From NCBI GenBank assembly GCA_020186115.1, contig WSYJ01000135.1:146469-210468 (forward strand): a DNA stretch of 64,000 nt, in the 5' to 3' direction. Shown here piece after piece: positions 1 through 64,000 of the stretch. The notes beneath the pieces are model-generated. The model was given only the letters and a program-made list of their open reading frames with translations, made no database searches and was not told the DNA's origin. A program made the translations under genes and the position numbers. Position 1 is the first letter of the stretch. Every line of letters begins with the position of its first letter. The stretch is from Histomonas meleagridis (lineage: Eukaryota; Parabasalia; Tritrichomonadida; Dientamoebidae).

Positions 1-1005
1 TCTCAGGCAGACTTTTCCGACAAAATCATACCCAAAGAGCTAATGACCACATTTTTAAGACCAGAAATCGATAAGGAAATTATTTATTCATTATATCAGA
101 TTTACAATTCGCTAGAACCACAAGATCAACAAGCTAATCTTGATGAGAAATGGTATTCCAATCTTCTCTTACACTTATGTCGTGTTTGGAAATCAACAAT
201 CTCCCAAACGCCTGAAACAGATTTCGTTACTGCTGTCAATTGCCTTCTTTCTCTTGACGACAGTCTTATCGAAGAATTCAAGCTCCAACTTGATACCAAC
301 CTTACTTTTTTCTTTGAGCAACGAGAAGATTGTTCACAATTATCAGATACCTTTTCCTTTGATTCTTTTGTCAAGTACTTCATTCGTTATGGGTGTACCA
401 CTGATCTTCTTCAAACCCTTAAAGAAATAACATATTTTGATCAATCTGGTTTTGAACCATTATACTTTCCATTAACCTCATCTGACATAAAAGCAAAGTT
501 TGTTGGATGGTTTTCTCCATATCATCGGAATGATCATCTCATTCCTAATCCCGGCGATTGGATTTGCAACCCGTCAAATAAAATAAACGTCTTCTCGCTT
601 CACTGCCGACAAGAAGACGATACGATAATTTCAATACACATTTATCACAATCCAACGGAAGACGATCAAAACCGTCGATACTCAGTGAATTTTAAAGATG
701 GTGTTAAAACTAGTCCAACACTTGATATTATGTTTAGAGATATACTATCATTAAGGTACACAAACACAAGACCAAACACACACGCAGAGAACTCGCGTGG
801 GTATGAAAAATATGCCGATGTGATTGTGAATAAAAATAAAGAAAATCAACAGACAGAACAACAACAAAATGAACATGAAGAAGATAAATTCGCATCGGGC
901 TCACAGATAACAGATTCCCAATTTCTTCCGTTTATGCAATTTAGCGGTACACAGAACTCACAAAATGGTTTTGGGCCATTCGATAGTCAGTCAACGTTTT
1001 TCTAG
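1..1005 (+). CDS. Unrecognised protein, 5' end outside window
   Basis: The frame is open from the first base of the window. An in-frame ATG lies at 43, but the codons before it also read as ordinary protein, so the true start may lie to the left. From the ATG there are 320 residues. The N-terminal two thirds look alpha-helical with acidic patches. Residues about 150-235 have alternating hydrophobic strands around GDWICNPS and a later FRDIL, which faintly recall an SH2 fold. The arginine expected in the FLVR motif is missing, so I do not call SH2. The tail is rich in Q, N and S and ends in FGPFDSQSTFF. Function unknown. Confidence 0.7.
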   Translation, partial: SQADFSDKIIPKELMTTFLRPEIDKEIIYSLYQIYNSLEPQDQQANLDEKWYSNLLLHLCRVWKSTISQTPETDFVTAVNCLLSLDDSLIEEFKLQLDTNLTFFFEQREDCSQLSDTFSFDSFVKYFIRYGCTTDLLQTLKEITYFDQSGFEPLYFPLTSSDIKAKFVGWFSPYHRNDHLIPNPGDWICNPSNKINVFSLHCRQEDDTIISIHIYHNPTEDDQNRRYSVNFKDGVKTSPTLDIMFRDILSLRYTNTRPNTHAENSRGYEKYADVIVNKNKENQQTEQQQNEHEEDKFASGSQITDSQFLPFMQFSGTQNSQNGFGPFDSQSTFF

Positions 1006-1511
1006 TTATGAATTTATTAAAAGTCTTTGAAAATAATTTCTCTATGTAAAAGTTTCGACTTTAGGTATTTATATTAAATAAGTAAATTGTTTTTGATTTT
1101 GATTTGATAATATTTTTAGCACATAAATATCATTTCATCAGTTTTATATTGAATCCGTTTAAGAGGCAGTAGTTAATCGAAATGTTCTCGACTGGTCCAA
1201 AATGACTATTTAGCTTTTTTTGCCCCGCCTCAGGGAATACGTTTGGATTAGATAAATTTGCTTTACAAAAACTGAGTAAAGACTATTTAATTATTTGGAA
1301 ATGAATACCTGGGAAATACTTTAATTTCATTTGTCTGATTAAAACCGTTGTCCTGCTATTCAAATTTAGAAATGTTCAATTTCCAAACATTTTGCGTGTT
1401 TTACTTAAGTAAACAATTCATTACATTCAAAATTACCCAAAATGTTCGATAGATCTTGTGTGCATAAACATTTTCTTATGAGAAAAATTCAAAAATATTC
1501 TACCATCCAAA
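1006..1511. other. Intergenic AT-rich DNA
   Basis: No gene, RNA or clear repeat was recognised between the first gene and the end of ankyrin locus A1. Confidence 0.6.
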
Positions 1512-3760
1512 TCAGTTGTATTGATATCCTTGAACATCAATTCCTTTTTGTTCAAGAAGTAATTTAACTATTTCTGTATGACCATAATAAGATGCATACA
1601 TAAGTGCTGTTATAAATAATTTAAATAATTTCCAAATATTATTTTGAAATATAAAATTATTCAAATAAATTTTAAATAAAACAATTAAATATCTTTATCA
1701 TTAATATAAATTCTTTCTTGTTCAAGAAGTAATTTAACTATTTCTGTATGACCATATAAAGATGCTAAAATAAGTGCTGTTTCAAATAATATAAATAATT
1801 TCCATATATTATTTTGAAATATCAAATTATTAAAATAAATTTTAAATAAAACGAATGAATAGATGTAAAATTAATATCAATTCCTTCTTGTTCAAGAAGT
1901 AATTTAACTATTTCTATGTAACCACATCTAGATGCTACCATAAGTGCTGTATCAAATTCTTTAAATAATTTCCAAATATTATTTTGAAATCCAGAATTAT
2001 TAAAATAAATTTTATATAAAACAAATAAATATTTTTAGCATTAATATCAATTCCTTCTTGTTCAAGAAGTAATTTAACTATTTTTATATGTCCATTTTCA
2101 GATGCAAATATAAGTGCTGTTCTAAATAATTTCCAAATATTATTTTGAAATATAAAATTATTAAAATAAATTTTAAATAAAACAGATAAATATCTTTAGC
2201 ATTAATATCAATTCCTTCTTGTTCAAGAAGTAATTTAACTATTTTTATATGTCCATTTTCAGATGCATTAATAAGTGCTGTTCTAAATAATTTAAATAAT
2301 TTCCAAATATTATTTTGAAATATAAAATTATTAAAATAAATTTTAAATAAAACAAATAAATATCTTTAGCATTAATATCAATTCCTTCTTGTTCAAGAAG
2401 TAATTTAACTATTTCTATATAACCTTTTGAAGATGCTACCATAAGTGCTGTGTTAGCATTAATTCCTATTGCTTTTTGCTTGAATAAGAACTTATACATT
2501 TCTGTAGAACTAAAATTAAAATTATTTATAATTTGTAAATAAAATAATTAAATAAAACGTTAATTAAATTTTTGATACATTAAATTTTTGATATAAAACT
2601 ATAAATAAATTAATTAAATATCATCATTACTTTTAATCAATATAAATTTATTTTTAAGAATATCTTTAAAAAGTTCTTTATTTCTTGCAATTAAAATTAA
2701 ACTTAAAACATTTTTAGGGATTTTATCTATATTATTATTTACAAAATATTTAAATAAAAATATATTTCCAGTTTTAATCGAAGTTTTGATAAGTTCCTCA
2801 AAATTTTTATTTTCTTTATCAATTAGAAATGAAAGTATTTCAAAATTATAATAAAAAACACATTCAATTAATAAATCAGTATGCATAATATTTTCTGATT
2901 TATTTTCATAGATGTATTTAAAAATATCATTTCGATGAAATATAATTGCTGCTTCATATGCACCTTCAAATGTTGAATGATTTTGTTCACATAAATGAAT
3001 GATTTCTTCATTCCCACTTGCAACTGCATATTTACCTGTATTTTCTACATTAGCACCATTCATAAGTAAATATTTAAAACATTGAACTGAAGAAAAAAAT
3101 GCTGCATAATCAATTAATGTAACATTTTCTTCATTTATAAATGAACAACTTTCATAAAGTGATGGTTCAATTTTTTGATTAAAATCAAAATTTATTTGTG
3201 ATGATATTTCTTGAAGTTTTTCTACTTCATCATTTCGAATTGTTTTTGCTATTTCTTTTGGATTATGTACTTCTTTAATTAATTTCTTATGAAGTTCAAA
3301 ATCATTCTTTGAAAGCTCTTTGTAATTATCTAAAATTGATTGTAGAAAATTAGATTTTATATTCTTTAATTTCGCTTTTTCTTTTATAGTGAATAAATAA
3401 CAACGAGTTTATATATCTAATCTTATTTTCTTCAATTATTTTATTTTCAATTAATCTTTCGAGAATATAATTCGATTCTTGTGTTTTAAAATTAAAAAGA
3501 AAATCTGTAAAAATATTAATGATATTATCTTCTTTCGTTTCATTATTTGTATCTTTTTTTTGATTATATAATTCTTCTTCTTTCATTTTAAATAATTTTA
3601 TATATTCAAAAATTAATTGAATATTTTCATTTCCCATTAAAAAATACGAATAAAGTAATTGACAAATTATAAGCTTAAATGAATATGGATATTGATGGGT
3701 TTTAATAAATAATGTTGATTCTTTGAATTTTTCTCCTCAACTTTGTATACAAATGACTTA
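1512..3760 (-). pseudogene. Ankyrin locus A1: broken DUF3447 gene plus 6 modules
   Basis: Read on the minus strand. A DUF3447-like first block starts near 3760, but about 60 N-terminal residues present in the paralogues at 4081 and 48873 are missing and no good ATG is seen. The frame changes near 3355 (from HYKRKSEIKEYKI to KSNFLQSILDN) and continues through the conserved SLYESCSF and LIDYAAFF motifs. Six ankyrin modules follow, with Thr-Ala-Leu codons near 2443, 2273, 2112, 1942, 1772 and 1602, spaced 161-170 bp. AT-rich spacers full of stops separate them. The last module runs into the tail GIDVQGYQYN and a TGA at 1514-1512. The first module is unusual because it joins the preceding block with no spacer (see findings). 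It lies head to head with locus A2. Confidence 0.75.
1590..2460 (-). repeat. Tandem ankyrin module/spacer array, about 170-bp period
   Basis: Six copies of a 161-170 bp unit. Each has a coding part of about 33 codons (Thr-Ala-Leu start, then HTEIVKLLLEQEGIDINAK) and an AT-rich spacer of about 70 bp with conserved motifs such as ATAATATTTGGAAATTATTT. The coding parts stay open while the spacers contain stops and shift the frame. Confidence 0.85.
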
Positions 3761-3880
3761 CCTTGAAAGAACCATTATTAACAGCAATAATATTTCTTAG
3801 GTTGGCAACCTTATGATTTTACGATTGATTTGATATCCATTGAGCAAACGTTCGTTTTTTAAAATTAACGTACAATTTCC

Positions 3881-4042
3881 GACCGTTTATTTATTCGGTG
3901 TTACCTTTTTTTGAGACATTGGGTGCTTGTGCTTTTGTATTTTTGTATTTTTAGAAATTGTGTGTGTTATTTTGGTTAGATATCGTCCAAATTTGGGTGT
4001 GAGATTCCTCATATGGCTCACGATTTGGTCTGTGACCGTTTA
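3881..4042 (+). promoter_or_regulatory. GACCGTTTA motifs upstream of ankyrin locus A2
   Basis: Two copies of GACCGTTTA (3881-3889 and 4034-4042) precede the ATG at 4081. The same TGACCGTTTA lies 23 bp before the ATG of the paralogue at 48873, and AACCGTTTA or AAACGG occurs in the divergent gaps at 15613, 30573 and 36472. The CNGTT core resembles Myb binding sites, which are known in trichomonad promoters. The role is inferred from position only. Confidence 0.4.
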
Positions 4043-4080
4043 ATTTCTGACGAATTTTTTAAAATAGCAATCGGGAGAAC

Positions 4081-5364
4081 ATGCAAAAACGCGAAACAAA
4101 TTCAAGTAAAAAAGAAAAAATATTTCCCCAAAACAAAGGACTAGAATTGTTCTCTGAGCTTGAACAAATCATAATGAATCTAACAGAAGAAAATATAAAT
4201 TTTTCAGCTATCCATACAACAAAATTATTTGATTTTTCTTTACCATATTCATTTAATCTTGTTATAAGTCAATTAATTTATTATGCATTTTTATCACAAA
4301 GAAATAAGTGTACTACGTATTTTAAATTTTTTGAAATTATTCAAAAGAAAGAAGAGGAAAAAATTGGTTCTAAATACAATATTATTGAAATATTTCTGAA
4401 TTATATCATAAAAAATAATTCTCAAGAAGCTCTATATCTAATTGAGCAAATGATTAGACAAAATTTAATTGATGCAAATATTACAAAGATAATTCCTTCA
4501 AAATATTTTGCTCATTACAAAACTACAACTGAAAACAAAGAATGGATTAATGATCGATTTTTTTCTACTTTTATAAAAAATTTTGAAGAATTATCAAAGA
4601 ATGATTGGGAGCTTCATCAGCAATATGTTAAAGAAGGACATAATCCAAATGAAATTGCAAAAATAATTCGAAATGATGAAATAGAAAAACTTCAAGAAAT
4701 ATCATCACAAATAAATTTTGATTTTAATCAAAAAATTGAACCATCACTTTATGAAAGTTGTTCATTTATAAATGAAGAAAATGTTACATTAATTGATTAT
4801 GCAGCATTTTTTTCTTCAGTTCAATGTTTTAAATATTTACTTATGAATGGTGCTAATGTAGAAAACACAGGTAAATATGCAGTTGCAGGTGGAAATGAAG
4901 AAATTATTCATTTATGTGAACAATGTTGTTCATCATTTAAAGGGTCTTATGAAATTGCGATTGAATTTCATCGAAATGATATTTTTCGTTATCTTTATGA
5001 AAATAAAATGGATAATTTGTATGAGGTACATGATACAGAACCTCATAGAGATTTTCTGAAATATGAAGATTTAATAAAATTTTGTGTTATAAGTGGAAAT
5101 TATGAAATCCTATCATTTTTAGAAGGAGAAGGAACAAAAATCAATGAATCTATTATCAATGAATCAGCAAAAATTGGTAATGTATATCTACTCATTCATT
5201 TTCTTCATAATAATAAGAAAATACCAAAAAATATTTTAAGTTATACTATTGAATCAGAGAATGTTGAAGTTGTGGAATATATCATTCTTAAACATAGAAA
5301 AGAAATCAATTTTAATTCTGTAAATATTTTTTGTAAAATTTCAATGTTTTCATATCATATTTAA
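4081..5364 (+). CDS. DUF3447/ankyrin protein, first coding block of locus A2
   Basis: 427 codons from an ATG 39 bp after a GACCGTTTA motif. Residues about 1-160 are a helical N-terminal region. Residues about 180-300 carry the DUF3447 signature seen in trichomonad ankyrin proteins (SKNDWELH, EIAKIIRNDEIEKLQEISSQ, SLYESCSF, LIDYAAFF, GKYAVAGGNEEIIHLCEQ). Degenerate ankyrin-like repeats follow, up to VEYIILKHRKEINFNSVNIF. The frame stops in the first AT-rich spacer at 5364, 25 bp before the first standard module. If the spacers are not removed, the product is this 427-residue protein. If they are removed, nine more ankyrin repeats are added. Ankyrin proteins bind other proteins; the partner is unknown. 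Confidence 0.8.
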   Translation: MQKRETNSSKKEKIFPQNKGLELFSELEQIIMNLTEENINFSAIHTTKLFDFSLPYSFNLVISQLIYYAFLSQRNKCTTYFKFFEIIQKKEEEKIGSKYNIIEIFLNYIIKNNSQEALYLIEQMIRQNLIDANITKIIPSKYFAHYKTTTENKEWINDRFFSTFIKNFEELSKNDWELHQQYVKEGHNPNEIAKIIRNDEIEKLQEISSQINFDFNQKIEPSLYESCSFINEENVTLIDYAAFFSSVQCFKYLLMNGANVENTGKYAVAGGNEEIIHLCEQCCSSFKGSYEIAIEFHRNDIFRYLYENKMDNLYEVHDTEPHRDFLKYEDLIKFCVISGNYEILSFLEGEGTKINESIINESAKIGNVYLLIHFLHNNKKIPKNILSYTIESENVEVVEYIILKHRKEINFNSVNIFCKISMFSYHI

Positions 5365-5388
5365 TAATGAATTATTAAGTTATTTAAA

Positions 5389-6762
5389 ACACCTTTGTTA
5401 TATGTTGCTGAAAAAGGTTACACTGAAATAGTTAAATTACTTCTTGAACAAGAAGGGATCGATATTAATGCTAAAGACATTTATTGGTTTTATTTAGAAT
5501 TTATTTTAATAATTTTGGGATATTTCAAAATAATATTTGGAAATTATTTAAATTATTTAGAACAGCACTTATATTAGCATCTGAAAAAGGTCATACAGAA
5601 ATAGTTAAATTACTTCTTGAACAAGAAGGAATTGATATTAATGCTAAAGGTATTTATTTGTTTTATTTAATATTTATTTTAATAATTTTCTATTTCAAAA
5701 TAATATTTGGAAATTATTTATATTATTTGAAACAGCACTTATAAATGCATCTAGATATGGTTACATAGAAATAGTTAAATTACTTCTTGAACAAGAAGGG
5801 ATCGATATTAATGCTAAAGATATTTATTTGTTTTATTTGAAATTTATTTTAATAATTTTGGTATGTTTCAAAATAATATTTGGAAATTACAAAAAATATT
5901 TAAAACAGCACTTATTTTAACATCTAGAGATGGTAATTTAAAAGTAGTTAAATTACTTTTGGAACATAAAATAATTGATTTAAATGTTAAAGATGATATT
6001 TATTTACTATAATCGATATTATATAATGTAACTTTGGTTTTTAAGCCAAAATTTGAAATTTTACTGTATAATTTGAAACACCATTAATTTGGGCCTCAAA
6101 ATATGGACATAAAGAAATAGTTAAAATACTTCTCGAAAAAGAAGGAACTAATATTAATGCCAAAAATTTTTATGTATTTTATTTAAGGTTTAAACTAATT
6201 AAAATGGATTTCTTAATGATGTTTGGAAAATATTCATATTGTTTCAAACAGCACTTATAAAGGCATCTTCAAGTGGATACACTGAAATAGCCAAATTACT
6301 TTTAGGAAAAAAAGGAATTGATGTTAATGTTCAAGACATTGTTTTTATGTTTTGTTTAGAATTTATTTATACAATTTGATATTTTAAGTGTGTATTTGGG
6401 TTTTATTTAAAATACTTGAAACACCAATTGTGTTTGCAGCTAAAAATGGTCACACAGAAATAGTTAAATTACTTCTTGAACAAGAAGGAATTGATATTAA
6501 TGCTAAAGATAAATTTTTGTTAATTTATTTGATAATTATTTTAACGATTTGATATTTTAAAATAATATTTGGAATTTACTTAAAATATTTTGTACAGCAC
6601 TCATGAAAGCATCGAGAAATGGTTATGCTGAAATAGTTAAATTACTTCTTGAACAAAAAGGTATTAATATTAAAGCTAAAACTATTCACTAAATTTATTT
6701 AAAATTCAATTAAATGATATAATATTTCAAAACAATATTTGGAAATTATTGAAATTATTTGA
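5389..6762 (+). repeat. Ankyrin module/spacer array of locus A2 (8 internal modules)
   Basis: Modules begin at Thr-Ala-Leu or Thr-Pro-Leu/Ile codons near 5389, 5562, 5732, 5905, 6077, 6248, 6419 and 6594. Spacing varies (173, 170, 173, 172, 171, 171, 175, 169 bp to the last module) although every module is open in its own frame. Module text is typically EIVKLLLEQEGIDINAKD. Spacers encode hydrophobic nonsense with stops. The modules at 5389, 6077 and 6419 have ACACC in place of ACAGC, so the AG before the other modules is not a conserved splice acceptor. Confidence 0.85.
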
Positions 6763-6832
6763 AACAGCACTTGATTTAGCATCTTCAAAAGGTAATCAAA
6801 AAATTGTTGCGTTATTTCATGAATTTTTTTAA
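6763..6832 (+). CDS. Terminal ankyrin module of locus A2
   Basis: The ninth module reads TALDLASSKGNQKIVALFHEFF and then stops at TAA (6830-6832) with no spacer after it. It looks like the natural C-terminus of an ankyrin protein, with the capping helix followed directly by the stop. It has no start codon of its own, so it is meaningful only if it is joined to upstream modules. Confidence 0.55.
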
Positions 6833-6984
6833 AAAATTTACTGTCAATAAAAACATTATTGAATAAAATCGTATTTCCATGGCGAAAACGGTCGCAAGAA
6901 GGTTTTTTTCCAGAAAAAACGAATCCTAACATCTAACTAAATGTGATTTATAGGTAAATTTTAGTCTAAAATATTATATTATAA

Positions 6985-7070
6985 CAATTAAAATTTATAT
7001 CAATTCCTTTTTATTGAAGAAGTGATTTAACTATTTCTGTGTGCCATTATAAGATGCTCTAATAAGTGCT
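6985..7070 (-). pseudogene. Degenerate ankyrin module
   Basis: The minus strand carries a decayed copy of the module text (GATATAAATTTTAATTG, a mutated ATAGTTAAATCACTTCTTC, and AGCACTTATTAGAGCATC near 7060). It abuts the alpha-actinin fragment. Confidence 0.4.
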
Positions 7071-7560
7071 GTATTTGTTCATCGTTGGTTATTGGGCTAT
7101 TTTGATGGATAGCTCTGAATGCCTCCTTTGTTGCGTCTGCCTGAAAGAATCTGTTGAGCATGTACTTGACGTAGTTATCGAAGTCCAGTGTACTTCTTGA
7201 TGATTTCCTTGCATTCATCTTCGGTAGAAATCTCACCGAGTGATGTAAGGCACGAGTTAAGTTCGTATGGCTCGAGCGTCTTGCTCTTGTCCTTGTCGAA
7301 GAAGTAGAATGTTTTAAGGAATTCGTTAAGTTGTTCTTCAGAGATTTCGATACCTTTAGCATCTGCAATTGCTTTGTCTGCTTCTTGGATTAATGTCTTA
7401 ATATGTGATAATGTGTTGCCGAATAATTGTGAGATAGCTGATGGTGAGTTCTCGACTTCAAATTCGAGTGAATCCTTTTCAAGTTCTTCGTATGATGGAA
7501 GGATTTCTTCGACTTTGTCCTTTTGCTTCTGGAAGCGACTAATTAATTAATTCTTTTCTT
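7070..7560 (-). pseudogene. Alpha-actinin C-terminal fragment
   Basis: From 7560 downwards the minus strand reads FQKQKDKVEEILPSYEELEK, then IQEADKAIADAKGIEISEEQ, then LKTFYFFDKDKSKTLEPYEL and LGEISTEDECKEIIKKYTG. This is the end of a spectrin-type helix followed by the calmodulin-like EF-hand region of alpha-actinin. Near 7200 the frame changes and continues as LDFDNYVKYMLNRFFQADAT and AFRAIHQNSPITNDEQ, the next EF-hand block. The actin-binding CH domains, the rest of the rod and the natural C-terminus are absent. I read it as a truncated, frameshifted copy. Alpha-actinin cross-links actin filaments and is abundant in trichomonads. Confidence 0.75.
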
Positions 7561-7626
7561 TAAGCACTTATCTGTATAATTCATTTAAATCAAAAAATAA
7601 CTCAAAAAGATAATTGATTGCGTTGT

Positions 7627-9663
7627 TTATGTAAATGCTATGAATACGCAAACTGCTTTTCCGTTCTCTCTCTTTGCGCACAGTGGATAAGCACCGTCTC
7701 CATAACCACTGAATGTAATAGCGCCTCCAGGAACCACTCTCATTAGTGGTGCGTCTCTATCTTCAAGTAAAGATGTGTATAAAATGGAAAACTCTTGTTT
7801 GATTTTTTGATCTTCCTGATTTGCCATAAAAAATCCATCTCTTACCACATATTTTCCGAACCTATTCAATGCCTCCTTATCTTCAGCCATTACAACGTCA
7901 TTAGTATTAAAGAAATGTGACTGTGTAATTAGCATTGACATTGCAATATCACTACCAACCAATCCGGACACTTCAAATCCAGGCATATCATCCACAGGCG
8001 TTATCTTGTTTCTCTCAATATTCTCATGATTTCCAACAACTTTCTTATATAAGTTTTCATCTGGGATTTCCTTGAGCACTTTTTTGTAATCCTTATGAAC
8101 TAATATGAGTGAATTCACAACCGAATCTCTGTATTGAATTTTTGCCACCCATTTACCCCCTAAACAATTCAGTACTTTAGGCGACTTTTCTTCAGTGGCC
8201 CATAAGTCGCCAGGGTCGATTCCAAATATTGTTTCACCATCAACCACGTCAACCTCATTATAATCCCTTGGAATTTCTTTCTTCCATTTCGTCACGGGGA
8301 TTTCATCAACATTTTTACGTTTATCTTTATCAATAGCTTCAACAATTCCAAGCCATAAAAGCTCATCTTTTCGAAGACAAGAACCGCTATGATGTGATGA
8401 AGATAACCTCAAACTTGATAAGTCTGACATGTTATCTGGCAGATTTATCATTGCTGCATGGATAACATTATTCTCATTAGTGGTGACGAACCTTGTGTTT
8501 TGGGACTTATAAAAGATCGGGGCTCCAATTTTGGTTAATATTTCGATCTCATCAACTTCTTTGTAATCCTTTGATTTAAATTCTTTTGGTACTTTTCCAA
8601 ACCCTTTTACGACTTTATAATTACAATACGGCTTTGCTGGGAGATACATATCGTATTTATTTTCTTCTTTTTTCATATCAAATGCTTCTGGATATTTCGG
8701 AATATATTGAACATAATTAAGTTCTAATGGTGGTTTGTATTTATATTGATTACTAAGTTCAAATTGGATGTCATTAACGTTAATAATTTTCCCAAGTTTA
8801 TAATTATATCCCGAAATAACATGATAATGTTGATGTTGTTCAACAATGGCTTCTTTAAATACAATTGCAATGCGATCATTGCTAATGATTGAGATACAAT
8901 ACACTTCGGATTTAATGGCAATGTTAGTAATTCCATGAAATAGCTCATGCGTATTCGGATTATAAAGCGTAAACTCAAGATCGGCATCGGAGTTATGCGG
9001 AAACATCATATTGGATGGCCTGTTAATGGAAAGAAGACCTTTTGTTGGTAATGAAATTGTTGTGAATCCAAAATATTCTGCTGACTCATCAATATGTTGA
9101 ATAATCAGTTCGTCTGACTTAGGAACGAAAAGGAAAAGATGGTGGTCATTAGTAATATAGTATTTACCATCAAATTGTTGAGGAATAATAATTGGAATAT
9201 TTTCATTGTCATGATTACGAGAAGAGAATTTGGAATTACAGTATATGCGTTCAGGTGGAATTGGTTTGCCACTGGATGACATGGCTGTGAGATTGATCGG
9301 CTTGATTTCGGTTTCGGTTATTAATAAAGTTTGATGTGATTTGGATAAAATGTAATAATTGCCTTCGAAGTTGATGAGGGATAAATCGTAATTACTATCA
9401 ACGTTCTCTTGAAATGTGGATAATATTGTATCAGTATCACGATATAAAAGAAATGCATTAACTCCGTTACAACGAATCCAAAGAAGGTTTAGGTCTTGAG
9501 ATAATTGAATTTGCAAATTAGAATATGATTGTTGAAGAAAATCATACTTGGAAAGTAATGGGGACTGTTGAGCATCGAAGAAAGCAACATTTTTGCTTTT
9601 GATGAATTGTACGTCTTCACCATTTTCAATGATTTCGCCAAATGGAGTTGCGTATTTCTGCAT
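7627..9663 (-). CDS. Large protein with DUF4241-like C-terminus
   Basis: 678 codons from the ATG at 9663 (MQKYATPFGEIIENG). I chose this start because TCACTTTT, a trichomonad-type initiator, lies 4 bases upstream. The open frame begins slightly earlier, but only with a TTG codon. The N-terminal 300 residues are rich in beta strands with repeated ILS/LLI segments. The C-terminal part (DGETIFGIDPGDLW, then GGAITFSGYGDGAYPLCAKR and VCVFIAFT) resembles DUF4241, whose members typically end in a G-x-G-D-G-x-Y-P motif followed by a hydrophobic strand. No signal peptide or membrane segment is visible. Function unknown. Confidence 0.8.
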   Translation of the reverse strand: MQKYATPFGEIIENGEDVQFIKSKNVAFFDAQQSPLLSKYDFLQQSYSNLQIQLSQDLNLLWIRCNGVNAFLLYRDTDTILSTFQENVDSNYDLSLINFEGNYYILSKSHQTLLITETEIKPINLTAMSSSGKPIPPERIYCNSKFSSRNHDNENIPIIIPQQFDGKYYITNDHHLFLFVPKSDELIIQHIDESAEYFGFTTISLPTKGLLSINRPSNMMFPHNSDADLEFTLYNPNTHELFHGITNIAIKSEVYCISIISNDRIAIVFKEAIVEQHQHYHVISGYNYKLGKIINVNDIQFELSNQYKYKPPLELNYVQYIPKYPEAFDMKKEENKYDMYLPAKPYCNYKVVKGFGKVPKEFKSKDYKEVDEIEILTKIGAPIFYKSQNTRFVTTNENNVIHAAMINLPDNMSDLSSLRLSSSHHSGSCLRKDELLWLGIVEAIDKDKRKNVDEIPVTKWKKEIPRDYNEVDVVDGETIFGIDPGDLWATEEKSPKVLNCLGGKWVAKIQYRDSVVNSLILVHKDYKKVLKEIPDENLYKKVVGNHENIERNKITPVDDMPGFEVSGLVGSDIAMSMLITQSHFFNTNDVVMAEDKEALNRFGKYVVRDGFFMANQEDQKIKQEFSILYTSLLEDRDAPLMRVVPGGAITFSGYGDGAYPLCAKRENGKAVCVFIAFT

Positions 9664-9667
9664 TTGG

Positions 9668-9675
9668 AAAAGTGA
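9668..9675 (-). promoter_or_regulatory. Initiator-like element TCACTTTT
   Basis: The minus strand reads TCACTTTT 4 bases before the ATG at 9663. It matches the trichomonad initiator pattern TCA(+1)Y(T/A), implying a 5' leader of about 10 bases. Confidence 0.6.
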
Positions 9676-10049
9676 AGTCAGCAAATACAAATTTAAACGG
9701 CTGTGAACTCACTTTTGAACGCAATCAGCTGACCAGATATCAATTCAAAAATTTACCATCAACGATTTGTACAGTTAAACCCTCTCTATATTTATCATTA
9801 TTTTAGAAATGTATAAAAGCTTTTGGTAATTGTCTGGGTGGATAAGAAAGCAGAACTTAAAATATATGGAATAATTATTATTAATTATTAATTTTTATCA
9901 AGATCAAAAACTTTGTTAGCTTGAGTGCTAGGCTACATTGGCCTTTTGAAATTGGTTGATATTTATTCTATTTTGAATTCTATTTTGACAAATATGTGGA
10001 TTTGTTCCAAATTATGAAATGTCATGTGAAATAGATATTAGACCAATAA
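9676..10049. other. Divergent intergenic region
   Basis: AT-rich gap between two divergent genes. A TCACTTTT on the plus strand near 9709 is too far from the ATG at 10050 to assign with confidence. Nothing else was recognised. Confidence 0.5.
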
Positions 10050-11552
10050 ATGTCTGTTCTTTTAAGCGGGCCACTAATTAAAAGACATTTACCAGAAAAT
10101 GAAGATCCTCCAACAGAAACAGATCGCGTTACTACAATAAGTTTAGAAGAGTTTCTTCAAGATAATGGATCTTTTGAATCCGATGAACAAAAAGAACGAC
10201 GTTCTGAAGTTTTATTCAAGTTAGAAGATTTGGTCAATCAGTTTGTCCGGGAAGTTTACGTGAAAAATTCTAATGATATTTCTGGAGCACAAAATTATTA
10301 TGGAAAATTAATTGCTTTTGGTTCTTTTCGATATGACGTATCGAGCCCCGAATCAGACATTGATTCTTTGTGTATTGTCCCACAATTTGTCAAAAGAACT
10401 GATTTCTTTACAATTTTTTACAGACTTTTATCAACAAATCAACTTGTTAAAAACCTTGTCAAAATCGAAAACGCGTATGTTCCAATCATTACCATGCAAT
10501 TTCAAGGGATAGATGTTGATATTTCATTTGCACAACTTGCATTACCAAATATTGATCCTGAAATGGACATTAGTCTTCTTGACGATGATAACATTCTTTC
10601 TAATGTTGATGCCCAATCTATGCGATCTCTTAATGGTGTTCGTGTTAGTAATATGATTGTTCGTCTTGTTGATGATAAGGCAAATTTTGCACTATTTCTT
10701 CGATTTATTCGTATGTGGGCCAAAAAGCGTGGTGTATATGGTAATGTTTATGGGTATTTAGGTGGAGTTAATTGTGCATTATTATGTGCATTTATATGCC
10801 AAAGATATCCAACTGCACTTCCATCTAAACTTGTCCTAATGTTCTTTAAGGACTTAATGTCATGGAATTGGCCTGATCCAATCTACATAAATACCCCTGC
10901 AATCGGACCTTTGCCATCTTGGGATAACAATCAAGGTTCACCGGGGAAGAACGATAAGATGCCGATCATAACCCCCGCGTATCCTGCGATGAACTCAATG
11001 GCCAAAGCTACCAAGTCCACTCGAGATAGGATGGTACACGAATTTAAGAGAGGTTATAAGTATACATTAAAAGTATTCCAAGAAGGTGAAGAATGGAAAT
11101 GTTTAATTCAGCCCACGCACTTTTTCGTAAACTGCAGAAAATATGTACGAGTTCAAGTTTGGGCTTCAACTGCAGAAGAACTTAATAAATGGGTACAAAC
11201 GGTAGAGGCGCAGATAAGAAAGCTAACACTAGCATTAGAATCGGTAAGATTCATGAATGCTGTTTATGCATATCCGAAACATTTCGATCGACAAGATGAT
11301 GAAGGTCATGAATTCTCAAGCAATTTCTTCCTTGGATTGGAATATTGTATTCCAAAGGAAGAAAGTGTGGAAAGAAGAATTGACATATCGGAATATGCAC
11401 AAAAGTTCATCGATGATATGTATGACTCGCCAAACAGAACACCACAGATGGGGCTGTTCATGCATTTGATTGATAGAATGTTGATGGTTCCATATGTGTT
11501 TGAAGATGGAAGACCAGTCAAAAAACACAGAAAACAGAAAACTGCACCTTAA
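10050..11552 (+). CDS. PAP: Poly(A) polymerase
   Basis: 500 residues, the usual length for a eukaryotic nuclear poly(A) polymerase core. It adds adenosines to the cleaved 3' ends of pre-mRNA. Visible: nucleotidyltransferase motif AFGSFRYDVSSPESDIDSLC with Gly91-Ser92 and the metal-binding pair Asp103 and Asp105; the third carboxylate in VDISF (Asp157); the central-domain segment FLRFIRMWAKKRGVYGNVYG and YLGGVNCALLCAFICQ; and the RNA-binding C-terminal domain with MPIITPAYPAMNS at about 306-318. The long regulatory tail of animal enzymes is missing, as in other protists. The basic end KKHRKQK may be a nuclear localisation signal. Confidence 0.95.
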   Translation: MSVLLSGPLIKRHLPENEDPPTETDRVTTISLEEFLQDNGSFESDEQKERRSEVLFKLEDLVNQFVREVYVKNSNDISGAQNYYGKLIAFGSFRYDVSSPESDIDSLCIVPQFVKRTDFFTIFYRLLSTNQLVKNLVKIENAYVPIITMQFQGIDVDISFAQLALPNIDPEMDISLLDDDNILSNVDAQSMRSLNGVRVSNMIVRLVDDKANFALFLRFIRMWAKKRGVYGNVYGYLGGVNCALLCAFICQRYPTALPSKLVLMFFKDLMSWNWPDPIYINTPAIGPLPSWDNNQGSPGKNDKMPIITPAYPAMNSMAKATKSTRDRMVHEFKRGYKYTLKVFQEGEEWKCLIQPTHFFVNCRKYVRVQVWASTAEELNKWVQTVEAQIRKLTLALESVRFMNAVYAYPKHFDRQDDEGHEFSSNFFLGLEYCIPKEESVERRIDISEYAQKFIDDMYDSPNRTPQMGLFMHLIDRMLMVPYVFEDGRPVKKHRKQKTAP

Positions 11553-12321
11553 ATAAATAATAAATTGTTTCGCTAAATAAATTTCTTTTATTCTTAATTT
11601 CATATAAAAATACTTTAAATTAATTGTAAAAATGTTTTGTTCAGTATTTCTTAATTAATTAAAAAGTATATTTAAATTAAAAATTTTATAATAAATTAAT
11701 TTTTTATAATATTCTATTAATTATATCCCAGTCGGCTTTCTTGTGAGAAAATTAACTTTCATTAAGTATTTGCGATTGGTATTGGATTCAATTCTTTTTT
11801 GTTCAATTTGTAAGTGAACTATTTTTATTTACTTTAAAATAGAGAGTTCTTCACTCAAAACTACTTTCATTTTTTCAACCAACATGTAATGGTGTTAAAT
11901 GTTCGATATCAACTTTTACTTTTTATCCACATTAAATTCCTCAATAAAATATTTCACTTATGAAATAAAACTTTCAACATGTACATGTGTAATCGCTGCT
12001 TCATGGAAAAAAAATCAATTTCTTTATTAGATATTTTTATTATATATTTTATGATTAGAATTCATAACATTTTTCACACTTATGACTCATTAAATGGATG
12101 TAAAAGAAACCCTCAATGTATAACAACATAGACAATAATCAAAATCAATACTTTCCGGTTTACAACAATTAGTTAAAATCCACTCACATATTTAATATCA
12201 ATGAAATTTTATAGCAATATGTAGAAATTTTTCACATTTTTTTCCCCTGCGTTTATAAAATATGAATATTTTATTAATTTGGTGATCACCAAAAAAATGT
12301 TTATTAAGGAGTTATCCTTTA
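11553..12321. other. Intergenic DNA with a decayed ankyrin remnant
   Basis: Mostly unrecognised AT-rich sequence. At about 11780-11840 the minus strand keeps a decayed version of the ankyrin module text (TCAATTC, TTTTGTTCAA, AGTGAACTATTT), suggesting an old module. Confidence 0.4.
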
Positions 12322-13885
12322 TCACTTAAAATTTAAACCAAAGGGACTCGGGAAACGCATCTGATTAAATCCATTGTTGTTTGGTCCTTTTTCATTAAGT
12401 AATTGTTTTATTTCTCTGAGACCTAACTGTTGAGCAATTTCAATATGAAGTGCTGTTTCAAGTGATTAAAACATATTCTAAATTATTAAAACATATTATA
12501 AATTATTCAAATGAATATCTTTTGCATTCACATCAATTCCTTCTTTATCTAAAAGTAATTTTACTATTTCTATATTATTATTTCTAACTGCTATATGAAG
12601 TGCTGTTTCAAATTATTAAAACATATTCCAAATTATTAAAACATATATCAAATTATTCAAATGAATATTTTTTGCATTAACATCAATTCCTTCATTATCT
12701 AAAAGTAATTTTACTATTTCTATATTTCTTGATTTAACTGAATATGGTAAAATTGTATTTGGAATTTGTTGACTTTGTATATCACTTTCTATTATGAATG
12801 TATTTCCTTTTGATGCTATTTCTTCAATAATTTCATTATTCATTTTCATTCCTTCTTTTACTAAAAACATTAAGATTTCATAATTATTAAATTCCATACA
12901 TTTTTTTCCAAGATATATTAAATTTTCTTCACTTAAATTACAATTATCTTGACTTTCGATATTGGAATTCGATTTTTTAAAAGAAAATGATGAAGATGAC
13001 TTTTGTTTATCATTGGAAATTTTTCCAATTTTATTTTCATAAAGATACGAAAAATTTCATTTTGATGAAATTCTATCGCTGTTTCATATGCGTTTTCAAA
13101 TGATGAATTGTTTTGTTCGCATAAATGAATAATTTCTAAGTTTCCACCTGCAATTGCATATTTAGGTGTATTTTTGATATTCGAATTATTTAACAACAAA
13201 TATTTAAAACATTTAATCGAACCAAAAAATGCGCAATAATCAATTAATGAAACATTTTCAGTATTAACAAATGAGCATCTTTCATAAAGTGATGGTTCAA
13301 TTCTTTGATTAAAATTAAAACCATTTTGTGATGATATTTCTTGAAGTTTTTCTAAATCATCATTTCGAAGCACTTTCGCAATTTCTGATGGATTAACTCC
13401 TTCTTTTACATATTGAATATGAAGCTTCAAAGCATCTTTTGATAATTTATGAGGTTCTGCCCATTTGTTCATTAATTCATTCATTTTTTCTTTTGTTTTA
13501 AATTGAGAAAAATATAATTTGCTCATGCTGTTTACGGTAGATGGTTCAGGTATTTCTTCTTCGATCATCTTTTCAAGAAGGAAATATGATTCTTGATTTT
13601 CTATTCCAAGCAAATATTCACAAAATATTTGCACAAGATTAGCTTCAGTTAAACTTTTGTTTTTTGCTTTTTCTTCTTCTTTTGCTTTTAATGTAAATAA
13701 ATATTTAACATATATATTTTCATTATTATGTTGAGAAACAAAAGCTGAGTATATAAATCTGGAAATAAGATAGTTAAATGTATAAGGTAGATTATCAACA
13801 AATAAATTAATTGTTGCTTGAACAGATGTTTCAAAATTTTTTTCGTTGAGATTGAAGACAATGGATTCTAATGATTTCGATCATT
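12322..13885 (-). pseudogene. Ankyrin locus B0: broken DUF3447 gene with short array
   Basis: Minus strand. The frame is open from about 13885 (ESIVFNLNEKNFETSVQ) but has no ATG, and a TGA lies just upstream, so the 5' end is lost. DUF3447 motifs are present (EIAKVLRNDDLEKLQEISSQ, SLYERCSF, LIDYCAFF). Near 13047 one missing base turns the expected FRYLYENK into FRIFMKIK; the correct frame resumes as YLYENKIGKISNDKQ and runs to GIDVNAKNIHLNN. One complete ankyrin module (Thr-Ala-Leu near 12605) and a terminal module (near 12455) follow, separated by 20-bp minisatellite spacers. The terminal module ends FPSPFGLNFK, TGA at 12324-12322. This is the smallest complete array in the window. Confidence 0.75.
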
Positions 13886-14089
13886 AACAAAATAATGGTC
13901 GAAAAGTTTTTGTAAGACGATAAAAATATCAAATACTTTACAGCATGCTGAACAACGTTAAAATATTTTGTTTAATGGCCACTTTTTGAATGCGTATCTA
14001 TCGGTGAAATGGGGTGCCTTTTTCGCTTTTCAAATGTTCCAATAAGATAAAATTTGTCGTAAACAAGAGCATCCAACCAATATTAAGTT

Positions 14090-14612
14090 GATGACATGCT
14101 TAAACAGATCACAAAATGCTTAGGGCTGGATGAATCAAAATACAGATCTTCTTGAAAAATCAATACAAGAAATAAAAGAAAGTTTTGAAAAAGAATACCA
14201 AAGGATAAATGACTCAAGGAAAAATTCAAGATCGTGTTTTTCATCAATTTGGTGATCTATTGAAACAATTTGGAAAAGAAATTGAATAAATATTATTAAT
14301 TCCACCCGAAAGACAGCAACTGCATGCTTCCCTTTCATCAAAAATTCAAAGGCCTACAAAAATCAATATTTCTAAAACCACAACACCATCTTCAGATTTT
14401 AAGAAGATTTCTCTAAAATCATTTCACAAATACAAGCAGGTGGCATAAACACAAATGGAATGACAATGATTGCAGAGAGAGCAATGTTTTATAAAATCAT
14501 GATCAAGTTTTCTTTAAGCGTTGAAACAAGAATTAAAAATAAATTAAGCGGAACAATAGGCACAATAGCAAAAGGAGAAGTTGTAACACATTTGCATAAG
14601 AAACTTGTTTAG
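14090..14612 (+). pseudogene. Decayed coding sequence, unrecognised
   Basis: From an ATG at about 14131 the plus strand reads MNQNTDLLEKSIQEIKESFE, then shifts frame to TQGKIQDRVFHQFGDLLKQF and stops. A further open stretch (IPPERQQLHASLSSKIQ) follows, then GGINTNGMTMIAERAMFYKI and GTIAKGEVVTHLHKKLV before a final TAG. The pieces are protein-like with ordinary codon use, but three frames are needed to read them. The original product is not recognised. Confidence 0.35.
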
Positions 14613-15023
14613 ATCAGTAATCGATAAAATACGAAATTAATCTAAGGTAAAAATCAGGATCGTTTTTGTGTTATCGGGTATGTTGATTTATGATTTGTTC
14701 ATTGTTTTTTCTCCTATTGAAAACACTAAATAAATAAGTTCGTTTGTTTCTTTGAAGTATTATTTGTAATCTTCTTGCTGTAAACATCAGAAAAAGTTTG
14801 AAGCTTTTCATACAAATCACAAATTAACGTACATTAACGATAACAACCGTATAAAACGATTAAAAAAATTTGAAAAAAAGAAGATAATTATCCTCAAATT
14901 TACTAAAAACTTGCTAAAGAATACAGAAAAAAGACAAGCTCTTGAATGAAAAGGAGTTATACATTTTATAAATTTTGTCAATAATTTCAAAATCATTTAA
15001 AAGAAAACAACAATTTTTAATAG
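14613..15023. other. Intergenic DNA
   Basis: AT-rich. Nothing recognised beyond the 3' flank of the YIPF6-like gene. Confidence 0.5.
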
Positions 15024-15587
15024 TTAATGAATAAGTGTTATCCAAGAAATGACTGTGTACAATAGGCCACATGGAAACAACCCAAGTAATTTTCGATCTT
15101 CTGAAATATGTGAAGCAATGAATCTTGAAACAGAATGAATTGACCATACTAAGGTCAATGGAACCGTAATAACTTTTATAATGGTCCATGACAAAATTGC
15201 AGTGATCAATGAACCGCATGCAATTGGGAATAAGCAATAACCTATTGCACATATTGCTTGGAAAAATGAAACTGTGCTCCCAAGAAGCATGAAATTTATT
15301 GAAACAATTGCACCACCAATTGTAAGAATAATGAAAACACCAGTAAATAATAAAGTAGTTTGTCCTACCGGTGCTGTTATGGCGAGAACTGTTGACAGTA
15401 TCAAGCAAATAAATAATGGACCCCAAAGATCCCAATTTCTTAAAGCGTTTTCAGATGATGCCTTTGGATTCAAAACAACCAATGTTTTACTCTTGATTCC
15501 GTTAAGATCTTTCATTAAAGTTTCCCAAACAGTTTCTGTTAAGAGTTCTGAGTCAACATTTTGGTAAACAAGTGGTTCTTGTTCCAT
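15024..15587 (-). CDS. YIPF6-like Yip1-domain membrane protein
   Basis: 187 residues. A polar N-terminal region of about 70 residues is followed by ENALRNWDLWGPLFICLILS. The WDLWGP signature, with five hydrophobic helices at about 74-92, 96-116, 121-142, 147-160 and 170-186, matches Yip1-domain proteins of the YIPF6/Yip4 group. These sit in Golgi and ER-Golgi membranes and bind Rab GTPases or help vesicle formation. Length and topology fit the family. The gene is divergent from the CFAP57-like gene, sharing a 124-bp gap with an AACCGTTTA motif. Confidence 0.8.
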   Translation of the reverse strand: MEQEPLVYQNVDSELLTETVWETLMKDLNGIKSKTLVVLNPKASSENALRNWDLWGPLFICLILSTVLAITAPVGQTTLLFTGVFIILTIGGAIVSINFMLLGSTVSFFQAICAIGYCLFPIACGSLITAILSWTIIKVITVPLTLVWSIHSVSRFIASHISEDRKLLGLFPCGLLYTVISWITLIH

Positions 15588-15612
15588 TTTTCAATTTTAT
15601 TTGGCTAAAATA

Positions 15613-15692
15613 AACCGTTTATGTTCAACACTTTTATTTACATTTTTTTCTGTGATTTACAACTTATCGTTACCAAGCAATTTGTCACTTTT
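15613..15692. promoter_or_regulatory. Shared divergent promoter
   Basis: Between the two ATGs lie AACCGTTTA (15613-15621) and, on the plus strand, TCACTTTT (15685-15692). The latter is an initiator-like element 19 bases before the ATG at 15712. Assignment rests on position and similarity. Confidence 0.45.
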
Positions 15693-15711
15693 TGAAATAC
15701 GTTAGTTCAGC

Positions 15712-18700
15712 ATGTCGGGATATACTGGACTACGTCTTGAACCAGTAACAGCGCTTGGTATAAATATCCTTGATAACAAAACAATACACTGGAATGGGTC
15801 AAGACAATTTTTTTATCCTGTCGGTATTCACATTCAACAATATCAATTAGAAACTAATCAAACACAATTTTTATTTTCAGAACGATTCGAGCAAAACAGT
15901 GCCGAAACAATCAAAATTTGTGATGTATGTATTTTTGGAAATGGTCAATTCATAGCAATATCAGAAGTATTTCGTCCAAAGCATGGAATTCTTTCAATAT
16001 ATGACACTGAAACTCAAATGCTACACACTCGTTTGAGGCATGACAAAGTGAATGAATTCGTTTCTCTTACATTCTCATATGAAGATGGAATGATTGCAGC
16101 TATCGGAAAAGGAGAAGAAGAAAATAAAGTTTTTGTTTGGAAGATGGGACGTCAGGTTGGTCTTGCAGCTACATTTCAAGTTTCTAAGGATATTACATCG
16201 ATTTGTTTTGATCCTCAAAATTCTTTTCGTCTTCTTCTTTTTAGCAAAGAACAAATATTAATTGTTCTCATTGACACACCAGATCGTACACAGACTGTTA
16301 TTGACACCAATGATATAAGAAATTATAATTGTTATTCATTTGTTCCTTCAATTCGTAACCTTTTACTTGTTTCATCTAATAACACGCTCATAACAATTTT
16401 AGGTGAAACTGTTGTTGACATGCAAGAACTCATTTCAACAAATATTGATCAAATCGAATCAGTGAGAAATTTTGTTTTTCTTATCTCAAAAAACGTAATT
16501 CACTGTTTTAAAGCATCCCAAAGTTATCCTTACTTAGAGTTTATCGGTCCTTTAAATCTTCAAGCAGATATAATAAATGAATTTTCCCCATCACCAGATG
16601 GAGATTTGGCAATTGTTTTATACAATAACTCATTTACGTATTTACTTGATTTTAACATTGCCCAAAAGTACATTCGACAAAGAAATGAAATGAAGAATAA
16701 AAATGGAGTATCATTAGATAGCGGCCGTATTTATTCTTTTGATGACTTTTTGGAAATTAAAACTAAGAATGATAATCAATTTCTTGACATATATGAAATC
16801 GAACAATACATTGGTTTATTAACTCCATTACCAATGTGTTTTCAAATGGGCCCGATTACAGCAATTGCAAAATGTCCAAGAAAGCCATTAATAGCAACAT
16901 GTGGGAAAGATTTAACATTAATGATTTGGAATTTAGCTAAAAAAACCGTTCTTTCGACCGTTAGGCTCTCGGAGACCGTTAACAGTTGTAGCTTTCATCC
17001 ATCAGGAGATTTATTAGCTGTAGGGAAATCGAACAGTTTATCATTATATTCATTATCATTTAATTCTCTTATACTTAATCATAAATGGGAACCATTATCA
17101 TGTACATGTGTCAGTTTTTCAAATGGAGGTCATCTTTTAGCAGTTGGTTCTGTAATGATAAAAGTAATTTCCACTTATACAAATAAAACGGTAGCATCAT
17201 TACGAGGCCATAATTTATCCATCAAATCTATTGCATGGGCTAATAATGATTCATTTTTTATCTCTGCAGGATTAGATGGTAATATATTTAAATGGTCTGC
17301 GAAATCATGGGAACGTACATGTGAAATAACGCAGCCATATCAATTTATAAATGCTATTTTAACGACACCAAACATACATGAAGAAGAAACGACTTCGAAT
17401 AATTATAATATTTTAGCATTAACTTCAAACAGTTTAATTTATGATAAAGAAAACTCAAACGGTCGCAGCCCTAACAAAAAGTGCAAATTAACCGCCATGT
17501 GTTTACCTGTCAATTTTTCTATCGTTACTGGTGATCAAAGAGGTAATGTTCAAGTAATCCCTTATCCATTATTACCATTTGAAAAAGATAATCCATTTCA
17601 TATTGGTATTGAAGTCTCAGTTCATACATTACCTGTCAATTATATAATGCATAATAATGGACAAACATTATATTCAACATCAGAAGATTCATCAATTTTT
17701 ATATTTAATATAATTCAACCACATCAAATGGTATTAACAGCACCAGTATCAATAGCATTATCACGAGAAGAACAAAGTTTTTTAGTGGATAAAGAAATAT
17801 TCACCGAAAAACAAGAAACGATTTTACATTTACGTGAAATGTTAAATTTACATCGATCACAATTTAAGACATCGAATAATAAATTAAATGAAGAACAAAA
17901 TAAAGAAATCGAGAAATATAAAAATAAATGGAAAATGACTTTGTCATCATTAAAGAAACAATTGACAGCACTTTCCAATGAGAAAGAAGAACAAGAAAGA
18001 AAAGCAACGCAAATAATAATCGAAAGTGAAAATGAACATAATGAAAAGATGAAAAAAGTTAAAGAATTATATGAAAAAAAATTGGCAGAACAAACTCAAG
18101 CTTCTGCTGAACTAATGAAAGAGAAAATTAGTATTCAAGCTGATTACGAAGATAAAATACATAAAATGACTGAAGAGTTTAAAGCGAAATTAGTCGAACG
18201 GAAAGAATCAGCTAAAAGACAATTAGAAATTCAGGCTTCTGATAATGTAGAAGCTGAAAAGGAATTTAAGCAAGTAGAAAGATTACAAGTCGAAGAAAAA
18301 ATTACATTGCAACATGAACATGAATTAGAAATGGAAAATTTTAAACAAAAATTCGAACAAGAAATTAATAATTTAAATAACGAAATTGATATCGTACGAA
18401 CAGACTTAGTCAATCACCAAGATGCTTATGATGGTAACATAGAACAAATTTCGTCAATGAAATCAAATATTGTTAGTATAACTAATGAAAATAAGTTACT
18501 TGAACAAAAGAAAAGAGTTTTGACTGAAAAAACAAATCAAATACAAAACGATCTTTTAGGTCGAAATGAACGAGTGACACATCAAACAACAAATTTGCTT
18601 GAGCTTAAATCTAAAAATGATGAGTTACAAAAATGGCGTGCAGTTATGGACTTCAGATTATCGGAGCTTAAAACTCAAGTTGAACCAAATTCACAAAATA

Positions 18701-19395
18701 TCGAAAATCTTAGGAAACAAATTTCGGATAATGAAATTCTATTGCGGCAAATGAAACAAATCAATACTAAAGACTCACAACAACTCGAGAAAATGGAGAA
18801 CAAAATCAACGATTTATATAACAACATCATAAAAACCGAAAATCAAATTCAAAAATTTGAATCGACGATAAATATTTTCAAAAACAAAATTCGTTCTTTA
18901 TATACTGAAGTTAAACCCGAGAATTGGGTAACAGAAATTGAACAATTTTATAAGAACTTCATTTCTAACATCGAAGTCGAAATTAATGATAATGAGATTG
19001 AAATCGATGATGATAATAATATGTTAAAAGAAACTATTGACGAGTTTGATCGACATAAAGATACTCTCTCCAATAAAATCATCAAGTTAAGGGTTAAAGT
19101 TGAGGATAACGTCGAAAATTCGGGATTATCATTCTTGAAGCAAATCGACAAAAATGAAGAATTGATAAACGAATTGGCGAAGTTAAGAAAAGAAAACAGA
19201 AATCTGAAGTCGAACTTGCACTTGGCGCAGACAGAAATTAATACATTGCTGAGACAATGTTCACATGAATCGAAATCGTTGGAAACTAAGGTGAAGACTT
19301 TGTTTAAGTCCTCGAATATAATTCAGCCCGTACCACAAATTCAAAAGAGAACAACAAAAACGGGCGTACCTGTTACTGTGGAACATTTTACATAG
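15712..19395 (+). CDS. CFAP57: CFAP57-like WD-repeat/coiled-coil axonemal protein
   Basis: 1227 residues, close to the length of CFAP57 (WDR65), which helps attach and regulate inner dynein arms on flagellar microtubule doublets. Residues 1 to about 690 form two sets of WD-type repeats; clear ones are ITAIAKCPRKPLIATCGKD, VNSCSFHPSGDLLAVGKSN and IKSIAWANNDSFFISAGLDG. From about 715 to the end there is a long charged coiled coil with heptads (for example NKEIEKYKNKWKMTLSSLKK). The segment ELAKLRKENRNLKSNLHLAQ matches the conserved NDLR-type block near the C-terminus of CFAP57. This fits a flagellated organism. A less likely alternative is another WD/coiled-coil axonemal protein. Confidence 0.8.
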   Translation: MSGYTGLRLEPVTALGINILDNKTIHWNGSRQFFYPVGIHIQQYQLETNQTQFLFSERFEQNSAETIKICDVCIFGNGQFIAISEVFRPKHGILSIYDTETQMLHTRLRHDKVNEFVSLTFSYEDGMIAAIGKGEEENKVFVWKMGRQVGLAATFQVSKDITSICFDPQNSFRLLLFSKEQILIVLIDTPDRTQTVIDTNDIRNYNCYSFVPSIRNLLLVSSNNTLITILGETVVDMQELISTNIDQIESVRNFVFLISKNVIHCFKASQSYPYLEFIGPLNLQADIINEFSPSPDGDLAIVLYNNSFTYLLDFNIAQKYIRQRNEMKNKNGVSLDSGRIYSFDDFLEIKTKNDNQFLDIYEIEQYIGLLTPLPMCFQMGPITAIAKCPRKPLIATCGKDLTLMIWNLAKKTVLSTVRLSETVNSCSFHPSGDLLAVGKSNSLSLYSLSFNSLILNHKWEPLSCTCVSFSNGGHLLAVGSVMIKVISTYTNKTVASLRGHNLSIKSIAWANNDSFFISAGLDGNIFKWSAKSWERTCEITQPYQFINAILTTPNIHEEETTSNNYNILALTSNSLIYDKENSNGRSPNKKCKLTAMCLPVNFSIVTGDQRGNVQVIPYPLLPFEKDNPFHIGIEVSVHTLPVNYIMHNNGQTLYSTSEDSSIFIFNIIQPHQMVLTAPVSIALSREEQSFLVDKEIFTEKQETILHLREMLNLHRSQFKTSNNKLNEEQNKEIEKYKNKWKMTLSSLKKQLTALSNEKEEQERKATQIIIESENEHNEKMKKVKELYEKKLAEQTQASAELMKEKISIQADYEDKIHKMTEEFKAKLVERKESAKRQLEIQASDNVEAEKEFKQVERLQVEEKITLQHEHELEMENFKQKFEQEINNLNNEIDIVRTDLVNHQDAYDGNIEQISSMKSNIVSITNENKLLEQKKRVLTEKTNQIQNDLLGRNERVTHQTTNLLELKSKNDELQKWRAVMDFRLSELKTQVEPNSQNIENLRKQISDNEILLRQMKQINTKDSQQLEKMENKINDLYNNIIKTENQIQKFESTINIFKNKIRSLYTEVKPENWVTEIEQFYKNFISNIEVEINDNEIEIDDDNNMLKETIDEFDRHKDTLSNKIIKLRVKVEDNVENSGLSFLKQIDKNEELINELAKLRKENRNLKSNLHLAQTEINTLLRQCSHESKSLETKVKTLFKSSNIIQPVPQIQKRTTKTGVPVTVEHFT

Positions 19396-19842
19396 ATTTG
19401 TTTGTATAAAATTTTGTATATTATTTTTTTAATGATAAAATCAAATTGCGAACATAAGAATTCCATTTAATTTTGTGCTATTTGGAATCTCATGTTATGT
19501 ATGATTTAAATCAAAACAAAAGTTTTTTTGACGATATGATTAAATGAATGAAAAAACATCGTATTTCCATTCAAAAACTATAACGGTCGACAAGAATAAA
19601 AGCAACCGTTTAATTTCTTATGAATCGTCTCAAAATATATTCGTAAATATTTCATATATCTCTGTGTGAATCTGACTTTGCTTTGCTTACGCTTTGAAAA
19701 AAATAAAATTGAAAACCATCAAAAAAAAAGTCAATTTTTTTTAACTAAAAATCTTATTAAATATATAAAGAAAATATTAGAGAAAAGAAAAAGATGTTAT
19801 TAATTTCATAACATTTTTATATAATTATCAATAATTTTTTTA
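19396..19842. other. Intergenic DNA
   Basis: AT-rich. Contains ATCGTATTTCCAT followed by TAACGGTCG near 19558-19595; a similar pair (ATCGTATTTCCAT, AAACGGTCG) occurs at 6868-6898. Both lie just beyond the terminal module of an ankyrin array, so this may be a shared flank. Confidence 0.4.
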
Positions 19843-22800
19843 TTAATAACAAATACATTTCGCAGGAGATTTCTTACTAATTAAATCCGCGATGTTGGTA
19901 TATGAATTTTTTATTGCAAGGGAAAGAGCTGTGTCAAACTATTAAAATGAATTCCAAATATCATTTTAAATCATCACGTTACTAAAATTAACATTATCTA
20001 CAACATTAATATCAATATTTTCTTCATCAAGAAGAATTTCTACGATTTGGAAAAATCCATTTTCAGATGCCTTCATAAGTGCTGTTTGAAATATTTTAAG
20101 TCAATTCCAAATAAAATTTTGATATCCGAAATAAATAAAAAAAATATCAAAACAAGTAAACAAATATCTTGAGCATTAATATCAATTCCTATTTGATACA
20201 GAAGTATTTTAACAACGCCTTTGTTTCCTTTTTCAGATGCTTTTATAAGTGCTGTTTGAAATATTTTACGTCAATTCCAAATAATATTTTGATATCCAAA
20301 ATAATTAAAAAGAATATCAAAACAAGTAAACAAATATCTTTAGCATTAATATCAATTCCTTTTTCAAGAAGTAACCGAACAACGCCCATATTTCCTTTAC
20401 TAGATGCACAAATTAGTGCTGTTTTATAAATTTTTATCAAATTCCAAATAATATATTCGAATATAAAATATTTCAAGTTTACAATAATTAAGACAAATTG
20501 ATATCCCTTACATTTATATCAATATTTTTGTGTTTAAGAAGGAAACCAACAATTTCATATTGGCATGCTTCAGCTGCAAATATAATTGCAGTTTCATATC
20601 ATTTTAATATATTCCATGCAATAATAAGTAATTCCAAATAATTTATATACACTAAAAATAAGCAAATAATACACTTTTCGCATTTATATCAATACTTTCT
20701 TGTGCAAGTAGTAATTTAACTACATCAATATTACCCATTAAAGATGCTTTCATTAATGATGTATAAAATATTTCAAATAAATACAAAATTTAATGACAAA
20801 ATCAGAAATTATTTAAATAAACATTATAATCAGTAAAGCAAAAATCTTTAGCATTAATATCAATTCCTTCTTGTTCAAGAAGTAATTTAACTATTTCTAT
20901 ATGACCATTTTTAGATGCTATGATAAGTGCCGAATCAAATAATTGAAACAATTACCAAATATTATATAAAAATACCAAATTATTTAAGCAAAAACCAAAT
21001 AAACTAATTAAATATTTTTAGCATTAATATCAATTCCCTCTTGTTCAAGAAGGAATTTAACTGTTTCTGTTTTGCCATTTTGCGATGCAATAATAAGTGC
21101 AGAGTCAAATAATTAAAACAATTACCAAATATTATATCAAAATACCAAATTATTAAAATAAATATTAAATAAACAAATCAAATATTTTTAGCATTGATAT
21201 CAATTCCTTCTTGTTCAAGAAGTAATTTAACTATTTCTATATAACCATTTTTAGATGCTAAAATAAGTGCTGAATCAAATAATGTAATTAATTACCAAAT
21301 ATTAGTTTAAAGCAGAAAATTATTTAAACAAAAATCAAATAAACAAATCAAATATTTTTAGAACTAATATCAATTCCCTCTTGTTCAAGAAGAAACTTAA
21401 CTGTTTCTAATTTACCATTTTTAGATGCGGAAATAAGTGCTGAATCAAATAAAATAAACAATTGCCAAATATAATTTTGAAACAGAAAATTATTTGAATA
21501 AATTTTATTTTTATCATTAATATCAATTCCTTCTTGTTCAAGAAGTAATTTAACTATTTCTATATGACCATTTTTAGATGCCACAATAAGTGCTGAATCA
21601 AATAATATAAATAATTACCAAATATTATATAAAAATACCAAATTATTTAAACAGAAATCAAATCAAACAAACAAATACCTTTAGCATTGATATCAATTCC
21701 TTCTTGTCCAAGAAGAAACTTAACTGTTTCTGTTTTACCATTTTTAGATGCGGAAATAAGTGCTGAATCAAATAATTTAAACAATTACCAAATATAATTT
21801 TGAAACAGAAAATTATTTGAATAAATTTTATTTTTATCATTAATATCAATTCCTTCTTGTTCAATAAGAAACTTAACTGTTTCTGTTTTACCATTTTTAG
21901 ATGCTACAATAAGTGCTGAATCAAATAATATAAATTATTACCAAATATTATATAAAAATATCAAATTATTTAAACAGAAATTAAATAAACAAATTAAATA
22001 TTTTTAGCGTTAATATCAATTCCTTTACTAAGAAGAAATTTAAACATTTCAATATGGTCATATTTTGACGCCAAAATAAGAACTGTATTAAATAACTTCA
22101 ATAATTTCCATATGAAATATTGAATTATCAATATATTAGAAGAAAAATCAAATAGTATATATAAATATCTTTGGTATTAATATTAATCAATCCTTGAGTT
22201 AAAAGATTTTGAATTGTTTTAACATTTCCCTTTTCTAATGCTTTATTAACTTTCTTGAGAAATATTTTGATGAGATTTTATATTTTATTATTAAACCCAA
22301 AATTAACAAAATAAATATTTTTCATACTATTTACGTCAATTCCATTTTGTTCAAGAAATAGTTGAAATATTTCTCTTCGATTTTTTTTTGCTGCCCAAAT
22401 AAGTGCTGTTCTAAATATTTAAAACAATTTTCATATGTTATTTTGAGACTTTAATTTGTTAAAATAAAATTTAAATAGAGCAAATAAATATCTTTAGCAT
22501 TAATATCAATTCCTTCTTGTTCAAGAAGTAATTTAACTATTTCTATATGACCATTTTCAGATGCTAATATAAGTGCTGTATCAAATAATTTAAATAATTT
22601 CCAAATCTTATTTTGAAATATAAAACCATTAAAATAAATTTTAAATAAAACAGATAAATATCTTTAGCATTAATATCAATTCCTTCTTGTTCAAGAAGTA
22701 GTTTAACTATTTCTATTTGACCATTTTCAGATGCTAATATAAATGCTGTTTTAAATAATATAAATAATTTTCAAATATTATTTTGAAACCCAAAATTATT

Positions 22801-25410
22801 AAAATAAATTCTAAATAAAACAAATAAATATCTTTAGCATTAATATCAATTCCTTCTTGTTTAAGAAGTAATTCAACAATTTCTGTGTGACCATTTTCAG
22901 ATGCCAAAATAAGTGCTGTATCAAATAATTTAAATAATTTCCAAATATTATTTTGAAATATAAAATTATTAAAATAAATTTCAAATAAAACAAACAAATA
23001 CTTTTAACATTAATATCAATTCCTTTCTGTTCAAGCAATACTTTCGTTATTCCTATTATACCTTCAGAACAAGAAACCATAAGTGGATTTTGTAATATTA
23101 AGAATAATTTTTAAATATTATTTAGAAATACTTAATAATGCTTAAAATACATAGGAAATAAATCAAATAAATATTTTTGATATCAATATCAACGTTTTTG
23201 TACTTAATGAGTAATTTTAATAGTTCTGACTGATCATTCCACGTTGCCCACCAAAGTAACTTTTCAAATTTTATAAATAAATTCCAAAAATCAACAAAAA
23301 ATCTTATATTAAACAAATTAACACTTTTAGAATCAATATCAAAATTTTTATGTTTAAGAAGTAATTTAACTATTTTCATGTTACCTTTTTGAGATGCAAT
23401 CATAATTGCTGTAAGAAATATTTCAAATAGTTTTTAAATAACTTAATAAAATTTTGAATATCAATAACAAATTGCAAATAAAATAATTTGATATTTTGTG
23501 CCATTATATCAAGTTCATCTTTTTTAACAAGCAATTTTATAATATCAACATGTTGATTTTCGGCTGCCCATATAAGTACTTTCTCAAATATTTTAAATAA
23601 TTACCAAATATTTCTTTAAAGCATTAAATCATTATGATAAATTTTATATAAAATAATTATAATATTTCAACATTAGCATCACAATTTTTATGTTCAAGAA
23701 GTAATTTAAATATATCAAAATAATTATTTGAAAATGCCTTCATAACTGCTGTTTCATATATTTTGAATAATTATTAAATATTATATTAAAATATATAATC
23801 AATAAGATAAACATAAATTTTAAAATGTAAATATCTTTGGAATTTATGTCAATATCTTCAAATTCAAGAAGTAATTTAACTATATCAATATGGCCTTTTT
23901 CAGATGCATACATAAGTGCTGTTCTAAATAATTTAAATAAATACTAAATATTATTTTGATATCAAAAATCATTAAAACAAACAAAAAAAATAAACAATAA
24001 AACACCATTAGCATAATTAATATTAATATCTTTATGTTTAAGAAGTAATTTAACTACTTCTGTATGACCTTTAATAGATGCAATTATTAATGCTGGATAA
24101 AATATTTTAAATAATTTTTATAAAATATGTTTAAATATGATGAGAACATTAAAATAAATATTAAGTAAAACAAATAAATATCAATTGCATTAATATCAAT
24201 TCCTTCTTGTTCAAGAAGTAATTTAACCATTTCGATATCACCTTTTTCAGATGCTTCCATAAGAAATGTATAAAATAATTTAAATAATTTCCAAATATTA
24301 TTTTGAATCACGGGTTTATGATATTTTGAAATATCAAGACAAATAAATAAATAATTCTGCAATTTATATCAATTCCTTTTTGTTTAAGAAGTATTTTGAA
24401 CATTTCTACTTTACCATTTTTGAATGATTCAATAAGTGCTGTTTGAATTATTTTGAATAATTTCCAAATATTATTATGAAATATAAAATTATCAGAAGAA
24501 ATTTTAAATAAAACAAATAAATACTAAAAGCATCAATATCAATTCCTTCTCGTTCAAGAAGTAATTTAACAATTTCTGCATAACCTTTTCCAGCAGCAAT
24601 AATAAGTGCTGTTTCAAATAATTTAAGTAATTTCCAAATATTATTTTTAAGTATCAAAATATTGTCATAAATTTTAAATAAAACAAATAAATATCTTTAG
24701 CATTAACATCAATTCCTTCTTGTTCAAGTAGTAATTTAACCATTTCTACATTACCTTTTTTAGATGCCATAATTAATGCTGATTGAAATAATTCGAATAA
24801 TTTCCAAATATTATTTTGAAATAAAATATTAATCAAATAAAACTGAATTAAAACAAATAAATATCTTTAGTATTAACATCAACTCCTTCTTTATTAAGTA
24901 ATAATTTCATTATTTGTGTGTGGCCATTTTGATATGCTTTCATAAATGCTGTTTCAAATGTTATGAATAAATTCCAAAAATTATTTTAATACATGCAATC
25001 ATAAGAACAAATACTAAATCAATTAAATAAATATCTTTAGAATTAACATCAATTCCTTCATGTTCAAGTAATAATTCAACTTTTTCTGTATAGCCTTTTA
25101 TGCATGCCCATATTAGTGCTGTAAAAAATTATTTTAACAATATCCAAATTTTATTTGAAAATATAAAATTATTAAATTAATCTGAAAATGAAATTTTGAG
25201 ATATCTTTAGCATTTACATCAATTCTTTTTTGATCTAGAAATAATTTAAAGTTTTCTGGAGTCAATCGATTAACAGCCTTTATAATTTTTGGAAAAAATA
25301 AATCAAATAATCTCCTAATATGATTTTGAAATATCATCCCCTTTAGACTCGTTTAGGAACTTCATATAAGAAATTTGATCTTTAAATGGAAATATGTTTT
25401 CTTTTTTCAT
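19843..25410 (-). pseudogene. Ankyrin locus A3: about 33 modules, no DUF3447 block
   Basis: Entered as pseudogene because the spacers interrupt every frame; it could instead be a live split gene. It starts with a short possible first block, ATG at 25410 (MKKENIFPFKDQISYMKF), which stops inside a partial spacer at about 25317. Then follow about 33 Thr/Ser-Ala-Leu modules at about 170-bp steps, from near 25285 to the terminal module near 19924. The terminal module reads TALSLAIKNSYTNIADLISK, has tail KSPAKCICY and a TAA at 19845-19843. Most modules are open (LLLEQEGIDINAKD); a few at 22250, 23081 and 23254 are decayed. Unlike the other loci there is no DUF3447 region. Confidence 0.65.
19915..25310 (-). 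repeat. 33-copy ankyrin module/spacer tandem array
   Basis: Period mostly 170 bp, with 153-bp variants (for example between 21435, 21588, 21758 and 21911), so 17 bp is gained or lost in spacers. 170 is not a multiple of three and 153 is. Modules 20925-21911 form a recent sub-block (Ser-Ala-Leu version with TACCAAATATTATAT spacers); modules 22571-22911 form another. Confidence 0.85.
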
Positions 25411-25777
25411 TGATTTGGTGGGGAACAAGACTGCAAAAAATTCAATGATACGTCATAAAAATAAACATATCAATTTTCAATCAAACGATCAAGACTCTTT
25501 CAAAAATGTTTTATACTCTCAAAAGAGCCCTTATGCAAAAAGTGGCAAATTGCGCTATTTCATGAAATAGCAAAAAATGTGGGATATAGAGATAACACTA
25601 TATGCAATTTCTATTTCAGGGAGTGAAAAAACATAAACCCAGTTTAAAAACAAATATCATTTTTATTTAATCTTGATTTTTTTTTTCAAAAATTGATTCA
25701 GTATAAATTTCATGAAATAGCAAAAAATGTTTCACAAACAAATAGAGGTAATGGAATTCACGTGTAAAACAGAAAAA
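25411..25777. other. Intergenic DNA
   Basis: AT-rich. The phrase TCATGAAATAGCAAAAAATG occurs twice (about 25559 and 25710). Nothing else recognised. Confidence 0.5.
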
Positions 25778-26170
25778 TCAGTTGAAACCTGTGTCAGGAT
25801 TAATTAAATTTTGTGGTTGCTGATTTTGATGATATAAAAATGGAACACTTTGAGCTTGCATCATGAGTGAATTCATTTGAGTACCCATAACTGGAGGCAT
25901 TAAAGTTTGACCATAAATTTGAAGTTGTTGGACTGGTTGATCTTTTTTGTTTCCACCTGATATTCTTATTTGAGGTGGAAGCTCTTGGAATTGATTGTTG
26001 GCCATCATATTTGGTTCAGGATTATATCCATTAAAGCCATTATTTTGCAAAACAAAAAATCTGTGAAAATTTTTGAGAGCCGCTTCGGCAATTTCGGAAT
26101 GTATTGGACTTGATTGAGCGAGATCCATTATTTCTTGTCCATATTTTTGTAAGACTTCTATTCCTTTCAT
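25778..26170 (-). CDS. Small Q/N-rich protein, unrecognised
   Basis: 130 residues from an ATG preceded by TCAATTAAT, an initiator-like sequence. The first 40 residues are helical (GIEVLQKYGQEIMDLAQSS and EIAEAALKNFHRFFVLQNN). The rest is low-complexity, rich in N, Q, P and M (PPQIRISGGNKKDQPVQQL), with no fold recognised. It could be a regulatory or RNA-associated disordered protein, but no function can be assigned. No in-frame stops interrupt it and its codon use matches its neighbours. Confidence 0.55.
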   Translation of the reverse strand: MKGIEVLQKYGQEIMDLAQSSPIHSEIAEAALKNFHRFFVLQNNGFNGYNPEPNMMANNQFQELPPQIRISGGNKKDQPVQQLQIYGQTLMPPVMGTQMNSLMMQAQSVPFLYHQNQQPQNLINPDTGFN

Positions 26171-26471
26171 TTTTATTAATTGAATAACTCTGTTTGATTT
26201 TGGATCAAAAAAAATATGATTTTCTCAATACAAATTCATTCTTTATTAATATTTAATTTCTAATATTCACGAAGGTTGACATTGCCTTTCGTCAAAAAAT
26301 TTGAGATCTTATAAATGAAGAATGGAAATTGATTATAAATGGATAATTGCTATTTTAGCTTCAAACATTGATCAAATTCATTTTTTTTAACTGTAACAAT
26401 AATTTCATTTATTTTTTTCACCATTTCGAAATAATTTATAAAATCAAAATTCGTTATTTACAAAACATTAA

Positions 26472-27425
26472 TTATAAAGATGACATTAAACTTGCAGCAT
26501 TTGAAAAATGCTGATTTGAATTCTGACTAATTTGTTCTTGATGATTTTCTTCTTCTTCGTCATCATTAAATTCTATCTCTAACCCAACAGCTTTGCACAA
26601 GAAAACAGTCGCATCCATTATAACTTTCGTTGGTCTGTCGTCGTTGTGTTTCCCAGGCACCAAATGCAGTTCCTTATTTGGCGAATCGATTGCTTCGAAT
26701 AATCGTTCGCTGTTCGTTTTATCCACGAAATCGTCATCTGTTCCATGTATGAAGAAAACTGGCGTCTGTATCATCTGACATGATTCAATCGGATTGACAT
26801 CAAATATATCAAATTTGGCTGTTTTGAGAATTGCCTTGCGAGCTTTCTTAATGGCTTTTTTAGCAACCCATTTGGGCACCTTTTCGTTCTCTGCGATTTG
26901 TAAAAAGAGATCTTTTAAAGAACAATATGGAGAATCAACAACAGCGGCTGAAATAAATCTGTTCTCTGGTATGGTCATAAGTGTTACAGCTGCACCCATT
27001 GAACGACCCCAAAGTAAAATCTTTTGTATTTGGAAATCGGTCCGTAATAAATCAATAACTGAACGAACATCGTTTTTCTCAAAATATCCTAAGGAAACGT
27101 ATTTACCAGGAGAACACCCGCATCCTGAAAAATCGAAGCAAAAGACATTAATACCAACAGGTACAAATAATGAAACCAAATATCGGCCTTCAAGTTGATT
27201 GGATGCATTACCATGAAGATAAATTATACATGTTTTTGGGTTGTATTGTTCGGGTGCTGCATAATATGATCCATATATCAATGTGCCAAATGAATTTGGA
27301 AATGCAATTGATATCCGTTCTACATTTCCAAACCCTTGAACTTCAGCTATGTGAGGAATAGAGCTTTCGTCATATTGGGCTCGAGGTGGGCGAATGACAG
27401 CGCGTGCTATTTTTTTGGTTATCAT
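26472..27425 (-). CDS. Alpha/beta-hydrolase, ABHD17/BAAT-like serine hydrolase
   Basis: 317 residues. Canonical core: YLHGNASN (oxyanion strand, HG at 71-72), FDFSGCGCSPG, nucleophile elbow GRSMG with Ser142, Asp in FFIHGTDDDFVD (about 230-232) and His260 in VPGKHNDDRP. This order and spacing match the S33-type and ABHD13/ABHD17-like hydrolases that cleave esters, thioesters or peptides. Cys-rich GCGC after the second strand is unusual. The acidic tail DDEEEENHQEQ is probably disordered. No signal peptide or membrane segment, so likely cytosolic or peripheral. The substrate is unknown. Confidence 0.85.
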   Translation of the reverse strand: MITKKIARAVIRPPRAQYDESSIPHIAEVQGFGNVERISIAFPNSFGTLIYGSYYAAPEQYNPKTCIIYLHGNASNQLEGRYLVSLFVPVGINVFCFDFSGCGCSPGKYVSLGYFEKNDVRSVIDLLRTDFQIQKILLWGRSMGAAVTLMTIPENRFISAAVVDSPYCSLKDLFLQIAENEKVPKWVAKKAIKKARKAILKTAKFDIFDVNPIESCQMIQTPVFFIHGTDDDFVDKTNSERLFEAIDSPNKELHLVPGKHNDDRPTKVIMDATVFLCKAVGLEIEFNDDEEEENHQEQISQNSNQHFSNAASLMSSL

Positions 27426-28329
27426 TATGTTATTGAGAGAGATTTTTACAACAATACAATCAACAAGTTCTTAACAGAAATTTGAATGATTACAAACGTA
27501 AACCTATAAAAAGTGTGATATTCTGGAGAATTGGATTTACAAAAAATTAACGTTCACATTTTCGGTGACAAATAGACGTTTATTTTTTTTTTTTTTTAGA
27601 TGGTTGAAAAGTGGCTGACAGTCGCAATTACGAACGTATAGGAATGAACTTATCGTGATTTGATTTTTAACTTTTCATATGGTTTTATTTGCATTCCAAT
27701 AATGATTTAACTATGTTGAATATGCATCAGTTAATTTGTGAACCACTGGTAGAAAAAGTCAAATGACAAAAAAAAAAATGTTACAATTTTATAGAATGGG
27801 ATTCTGAAAATAAAGGCTAGGATGACTAACTACTAAATGCCAAAAATGTATTTTCTTCATATAGTTTAAATATATTTACTCGTGGATCCTTTTAAATGTA
27901 ATGAATTTTTTAAGAATTTTATATTTTACTGATTCATTCAGTTAAGTATTTTAGGTATTGTGTATATGTGTTAAGTAACTTTTAGCTTTAATGTTCTTCA
28001 TTGTTTGGATCTTGTTAGAAATCAAAGAATAAAAAAATAAGTTTTTTGTTAGGAAAACATTTTTAAATTTAAAAAAAAACAATATTAGATAATATTTCAT
28101 TCCTTGTTTATTTAACAAGATCAATATAATAAATTTGGCTGATAATAGAAAAAATTTCGTTTATTTGCTTAAGAAATACCTAAAAAAGTGATAAAAAATA
28201 TTTAATTTAACCAAAAGAAGTGCTTTATATTCTTATAAATTTGGTTATTCATACTTTTTCCGATATTAAGAAAAAAATCATATATGGTTCCATATTTAAT
28301 TAGCTGTTCTTAAAATAGAGCAATGCTAC
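27426..28329. other. Intergenic AT-rich DNA
   Basis: Poly-T tracts (for example near 27580) and no recognised gene or RNA. TAGACGTTTATTT near 27572 may be a promoter motif for the hydrolase gene, but this is unsupported. Confidence 0.5.
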
Positions 28330-28500
28330 ATTAAATTTGATCCTGATTGTGCGAATAAATCAGCCTCTATTTCGTCATTCCGATTTATTTTTGATATTTC
28401 ATATGGATGATATCCATCTTTAATTAAAGTTGTTGTCACAAGAAGTTCCATTCATTTTGAAAGTTCTTCATAATTTCTTATGAATAAAAGTTATATTATT
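28330..28500 (-). pseudogene. DUF3447 fragment
   Basis: The minus strand reads NYEELSK, then after a frame change LIKDGYHPYEISKINRNDEI and a stop. It aligns with the SKNDWELH...EGHNPNEIAKIIRNDEIEKL stretch of the intact paralogues at 4081 and 48873. Only about 50 codons remain, with no modules nearby. It marks the site of a lost ankyrin gene. Confidence 0.55.
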
Positions 28501-28506
28501 TGATTT

Positions 28507-28851
28507 TTATTTAAAATCAGCTTCAAACAGATGTGTAAAAATATAATTTTGTCTTTGTGAGTAAAGACATGGTTTTAATGGAACCAAACGAGAATTAGTC
28601 TGAAAATTAAAATCAGAACTTTTTGAATTTGGATTTTTTTCTACATGCAAAGATTGCCTGTGTTGTTGCAAGTGTGTTGCGCTTATAGGTTTTCCACAAT
28701 CAGGGCAATGTATTATACGAACAGGTGTTTCTGATGGTGCATATCCAAAAAATGGGCTTTCACTCTCTTGGCTTTGTTGTATGTAATTTACATCATTTAT
28801 GTCATTGATTGCATAGAGATGTCTTGGAACTTGAATCACCTTCTCCCCCAT
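28507..28851 (-). CDS. Small C2H2-type zinc-finger protein
   Basis: 114 residues with one finger: CPDCGKPISATHLQQHRQSLH (Cys-x2-Cys-x12-His-x4-His), which could bind nucleic acid or protein. The rest is polar and unstructured. On the minus strand an initiator-like TCACTTTTATTC (28907 downwards) lies about 50 bases before the ATG, giving a longer leader than for neighbouring genes. Function unknown. Confidence 0.6.
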   Translation of the reverse strand: MGEKVIQVPRHLYAINDINDVNYIQQSQESESPFFGYAPSETPVRIIHCPDCGKPISATHLQQHRQSLHVEKNPNSKSSDFNFQTNSRLVPLKPCLYSQRQNYIFTHLFEADFK

Positions 28852-29386
28852 TCAAAGAACACGTTACCACTTGATATTCAAAAAGTGGCCGAAATGAATA
28901 AAAGTGACACTGGGCACTTTAACAGGGTTCAAGATTCTTTCTAATTGAAAACATCTCAATTTATAATCATTCACTATTCCTTCATGGGTTGCCTAGGATC
29001 AACTTGCAAGGTATGATATTATATTCAAATTTAAAGTCTTTTTATTCTCACTTTTTTAGATTAAATTCCGGATTTTTGCTAAATCCCCAAAGGACTTTTA
29101 AGTTTTTTTAAAAAAAATTATCAGTAGCTTATATGAGCACACGATGTATGTAATTATCGAATATATATATGATGAGAAAAAAATTAAAAGCCTAACACAG
29201 GAAAGATCGCAATTGAAATATGATGTCTTATGATCAGAAAAAATTAAGGAATATATGATATTTCCTATTTTTTTCATAGTCAAATGATTGAAATTTCCAT
29301 AATCTATCATAAGTTTTTATCTTTTTCTTTATTTATCAAATCTATGACTAATAACAATGTTTTTTTATGAGAAAAATAATATTACT
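28852..29386. other. Intergenic DNA
   Basis: Holds the initiator-like element at 28900-28907 (minus). Otherwise unrecognised AT-rich sequence. Confidence 0.5.
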
Positions 29387-30541
29387 TTATTCATCAGGTT
29401 CAGTATCTAATTTTATTTTCGGAAATGGATTATCTTTGCTAAACACAACTTTCTTTTTGTAGTGATAAATATAAGCCCTTACGAGGCCATTTCCGATCAA
29501 GTTTGCCAAAATCAATTCAACCTCTTCAATCGAAGGGTTATCGAAAAACATCGCAAATGCAGCTTGGAATACCTCAATATCTATTATATTATTTGCGTAT
29601 GCGTGGTGTACAATTTCGACTATTCTTCGCTCGACCAAATTTCTGATTTGTGCAATAATTTCCCAAACGCCAAGTCGAATGAAAACCATCTGATTTTGCT
29701 CAAGTGAAGCTTCATACAATGATAGATCGCCGATTTGCATCGCTATGACCAATTCATTGTAAATATTCATTGAATAATTTTCCAATAATTCTTTACTTGG
29801 AATTTGCCCAAATAACATGTTCACAGGGATCAAGAAAGAATACACAAGCCTTCTATCCCGTGCGTTAGAGTTGGGAATATGACTAAGCGCTTTTGTGAGA
29901 TTTGTTTTTGAATTAGTATATCGACCAAAAATTGCATCAACTTTGCCTAGATTGAAGTAAAAACTAGCAACTTCACTCGAAGAAAAAACGTCTTCATTGA
30001 TTAAATAGAATCCTTTTTTTAATGATTCGAATTGCTGATAAGCAAGATTAAAGTTATTGCGTATAAAATAAAAGTTTATGAGTGTGTTAAACGTGGTTAA
30101 GAAAGGAGAATCATTCATTGTTTTTTGTTTAGGCTTTGTATCTCGTACTAATTTTTGGAAGTATTGCACTGGTTCATCTGAAATTTGTCCAAATTTAAAA
30201 AGAGACTTAACTATTGATTTAACTATTTTCGTGTAAATTTCGGGATTTGTTGTAATTGGATGATATTTTAATAATTTTTGAAAAGCTTTTGCATATAAAG
30301 AAAGGGATTCTGATGCATCTCCAATGGAAGATTTTAGCAAATTCGAAATTACTTTTTGAAATAATCGTTCTGAAATATAAACATGAATTCCTTCTGATAA
30401 TAATCTTTTACATATTTCTTTATGTGAAAGTAATTGATCAATATCCAACAAATATCCCAAAAAGGAAAAATCTTGCCTATTGATCATTGAATTTAATTCT
30501 GTTCCAGCATTTTGTGCAGAGCTGGAAAGAATGCTCCACAT
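29387..30541 (-). CDS. PCID2: PCID2/Thp1-like PCI-domain protein (TREX-2)
   Basis: 384 residues from the ATG at 30541 (MWSILSSSAQNAG); the frame opens slightly upstream, but only at a TTG. The order of blocks matches PCID2/Thp1: helical repeats with FYFNLGKVDAIFGRYTNSK and SKTNLTKALSHIP, then DRRLVYSFLIPVNMLFGQIP, then the PCI/winged-helix end VELILANLIGNGLVRAYIYH and KVVFSKDNPFPKI. The NPFP end is typical. In other eukaryotes PCID2 with GANP/Sac3 forms TREX-2, which couples transcription to mRNA export at nuclear pores. Divergent from the armadillo-like gene with a 50-bp gap. Confidence 0.88.
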   Translation of the reverse strand: MWSILSSSAQNAGTELNSMINRQDFSFLGYLLDIDQLLSHKEICKRLLSEGIHVYISERLFQKVISNLLKSSIGDASESLSLYAKAFQKLLKYHPITTNPEIYTKIVKSIVKSLFKFGQISDEPVQYFQKLVRDTKPKQKTMNDSPFLTTFNTLINFYFIRNNFNLAYQQFESLKKGFYLINEDVFSSSEVASFYFNLGKVDAIFGRYTNSKTNLTKALSHIPNSNARDRRLVYSFLIPVNMLFGQIPSKELLENYSMNIYNELVIAMQIGDLSLYEASLEQNQMVFIRLGVWEIIAQIRNLVERRIVEIVHHAYANNIIDIEVFQAAFAMFFDNPSIEEVELILANLIGNGLVRAYIYHYKKKVVFSKDNPFPKIKLDTEPDE

Positions 30542-30591
30542 TTCAGTTGCATCGAACAAAGGTAGTCAAATAAACGGTCTCCCACTACCAT
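30542..30591. promoter_or_regulatory. 50-bp bidirectional promoter
   Basis: The two divergent start codons are 50 bp apart, so one short region must serve both genes. It contains TAAACGGTCT (30571-30580), the reverse complement of the recurring ACCGTTTA motif. Confidence 0.5.
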
Positions 30592-32031
30592 ATGATATCA
30601 TATAAATCAAGTTTTGATAAACGTTTATCAAAATATGAAAAAATGACTTACTTTAAACCATCAACAAAAGCAAATAGCAATGATAGTGATGTACAAGATG
30701 ATTTTGAAGAAGAAGATTCATATCAAGAATTAGAAAAGTCAATTCAATTGTTTTCGCAAATGGGTGAAGATTGTGACCATGAACAATTAGATCACTGCGT
30801 TTGGGAACTATCAAGAAATGCAACTTATTCAGGTGAAGGATTTTTTGGTCATCAATCTTTTTTTAAAAAAGACACTTACAATCATCTATTATTTATTATT
30901 CAAAATGATTTTATTCCTATTAGCCCTCGTATAGCATCAATTTGTTGTCTTACGTTAATACTTAAATCCTTAAAAGTTGAAGATTGTGAAGACTTCTCAA
31001 AGCAAGATGTTATTTCTAAAATCAGTGAATTATTGTCATTATGTGAAACACCAAGCCACGCTATCAAAATACTTGATTTTTTTTCTCATCTAGCTTCAAT
31101 CAGTGAAGAATGTCGAAATTCTGTATTAAATTATTTTGAGCTCCAACAAATATTTGAGCATATAGCTGACATATCAGATCTATCGAAATCGTATTCGGTA
31201 CTTCTTCAAATAATTTCCTCCTACCCTTTAAATGACGATGCCATTCAAAACATCGTAAACTTTTCAATTCACGTTTTTGTGAGCATAAAAGAACCGTTTA
31301 TTTGGGAACGATTTATTATAATTCTTTTAAATTTCTGTGAACTTGGTTATACAGAATTAGTCTCTAATGATATATTATTGGAACAAATTCCTCGATTATT
31401 ACGAAAAGGAAATCACAAAATTATAAAGAATGTAATAAGTTTAATATTTTTGTTGGGCGATAAAATTAATTTTTCATATTTCGACTTTAAGCAAATAGTT
31501 GAAAAGTTATTAGACGAAAATAAATCTATAGCACGCTATTATGCTAGATTTATTAAATATATTATAAGTATAAATGAGGAGTTAGCGATTTTCTTGATTC
31601 GAAACGATCTTTTTACTACATTAAAAAAGTTTTTGATGGAAAGTAGCGCGAAAAATAAAACTGTTGCATTGGACATAATTGTGGAAATTGTTGAGCATTG
31701 TGGTGTAAATTTGCTTTCGTTAATTGTGAAATATGGTTTAGTCGAAGAAATGGTTCCGTTGTTTGAGTTGGATATTTATGAGATTAATATGTCGCTGCTA
31801 AAGATATTTTCCAGACTTTTTAATGAGTGTAATGATAATGGAATAGTCATCGCATTAAAACAAAAGTTTGATGAAAATGATGGTGTAACATTTTTGGAAA
31901 ATTTGATGCAAAGCGAAAATGACGAAATTGCTACTGGAGCAGAATTACTGTTAAATACTTATAATGAAATTAATACAGACGAATTTTCTGATGTTGGAAC
32001 AATTTTGTTTGACTCTGATGATGATATATAA
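30592..32031 (+). CDS. Armadillo/HEAT-like helical repeat protein
   Basis: 479 residues. An acidic N-terminus (DSDVQDDFEEEDSYQELEKS) is followed by about 350 residues of paired helices with spacing like armadillo repeats (for example SRNATYSGEGFFG, PRIASICCLTLILKSLKVED and NKTVALDIIVEIVEHCGVN). The end is acidic (FSDVGTILFDSDDDI). Such proteins are usually adaptors or transport receptors. No importin-beta-binding domain or other specific signature was recognised, so the role is unknown. A second in-frame Met at codon 18 (MTYFKPSTK) is a possible alternative start. Confidence 0.7.
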   Translation: MISYKSSFDKRLSKYEKMTYFKPSTKANSNDSDVQDDFEEEDSYQELEKSIQLFSQMGEDCDHEQLDHCVWELSRNATYSGEGFFGHQSFFKKDTYNHLLFIIQNDFIPISPRIASICCLTLILKSLKVEDCEDFSKQDVISKISELLSLCETPSHAIKILDFFSHLASISEECRNSVLNYFELQQIFEHIADISDLSKSYSVLLQIISSYPLNDDAIQNIVNFSIHVFVSIKEPFIWERFIIILLNFCELGYTELVSNDILLEQIPRLLRKGNHKIIKNVISLIFLLGDKINFSYFDFKQIVEKLLDENKSIARYYARFIKYIISINEELAIFLIRNDLFTTLKKFLMESSAKNKTVALDIIVEIVEHCGVNLLSLIVKYGLVEEMVPLFELDIYEINMSLLKIFSRLFNECNDNGIVIALKQKFDENDGVTFLENLMQSENDEIATGAELLLNTYNEINTDEFSDVGTILFDSDDDI

Positions 32032-32063
32032 ATAAATAAATAAAATATATTATAATTTAATAA

Positions 32064-32473
32064 TATTTCTGTTATATAAAAAAAATATCAATATGAATAA
32101 ACAATTTATTACAAGAAACATTAATGATTTTCCTTCAAAGCTCATTTTTCTTTGTTTGAATAATTATAAAATAATATAAAATAGAAATACAAATACTTTT
32201 TACTTATTTAATCAATGTATGTATGAACAAAACATTCGCATTTATAATATTTTTTATTTTCATTTATGCATGAATATATCTGTTATATAAAAGCATCAAT
32301 ATGAATAAACAATTTATTTAATGAACCATTAATGATTTTCCTTCAAAAGTCTTTTTTGTTTGTTTTAATAATTATAAAATAATATAAAATAGAAATACAA
32401 ATACTTTTTATTTATTTAATCAATGTATGTATGAACAAAACATTCGCATTTATAATATTTTTTATTTTCATTT
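32064..32473. repeat. Tandem duplication of about 208 bp
   Basis: Copy 1 at about 32064-32265 and copy 2 at about 32272-32473, with small differences. Shared text includes ATGAATAAACAATTTATT, TTAATGATTTTCCTTCAAA and ATGAACAAAACATTCGCATT. Copy 2 ends inside the last codons of the coiled-coil gene at 32468, so the unit includes that gene's 3' end. Confidence 0.85.
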
Positions 32474-33814
32474 CCGATTCTTCTCCAAATATTCGTTCAT
32501 ATATTTTATCGAATTTTCCAATTCGTTAACTTCGATTCCGATCGATTTAATGTTATCCAAATTGCACTTATTTTGCACGTAAATATCATTCGCTAATTGC
32601 TCAAAAGCTTTCAGCGCTTTGTCGTCTGTTATATTCTTTGCGTTCGGATTCCCGATTCGCTCCAACTCTTTAATTATCATCGACTTTCGCTCTGATTCGA
32701 ATTGAAGCGATTTTAACTTTTGTTCAATTTGTTGATTCTTTGTTTCGATTTCTTCATTTTCCGATATGTAATTATCAATTAAGTTACTTAGCTCAATAAC
32801 TATGGGCGAATCAATGTCTGTTACTGATCTATTTTTTCGTTCAATAATAATTCGTTTTTCTAATTGTTGTATCAATTCAATCTTTTTTTGAGTAGACTTC
32901 TTCTTATTAATCTCACTGGCTTGGATTTTACTTTGAAGTTGATTGATTTCGGTCTGTAATTCATTAAGTGTATTCTTTTGTCTTTCAATTTGTTCAAGAA
33001 TTTTCTTGATCTCAGAGTTGTCACTTTTGCTCATTTCATTGGCTTTATTCAATTTTTCATTGACTTCTAACAAATGCTCTGAAAGTTCATAACTTAACTT
33101 GTGATAAATGTCACTTTTTTGGCTTAGTTCACTTTTCTTTTGAGATATTTGCCATTCGATTTCTGATAATTCGCTTTCAAGGCTTCGAAGATTGTTTTCT
33201 TGTGCATCAGTGACGGTCTTGGTTTGCTTAATCCAATTATTTAAGCGGTTTCTTTTCCCATTTTGTAGATCTTTAAGATGTTTTAAATCTTCATACTGAT
33301 AAAGTAAATCTTGGATATATAAACCATGGAAAGAACATGCCTGGATTTGAGGAATAAGAGCTCTGAATTTAGAAACAATCAATTCGGATTTTTCAAGTTG
33401 AAATGTTATTTGTTGTTCTGCTGTAGCTGCATTTGCTAGATTCATTGCGACTTCTGTTTCTTCATTTTCAAGTTGCTCTACTTTTTCTAATTCAGCATGT
33501 AGTTTTTGTTCTAAAACATGAACTTGGTTATCTTCCGATGATCCAAATAATGAGTTTAAACTTAATGATTTCTGTGCAACAGGGTTAGCCAATTGCGCGT
33601 TAAGGATTTTTTCTTCTTTTTCATAAGCTTCTCTTTCTATTTCTAGTTGTTTTTGACTTTCTTGTATTGATTGCTCAAAAATGGGAATTTGTGTTTCATT
33701 TGCTTGAAGTTTATCTATTTTGGTCAGTATGTCTTCTTTTTGATTTGTTAGCCTTACCATTTGCTCTTGGAACACTTCGAACTCTTCGTTGGAGATCATT
33801 TGCCACTTTTCCAT
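32468..33814 (-). CDS. Coiled-coil protein, unrecognised
   Basis: 448 residues, almost all helical with heptad patterns and Q/E/K/N-rich text (EDILTKIDKLQANETQIPIF, LRSLESELSEIEWQISQKKS). A short non-coil break occurs around SFHGLYIQDLLYQYEDLKHL (about residue 160). The C-terminus VNELENSIKYMNEYLEKNRK is also coil. Likely structural or a tether, for example cytoskeletal or flagellar. No family signature was recognised. Confidence 0.65.
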   Translation of the reverse strand: MEKWQMISNEEFEVFQEQMVRLTNQKEDILTKIDKLQANETQIPIFEQSIQESQKQLEIEREAYEKEEKILNAQLANPVAQKSLSLNSLFGSSEDNQVHVLEQKLHAELEKVEQLENEETEVAMNLANAATAEQQITFQLEKSELIVSKFRALIPQIQACSFHGLYIQDLLYQYEDLKHLKDLQNGKRNRLNNWIKQTKTVTDAQENNLRSLESELSEIEWQISQKKSELSQKSDIYHKLSYELSEHLLEVNEKLNKANEMSKSDNSEIKKILEQIERQKNTLNELQTEINQLQSKIQASEINKKKSTQKKIELIQQLEKRIIIERKNRSVTDIDSPIVIELSNLIDNYISENEEIETKNQQIEQKLKSLQFESERKSMIIKELERIGNPNAKNITDDKALKAFEQLANDIYVQNKCNLDNIKSIGIEVNELENSIKYMNEYLEKNRK

Positions 33815-33954
33815 CGTTCATTTTATAAACGAAAGAAGTATTCGTACTAAATGTCATTTCAGACACAATTCCGTCGACAATTTATATCACATTTCATAAC
33901 AAATTCGTAATTAAAAGTATTTATTTATTTATTAAGAAACTATTTACATTTCAA

Positions 33955-36420
33955 TCAATGTCGTCTTCTTCCATTTGGATTATGTCGATGCGTTCTCTTG
34001 TGCCAACTCATTTGTCTTTCGGCGTTTTCATTTCTTCGCATGAAGTAACCTTTCGACTTAAAATTACTTCTTTCTCCTTCTTCACTTTCACTACTGTAAT
34101 ATGATCGATCGCTTTCGTTATCATTTCTCGCTTCGTTTTTGCTTTCGTTTGTTTCGCCCAATATGCTTTTGTCTTCATAAATGTCCGAATCGGAGCTGAA
34201 TCGGTCATCGTCGGGTGTGATCGCCGGCGGCATTTTGATTTCTTTATTCGATTCATTCTTACGTCGATAATATGTTTCGTCGGTTGAATTACTTTCACTG
34301 TCGGATCTTGTTTTCCTTTTGCCGTAATATCGGTCGCTGTATTCGCTTGTTGAATAACTTTCGCTGTCGGAGCTGTAGTCAGCGTCTCTATGATATCTGC
34401 TCCTGCCGTATGAAGTCGTTCGATGACGTTTTCCGTGGTCTTCGGCGCGGTCATATTTGGGCCTGATGCTGCGCTTTTCATATCGGTCGCTTGGACGCCT
34501 ATGATATGATCTGCCGTCGTCTGAATCGTCGTTGCGATCATGTGACGGACGGCGGAAAGTTCTATCGTTGTCATATGGCTGCACGCGATATCTGTCATAT
34601 GAATTGCGGTAACTTCTGTCATCATCATAAGTATCGTTGCGATCACGCAATTGCTTGCGATAGCTTCGATCATCATCATAAGTATCATTGCGATCATTTG
34701 ATGGCCTACGACGCGATCTGTTTTCGTATGTTTCATTTCTATTGTGTGATGGCTTGCGGTAACTTCTGTCATCATCATACGTTTCTTCTCTATCATACGA
34801 TTGTTTGCGGTAACTTCTGTCATCATCATAATCATCATCTCTATCATACGATTGTTTGCGGTAACTTTCGTTTCTATCATATTTTGGTTTAAGGTAACTT
34901 CTGTCATCATCATAATCATCATCTCTACCATATGTTGGCTTGCGGTAACTTTCGTTTCTGTCATACAATGGTTTGCGATAGTTTTCGTTTCTTTCATACT
35001 TTGGCTTGCGATAACTTCGATCATCTTCGTCATATGACTTTCTGCGGTATGCTTTATCTCTGTCATAATCAGAGCCGGAGTCGGAGTAATAACCATCTGA
35101 TTCTGAGTTCGTTTTCCTTCGATATCTTCTATCATATGAATTATCTTTTTCCTTATTTTCGTATTCGAATTTTCGTTTCTGTCTTCTTGTGTCCATTTGA
35201 TCTTTGTCGTACTCAGAAGAACTATCATATTCGTAACCTGTTTTCATTTCGTAATGTTTGTCTTTATTTTTGGATTCGTATTTTTGATTTTGTTCGCTTA
35301 CATTTGGTTCATCTTCTTTGTGATTGTAATCAAATTCGAATTTATTTATTTCATTTTCTTCTTCATGTTTAACTTCATCTTCGTTATGTTCTGTTTGTAT
35401 TTCATTTTGTTGAATTATTTCTTTTCTTTCATTAACTTCAATTTGCATTTCGTTTTGTGTTTGAGGTGTTAATGTGTTTTCATTAACTTGTGGCTTAACT
35501 TCAATTTGTATTTCGTTTTGCGTTTGTGGTATTAATGTGTTACTCATTTGCAAATTAGTAATTGGCAACTCATTTTGTTGCGCTATCTTCTCGGTTCTAT
35601 GGTGCGCCCTCTTTGACGATTTATGTCTATGCGATTTCGAATGCGGATTTTCGCTTCCGTTATTTTCTGAATCTGATTTATGCTTTCGTGATTTTTTGTG
35701 ATGATGTCTATGATGCTTATGACTACTGTGAGGCTTATGATGCTTATGACTACTGTGATGCTTGTGGTGTCTGTGAGAATGCTTTTCTTGACTTCGATAC
35801 TGATACCAAACTGGCTGATAATTATTATTATGATTTTCATCAGTTGTTGTAGGCGTGGTTTCTATTGGCATGGGAGCTGGCTCTTGTTCTGGTTGTTCGG
35901 TTCTCGCAGGTGGAGGCGATGGTATGTTTGGTTGATCGCCTATATCAGAATATGTGGAATAATCTGTGTCAGATGAAGAGTCACTGGATACTTCATCGAG
36001 TTTTGATTTAATGGCTGCAGCTTGACGCATCTTTTCTTGAATGGATCTTTTGGATTCTTCCAAAATTCTTGTTGGTATTCCAATTCCATTTGTTTTAGCA
36101 TCAATAAGCAAATCCCAAAGAGCTGTTACAAATTCAGTAGTATGTTCCTTTAGATCTTCCCGTAAAGAAAGACCAAATTCTTGTGAATTAATTTCTTTCC
36201 CTTGAATGAAACCAAGTACAATTTGTGGGAGAAAATCATCATCAGTATATTTTTGAAGCTCCTTAGTAATCCAGGGTTCAAAAGCTTCTGCATTTATATT
36301 TTCAAGATTTAATGTTTCTGTTACACTTGGAGGATAATCAATGTGATCATCAATGTGAGCGTTTTTAAAGCGTGGGTCGCGCTGCGCTGTAATTCCGTGA
36401 TAAAATTTAACTCTTGACAA
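33955..36420 (-). CDS. SRRM1: SRRM1/SRm160-like splicing coactivator with PWI domain
   Basis: 821 codons. The N-terminus FYHGITAQRDPRFKN followed by the PWI domain (FEPWITKELQKYTDDDFLPQ, FGLSLREDL, VTALWDLLIDAKTNGIGIPT) matches SRm160, an RS-rich coactivator that binds nucleic acid through PWI and bridges splicing and 3'-end formation. The rest is low complexity: His/Lys/Ser-rich (about 215-275), acidic Glu/Asn-rich, then about 12 imperfect repeats of the DDDRSYRKPSYDRNE type, and a basic end. Oddity: the homologous region begins directly after a TTG codon at 36420-36418, with an in-frame stop upstream and no ATG until codon 132, beyond the PWI domain (see findings). Confidence 0.85.
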   Translation of the reverse strand: MSRVKFYHGITAQRDPRFKNAHIDDHIDYPPSVTETLNLENINAEAFEPWITKELQKYTDDDFLPQIVLGFIQGKEINSQEFGLSLREDLKEHTTEFVTALWDLLIDAKTNGIGIPTRILEESKRSIQEKMRQAAAIKSKLDEVSSDSSSDTDYSTYSDIGDQPNIPSPPPARTEQPEQEPAPMPIETTPTTTDENHNNNYQPVWYQYRSQEKHSHRHHKHHSSHKHHKPHSSHKHHRHHHKKSRKHKSDSENNGSENPHSKSHRHKSSKRAHHRTEKIAQQNELPITNLQMSNTLIPQTQNEIQIEVKPQVNENTLTPQTQNEMQIEVNERKEIIQQNEIQTEHNEDEVKHEEENEINKFEFDYNHKEDEPNVSEQNQKYESKNKDKHYEMKTGYEYDSSSEYDKDQMDTRRQKRKFEYENKEKDNSYDRRYRRKTNSESDGYYSDSGSDYDRDKAYRRKSYDEDDRSYRKPKYERNENYRKPLYDRNESYRKPTYGRDDDYDDDRSYLKPKYDRNESYRKQSYDRDDDYDDDRSYRKQSYDREETYDDDRSYRKPSHNRNETYENRSRRRPSNDRNDTYDDDRSYRKQLRDRNDTYDDDRSYRNSYDRYRVQPYDNDRTFRRPSHDRNDDSDDGRSYHRRPSDRYEKRSIRPKYDRAEDHGKRHRTTSYGRSRYHRDADYSSDSESYSTSEYSDRYYGKRKTRSDSESNSTDETYYRRKNESNKEIKMPPAITPDDDRFSSDSDIYEDKSILGETNESKNEARNDNESDRSYYSSESEEGERSNFKSKGYFMRRNENAERQMSWHKRTHRHNPNGRRRH

Positions 36421-37185
36421 TTTGTTGAAGAAAGAAAGTTTAAAATTTTTTTTTCATACTTTTTTCAAAAGAAAACGGTCCCCACCATGTAAAAATTGAC
36501 AGGCAGATTACCTCACTTGTCATTGTAAACCATACATTAGAATAAACGGCCATATACTTATAAAAAAAATTGATTTTAGAAGCAGATAGAAATGGTATTA
36601 ATCATAAATAAAATAGAACAAAGATGTGCTTTTTAGTTTTTATTAAAATATTAAACAACATCAAAGTGTATAACTTTTGGTTTAAATTTTATTTTAAGGA
36701 TTGAAGAATTGGAGTTCTTATGTTTATCTAGAAAATAGCATTTATATAAACTTGATTAAGTTATCAGCTCAAACTTGATGAATATGGATTTTTTAAATCA
36801 GTTAGATGTGTAGAAATTAGAAAGGTGAAAAGAAGGTTTGAAGTTGATGAAGTTATCAGATTTTAGTCATATGTAAAATGGTGATTATTTGGGCATGAAA
36901 AAATATAAATATCATTCATTTACATAAATATGGGAAATACAATAATGATGAAAAACTAAAAATTATCCAAAAATGTTTTAGTTCATTACTAATGTTCCAT
37001 GGGTATCATAGGAAAAAAAGCTTATGGGTTATTAAGAAAAACCAAAGAAAACAAAAATACAAGTAAAAATGATTTGGATATGCACATGTTATAATAAAGA
37101 ATGAGGTAATTGATGAAAAAAGTGTCTGATCATCACACCACTTTTAATATAAAATATTGAAAAACAACAAGTAAAAATTTAACTT
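36421..37185. other. Intergenic DNA
   Basis: AAAACGGTCC at 36473-36482, upstream of the SRRM1-like gene, matches the recurring motif in reverse. Otherwise nothing recognised. Confidence 0.5.
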
Positions 37186-37776
37186 TTAGCAGCATGCTCC
37201 CCCATTTATTTCGTTGCTAGGCTTCACAGTTGTTACATTGTTGTCATTGTTCCTTGAATTTATCTTCTTCTCTAAAGCAATTTTTGCAAGATACATAAAT
37301 GCGTCTTCAATTCCCGAATTCTCTTTGGCAGATGTTTGGAAGTATGCAATTCCGTAGCTGTCTGCTAATTCTTTTGCCTCTTGTGGTGTTACGGCATTTT
37401 CAAGATCAGCTTTATTTCCAACCAAAATCATATCTATAGGGTCTGATGAAGCTTCCTTAATTGAGTCAATCCACATTCTTGTTTGATTGAATGTATCTCT
37501 TCTAGACAAATCAAAAACGACAAGAATTCCATGAGCTCCACGATAATAAGCTTTAGTAATTGACCTGAATTTTTCTTGTCCTGCTGTATCCCATATCTGG
37601 AGTTTTACGTCTTTATCATCAACTTTGATATGTTTTGTTTTAAAATCAACACCTATTGTTGTCATGAATGATTCCTGAAATTTTCCATCAGTATACCTAA
37701 GGAGCAGGCAGCTTTTCCCGACAGCACTTTCTCCAATTAAGAGGATTTTAAGCAATTGTTCGCTTGTTGCAGCCAT
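37186..37776 (-). CDS. Rab small GTPase, Rab1/Rab8 type
   Basis: 196 residues. All nucleotide-binding motifs are present: GESAVGKS (15-22), the switch I segment MTTIGVDFKTK, WDTAGQEKF (switch II), GNKAD and TSAKENSG. It ends in a double cysteine (GGACC) for geranylgeranylation. The GVDF and YYRGAHGILVVFDL blocks place it among the Rab1/8/10/18 secretory group. As a Rab it would cycle between cytosol and membranes and recruit vesicle effectors; the exact organelle cannot be told. An initiator-like TCACTTTT abuts the ATG. Confidence 0.93.
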   Translation of the reverse strand: MAATSEQLLKILLIGESAVGKSCLLLRYTDGKFQESFMTTIGVDFKTKHIKVDDKDVKLQIWDTAGQEKFRSITKAYYRGAHGILVVFDLSRRDTFNQTRMWIDSIKEASSDPIDMILVGNKADLENAVTPQEAKELADSYGIAYFQTSAKENSGIEDAFMYLAKIALEKKINSRNNDNNVTTVKPSNEINGGACC

Positions 37777-37784
37777 AAAAGTGA
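37777..37784 (-). promoter_or_regulatory. Initiator-like element TCACTTTT
   Basis: The minus strand reads TCACTTTTATGG, so the element runs straight into the start codon of the Rab gene. The implied leader is about 6 bases, as short as known trichomonad leaders. Confidence 0.65.
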
Positions 37785-38127
37785 CCCAAAATTCAGTTTT
37801 TGAATTAAAATTAAAATAATTGAAAAAGTGTTGTTTCCATTAACGTTCGCCATAAAATCTCAATGATTTGATCGAAAAAGGATTATAAATCTTGAACAAA
37901 TAAATGTAAACGATATTGTATTTTATTTTTCAGTGAAATAGATGTATTTGTTATTAACATTCTTGATTTTTATTAAAAGGAAAAGTTAAAAACATAATTT
38001 TAATGATTTTTCAACAAAAATTAATTGCTGCCCTTTTTTTTAAAAAAAAATTTTACTTAAAAAAAGTCCGTTTATTTACAACAATATAAAAAATATGTTA
38101 TTCGTTCGATGAATTTAAAGAAAAAAC
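37785..38127. other. Intergenic DNA
   Basis: AT-rich, with a GTCCGTTTATT motif at 38066-38076. No gene recognised. Confidence 0.5.
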
Positions 38128-38790
38128 TTATTTGCTTGAATTAAGAATTTCAATTTCATCTTCAGCAATCTGTATGTTCTTTTTTAAGGCTTCGATTTTC
38201 CCTTGTAATGATTGAACATGAGTTCGTAAGGTGATGATTTGTGGTGCATCTGCTGACTTTTCTTCTGTTTTTGGTGTGATTGGTTCATCAAGCATTACAA
38301 AGAGGTTACTAAGATCGTTATCTATATTTCTATAGTCTTCAAATAACTCCGATTTTTGACGTATGTATGCTTCCAAATCTTTTATTTCTTTCTGTTTGAT
38401 ATTGATTTGATTTTGCATTTCTTGAGATTGTTGTTTTGCTCTTTCATTCTCTCTTTCAACTACTTCTACCTCTGTTTTTAATTCGTCTACTTTTTTTTCG
38501 AGGGCCATTAATCGTTGTAATGCTTGAATTTCAGATGGAGAAGTTTCACGTTCTTTTTGAAGATCATTCAATGCTTTTTCAACAAGAGATCCAAAAATTT
38601 GATCCGAGTCTGCAATTTTTTTTAGCATTTCAATAAAAATATTAATTCTTTCTTCACTTCCCATTCTTGAATTCCTTGCTCTTTCACGAAGATTCCTTTC
38701 GAGCCATAGCTCTAATTTCACTTGTGGTGCTTTATCCTTTGAATATATATCACGAGAATTTGCATTTGTTTTTAAAGCACTCGAATTCAT
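38128..38790 (-). CDS. Coiled-coil protein, unrecognised
   Basis: 220 residues from the ATG at 38790 (MNSSALKTNANSRD). The open frame extends 11 codons further up, but only to a GTG, and TCACTTTT (38807-38814) lies inside that extension, so transcription probably starts there. A basic N-terminal part (LWLERNLRERARNSRMGSEE) is followed by two coiled coils (about 90-150 and 185-218). No family was recognised. Confidence 0.65.
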   Translation of the reverse strand: MNSSALKTNANSRDIYSKDKAPQVKLELWLERNLRERARNSRMGSEERINIFIEMLKKIADSDQIFGSLVEKALNDLQKERETSPSEIQALQRLMALEKKVDELKTEVEVVERENERAKQQSQEMQNQINIKQKEIKDLEAYIRQKSELFEDYRNIDNDLSNLFVMLDEPITPKTEEKSADAPQIITLRTHVQSLQGKIEALKKNIQIAEDEIEILNSSK

Positions 38791-38806
38791 GTGGACGTTT
38801 ACATCG

Positions 38807-38814
38807 AAAAGTGA
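38807..38814 (-). promoter_or_regulatory. Initiator-like element TCACTTTT
   Basis: Lies 16 bases upstream of the chosen ATG at 38790. Between them is a minimal upstream ATG-TAA (minus strand, near 38803), which might dampen translation. Confidence 0.55.
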
Positions 38815-39814
38815 CAATTTCACGAAAAAAACCCTTAAACTCGGCAGGAGGAGTTTTATGGCAAAAAAATAGAGAGGTTGCAGAAGGCTATGTTATATAT
38901 AAAATGGATAAGAAAATTGAATTTTTTTCAAATTTGGGGGTTTTGACTTCATGATATTTGGACAAATGTTTCTTGAATTCCTAGGTAGCAATATGCTATT
39001 AGTGTTTTTTTTTACAAAATTCCTTAAATAATTTTTTATGAAGAATTTTCTTTTTGAAACGAATTTTTAATTTTTCTCAAAATTAGTCAAAAGAATTTCT
39101 TAGATATCCGAGAGCCTTAGATATTCTCATAACTGTACTCCACAACATGAACCATATAAATTTTTATTTGTCCAATTTTTTAATCATGGAGCTTTCCTTT
39201 GAACCATGTTGGTAAAACGATTAAATTCTTCACAAATGTAAAAATTGTTTTTTTAGGATTCAAATGAACTCAACAAATCGATGCAGACTTTTTTTTTTTG
39301 AATCTATATCATAAACATTATCAAAAAGATAAGTAGTGTTCATAATATCAATCAAGAAAACAATAATTTTCTTCAAAATAACGAGCCGAATTAACGATCA
39401 AAAATGATTTAATACCCATAAAAATTAAAATTTAAATTTTTAAAAACTCCACGAACAAATTGTGCTTATCCTTCAATATAGAAATATAAATGCTGATTTT
39501 TTGATTATTTTGATCTTAAAACTTTCTTCACAATTTTTAAATTTTTGATTCCCAAGCACCCAAAAATCCCCATTTTATGACAACGGTTGTTTATTTTACA
39601 ACCATTCAATCCATCAAAAGCAAATTTGTGCAAATCGTTCGAAAATTGAGTAAATTGAATTCATGTTTTTGAGTTTATTGTTCGTTGGGAATCTGTCAAT
39701 TTCTGCCGCTAGAAAGTGAAACCAATATTCAAAAAAAAAAGAGCATTTCGATGGAATTTTGAAACGATATTTTAGGATTCAATTTATCGTTCTGACTTAC
39801 CAATTATCATTTTT
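38815..39814. other. Intergenic DNA, about 1 kb
   Basis: AT-rich, several poly-A/T runs. An AACGGTTGTTTATTTT motif lies near 39583. No gene, RNA or repeat recognised. Confidence 0.5.
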
Positions 39815-41629
39815 ATGTTTTTGGTGAATCATTTTGTTGCCATCGTTTCTTTTATATATTTCATACATGAATTTAGAGCTTCACATACTAATGTCAGTTC
39901 AAACATCAATAAAATCTTATATCTACACACCATTAAAAAAGATTATAATAAAATTGGAAAAGAATCACATATTTCAAGATTTCCAACATATGTTGGATGT
40001 AGTTCTTATTGTGATTTTTCATTTTGGAAAATGCATTTTTATGATAAATCTTATAATGATTATACTTACTTATGTTTTCATACCAATGACATTAATAAAT
40101 TCAAGAAGAATATAGCAGCAAATAATTATTCTTCCATTATAACATTCATAATCTTAGCATTAGCTTCAGCAGAAATTTTGTTCGAATCAAAGGAGAAAAA
40201 ACTCAAAAACTTATTGAATGATTTGAAAATGCCAAATTTATTATTTCACATATTTTTCATAAATTCATTTCAAAGTTTTGAATCAGGCACACTCACAATT
40301 AATTCTGATGATGATTTCCTCGAAGATTATAGCCAATTTATGTATTCAACATATCATGTTGTTATCGGAAATGGAGTAACACAAATTCCAGATGCAGAAT
40401 TCGCAAATTGGAATATAAACACAGCTTATATTGGTGATTCAGTTACGAGAATTGGTGTTATTGCTTTTCAATCATGCAGTTATCTGCATTCAATATACAT
40501 CGGGAAGAGTGTTACAAAAATTTATGCAGCATCCTTTTCGGGTGTTTCAAATCTAAAATGCATATTTTTTAGTGGTGTGAAAGAGCCAACAATATCGCAA
40601 TATCGGTGGTTCACAACTGCTTTTGATGATTATTTAGAAATGATAGTAATGGTTCCTTCAAATTATGAAGGAAATAGTTTTGATATTTTTGATGTTACCA
40701 AAGGAATAATTCTTGATGAGTGTCGCGATTTGGGATGGGAAATTCCAACTGTTACTCCAACAAATACGTTTACCAAATCAAATGCATTTACCAAGTCAAA
40801 TACTTTCACTAAATCAAATTCATTTAGTATATCAAATACATTCACTAAATCAAATTCATTTACTAAGTCAAATACATTCACTAAATCAAATTCATTTACC
40901 AAGTCAAATACATTCACTAAATCAAGTGCATTTACCAAATCAAATACATTCACTAAATCAAATGCATTTACTAAATCAAATACATTCACTAAATCAAATG
41001 CATTTACTAAATCAAATGCATTTACTAAATCAAATACTTTTACCAAGTCAAATACATTCACTAAATCAAGTTCATTCACTAAATCAAGTTCATTCACTAA
41101 GTCAAATGCATTCACTAAGTCGAATACTTTTTTTCAGTCAAATGCAATTTCAGATTTCACTTTCACATTTTCATATATTTTAACTCATTCACTACGAATT
41201 ACAGAAACATTTTCATTCACATTAATCATTTCGAATTCATTTGTAGTTACGATGTACAATTCGAGTTATTTCTATACATTAACCAAATTTTTAAATTACA
41301 ATTATACAATAATTAAATATTCTCAATACTTAACTATTATTTCCAATTACTTTACTATTTATCAACAAAATTACAAAACAAATAATCAGAAAAATGACAC
41401 AATAATCATTGTAATTGTTGTAATAATAATTGTTGTAATTATTTTGGTTATAATTTCAATTTTCTTGATAAGGAGAATAAAAATCACAAAACAAATAACA
41501 TCAGAAGTTATTACCGAAGAAGAAAATAATTCAACAAATGAAATCACAACAATTATGTCAATGGACAATACCGAAATTGATCCATTTGCAAAAGATTTCG
41601 CTGAAGATAATCGACTAAATCACTTATAG
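39815..41629 (+). CDS. BspA-like LRR surface membrane protein
   Basis: 604 residues. A hydrophobic N-terminus (MFLVNHFVAIVSFIYFIHEF) could be a signal sequence. Residues about 180-265 contain BspA-type leucine-rich repeats (VIGNGVTQIPDAEF, AYIGDSVTRIGVIAFQSCSY, IYIGKSVTKIYAASFSG). About 120 residues of six-residue repeats (NTFTKS, NAFTKS) follow, rich in Ser/Thr and likely a glycosylated stalk. Near the C-terminus a single membrane helix (TIIIVIVVIIIVVIILVI) is followed by basic RRIKITK and an acidic cytoplasmic tail. Trichomonads have large families of such proteins that may mediate adherence. The topology predicts repeats outside the cell. Confidence 0.8.
   Translation: MFLVNHFVAIVSFIYFIHEFRASHTNVSSNINKILYLHTIKKDYNKIGKESHISRFPTYVGCSSYCDFSFWKMHFYDKSYNDYTYLCFHTNDINKFKKNIAANNYSSIITFIILALASAEILFESKEKKLKNLLNDLKMPNLLFHIFFINSFQSFESGTLTINSDDDFLEDYSQFMYSTYHVVIGNGVTQIPDAEFANWNINTAYIGDSVTRIGVIAFQSCSYLHSIYIGKSVTKIYAASFSGVSNLKCIFFSGVKEPTISQYRWFTTAFDDYLEMIVMVPSNYEGNSFDIFDVTKGIILDECRDLGWEIPTVTPTNTFTKSNAFTKSNTFTKSNSFSISNTFTKSNSFTKSNTFTKSNSFTKSNTFTKSSAFTKSNTFTKSNAFTKSNTFTKSNAFTKSNAFTKSNTFTKSNTFTKSSSFTKSSSFTKSNAFTKSNTFFQSNAISDFTFTFSYILTHSLRITETFSFTLIISNSFVVTMYNSSYFYTLTKFLNYNYTIIKYSQYLTIISNYFTIYQQNYKTNNQKNDTIIIVIVVIIIVVIILVIISIFLIRRIKITKQITSEVITEEENNSTNEITTIMSMDNTEIDPFAKDFAEDNRLNHL
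40766..41135 (+). repeat. 18-bp coding tandem repeat
   Basis: About 20 copies of an 18-bp unit (AATACATTCACTAAATCA and variants) encoding N-(T/A/S)-F-T-K-S. Serine/asparagine swaps alternate in higher-order blocks, suggesting expansion by unequal exchange. It stays in frame throughout. Confidence 0.9.
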
Positions 41630-41634
41630 AATAG

Positions 41635-41822
41635 AACTGTTATAACTTTACGCAGTTACATATTTATGTGAATACGTTTATACACAAAAAAATTATTCAT
41701 AAAATGTTTACATATTATTATGCTAAAACTGTTATAACTTTACGCAGTTACATATGAATGTGAATACGTTTATAACCAAAAAAATTATTCATAAAATGTT
41801 TACATATTATTATGCTAAAACT
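41635..41822. repeat. Tandem duplication of about 92 bp between converging genes
   Basis: Copies at about 41635-41726 and 41727-41822 share GTTATAACTTTACGCAGTTA and TTTACATATTATTATGCTAA. The second copy reaches into the stop codon of the CCZ1-like gene. Confidence 0.85.
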
Positions 41823-43184
41823 GCTGGTATGGCATTAACGTTGCCATCAACTTATTTAATTCCTTATTTCTCTTCGGAGAAATTGCAGCGTCGAACATGC
41901 TCGCGAATTCTCCTTTTTCTTTTTCGGAGAATGGAACCGAAGAATAAAATTCAGTTGTTTGTGTCTTCAGACAAAATGTTAAATCGTTTGAATTTTGCAT
42001 TATAATTTCATTTACGTTTTGCCCACTTTCGAATATGTCGTGCGCAAATATGATATTACTTTCCATTGATGATGACATATATTTTTCATTTGACCTTAAA
42101 TAACATAAAGCGTTATCATAGATTGCTGTGTTCGCTTCAAGTGATGGCTCTGGATATTGTTGGAATTGTTGATTCATGTTCTCAAATGATGGACGTAACG
42201 CTTCTTTAATTTTCTTCTTTTCTTCTTTCGTTAAGTCAGGTGAAGTTAACACATAAAAAGTGACATCGGGCCCTTCAAATTTTAAGAGTAAAGTTTTGAT
42301 AATTTCATCGTTTGGAATATTTGAATTGCATTTGGGAAAATTACAAATGGCACTTTTTTGCTTGGGATTCATGTAAACGATAGCGCGGTTTTTGACAAAT
42401 GGAGCAAAAACAAAAAAGGAAGCAAACTCAGGGGAAATGTGTGAGATAAATAACTTGTTTTGAACATGGCAGGAGATGCCCCATATGTTTGGATTTGAGT
42501 TTATAATTGTGAATTCGGTAATGGCTGTCATGACTATTGAACGATTCCAATTACCACTGAGAATTTGTGGGAAGGTAAAGTTAATAGGGGTTAAGCAAAA
42601 AATTTGATCACATAATTTTTTGCCTTTATCCTTTAAATAGTTTTCGAGTTGTTCACTACATTGGATTCCTGGGCCAAGTGAAAAAAGTGAAATATCGACA
42701 ATCCTATCAAGAGCTCTTAAAACAGCAGCTCCAGTATAACTTGCTGGCATTCTTAATACGAAAAATAAAAGGTTTTCTCCATTGAACGGTATTGTTCTGA
42801 TGGCAGCATTTGTCTGTTTGTATGCAATTACATTTACTCCATCACCTTCAAATGTTACTGTCATAAATGTGTAAAGAGAAACAACTGAACTGAGAAAATT
42901 TTCTGTGGTTTCATCTGAAATATTCGGAGGATAACGATATTTTACGGAGTCCAATAGGTTGCCTTCTTCTTCTCCTTTCGCACCTTTTTTTGCTGGCTTA
43001 TGAATGAAAACATAAAAAGAGCAACTTTGGTTTGCCCCGGAAAATAGCATTTTACAAACGATAAGAAATTCCAATGCATTTTGATCGTCACTGAACCACC
43101 TTTCCCTAGGGTACCCCAAATGTGTTGAACACTTTTTGCTTGGAATACTTGTGTCACTTTTGGATCAGCCTGCCCCAGAAACAT
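41815..43184 (-). CDS. CCZ1-like longin protein, with a frame break near the start
   Basis: The main frame (41815-43119) encodes 433 residues: FYVFIHKPAK, then VKYRYPPNISDETTENFLSS and FTIINSNPNIWGISC. The opening strand pattern, the YPP motif and the later phase of short strands resemble the first longin domain of CCZ1/INTU/HPS4 proteins. CCZ1 pairs with MON1 as the exchange factor for Rab7 at late endosomes. The main frame has no ATG near its start. A separate frame begins at the ATG at 43184 (MFLGQADPKVTQVFQAKSVQ) and would join at about 43120 if one base were gained or lost. Family call moderate. Confidence 0.5.
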
Positions 43185-43205
43185 TCAAAACTTTACATTC
43201 ATTAA

Positions 43206-44870
43206 ATGGGGGTACCAGGACTATGGAGAATACTCGACATGGCTTCCCAACCCTTTAATTTCGAACAACATTCTGGAATACGAATTGCCGTAGATATATA
43301 TCCTTATTTAAACAGATTACTTCATAGTTCAAATTCATCAAAATGGCTTTTTTATTTAATGAAAAGCATTTTCAAAATATGTCATTTCAATATTAAACTC
43401 ATCATAGTGTTCCAAGGTAAAAAGCCAGCCGAAAAGATGTACAGTACTTCTCTTGGTACCGAATCAGATTTATTAGATTACACTCGAGTTCGATCTGCTC
43501 TACTTCGGTCTAAGCCACAAAACACAGACGTTGTAGAACCAAAGAAAACGAATGAACAAATATCACTTTTACCAATACCAAATCAATTTTCATCAAATTC
43601 ACCATCGAAAATCATCCAAATCCAAAATCCAGATGACCCATTGCTATTCTCAATGGAGCAACTTCAAAATATGTCTAAAACAAAATTAATTGTCAGTAAA
43701 ACCCCAAATATTATACATTCAAATGCAACAAATCCTATTTTTTTCCACGAAAATCCAAAGCCGCCGTCCACCAATTCCTCTCCAAACAAGAAGAAGTCCG
43801 AAATTAAGTTAGCTCAACCTGTTGAACAAGATTTCGAATATCATTCCAAAATTCTCGAGGGAATCGATGATATCATCAACGAAGACGACATTGATCCTGA
43901 CGAAGAACCCGGAAGCAGTCATTCCCATATACCAATATCACTTTTACCTGCCGATAATCCTTTTTTACCACCAATTGAAAATTATGTTACCGCAGATCAT
44001 GTTCGAATGTCAATACATCTCTTTGAATTGCTTAACATTCCTTATGTTATGGCACCAGAAGAAGCATGCGCTGAATGTGTCCGATTAGAAATGGAAAATA
44101 TTGTCGACGCTGTTGGTAGTGATGATAATAATTCTGTTTTGTTTGGTTCTAAATGGTTAATTCGAGGTCTATTTACAAGTCCTCAATCGATTACGTTAAA
44201 ATCTTTGGATGATATTGGATTGACTCGGGAAAGATTATTAAATTTGGCCATGATGATTGATGGCGATTATAACTATGACATTAGAAGAAGATTGTTTACT
44301 GTTGGCCCTGTTCGTGGTATTGAAATTTTATCCCAATTTCCAAATAAGGAAAAAGGTTTAATTGAATTTAAAGAATGGTGGCTAAGAATAATAAAATACA
44401 AAGGACAAGAAGAAGATGATGATAAGAAAAAGCTGGCCAAGAAAAAATGGATTCGAAGGCTCGCAATGCCAACCGATTTTCCCCCTTCAAATTTGATGCA
44501 AGCATTCAAAAAGCCGGTCGTTGGCACTGAAAAAGTGGCGACAACAAAGTTGACCGTTAAGAAGGATGAATTGATTAAATATGTAAGTCAAAACTCAATG
44601 ACATCGCCAAATACAATAGAAGAATATGTTAACGCTTTCATAAAAAGAATTGGAAGCTTTGATGGGAATGCTAAATTGATTGGATTCTCAAAAAATAGTT
44701 TGGCGATTCCAGAAAAGTTTGAAGTGTTTTTGGATAAAATCAAAGAATACGACAAAGAAAATAAAACTGTTGATAGCAGTAATGGTCAGGAGTTTTTGGA
44801 TGATGATGATTCAAGTACATTGTCAACGGAAGAAGAATCCGAAAAAGATTCAATTGAAGAATCACAATAA
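43206..44870 (+). CDS. XPG/Rad2-family nuclease homologue, probably inactive
   Basis: 554 residues. N-domain MGVPGLWRILD...VDIYPYL (1-100), a disordered linker (about 105-255), then the XPG-I region (IPYVMAPEEACAECVRLE, 278-294) and helix-3-turn-helix (LLNLAMMIDGDYNYDIRRRL, 344-363), ending with FP...FKEWW as in ERCC5/XPG, the 3' incision nuclease of nucleotide excision repair. Compared with XPG, catalytic acids are kept at D30, E286, D307 and D354, but VFDG has become VFQG (Q70), EAE has become EAC (C288) and DSD has become DNN (N309). It may be a structural or DNA-binding paralogue. Divergent from the CCZ1-like gene. Confidence 0.82.
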   Translation: MGVPGLWRILDMASQPFNFEQHSGIRIAVDIYPYLNRLLHSSNSSKWLFYLMKSIFKICHFNIKLIIVFQGKKPAEKMYSTSLGTESDLLDYTRVRSALLRSKPQNTDVVEPKKTNEQISLLPIPNQFSSNSPSKIIQIQNPDDPLLFSMEQLQNMSKTKLIVSKTPNIIHSNATNPIFFHENPKPPSTNSSPNKKKSEIKLAQPVEQDFEYHSKILEGIDDIINEDDIDPDEEPGSSHSHIPISLLPADNPFLPPIENYVTADHVRMSIHLFELLNIPYVMAPEEACAECVRLEMENIVDAVGSDDNNSVLFGSKWLIRGLFTSPQSITLKSLDDIGLTRERLLNLAMMIDGDYNYDIRRRLFTVGPVRGIEILSQFPNKEKGLIEFKEWWLRIIKYKGQEEDDDKKKLAKKKWIRRLAMPTDFPPSNLMQAFKKPVVGTEKVATTKLTVKKDELIKYVSQNSMTSPNTIEEYVNAFIKRIGSFDGNAKLIGFSKNSLAIPEKFEVFLDKIKEYDKENKTVDSSNGQEFLDDDDSSTLSTEEESEKDSIEESQ

Positions 44871-45221
44871 ATAAAATGTATGTATAAGCATTAATGGTCA
44901 TGTCGAACAATTTTAACTTTTGTTAGATTTGTAGAAAGAATCGAATTGTGAATGTTGTATGAAAACATGAAAAGGAAATTCTTTTGTTTTAAATTTCCAA
45001 AAGTGAATTTTTCTTACCAACATATGAATGTGGGCTAACATAGATAAGAAGGGAAGGTTTTAAATATGCTTTTTAATAATGAGTTCAATCGATTCTGAAT
45101 AATTTCTCATAAAATTCATAAATTAACTTTTATATACAATTGGGGCATTTTTTTGTCACTCGTTCTCTTTTTTTGTGATTCTTTCTAATCGTTTGGAGCA
45201 CCCTGCACATTTTGTTTGACA
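44871..45221. other. Intergenic DNA
   Basis: Unrecognised sequence upstream of ankyrin locus B1. Confidence 0.5.
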
Positions 45222-45787
45222 AATGACGAACAATGTTACTAATGATGATACTAATGTCTTAAACACAGGAAATAAAAATTTAAATTATTTATCAATCTGC
45301 TTGAAATTCCTAAATGAGCTTGAGAAAACTATATTCAGTTTAACATAAGAAAACTTTCAGACGTACTTTACAAAAGTATTGGGATTTTTTGATTCAAATT
45401 ATCCCTATACATTTAATACGATTAATATATATTATTACCATTATAAGTAATATAGTTTTTAATGCATTTTCATCACGAAAACAAGTATTTGATATTTACA
45501 TAAATTTTTTAAAAGAACTTCAAATGAAAGAAGAAGAAATTAATCAAAATATCGTTAAATTAATATCAATTTTTATCAAACGTATATCTACAACGAACAC
45601 ACAAGAATCATATTATTTAATAGAACAAATGATTGAACAAAATTTAATTGATAAAAATATCACCAAAAATATTAATTCAAAATATTTTGCACATTATAAA
45701 CCAAAAGAAGAAAATCAAATCCAAATGACATTTGGATCTAATAGAAATGATCCGATAGAAAAATACTTTTTGGATAATCATTTATAA
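45222..45787 (+). pseudogene. Truncated DUF3447 gene, first block of ankyrin locus B1
   Basis: Starts MTNNVTNDDTNVLNTGNKN and follows the paralogue at 48873 closely (CLKFLNELEKTIFSLT). It carries a GAA-to-TAA stop near 45347 and a frame break near 45415-45440, and then is open from 45440 (NIVFNAFSSRKQVFDIYINF) to YFLDNHL, stop at 45787. The last residues match the paralogue up to KYFLDN, after which the DUF3447 core (about 230 residues) is missing and minisatellite DNA begins. The join falls in AATCATTTATAATATG, which is also the text of an array spacer start (for example 46853-46868). Confidence 0.8.
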
Positions 45788-47235
45788 TATGTTTTAATAA
45801 TTTGGAATATGTTTTAATAATTTAAAATATGTTTTAATAATTTAAAATATGTTTTAATAATTTGAAATATGTTTTAATAATTTAAAATATGTTTTAATAA
45901 TTTAAAATATGTTTTAATAATTTGAAATATGTTTTAATAATTTAAAATATGTTTTAATAATTTGAAATATGTTTTAATAATTTAAAATATGTTTTAATAA
46001 TTTGAAACAGCACTTCATATAGCAGTTAGAAATAATAATATAGAAATAGTAAAATTACTTTTAGATAAAGGAATTGATGTTAATGCAAAAACTATTCATT
46101 TGAATAATTTGGAATATGTTTTAATAATTTGAAATATGTTTTAATAATTTAAAATATGTTTTAATAATTTGACACAGCACTTCATATAGCAGTTAGAAAT
46201 AATAATATAGAAATAGTAAAATTACTTTTAGATAAAGGAATTGATGTTAATGCAAAAAACATTCATTTGAATAATTTGGAATATGTTTTAATAATTTGGA
46301 ATATGTTTTAATAATTTGGAATATGTTTTAATAATTTGACACAGCACTTCATATAGCAGTTAGAAATAATAATATAGAAATAGTAAAATTACTTTTAGAT
46401 AAAGGAATTGATGTTAATGCAAAAAACATTCATTTGAATAATTTGGAATATGTTTTAATAATTTGGAATATGTTTTAATAATTTGGAATATGTTTTAATA
46501 ATTTGGAATATGTTTTAATAATTTGGAATATGTTTTAATAATTTGGAATATGTTTCAATAATTTGGAATATGTTTTAATAATTTGACACAGCACTTCATA
46601 TAGCAGTTAGAAATAATAATATAGAAATAGTAAAATTACTTTTAGATAAAGGAATTGATGTTAATGCAAAATATATTCATTTGAATAATTTGGAATATGT
46701 TTTAATAATTTGGAATATGTTTTAATAATTTGGAATATGTTTTAATAATTTGAAACAGCACTTCATATAGCAGTTAGAAATAATAATATAGAAATAGTAA
46801 AATTACTTTTAGATAAAGGAATTGATGTTAATGCAAAAAACATTCATTTGAATCATTTATAATATGTTTTAATAATTTGGAATATGTTTTAATAATTTGG
46901 AATATGTTTTAATAATTTGAAACAGCACTTCATATAGCAGTTAGAAATAATAATATAGAAATAGTAAAATTACTTTTAGATAAAGGAATTGATGTTAATG
47001 CAAAAAACATTCATTTGAATCATTTATAATATGTTTTAATAATTTGGAATATGTTTTAATAATTTGACACAGCACTTCATATAGCAGTTAGAAATAATAA
47101 TATAGAAATAGTAAAATTACTTTTAGATAAAGGAATTGATGTTAATGCAAAAACTATTCATTTGAATAATTTGGAATATGTTTTAATAATTTGAAATATG
47201 TTTTAATAATTTAGAATATGTTTTAATAATTTGAA
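45788..47235 (+). repeat. Family-B ankyrin modules with 20-bp minisatellite spacers (locus B1)
   Basis: About 11 copies of the 20-bp unit AATATGTTTTAATAATTTGG come first, then seven nearly identical modules (Thr-Ala-Leu near 46008, 46174, 46342, 46589, 46755, 46921, 47069). Each module reads TALHIAVRNNNIEIVKLLL and DKGIDVNAK, then 3-7 minisatellite units. The last-residue codon before IHLN varies (Thr, Asn, Tyr). Each minisatellite unit shifts the frame by two and contributes stops. Confidence 0.9.
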
Positions 47236-47580
47236 ACAGCACTTGAAATAGCACAACATTTTGGTTACACAGAAATCATAAATTTACTCCTTGAAAAAAG
47301 TACAAACGAAAATTCTAATTCAGATTCCTCTTCTACAAATATCAAATCTTCATTTTCAATCAGAAATAGAAATGAAGCATATATTGCTAATAATCAAAAT
47401 CAACTCAAAGATCGAATGTATGCAGAAAACAATCGAAATAATTGTATCAAAACAAAAGTTGATATAAACACACAAACATATGAAAATCATCGAAATTGCA
47501 ATATACAACATAACAAATATCACCACAAAGCAAAATATTTTATAATAATCGCTTTGGGTTCAAATGAATCGAAATTTTGA
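47236..47580 (+). CDS. Terminal ankyrin block of locus B1
   Basis: 114 codons open in the module frame, from ACAGCACTT at 47236 to the TGA at 47578-47580. It reads TALEIAQHFGYTEIINLLLE, then a unique Ser/Asn-rich tail (STNENSNSDSSSTNIKSSFS) and KYHHKAKYFIIIALGSNESK. There is no spacer after it and no start codon at its head. This long open tail, in phase with the modules, is strong evidence that the array descends from, or still forms, one coding unit. Confidence 0.6.
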   Translation, partial: TALEIAQHFGYTEIINLLLEKSTNENSNSDSSSTNIKSSFSIRNRNEAYIANNQNQLKDRMYAENNRNNCIKTKVDINTQTYENHRNCNIQHNKYHHKAKYFIIIALGSNESKF

Positions 47581-48840
47581 TATCTGCAAATGTTCTCAAG
47601 GTATTTAATAATAATTTCATTGTTTGCATCATCGTTTAGAAAATGAAACAGTTTAATTTCCATATTACAAAAGTTACACACATAAACAAATGACTTTTTG
47701 AAATTGACATGCTTGGAAACACATTAAATAAATATACAATTAGAATTTACCAAAGTAAATATGAATTTTTTTTTGATAATGATTTTATATATTTTTTGTT
47801 TAAAGACTACTTTTTTGAGATTATATTCTTAGAAATTATATTATTAAATCACAGAAAAAATAAAACCAAGATAATGAATTTTAAAATATATTTTTTTGAG
47901 AAACCAAAAAACCACATGAAATGTTTTGAAAATGTTTGAAAATAATGAACAAAATATATCTTTAATTTGTACATCATAAAAATTTTATTGCAATAAAAAC
48001 AAAATCAAATGGTTTTAACGCACTAACATAAATAATCACCACACAAACACATAAAAAATTCAATATTATAATTGTTCGTTTTATGAAACAATTAATACGA
48101 GTAAGCCGGAGAAATCGACTCTATATGTTAATTTTATAATTATATGCCAAACTGATCAGTTTTGTGAACAATTTTCCTGATTCATGATTTTCATTTCGTG
48201 AAAAAGACATAATGGAAACACTATTACTATCACTTCTTGTTTTCAAAAGAGATAAATGTGCTAACGCAATAAAAACCATGGAGAAATAGGTATTTCCCAT
48301 TGATGAAAATTTTGATTATTTCAAAAAGTTCAAAAAATTAACAGTTATGATTCAAAAATTGAAAAAAATGAGCGTAACAATTGAGAATATTTCGTCAAAT
48401 CGCAATTTTTAACACAATAAATTGAACGTTAAACAAATCAATTTCGTTGTCTTAAAAGTTCGAGCAACTCTATCTATTTGTATACATATGGATTTGTCAC
48501 TTTTATTTTGGAATAAATTCTCTTTAAAATTTTTCTCGAAGTCGCTCCATACCTATCAAATATACCAGCACTCCGGGTCATTTGTTTTAGTTTTTGATAT
48601 ATATAATTTGTTCATTTGTTATTTTGGAATTTTTATCTCCCCATTAAGTTTGTTTCAACGTCACTTTCCTGTAAAGTAACAAATGAAATTATATACATTA
48701 CTTGATTTTAGCTCGATATAGGACGTTAAAAACAATGACAGTAACCTCAAAATATTTTGGGGGGTGCCGAGCGTGGCATTCTTTTTTCCCAATATTTTGA
48801 CGTATTCAACTTTTTGAATTAATAAAGTTTTGAAAACCAG
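47581..48840. other. Intergenic DNA, about 1.3 kb
   Basis: AT-rich. Short open frames at 47709-47939 and 48422-48679 have hydrophobic, biased composition and no recognisable features; I do not call them. The last 30 bases hold a promoter motif. Confidence 0.5.
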
Positions 48841-48850
48841 TGACCGTTTA
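48841..48850 (+). promoter_or_regulatory. TGACCGTTTA motif
   Basis: Lies 23 bases before the ATG at 48873 and matches the motif before the locus A2 gene (4034-4042, 39 bases before its ATG). Confidence 0.45.
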
Positions 48851-48872
48851 TTGACAATTATTTTGCTAAAGC

Positions 48873-50162
48873 ATGCCTAATGATGATACTGCCAAAAACA
48901 CAGGGGACAAACAGTTGGGTGATCTGTCAACCTGCTTGAAATTCCTAATTGAGCTTGAGAAAACTATTTTCAGTTTAACAGAAGAAAACTTTCAGATGTA
49001 CTTTACAAAAGTATTGGAATTATTCGATTCAAATTATCCCTGTACATTTAATATTATTATAAGTAACATCGTTTATAATGCATTTTCATCACAAAAACAT
49101 GAATTTGATATTTACTTAAATTTTTTAAAAGCACTTCAAACTAAAGAAGAAGAAATTAATCAAAACACAGTTAAACTAATATCAATTTTTATCAAACGTA
49201 TATCTACATTCAGCACACAAGAATCATATTATTTAATAGAACAAATGATTGAACAAAATTTGGTTGATAAAAATATAACTAAAAACATTAAATCAAAATA
49301 TTTTGCTCATTATAAAACAGAAAAAGAAAATCATTTTTCATTTGGGTCTAATAGATATGATCCAATAGAAAAATACTTTTTGGATAATTATGAAGAACTT
49401 TCAAAGAATGATTGGGAACTTCATAAGAAGTATATTAAAGAAGGAAATAATCCAACTGAAATTGCGAAAATAATTCGAAAAGATAAAATCGAAAAACTTC
49501 AAGAAATATCATCACAAAGTAATTTTGATTTTAATCAAACAATTGAGCCATCACTTTATGAAAGATGTTCATTTATTAATCATAAAAATGTTACATTAAT
49601 TGATTATGCAGCATTTTTTGGATCAGTTAAATGTTTTAAATATTTACTTATGAATGGCTTTAACATAAATAATACAGGTAAATATGCTGTTGCAGGTGGA
49701 AATCTTGAAATTATTCATTTATGTGAACAGAATCATTCATCATTTGAAGGTTCATATGAAACAGCAATTAAATTCCATCAAAATGATATCTTTAAATATG
49801 TTTATGAGAATAAATTAGAAAAAATACGATCAACACCGAAAATGTCTGAAGATAAAACTAATGATTTAATCAGCTTCTGTATTTTAAATGATAATTATGA
49901 AATTTTAGCATTTTTGGAAGAAAAAGGAAATAATATTAATGCGGGTGATATAAATGAATCAGCAAGAAATGGGAATTTATATCTCGCTAAACATTTCCTT
50001 CAAAAAAATCAAATTCCAAAAGATATTTTATTATTTGCTTCAGAATCAGGAAATATTGAACTTGTGAAATATGTTTTGGAACAAAAAGGAATTGATGTTA
50101 ATGCAAAATATATTCATTTGAATAATTTTATATATGTTTTAATAATTTGGAATATGTTTTAA
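48873..50162 (+). CDS. DUF3447/ankyrin protein, first block of locus B2 (intact)
   Basis: 429 codons, the best-preserved DUF3447 gene of the B family here. It has a helical N-terminus (about 1-150), then SKNDWELHKKYIKEGNNPTE, EIAKIIRKDKIEKLQEISSQ, SLYERCSFINHKNVTLIDYA and GKYAVAGGNLEIIHLCEQ (DUF3447), then weak ankyrin repeats to VKYVLEQKGIDVNAKYIHLN. Translation would stop in the first spacer at 50162. If spacers are not removed, this is the whole product. The nucleotide text IEFHQNDIF/IKFHQNDIF and others is shared with B0 and A2, showing a recent family. Confidence 0.82.
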   Translation: MPNDDTAKNTGDKQLGDLSTCLKFLIELEKTIFSLTEENFQMYFTKVLELFDSNYPCTFNIIISNIVYNAFSSQKHEFDIYLNFLKALQTKEEEINQNTVKLISIFIKRISTFSTQESYYLIEQMIEQNLVDKNITKNIKSKYFAHYKTEKENHFSFGSNRYDPIEKYFLDNYEELSKNDWELHKKYIKEGNNPTEIAKIIRKDKIEKLQEISSQSNFDFNQTIEPSLYERCSFINHKNVTLIDYAAFFGSVKCFKYLLMNGFNINNTGKYAVAGGNLEIIHLCEQNHSSFEGSYETAIKFHQNDIFKYVYENKLEKIRSTPKMSEDKTNDLISFCILNDNYEILAFLEEKGNNINAGDINESARNGNLYLAKHFLQKNQIPKDILLFASESGNIELVKYVLEQKGIDVNAKYIHLNNFIYVLIIWNMF

Positions 50163-52490
50163 TAATTTGGAATATGTTTTAATAATTTATAATATGTTTT
50201 AATAATTTTATATATGTTTTAATAATTTGGAATATGTTTTAATAATTTGGAATATGTTTTAATAATTTATAATATGTTTTAATAATTTGAAATATGTTTT
50301 AATAATTTGGAATATGTTTTAATAATTTGGAATATGTTTTAATAATTTGACACAGCACTTCATATAGCAGTTAGAAATAATAATATAGAAATAGTAAAAT
50401 TACTTTTAGATAAAGGAATTGATGTTAATGCAAAAAACATTCATTTGAATCATTTATAATATGTTTTAATAATTTGGAATATGTTTTAATAATTTGGAAT
50501 ATGTTTTAATAATTTGGAATATGTTTTAATAATTTGACACAGCACTTCATATAGCAGTTAGAAATAATAATATAGAAATAGTAAAATTACTTTTAGATAA
50601 AGAAGGAATTGATGTTAATGCAAAAACTATTCATTTGAATAATTTGGAATATGTTTTAATAATTTATAATATGTTTTAATAATTTGGAATATGTTTTAAT
50701 AATTTGACACAGCACTTCATATAGCAGTTAGAAATAATAATATAGAAATAGTAAAATTACTTTTAGATAAAGAAGGAATTGATGTTAATGCAAAAAACAT
50801 TCATTTGAATAATTTGGAATATGTTTTAATAATTTATAATATGTTTTAATAATTTGGAATATGTTTTAATAATTTGACACAGCACTTCATATAGCAGTTA
50901 GAAATAATAATATAGAAATAGTAAAATTACTTTTAGATAAAGAAGGAATTGATGTTAATGCAAAAACTATTCATTTGAATAATTTGGAATATGTTTTAAT
51001 AATTTGGAATATGTTTTAATAATTTGAAATATGTTTTAATAATTTGACACAGCACTTCATATAGCAGTTAGAAATAATAATATAGAAATAGTAAAATTAC
51101 TTTTAGATAAAGGAATTGATGTTAATGCAAAAAACATTCATTTGAATCATTTATAATATGTTTTAATAATTTGGAATATGTTTTAATAATTTGAAATATG
51201 TTTTAATAATTTGGAATATGTTTTAATAATTTGACACAGCACTTCATATAGCAGTTAGAAATAATAATATAGAAATAGTAAAATTACTTTTAGATAAAGG
51301 AATTGATGTTAATGCAAAAAACATTCATTTGAATAATTTGGAATATGTTTTAATAATTTGGAATATGTTTTAATAATTTAGAATATGTTTTAATAATTTA
51401 GAATATGTTTTAATAATTTGGAATATGTTTTAATAATTTAGAATATGTTTTAATAATTTGAAATATGTTTTAATAATTTGACACAGCACTTCATATAGCA
51501 GTTAGAAATAATAATATAGAAATAGTAAAATTACTTTTAGATAAAGGAATTGATGTTAATGCAAAAAACATTCATTTGAATCATTTATAATATGTTTTAA
51601 TAATTTGGAATATGTTTTAATAATTTGAAATATGTTTTAATAATTTGACACAGCACTTCATATAGCAGTTAGAAATAATAATATAGAAATAGTAAAATTA
51701 CTTTTAGATAAAGGAATTGATGTTAATGCAAAAAAACATTCATTTGAATCATTTATAATATGTTTTAATAATTTGGAATATGTTTTAATAATTTGAAATA
51801 TGTTTTAATAATTTGAAACAGCACTTCATATAGCAGTTAGAAATAATAATATAGAAATAGTAAAATTACTTTTAGATAAAGAAGGAATTGATGTTAATGC
51901 AAAAATTATTCATTTGAATAATTTAGAATATGTTTTAATAATTTGGAATATGTTTTAATAATTTGAAATATGTTTTAATAATTTGAAACAGCACTTCATA
52001 TAGCAGTTAGAAATAATAATATAGAAATAGTAAAATTACTTTTAGATAAAGGAATTGATGTTAATGCAAAATATATTCATTTGAATAATTTGGAATATGT
52101 TTTAATAATTTGGAATATGTTTTAATAATTTGGAATATGTTTTAATAATTTGACACAGCACTTCATATAGCAGTTAGAAATAATAATATAGAAATAGTAA
52201 AATTACTTTTAGATAAAGGAATTGATGTTAATGCAAAAAACATTCATTTGAATCATTTATAATATGTTTTAATAATTTGGAATATGTTTTAATAATTTGG
52301 AATATGTTTTAATAATTTGACACAGCACTTCATATAGCAGTTAGAAATAATAATATAGAAATAGTAAAATTACTTTTAGATAAAGGAATTGATGTTAATG
52401 CAAAAACTATTCATTTGAATAATTTGGAATATGTTTTAATAATTTGGAATATGTTTTAATAATTTGGAATATGTTTTAATAATTTGAAAT
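50118..52490 (+). repeat. Family-B module array of locus B2 (12 modules)
   Basis: Twelve nearly identical ankyrin modules (Thr-Ala-Leu near 50349, 50536, 50706, 50876, 51046, 51233, 51479, 51648, 51806, 51985, 52153, 52319) separated by 2-8 copies of the 20-bp minisatellite. Four modules (50536, 50706, 50876, 51806) have an in-frame extra GAA codon (DKEG instead of DKG). The module at 51648 has one extra A at its boundary with the spacer. There is no terminal module: the array is cut at about 52490 by the AT-rich element. Confidence 0.9.
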
Positions 52491-53650
52491 ATGTCTTTGC
52501 TGTCTTTAGAGACTTTACTTTGTTTTGAAATTTGTAGGCACAACGGCAAAAAGGCACAAATTAATGATATTATTATTAAAGATTGATATATAGAGATTAA
52601 TTATATAATAGTATTATTATTAAAAGCATATTATTAGAGATTAATTATATAACAGATTTATTATTAAAAGCATATTATTAGAGATTGGTATATACAGATT
52701 AATTATATAACAGTATTATTATTAACAATTGATATATGGAGATTAATTATTCACAGATTAATTATTAACAATTGATATATGGAGATTAATTATTCACAGA
52801 TTAATTATTAACAATTGATATATGGAGATTAATTATTCACAGATTAATTATTAACAATTGATATATGGAGATTAATTATTCACAGATTAATTATTAACAA
52901 TTGATATATGGAGATTAATTATTCACAGATTAATTATTAACAATTGATATATGGAGATTAATTATTCACAGATTAATTATTAACAATTGATATATGGAGA
53001 TTAATTATTCACAGATTAATTATTAACAATTGATATATGGAGATTAATTATTCACAGATTTTATTTTAAAAAATCTAAGTGTCTTCATGTCTTTGGATGT
53101 CTTCGGTGACATTACCTTGTTTTGAAATTTGTAGGCACAACGGCAAAAAGGCACATAGATTAATTATTATTTTTTAGAGATTTATTCATTAAAACATATT
53201 GCTATCTATAGCTATATATATACAGATTTTATTATTATATGCTATTTGCTTCAAAAAACCTCATAGTTTTAATATCTCATCTAAAGACATAAAGACAAAG
53301 AAAAATAATAAATTAATTCAATATGTTATTCTCGAATTATTAACAGTTATATATGTAAAGAATATCATTCTAGAGAGATAATTTCTTAGTATTATACTTC
53401 AAAAATAGAACTTCTAAATACTCATATTTTAACAGTGCATTATTTCAACAGATATATAATAGTTATAAATTCAAAATAGATATTAATACTTTATTCTCGA
53501 TATATAGGTTGTTAATAATTGATTATATGAGTAAAAATAAATAACAGCAAATCTATCCCTAGCCCAACTATTGACAAATAATTACATCAAAATATACGTT
53601 AAATATTAACATTAACAACTATATTTTAAAACCTATATTTAAAAATTTTT
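52491..53650 (+). repeat. Left arm of 1.16-kb inverted repeat
   Basis: Pairs with 53798-54956 as reverse complement with only about one base of length difference and no mismatches noticed. It starts ATGTCTTTGCTGTCTTTAG, carries two copies of the GGCACAACGGCAAAAAGG cassette (about 52540 and 53135), eight 43-bp repeats, and ends in AAAAATTTTT. Confidence 0.92.
52725..53068 (+). repeat. Eight 43-bp tandem repeats in the left arm
   Basis: Copies of ACAATTGATATATGGAGATT plus AATTATTCACAGATTAATTATTA start at 52725, 52768, 52811, 52854, 52897, 52940, 52983 and 53026. The mirror set lies in the right arm at about 54379-54722 with the same copy number. Confidence 0.9.
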
Positions 53651-53797
53651 AAATTCCAACATCCAACCTCCAACATCTCTATACCTTAATAAAGTAAAAT
53701 CTAATCTCTATCATCTAATAACAATTTTTTAACAGTTTTGAATTTAAAATAATAACCATAAAGAATAAAAAATTAAAAAATAATAACCATAAAGTAT
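53651..53797. other. Central 147-bp spacer of the inverted repeat
   Basis: The only unpaired part of the palindrome. It contains CCAACATCCAACCTCCAACA and two copies of AATAATAACCATAAAG. If the palindrome is a resolved or unresolved replication junction, this would be the loop. No gene. Confidence 0.7.
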
Positions 53798-54956
53798 AAA
53801 AATTTTTAAATATAGGTTTTAAAATATAGTTGTTAATGTTAATATTTAACGTATATTTTGATGTAATTATTTGTCAATAGTTGGGCTAGGGATAGATTTG
53901 CTGTTATTTATTTTTACTCATATAATCAATTATTAACAACCTATATATCGAGAATAAAGTATTAATATCTATTTTGAATTTATAACTATTATATATCTGT
54001 TGAAATAATGCACTGTTAAAATATGAGTATTTAGAAGTTCTATTTTGAAGTATAATACTAAGAAATTATCTCTCTAGAATGATATTCTTTACATATATAA
54101 CTGTTAATAATTCGAGAATAACATATTGAATTAATTTATTATTTTTCTTTGTCTTTATGTCTTTAGATGAGATATTAAAACTATGAGGTTTTTTGAAGCA
54201 AATAGCATATAATAATAAAATCTGTATATATATAGCTATAGATAGCAATATGTTTTAATGAATAAATCTCTAAAAAATAATAATTAATCTATGTGCCTTT
54301 TTGCCGTTGTGCCTACAAATTTCAAAACAAGGTAATGTCACCGAAGACATCCAAAGACATGAAGACACTTAGATTTTTTAAAATAAAATCTGTGAATAAT
54401 TAATCTCCATATATCAATTGTTAATAATTAATCTGTGAATAATTAATCTCCATATATCAATTGTTAATAATTAATCTGTGAATAATTAATCTCCATATAT
54501 CAATTGTTAATAATTAATCTGTGAATAATTAATCTCCATATATCAATTGTTAATAATTAATCTGTGAATAATTAATCTCCATATATCAATTGTTAATAAT
54601 TAATCTGTGAATAATTAATCTCCATATATCAATTGTTAATAATTAATCTGTGAATAATTAATCTCCATATATCAATTGTTAATAATTAATCTGTGAATAA
54701 TTAATCTCCATATATCAATTGTTAATAATAATACTGTTATATAATTAATCTGTATATACCAATCTCTAATAATATGCTTTTAATAATAAATCTGTTATAT
54801 AATTAATCTCTAATAATATGCTTTTAATAATAATACTATTATATAATTAATCTCTATATATCAATCTTTAATAATAATATCATTAATTTGTGCCTTTTTG
54901 CCGTTGTGCCTACAAATTTCAAAACAAAGTAAAGTCTCTAAAGACAGCAAAGACAT
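53798..54956 (-). repeat. Right arm of 1.16-kb inverted repeat
   Basis: Reverse complement of 52491-53650, ending AAAGACAGCAAAGACAT. Outside 54956 the sequence (GAAGACACTTAGATTTTT) continues into the element and does not match the ankyrin flank left of 52491, which fixes the ends of the repeat. Confidence 0.92.
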
Positions 54957-56498
54957 GAAGACACTTAGATTTTTAAAAATAAATTTAAAATGACATAAAT
55001 CTCTCAAATAATAGCTGTTGAAATCAATAACTGTTGAGAATATAACTGTAGAGATGTAACTGTAGATATATAAATAACATATATAATTAACTGTTGACAG
55101 ATTACTGTTTAATAATATATCTTTATATAATATACTTTTTGAATATATACTTTAAAAATCAATACTTTAAAAATCAATACTTTAAAAAAATATACTTTTT
55201 GAATATATACTTATAAATATACAATTTTAAAAGCAGAACCATAAAAAAAGACCATATTTTCATGTCAAAAGTATTAATAATTTATAGTAATATATTATTT
55301 TTATCTATTATTTTTCTATATATTTTTCAAACACTATGGTTCTTAGGTTCTTAGATGAGATATATAAACTATGAAGTTTTTTAACGCATATATATATTAT
55401 GTTAGAATATTGCGTGATTGCGTTGTTGCGGGTCAAATTTATAATAATGTCAAGTTCTCAGGAACATCCAGGAACCCAGGAACTTCTAAAAACCCTATAA
55501 AAATAACCAAAAACATCATACTTTTTAATAATACACCTTTATACATAATTATTAATAATTTAACCAAAAATAACTAATTGATTTGTTAATAATATCTGAA
55601 TATTATAACTACTAAAAACAATGATTTGTTATAATAACTGTTTAAATATAACTATTGAAATATAAATAACATATATAATTAACTGTAGAGATATAACTGT
55701 AGATATATAAATAACATATATAATTAACTGTTGACAGATTACTGTTTAAATATAACTGCTGACATATAACTGTTGAAATATAAATAACATATATAATTAA
55801 CTATAGAGATATAACTGTTGAAATCTATAATGCAAAAAGCAGAAGCAGAAAAAACTCATTTTTGGGACCTAACCTTTAAAACCCCCATTTCATCCTGCAC
55901 ATGTGCAAGATACAAAAACCTTATAAAATCAATCTTAAACATCGTATTTCCAAAATAATACACTTTTATACATAATTATTAATAATTTAACCAGAAATAA
56001 CATATTTGATTTGTTAATAATATCTTTAATAATATAACTTCTCAAAAACAATGATTTGTTATAATAATTGTTGAAATAATAACGTCTAAATATATAAATC
56101 TCTCAAATAATAGCTGCTGACATAATAACATCAAAATACATTAATTTATAAATATAACTGTTGACATATAACTGTACATAATAATATCTTAAGCAATAAT
56201 TTATTAATAATATAACTGTTGAAAATATAACTATAGAGATATAAATAACATATATAATTAACTGTAGACAATATAACTGTTGACAATATAACTATTGACA
56301 TAATATATCTTTACATAATAACTGTTGACATAATATATCTTGCAATAATAACGTCTAAATACATTAATTTGTAAATATAACTATTTAAATACAAATAACA
56401 TATATAATTAACTGTTGACATAATATATCTTAATAAATAACATCTAAATACATTAATTTGTAAATATAACATCTGTGTTTTAAATCTAATAAACTAAT
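54957..56498. other. AT-rich non-coding part of element with interspersed repeats
   Basis: Repeated phrases such as ATATAACTGTTGAAATATAA, AACATATATAATTAACTGT and ACATAATTATTAATAATTTA. Segments at 55440-55573 and 55915-56005 are related copies that also recur near 58955 and 62820. A 68-codon frame at 55371 lies inside a repeat and is not called. Confidence 0.6.
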
Positions 56499-57092
56499 AT
56501 GGAGAAAAATACTGACGATAGAACTTCCGACAGAGTTGACGCTAATGCTATTATTTCAATAGATATTGGTGTTAAAAACTTAGCTGTTGTAATCATTACT
56601 AATTATAAAACCAGTTTAAAAGATATATCTATAAAATTCAATTTATACAATTTAAATGATTATAATTATAACTGTGACAGTATTATTGTAAATAGATGTC
56701 TTGCTATAAGTAATATATTTAAAGAATTAACTGCAAAATATAATATACAACAAGTAGTTATTGAAAGACAAGTTATTCAAAATACTGTTGCTAATAGATT
56801 GTTATATTCTATAATTACTGCTGCTTTAAATTATACAGATAATATTATTATATTTAATCCTGTAGATAAATTCATTAAATTAGATATTAAATATACTACT
56901 AAAAATAAATCTCATAAAAAACTTAGTATTGATCTTATAAAGAATTTTTTATACAATATTGATAATGAGAGTTTAATTACATTTAATTCATTTGTTAAAA
57001 AGGATGATTTAGCAGATGCTTTATTACAAGGTCTTATAGTTATAGCTAAGAATAATAGTCAGTTAATAGAACTTCGAGAAATGGTGATATAA
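56499..57092 (+). CDS. RuvC/A22-type Holliday-junction resolvase
   Basis: 197 residues, the usual size of Cce1 and poxvirus A22-like resolvases. RNase-H fold with the expected four acids: Asp22 in ISIDIGVKNLA, Glu89 in QQVVIERQ, and Asp169/170 with Asp173 in VKKDDLADALLQ. Between them, NTVANRLLYSIITAAL is the helix after the second motif. The family cuts four-way DNA junctions symmetrically; in viruses and linear plasmids it resolves palindromic or concatemeric replication intermediates. Beside a 1.16-kb palindrome this function is very apt. Much more AT-rich than the host genes. A RuvC-fold nuclease of another kind is possible, but the D-E-DD-D pattern is clear. Confidence 0.82.
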   Translation: MEKNTDDRTSDRVDANAIISIDIGVKNLAVVIITNYKTSLKDISIKFNLYNLNDYNYNCDSIIVNRCLAISNIFKELTAKYNIQQVVIERQVIQNTVANRLLYSIITAALNYTDNIIIFNPVDKFIKLDIKYTTKNKSHKKLSIDLIKNFLYNIDNESLITFNSFVKKDDLADALLQGLIVIAKNNSQLIELREMVI

Positions 57093-57758
57093 ATAATAAT
57101 ACACAGCAAAGCTGTAATCAGCATATAAGCTGACTGTTATTTTTGGTCATAGAGACATTATTATACAAGATATATTATTTTGAAGGTATTGATTTTTAAA
57201 GTATTGATTTTTAGATGTATTTTTTAACAGTGATATTTTATTAATTATTTTAGAATTAATTATTTTGAAGATTAATTTTTAGACGTATTATTTTTGGAGG
57301 TGGTATGATCCTGTCATCTTATATATCACTCATAACAGTATATCACTCAATAACTCACACATAACAGTATATCACTCAATAACTCACACATAACAGTATA
57401 TCACTCAAATATATCACTCAATAACTCACTCATAACAGAGTCACTAACAACATATCACATATCAACAGTATTATTATCAACAGTATTATTATCAATGTAT
57501 ATTTTATTAATTATTTTATTATTTTTGCACGTTATTTTTATATTGTTATTTTTTAACAGTATTGATTTTTAGATGTATTATTTTTTGAAAGTATTGATTT
57601 TTGATGGTGCTCCCAAAAAGGTGGACCCTATATATGAGCTATTTGGTGTTTGATTTTTGATGGTAGTTGTTTTAAATATATTTTTTGTAAATTCATTATT
57701 TTGAAGTTATTATTGACAGAGCTATTATCAATAGTATTATTTTACCATATATAAATAC
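57093..57758. other. AT-rich non-coding with 29-bp tandem repeats
   Basis: At about 57322-57440 a 29-bp unit (TAACAGTATATCACTCAATA plus ACTCACACA) repeats about three to four times with variants. A GC-richer patch (GGTGCTCCCAAAAAGGTGGA) lies at 57605. Nothing else recognised. Confidence 0.6.
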
Positions 57759-58319
57759 ATGACTTATTGTAAAGGGTTTAATATTAATATTTCTAAAGAT
57801 ATAACCAAATCAGAATATTTAATGATTTGTAAAGAACTAACTGTAAAATTAAATGATTATTACAATCTATATCATAAAGATTATCATTTTAAACTAAATG
57901 TTATTCCAGAAGCTATTACAGAAGGTGGTTTTCAAATCAAATTTTACACAAAAAATGTTAGAGAAAAAGACTATTACAAATCTATGAGAATAATTAACAC
58001 TGATGATTTATACAAATATGTAAATAAATATCCTTTTGTAGAAAGAGATTATACTGAAACATGGATTGATAATAATGATATTGTTTATAAGGCTAATAAA
58101 TACACAAAAACCTTCCTAAAAGCATTTTATAAAGCAAATCGTTGGAATAGAGATGAATTAAAGATATTTCTTGAAATATTTAAAAAACATGGTATTTACT
58201 TAGTAAATTTATTCCCGAAAGATAAGATGTTAGATACAATTATTAATAATTATACTCCTTTTAGAATTAATAATGAAGATAAATGTTATATTAAAACTAA
58301 ATTAAATGATTTTAAATAA
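57759..58319 (+). CDS. Orphan protein of the AT-rich element
   Basis: 186 residues from a good ATG. Lys/Asn/Tyr-rich, mixed alpha/beta by eye: an N-terminal helix (KSEYLMICKELTVKLNDYYN), strands around FKLNVIPEAITEGGFQIKFY, and a C-terminal helical part (KTFLKAFYKANRWNRDELKI). No family recognised. It lies between resolvase and primase genes, so a role in replication or regulation of the element is possible, but this is only context. Confidence 0.65.
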   Translation: MTYCKGFNINISKDITKSEYLMICKELTVKLNDYYNLYHKDYHFKLNVIPEAITEGGFQIKFYTKNVREKDYYKSMRIINTDDLYKYVNKYPFVERDYTETWIDNNDIVYKANKYTKTFLKAFYKANRWNRDELKIFLEIFKKHGIYLVNLFPKDKMLDTIINNYTPFRINNEDKCYIKTKLNDFK

Positions 58320-60512
58320 AAGGTTTTGATTAAAGATTATATATTTTGAAGATTTATTATTTTGAATATTAATTTTTATTATTTTATTATTTTGAAGATA
58401 TTATCGACAGTATTATTATAACAGTATTATTATAACAGTATTATTATAACAGTATTATTATAACAGTATTATTATAACAGTATTATTATCAACAGTATTA
58501 TTTATCAACAGTATTATTATCAACAGTGTATATATTTATTAATTATTTTAGAATTTATTATTTTGAATATTAATTTTTATGAGATTTATTTATAAGATTA
58601 ATTTATTAACAGTGTATATATTTTATTAATTATTTTAGAATTTATTATTTTTGTTCAATGATTATTTTTTATACATTTTTTTTGAAGGTCCGATCTCCGA
58701 TATTTTACTCTCTACTCAATTTGTAAATTGTAACCATATGTTGACATGGAATATCGGAGTATTAGATATTGACAGTAAATCTTTTGATGCTTTAATCGGT
58801 TACAGGGTTACAAGGTTACAGCCAATCCCTTTTATAAATTGTCGGAAACCCTACTTTCTACTTTTACTTAAGAACTTTTTAAGTACTTTTTCAACATATG
58901 TTTATTATAAAACTGATGTGAAATATATATATATTAACGTATTATAATAATGATGTTTTTAAAAAATACACATTTATATATAATTATTAATAATTTAACC
59001 AAAAATAATATAACTGTTAAATAATATGTACTTCACAATAATAATCTGGTAATAATATATATCTTTACATTATATTGTCGAAATATGTGTATTTAGAAGT
59101 TCTATTTTGAAGTATAATACTAAGAAATTAACTCTCTAGAATGATATATCTTTACATAATAACTGTTAAATAATATATTCTCATAATAATAACTGTTTAA
59201 ATATAACTACTGAAATATAAATATCATATATAATTAATTGTCAATAATATATCTTCACAATAATAACTTCTAAAAAACAATGATTTGTTGAAATATAACT
59301 GTTGAAATATAACTGCTAACATATAACTGTCGAGATATGAGCTTATTTGGTGTTTGATTTTTCAAGTTAATTGTTTTTAAATTTTAAATCATTTTTTTTA
59401 TATATATAACGTCATAAGGCAGATCTCTCTTTAGACTCATTAATTAGATCATTAGCTTTCAAAATTCCTTGCGTTTGGTGCTTCATTTTTAAAATATATT
59501 TTTGTAAATTCATTATTTTGAAGTTATTATTTTGAAGTTATTATTTTTGAAGTTATTATTTTGAAGTTATTATTTTGAGATTGATGTTATAGAGATTGAT
59601 GTATACAGATATATTATTTAAGAGATATATTATTAAAAGTATTATTATTTTGAGATTTATTTTAAAAAATCCAAGTGTCTTCGTGTCTTTACTGTCTTTA
59701 GAGACATCACATTACTATGAAAATTGGTGGCACAACGGCAAAAAGGCACAAATTATTAACAGATTTATTATTAACAGCACTGATATATTAGAGATTTATT
59801 TTTCAAAAGTTTATTATTATAAGTATTATATATTAACAGATTGATGTATATATAGAGATTTATTTTTTAAAAGTTTATTATTAACAGTATTATTATTAAC
59901 AGTATTATTTTTAACAGTATTATTTTTGTTTATAGATTCATTATTAACAGTATTATTATTTAAGAGATATATTATTAAAAGTATTATTATTTTGAGATTT
60001 ATTTTAAAAAATCAAAGTGTCTTCGTGTCTTTACTGTCTTTAGAGACATCACATTACTATGAAAATTGGTGGCACAACGGCAAAAAGGCACAAATTATTA
60101 ACAGATTTATTATTATAAATTTTTATTATTAACAGTATTATTTTGTTTATAGGTTTATTATTTTTGAGATTTATTTTTATAGTTTTATTATTATACGTAT
60201 TATTATTATAAGTATTATTTTTAAAAGTATTATTATTTAGAGATTCATTATTATAAGATTTATTATTATAAGTTTTATTATTATAGATTTATTATTATAA
60301 GTATTATTTTTAAAAACATATTGTTGAATGAATTATTATTGAAAACAAAATTAATATACAGTAAAAAATATATAATATATATTGTTTTATATGCATTTTG
60401 CTGTCAAAAACCTCATAGTTTTAATATCTCATCTAAAGACATAAAGACAGAGTAAAAATAATGAATTGATTCAATATGTTATTTATTATATTCTATTATT
60501 ATTTCTGTTATT
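58320..60512. repeat. Non-coding repeat-rich part of element
   Basis: ACAGTATTATTAT tandem repeats (about 58400-58520). A 345-bp direct repeat pair: 59665-59760 and 60005-60100 share GTGTCTTCGTGTCTTTACTG, CATCACATTACTATGAAAAT and GGCACAACGGCAAAAAGG. A copy of inverted-repeat text (CCTCATAGTTTTAATATCTC) lies at 60410-60429, and another (AGAAGTTCTATTTTGAAGTA) at 59095. A 98-codon frame at 58651 is not supported. Confidence 0.7.
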
Positions 60513-62177
60513 TCAATCTTCATCATCATTATCATAATAATTTACAGTTTGATGATATATCTCTTTACACTCATCTTTCAGGAAGTAATAATACGGTTTT
60601 TTACCATCGCGTCTAAGTTGTTTTCTAATACATTTATCCTTAAGATGTAATGTAAAAGATCTTTCTTTAATTTCTTGTGGTCTAGTAAGTAATGCATCTG
60701 AACATAACATACCTTTACATAATTCATCATAATTATTACATATCCATACATCAATAGGGTTTCTACTAGCTTCTATAAGATCTTGTTTAGCTTCTGTTAA
60801 AGGTATAATTCTAGGGTTAAATTCACTAATATCTCGTTTTATAAAGAATGTTAATAAATTATTATAAAATTCTGTATTTAAACCGTTATATAAAGTATCC
60901 CAATAATTATGATTATTTTTATATTTACCGTTACAAGCTAATACAACATATCTCCTATCACCAGACTCTATTTTAACGGGATAACTGTTATTAGTAATAA
61001 ATATTAAATTAGAAACGTTTTCAGATGTTCTTCTAGGTTGATTTTTTTCATTAATTCTAATGGTTTTATCAGTAATAATTGATTTCAAAGTATCAAAATT
61101 AGCTAATCTATCTTCTCCAACATTCTTTAATTCATTAAGTATTAATAACATTTTACTCTCTACAACACTGTTAAAAGTACCTGTTAATTCACCAATTTGA
61201 TTAATATTATTTTCGCTATAACCACTTAATAATTCACACAATATATCTGTAAATGTATTCTTACCTATACCTTGTAAACCTTTCAAAACAATAGCTGTTT
61301 CAGTCTTTTTCCCAGGATTTTGAATTATAAAAGATATCCAATTTAACAAATAATTATATATTTCTTCATTATTATCAGCAATTACTTCATGAATAAGACT
61401 TAAAAAGTTAGATATTACTTCTGTATTTATATTTTCAACAGTATTATATTTAAAACCATTAAATATTGAAAATATATCTTTATCAGTAGGACTATAAAAC
61501 ATAACTCCTTTAACAGATAACCTTGATTGATAAGCTATAAAAGCATCATAAACTGTTATATATTTTCTATCATCTTTCCAAAGTTTTATCATTTTAAGTG
61601 ACTCTTTCATATTAGTATTTGTCATATAACCAATAACATATTTATTATTTATAGTATCATATGTTTTAATAATAAACATCAAATTATTACTTTCTACAAA
61701 CCTTATTACTTTAGATAGATCTTCAATAACATCTTTATAAGTTTTATATAAATGTTTTTCAGCTTTATTTCTAATATTTCGCATTGAAAAATTATCATTT
61801 AAATCTATATTACTTATTTTAATTTCTTCTTCTGTTATATCGGTTTTTATAAATTTATTATAATATTCTTTGTTATGATATTTTAACATATTAATTAATA
61901 CATAAGGATTTGTTTTCATATTTATATATCTTTTTCTAGCATTATTATAATTAGATTTAGCATTAGGAGTTAAATTACTGTTTTCAAATATATAGTCATA
62001 AGCATCATTTATAACATCATTTGGTAAAGAATTAATAGCTTGAAATAGTGTAAATAAAGTAATTTCTTTAGTAATAGGTTGATTTTCTCCATCATTATGT
62101 ATCTCTACTTCTTCAAAACCATATATTAAAGTTCTAGCAAATTCAATAGTACACACACACACACAGCAGGCCTCCAT
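60513..62177 (-). CDS. DUF5906-type SF3 primase-helicase
   Basis: 554 residues. The C-terminal half is a superfamily 3 helicase: Walker A GLQGIGKNT (300-308), Walker B MLLILNEL (343-350), motif C LIFITNNSYP (391-400) and arginine finger SGDRRY (405-410). The block MFYSPTDKDIFSIFNGFKYN just before it is typical of DUF5906/D5-like replication proteins of phages, virophages, giant viruses and linear plasmids. The N-terminal 210 residues are helical and may be a divergent primase part, but no primase motif was seen. The protein would unwind DNA to start replication of the element. The first codons (ACCVCVC) come from a CA microsatellite, so the true start could be a later Met. Confidence 0.85.
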   Translation of the reverse strand: MEACCVCVCTIEFARTLIYGFEEVEIHNDGENQPITKEITLFTLFQAINSLPNDVINDAYDYIFENSNLTPNAKSNYNNARKRYINMKTNPYVLINMLKYHNKEYYNKFIKTDITEEEIKISNIDLNDNFSMRNIRNKAEKHLYKTYKDVIEDLSKVIRFVESNNLMFIIKTYDTINNKYVIGYMTNTNMKESLKMIKLWKDDRKYITVYDAFIAYQSRLSVKGVMFYSPTDKDIFSIFNGFKYNTVENINTEVISNFLSLIHEVIADNNEEIYNYLLNWISFIIQNPGKKTETAIVLKGLQGIGKNTFTDILCELLSGYSENNINQIGELTGTFNSVVESKMLLILNELKNVGEDRLANFDTLKSIITDKTIRINEKNQPRRTSENVSNLIFITNNSYPVKIESGDRRYVVLACNGKYKNNHNYWDTLYNGLNTEFYNNLLTFFIKRDISEFNPRIIPLTEAKQDLIEASRNPIDVWICNNYDELCKGMLCSDALLTRPQEIKERSFTLHLKDKCIRKQLRRDGKKPYYYFLKDECKEIYHQTVNYYDNDDED

Positions 62178-62260
62178 TCCTTCGGAATTTCAGCCCGCAC
62201 TTCGCTTCGCTCGGTGTGTGCTCTCAGCTCGTTCTCACTCGCTTCGAGAATAAAATTAAA
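62178..62260. promoter_or_regulatory. GC-rich patch upstream of the primase-helicase gene
   Basis: A sudden GC-rich stretch with CACTTCGCTTCGCTCGGTG and CTCACTCGCTTCGAGA in otherwise very AT-rich DNA, directly 5' of the gene, next to ACACACACACACAGCAGG. It could be a promoter, an origin or a scar of transfer. Confidence 0.4.
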
Positions 62261-64000
62261 TTTTGAAGTATATATCCTTACATGATGATGATAAATATTA
62301 GGTTTTTAAAAGTTGAATTTTCAAACATATATATCTAACATGATAATGATAAATATTAGGTTTTTAAAAGTTGAATTTTCAAACATATATTTCTTCAATG
62401 TCCTTGATGTCTACGGTTGTCTTATGGACGAACACTTCTCTTGAAACTTACCCGCAACACGCAACTACGCAACACGCAATTTTCAAACATATGATGTTGT
62501 ATAATATATATTGCTACAAATTATTTTAATAATACCCTTTTATAAAAGACATAGTCAGACATAATATTATTAATATATAAATTGTTGAAATATAAATTGT
62601 TGAAATATAACTGTTGAAAATATAATATATATATATATTGTCTGTCTATGTCTTTTATAAAGGGTTATTATTATAATAATTGTTAGCAATATATATTAAG
62701 CAATATATATATATATTATTGTTGTTATGTTGCGTAATTGCGTAAATTGTCGTGTTGCGGGTAAGTTTTAGATGAAGTTATATGTCTACGGACAGACCGG
62801 GACATCCAGGACTTTGAAGAAATACGATAAAAAATAACCAAAAATAACATACTTTTTAATACATATATTTTTACACAACATTTTTTAAAACTTCATTTGC
62901 AGAATTACTTTGTCACAAGGACCGGTTTAATTTCAAAAAATTAATTATTTAAGACTTTGCTATGTGCTGATTTTATTTTTAAAAGTTGAATTTTGAAGTA
63001 TATGTCCTTACATGATAATGATAAATATTAGGTTTTTAAAAGTTAGTATTTTGAAGTCATATATCCTTACATGATAATGATAATTCATATTACTTCAAAA
63101 ATTATATTTTAAAATGATGTTCCCTGTTCCCGGATGTTCCGGGGGGAACAAACTTCATCTAAAAGTTGAGGGCAAAAGGCAAATCGGCAATAAGCAATCG
63201 GCAAAATGCTTTATGCTTATTAAATCAATTTCTATATTTATATATTCTCATATAAGAACTAGGAAGGAACATACTATAAAATACATGAATTATTAGGGGG
63301 ATGTTTGTATACACATGCCCAAAAATACGCCGTTAATGTTGCCCTGTTGCCAAAATCTGTTGCCCAGTTGCCCTTTGCCCCCTAACTCTTAAGGTAATGT
63401 CATGATCCCGGGTACAAGAAAGAACAAGGGAACATTCAATTATCTATGAAATTCAAGGTTAATTTACTGTACTTTTGATACGTTGAATATTAATTAAAAA
63501 TAAGATTTCTTCAATACAGGTACTCAAAAATAGCACTTTTTACGGTCATGCTATTGAAAATAAGGCTTTTTGAGGCTAATACCGTCAAAAATGAGGCTTT
63601 AGACGTTAATTTTTTAAAAATAAATCTGTTAATGTTGCCCTTTCGCCATTTTGCCCTTTAAAGTTCGTCTGAAGTTTGAGAACCGGGAACAAAAAAGAAC
63701 AAAGGAGAACACATTAAAAATAATATAAATTTACTTTTATTGAAATATTTATTTCGAGAATAATGCTTTTTGTAATTATCTGTTTTGAGATATGTTGAAA
63801 AAATAATTTGTTTATAAGTATTGTTTTCATAAGTATTGTTTTCATAAGTATTGTTTTCATAAGTATTGTTTTCATAAGTATTGTTTGTAATTATCTGTTT
63901 GTAATTATATGTTGAAAATAAGTATATGAAAATATTCACTTCCTTTATTTTAACATTTCAAGTTTGTTGTTTGAAATATTGTTTTTCAATATCACTTATT
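62261..64000. repeat. Repeat-rich right part of element
   Basis: Direct repeats of TTAGGTTTTTAAAAGTTGAA (62307, 62358 and 63028 area). An inverted pair of TACCCTTTTATAAAAGACAT (62532) and its complement (62638-62665). GC-richer patches with GTTGCGGGTAAGTTTTAGA and its inverse ACTTACCCGCAACACG. GCAAAAGGCAAATCGGCAAT-type runs at 63160-63210, with inverted counterparts at 63335-63385 and 63630-63660. Five 15-bp repeats ATAAGTATTGTTTTC at about 63808-63880. No gene supported. Confidence 0.6.

Follow-up and report, generated by a model that had tools for sequence, protein, structure and literature searches.

Ankyrin-repeat genes of Histomonas meleagridis split by short spacers: modules under coding constraint and possible non-canonical removal of the spacers from RNA

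The DNA analysed here (the window) is a stretch of 64,000 nt on contig WSYJ01000135.1 of the 43-Mb genome of Histomonas meleagridis. A nucleotide profile of the ankyrin module has 70 matches in the window, and Pfam Ank matches together with codon profiles characterize the encoded products as ankyrin repeat proteins with a conserved framework and a variable surface. Six loci (A1, A2, A3, B0, B1 and B2) had been predicted to share one plan: a first coding block, modules each followed by a spacer with stops, and a terminal module with its own stop. All six are present on this plan, and the five predicted terminal stops (1512, 6832, 12322, 19843 and 47580) are exact. The module is shorter than the ∼33 codons originally assigned to it, as the strictly open stretch from Thr-Ala-Leu to Asn-Ala-Lys spans 28–29 codons; the remaining residues of the ∼33-residue repeat probably come from spacer edges.

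Locus A2 (plus strand) begins with an intact 427-aa ORF (4081..5364) with Ank and DUF3447 matches, followed by an array of nine modules identified by profile matches (5389..6832); its last module (6764–6832) has no spacer and ends at its own stop, and the spacer after the first array module (86 nt, 5476..5561) serves as an example. Locus B2 (plus strand) also has an intact first block, a 429-aa ORF with Ank and DUF3447 matches (48873..50162), and an array of 13 modules (50034..52490), one of them within the first block; as claimed, the array runs into an AT-rich element that cuts it off without a terminal module. A first block had been expected at every locus, but outside A2 and B2 it is truncated or frame-broken (A1, A3, B1) or, by homology, absent (B0). 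Locus A1 (minus strand, 1512..3063) consists of a first-block remnant (ORF 2614–3063, with the N-terminal part missing or out of frame) and six modules, the last with its own stop (1512–1610). In A3 (minus strand, 12322..13634) a 233-aa ORF of the first block (12933–13634) is followed by a frame break, then by modules including the terminal one (12322–12456). Locus B0 (minus strand, 19843..25260) has 31 profile-found modules and a terminal module (19843–19932); inspection by eye suggests that a short first block possibly lies upstream of 25260. Locus B1 (plus strand, 45389..47580) has a broken first block (132-aa ORF), seven near-identical modules and a terminal block (47236–47580) with the predicted 114 open codons. 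The window also encodes a PWI-domain protein, a domain known from splicing cofactors; no Rfam family reaches its gathering score within the window.

The same arrangement recurs across the genome. A strict junction pattern (module, 45–75 nt, next module) has 1878 genome matches (940 + 938), a count in which a site with two fitting ends may be scored twice; the 58 rows listed for contig C1 all differ in both start and end. The pattern with 0–9 nt between modules has no match in the genome, nor has the reversed control of the module–spacer–module pattern. Another, badly designed pattern gave 32 matches versus 11 in its control, few of them ankyrin. Of 33 arrays, 27 have a stretch similar to the first block (head) over more than 80 residues no more than 1.7 kb upstream, and in nine an open frame runs from the ATG of the head through 350 codons or more directly into the first module. 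Several loci outside the window have damaged or unrecognised heads as well; their modules are nevertheless open. Seventeen of the 33 arrays end in a short capping module (profile match stopping at position 53–66 of 86); 16 of these are open for 20–114 codons, and one (L026) is open for three before an early stop. The relatives found at the protein level terminate at the first spacer or close to it, several of them directly after Asp-Ile or a similar pair, so that a long contiguous product did not appear. As a query, the contiguous linker region of P0006 matched only P0006 itself.

An initial classification covered 261 of 316 units, leaving out last units, units longer than 260 nt and those with no recognisable Asn-x-Lys end. 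This set still held three contiguous loci (L004, L006 and L008); the final counts exclude them and comprise 180 A-type and 73 B-type spacers, with 249 usable units. Stops had been claimed for each spacer; most spacers do have them, but 28 of the 249 usable split units in the whole set are open and a multiple of three in length.

Only three of the 253 full modules of split loci (262 modules when the contiguous control loci are added) have a stop in the first 27 codons. The stop and framework tests used A-type units of exactly 170 nt (78 and 73, respectively), the B units being too alike. A stop was observed in one of the 78 units versus 46 expected if the module had diverged like its own spacer, the lowest of 300 simulation runs giving 35; in headless B0, 0 of 17 units have a stop versus 12 expected under spacer-like drift. 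In the comparison of substitution rates recommended with the original prediction, pN/pS is 0.44–0.62 in codons 13–27 (whole block, four distance bins). For all 29 codons it amounts to 1.14 among the nearest pairs and 0.73 among the farthest; leaving out the six variable codons gives 0.98 for the nearest bin. Framework codons, picked after the codon profile of the same data had been viewed, give 0.30–0.58. In the framework, hypervariability and pN/pS comparisons the pairs share units and are not independent. Judged by the scarcity of stops, the modules evolve as working protein.

A few codons are hypervariable, including one just before Thr-Ala-Leu, just inside the 3′ edge of the spacer; they map to the exposed ankyrin face (turn and first-helix surface positions). 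In 78 unit pairs with near-identical spacers (difference <0.07), the difference is 0.43 at codons 4, 5, 8, 9, 11 and 12 (first and second positions) and 0.58 at the codon before Thr, compared with 0.044 at the third positions of codons 1, 2, 3, 6 and 10 and 0.059 in the spacer core; the same four measures are 0.36, 0.52, 0.08 and 0.05 in 135 pairs of the shorter class. Synonymous change is high at the variable codons too (pS 0.42–0.50, pN/pS 0.87–0.93; codons selected in the 153-nt class and scored in the 170-nt class), so that the variation may stem from local exchange or mutation as well as from diversifying selection. Exchange of large blocks is not supported as the source of this variation; codons lying between the variable ones are unchanged. 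Exchange or mutation confined to the variable codons may operate, as may gene conversion.

The rate of change in spacers is close to the synonymous rate. In 210 of 238 cases the unit length follows 20-nt steps, with length classes set after the lengths had been viewed; shifted classes hold 0–14 of 238 when they do not overlap the original ones and 47–171 when they do. Among the first 100 junction matches listed (contigs C1–C8, partly the same arrays), 86 are exactly 100 nt long. The length argument rests on these two observations; alignment gap counts were discarded, as the aligner placed compensating gaps in modules too, and the neutral indel yardstick, which mixes the AT-rich element with other sequence, gives a hint only. 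All three frames are represented among the spacer lengths (140, 102 and 19 of 261).

We infer the spacer borders from codon constraint. In 169 distinct spacers the codon before Thr is never a stop despite its hypervariability, and three codons before Thr, 61 of 64 B-type spacers have a stop. At the other edge, three codons after Lys, stops occur in 8 of 72 A83, 0 of 33 A66 and 0 of 64 B spacers. A join that keeps Asp-Ile and Phe-x has one stop in 249 units; other joins of three to four residues have 1–4 stops (10 if nine bases are kept on the 5′ side) and rechecked five-residue joins have 10–12. The join table lists 257 units, four shorter than 40 nt having been skipped. With six bases kept on each side, the main spacer class is 71 nt long. 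A TTTGG motif 22–26 nt before the module is better conserved than most of the spacer.

Several routes of removal were considered on the basis of spacer sequence. An RNA hairpin is not supported: folding of 30 sampled spacers per class gave z values of +0.4, −0.4 and −1.4, with no structure above shuffles for A-type spacers. Pairing of spacer ends as in euglenids is not supported either; under the assumption of borders six bases from each edge, duplex energies in each of three classes differ from those of shuffled letters by no more than about one standard deviation, and true ends pair no better than swapped ends. Candidates for the short direct repeats of euglenid-type intron junctions are shared words of 6–7 nt such as ATTTGAA, which are common but may reflect chance in such AT-rich sequence. 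Cutting at TA pairs, or at short direct repeats of the edges, would, as worked out by hand, put the next module out of frame.

The reading that we moderately favour is that these are expressed ankyrin-repeat genes whose intervening sequences are most likely removed from RNA, with the modules joined in frame. A short non-coding intervening sequence would follow almost every array repeat and be cut from the RNA; the join would plausibly read …Asn-Ala-Lys-Asp-Ile | Phe-x-Thr-Ala-Leu…, giving ∼33-residue repeats closed at many loci by a terminal capping repeat. Both the removal and its taking place in RNA are deduced from the DNA; the intervening sequences are probably non-canonical and their removal unlike the host's normal splicing. 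The original prediction had left a choice between spacers removed or bypassed in expression and a cassette archive. Expression in cis is favoured because module stops are few, heads lie upstream of 27 of 33 arrays and caps close 17 of 33; the archive is weakened, not eliminated. Several observations weigh against the favoured reading: four of the six window loci have damaged or unrecognised heads with modules still open, 215 of 249 units offer some GT with a later AG, and the hypervariable codons show much synonymous change as well.

Ordinary spliceosomal introns, with sites too relaxed to be recognised and removed by the U2-type spliceosome, appear unlikely. The host does have spliceosomal RNAs (two copies of U2 over the cut-off and a U6-like RNA at 43.7 bits versus a cut-off of 44), and the PWI-domain protein fits a splicing explanation. 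In a gene assigned by eye to the DHHC type, the frames join over an insert of the form GTATGT…ACTAACACACAG, which at 71 nt equals the main spacer class in length, and a second match of GTATGT…CTAACACACAG type is a candidate intron of 65 nt; both cases were found via a motif search and thus cannot show that all introns carry the motif. The TTTGG motif and the frequent GT with an AG at least 30 nt later (the ACAG of the next module being counted) would also suit such introns, and the looser GT[AT][TA][GA]T occurs in 125 of 249 units. Against this, the strict trichomonad motifs are missing: GTATGT occurs in 2 of 249 spacers taken with their edges, CTAAC, as in a fused branch point and 3′ site of the [AG]CTAACACACAG kind, in 1 of 249, and CTAAC followed by AG in none. 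Moreover, 34 of 180 A-type spacers, including 28 of 45 in the short class, have no GT at all. In the chordate Fritillaria, removal of non-GT-AG introns by the U2-type spliceosome has been suggested (PMC12621601).

Spacers could alternatively be kept in mRNA and hopped over by the ribosome, in the manner of T4 gene 60 and of the byps in Magnusiomyces mitochondria, where short non-coding inserts within coding genes are bypassed in translation. Spacer lengths in all three frames agree with hopping, and relatives that stop right after Asp-Ile or a similar pair resemble gene 60, where a stop follows the take-off codon. Yet take-off and landing codons are identical in at most 18 of 253 for any of nine codon pairs tested, which speaks against same-codon hopping, and B0 would need ∼30 hops per protein; we regard bypassing as decidedly improbable. 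That the arrays form a silent cassette archive, from which gene conversion supplies expressed genes, seems quite unlikely. The open modules of headless B0 speak for an archive; so do the hypervariable codons, which would suit a repertoire, and the high synonymous change at them, which would suit local exchange. On the other hand, heads and caps accompany many arrays, the genome has no unsplit junction of this pattern to receive cassettes, codons between the variable ones are unchanged, and cassette archives usually accumulate stops, which these modules rarely have. Lastly, the arrays might be a decaying satellite of once-coding repeats now evolving neutrally, as the broken heads and the tandem expansion of near-identical units in B1 and B2 might suggest. 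The stop counts (1/78 versus 46 expected; 0/17 versus 12 in B0) and the pN/pS of 0.44–0.62 in codons 13–27 make this very improbable, and for the old A-type arrays the reading is contradicted; the original prediction had argued against random decay from the phase-matched terminal blocks of five arrays.

As removable intervening sequences, the spacers would resemble the nonconventional introns of euglenids and hemistasiid diplonemids, which PMC4770533, PMC12621601 and PMC6221363 describe as nuclear and lacking GT-AG borders. Both concern nuclear genes of organisms that also have canonical introns or a spliceosome, and in Histomonas, too, the borders deduced from codon constraint are probably not GT-AG. 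In those same sources the euglenid and diplonemid introns pair their ends, with CAG/CTG often at fixed places in euglenids, unlike Histomonas spacers, which show no end pairing above controls, lie between the repeats of one ankyrin family of a parabasalid and vary in length by 20-nt steps. The spliceosomal introns of trichomonads (types A and B) cover a similar length range but have conserved 5′ and 3′ motifs and are few per genome; three ankyrin-domain genes of T. vaginalis have one intron each (PMC12316389). Bypass elements, too, are short non-coding inserts in coding genes; Histomonas spacers differ in having no matched codons, in being far more numerous and in being nuclear.

Among the titles and abstract openings listed in a literature search there was no publication on split ankyrin genes in Histomonas, and the word ankyrin is absent from the genome paper (PMC8529796), which gives 573 predicted introns, at most one per gene, for the virulent strain. 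We put forward, tentatively and at somewhat below even chances, a more specific proposal: thousands of intervening sequences of an undescribed class in a parabasalid, with no GT-AG and no end pairing but with 20-nt length steps, removed from RNA by a dedicated non-spliceosomal activity between repeats of a diversifying ankyrin recognition family. If the spacers are removed in expression, Histomonas would be a second eukaryotic lineage with non-canonical intron removal, and intervening sequences would be several times more numerous in an organism described as intron-poor. The poultry parasite would then have a repertoire of hypervariable binding proteins. In the DARPin layout, ankyrin repeats carry a randomised surface; the Histomonas hypervariable codons likewise occupy turn and first-helix surface positions, in repeats that, unlike DARPins, are natural and split in DNA. 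Given such removal, present annotation would show members of a large gene family as short proteins cut off at the first spacer, P0009 being an example.

Histomonas meleagridis is a tritrichomonad parasite of poultry; the genome searched comprised 43.3 Mb in 121 contigs, with the window on contig C72. The six split ankyrin loci of the original prediction (A1, A2, A3, B0, B1 and B2) were borne out by translations and by a nucleotide profile of the module. Each locus runs in a single direction, from a first block through modules that each have a spacer behind them and, in every window locus except B2, on to a spacer-less final module with its own tail and stop. All five predicted terminal stops were exact. 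The module is open in frame from Thr-Ala-Leu to Asn-Ala-Lys, as predicted; its length is 28–29 codons rather than about 33. First blocks are intact at two window loci only (A2 and B2) and damaged at A1, A3 and B1; homology search detected none at B0. A candidate short first exon of B0 (25260–25420, minus strand) spans 27 codons, with Met first and Asp-Asp-Ile last; behind it lies an apparent spacer of the 43-nt class, judged by eye. Downstream of A2, an isolated fragment matching the module profile (6991–7072, minus strand) is probably a relic; it adjoins a reading frame resembling, by eye, an EF-hand protein.

Selection acts on the modules at the protein level. Among 253 complete modules from split loci, 3 contain a stop codon; a net indel of a length not divisible by three affects 4 of 267 module matches. 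A drift simulation in which each module diverges as far as its own spacer (300 runs, 78 A-type units of 170 nt) predicted stops in 46 of the 78 units (35 in the lowest run); one was observed. For the headless B0, the simulation predicted stops in 12 of 17 units, with none observed. Taken as one block, codons 13–27 gave pN/pS of 0.44–0.62, and framework codons gave 0.30–0.58, a partly circular value as these codons were chosen after the profile was known. Their synonymous distance tracks spacer distance (0.08–0.42 versus 0.03–0.46); spacers diverge at about the synonymous rate. Over all codons, pN/pS was 1.14 at the smallest distances and 0.73 at the largest.

A few codons change much faster. 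Among units whose spacers differ by 6%, codons 4, 5, 8, 9, 11 and 12 differ at 43% of positions and the codon just before Thr-Ala-Leu at 58%, against 4% for the third positions of codons 1, 2, 3, 6 and 10. The excess is clear; it may come from diversifying selection, or from exchange or mutation confined to the codons concerned. When the ranking uses only the 153-nt unit class, codons 4, 5, 8, 9, 11 and 22 come out as the six most variable; for these, the 170-nt class has pN of 0.39–0.44 and pS of 0.42–0.50. Synonymous and non-synonymous change are thus both high in 153- and 170-nt units, at a few codons only, which may reflect local exchange or targeted mutation. Most of the variable codons correspond to turn and helix residues on the exposed face of an ankyrin repeat. 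Since the variable codon before Thr falls within the apparent spacer, the coding part probably extends beyond the visible module.

The predicted borders of this coding part are located to within one or two codons. A stop occupies the codon directly before Thr in none of 169 distinct spacers and the third codon upstream of Thr in 61 of 64 B-type spacers; at the third codon past Lys, stops occur in 8 of 72 A83, 0 of 33 A66 and 0 of 64 B spacers (the three spacer classes). Freedom from stops at the first and second codons after Lys and at the second before Thr is little informative, because the usual codons there are more than one step from a stop. A join keeping six bases on each side leaves stops in 1 of 249 units; several neighbouring joins leave 1–4, and the 5-residue joins that were rechecked 10–12. 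The one contiguous junction of P0006, a related protein, reads Asn-Val-Met-Phe-Glu, which fits Asp-Ile...Phe-x with a single intervening residue.

The genome contains many first blocks of this family: the relatives P0004 and P0001, used as queries, gave 99 and 101 scored candidates, and nearly all of the matches listed sit in frames that stay open for roughly 400 codons or longer. Best identity over query length was at most 55% for P0004 and 60% for P0001, so each belongs to another organism or to a very distant strain. P0001 stops right after Asp-Ile, and P0003, P0005, P0007, P0008, P0009 (Histomonas's own relative) and P0011 end likewise or nearly so, at Asp-Ile or a similar pair; these ends, known from protein sequences only, are taken as stop codons by assumption. 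A strict junction pattern covering the split module family only had 1,878 genome matches with 45–75 bases between its halves (reversed control, 0) and none across the genome with 0–9 bases. Other Histomonas ankyrin genes are contiguous, with linkers mostly of 5 residues (counted by eye).

Twenty loci were chosen among matches mostly already split-looking, and their proportions are not those of the genome. Head similarity exceeding 80 residues lies upstream of 27 of 33 split arrays; in 9 of the 33 the head is open from ATG for at least 350 codons and runs straight into the first module. A final module with an early-stopping profile match closes 17 of the 33, with an open tail of 20–114 codons in 16 of these 17; array ends of A1, A3 and B0 were located by eye. 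Because several arrays are missing an intact head, some family members may be decaying, or may be read by a different route.

Spacers vary little in length: unit lengths follow 84, 87 or 90 + 3 + 20n bases in 210 of 238 cases, and 86 of the first 100 junction matches listed for the genome measure exactly 100 bases from end to end. The 20-base repeat is plain in B-type spacers and visible by eye only in A-type ones. The motif TTTGG, 22–26 bases upstream of the module, is conserved above most of the spacer. Straight read-through is possible in just 28 of 249 units.

The original prediction had the spacers removed or bypassed in expression, or the arrays serving as a cassette archive. On the sequence evidence, the modules are probably joined in expression, a reading we hold with good confidence; the archive is less likely. 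Ribosomal bypass of the spacers is also less likely: the matched hop codons that would speak for it are absent from the spacer edges. Removal of the spacers at the RNA level is somewhat favoured. Spliceosomal RNAs are present in the genome, and most spacer units contain a GT with a later AG. One intron-like insert with joining frames (locus L010, 71 nt) carries GTATGT and ends at ACTAACACACAG; it is a trichomonad-type intron, and the gene around it was judged DHHC-type by eye. A second motif match lies at L035 (65 nt), both cases having been found by searching their motif. The spacers are without the GTATGT...ACTAACACACAG motif, and neither RNA folding of the spacers nor pairing of their ends rose above controls. 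With motif, folding, end pairing and hop codons all negative, the reading left standing is that the RNA loses its spacers, whether by relaxed or by non-spliceosomal means; a dedicated non-spliceosomal route is a tentative proposal, to which we give rather less than even weight.

The window also holds, at 33955–36420 on the minus strand, an 821-aa ORF with a PWI domain, which is known from splicing cofactors; it occurs in a genome reported as intron-poor. Beside B2, at the margin of the AT-rich element interrupting this locus, is an inverted repeat of 1,065 bases (arms 52587–53651 and 53797–54860, 99.9% alike) with many short tandem repeats. The element itself looks like a virus-derived insertion; its ORFs at 56499–57092 and 60513–62177 have Pfam matches to Poxvirus A22 and to DUF5906/VapE-like.
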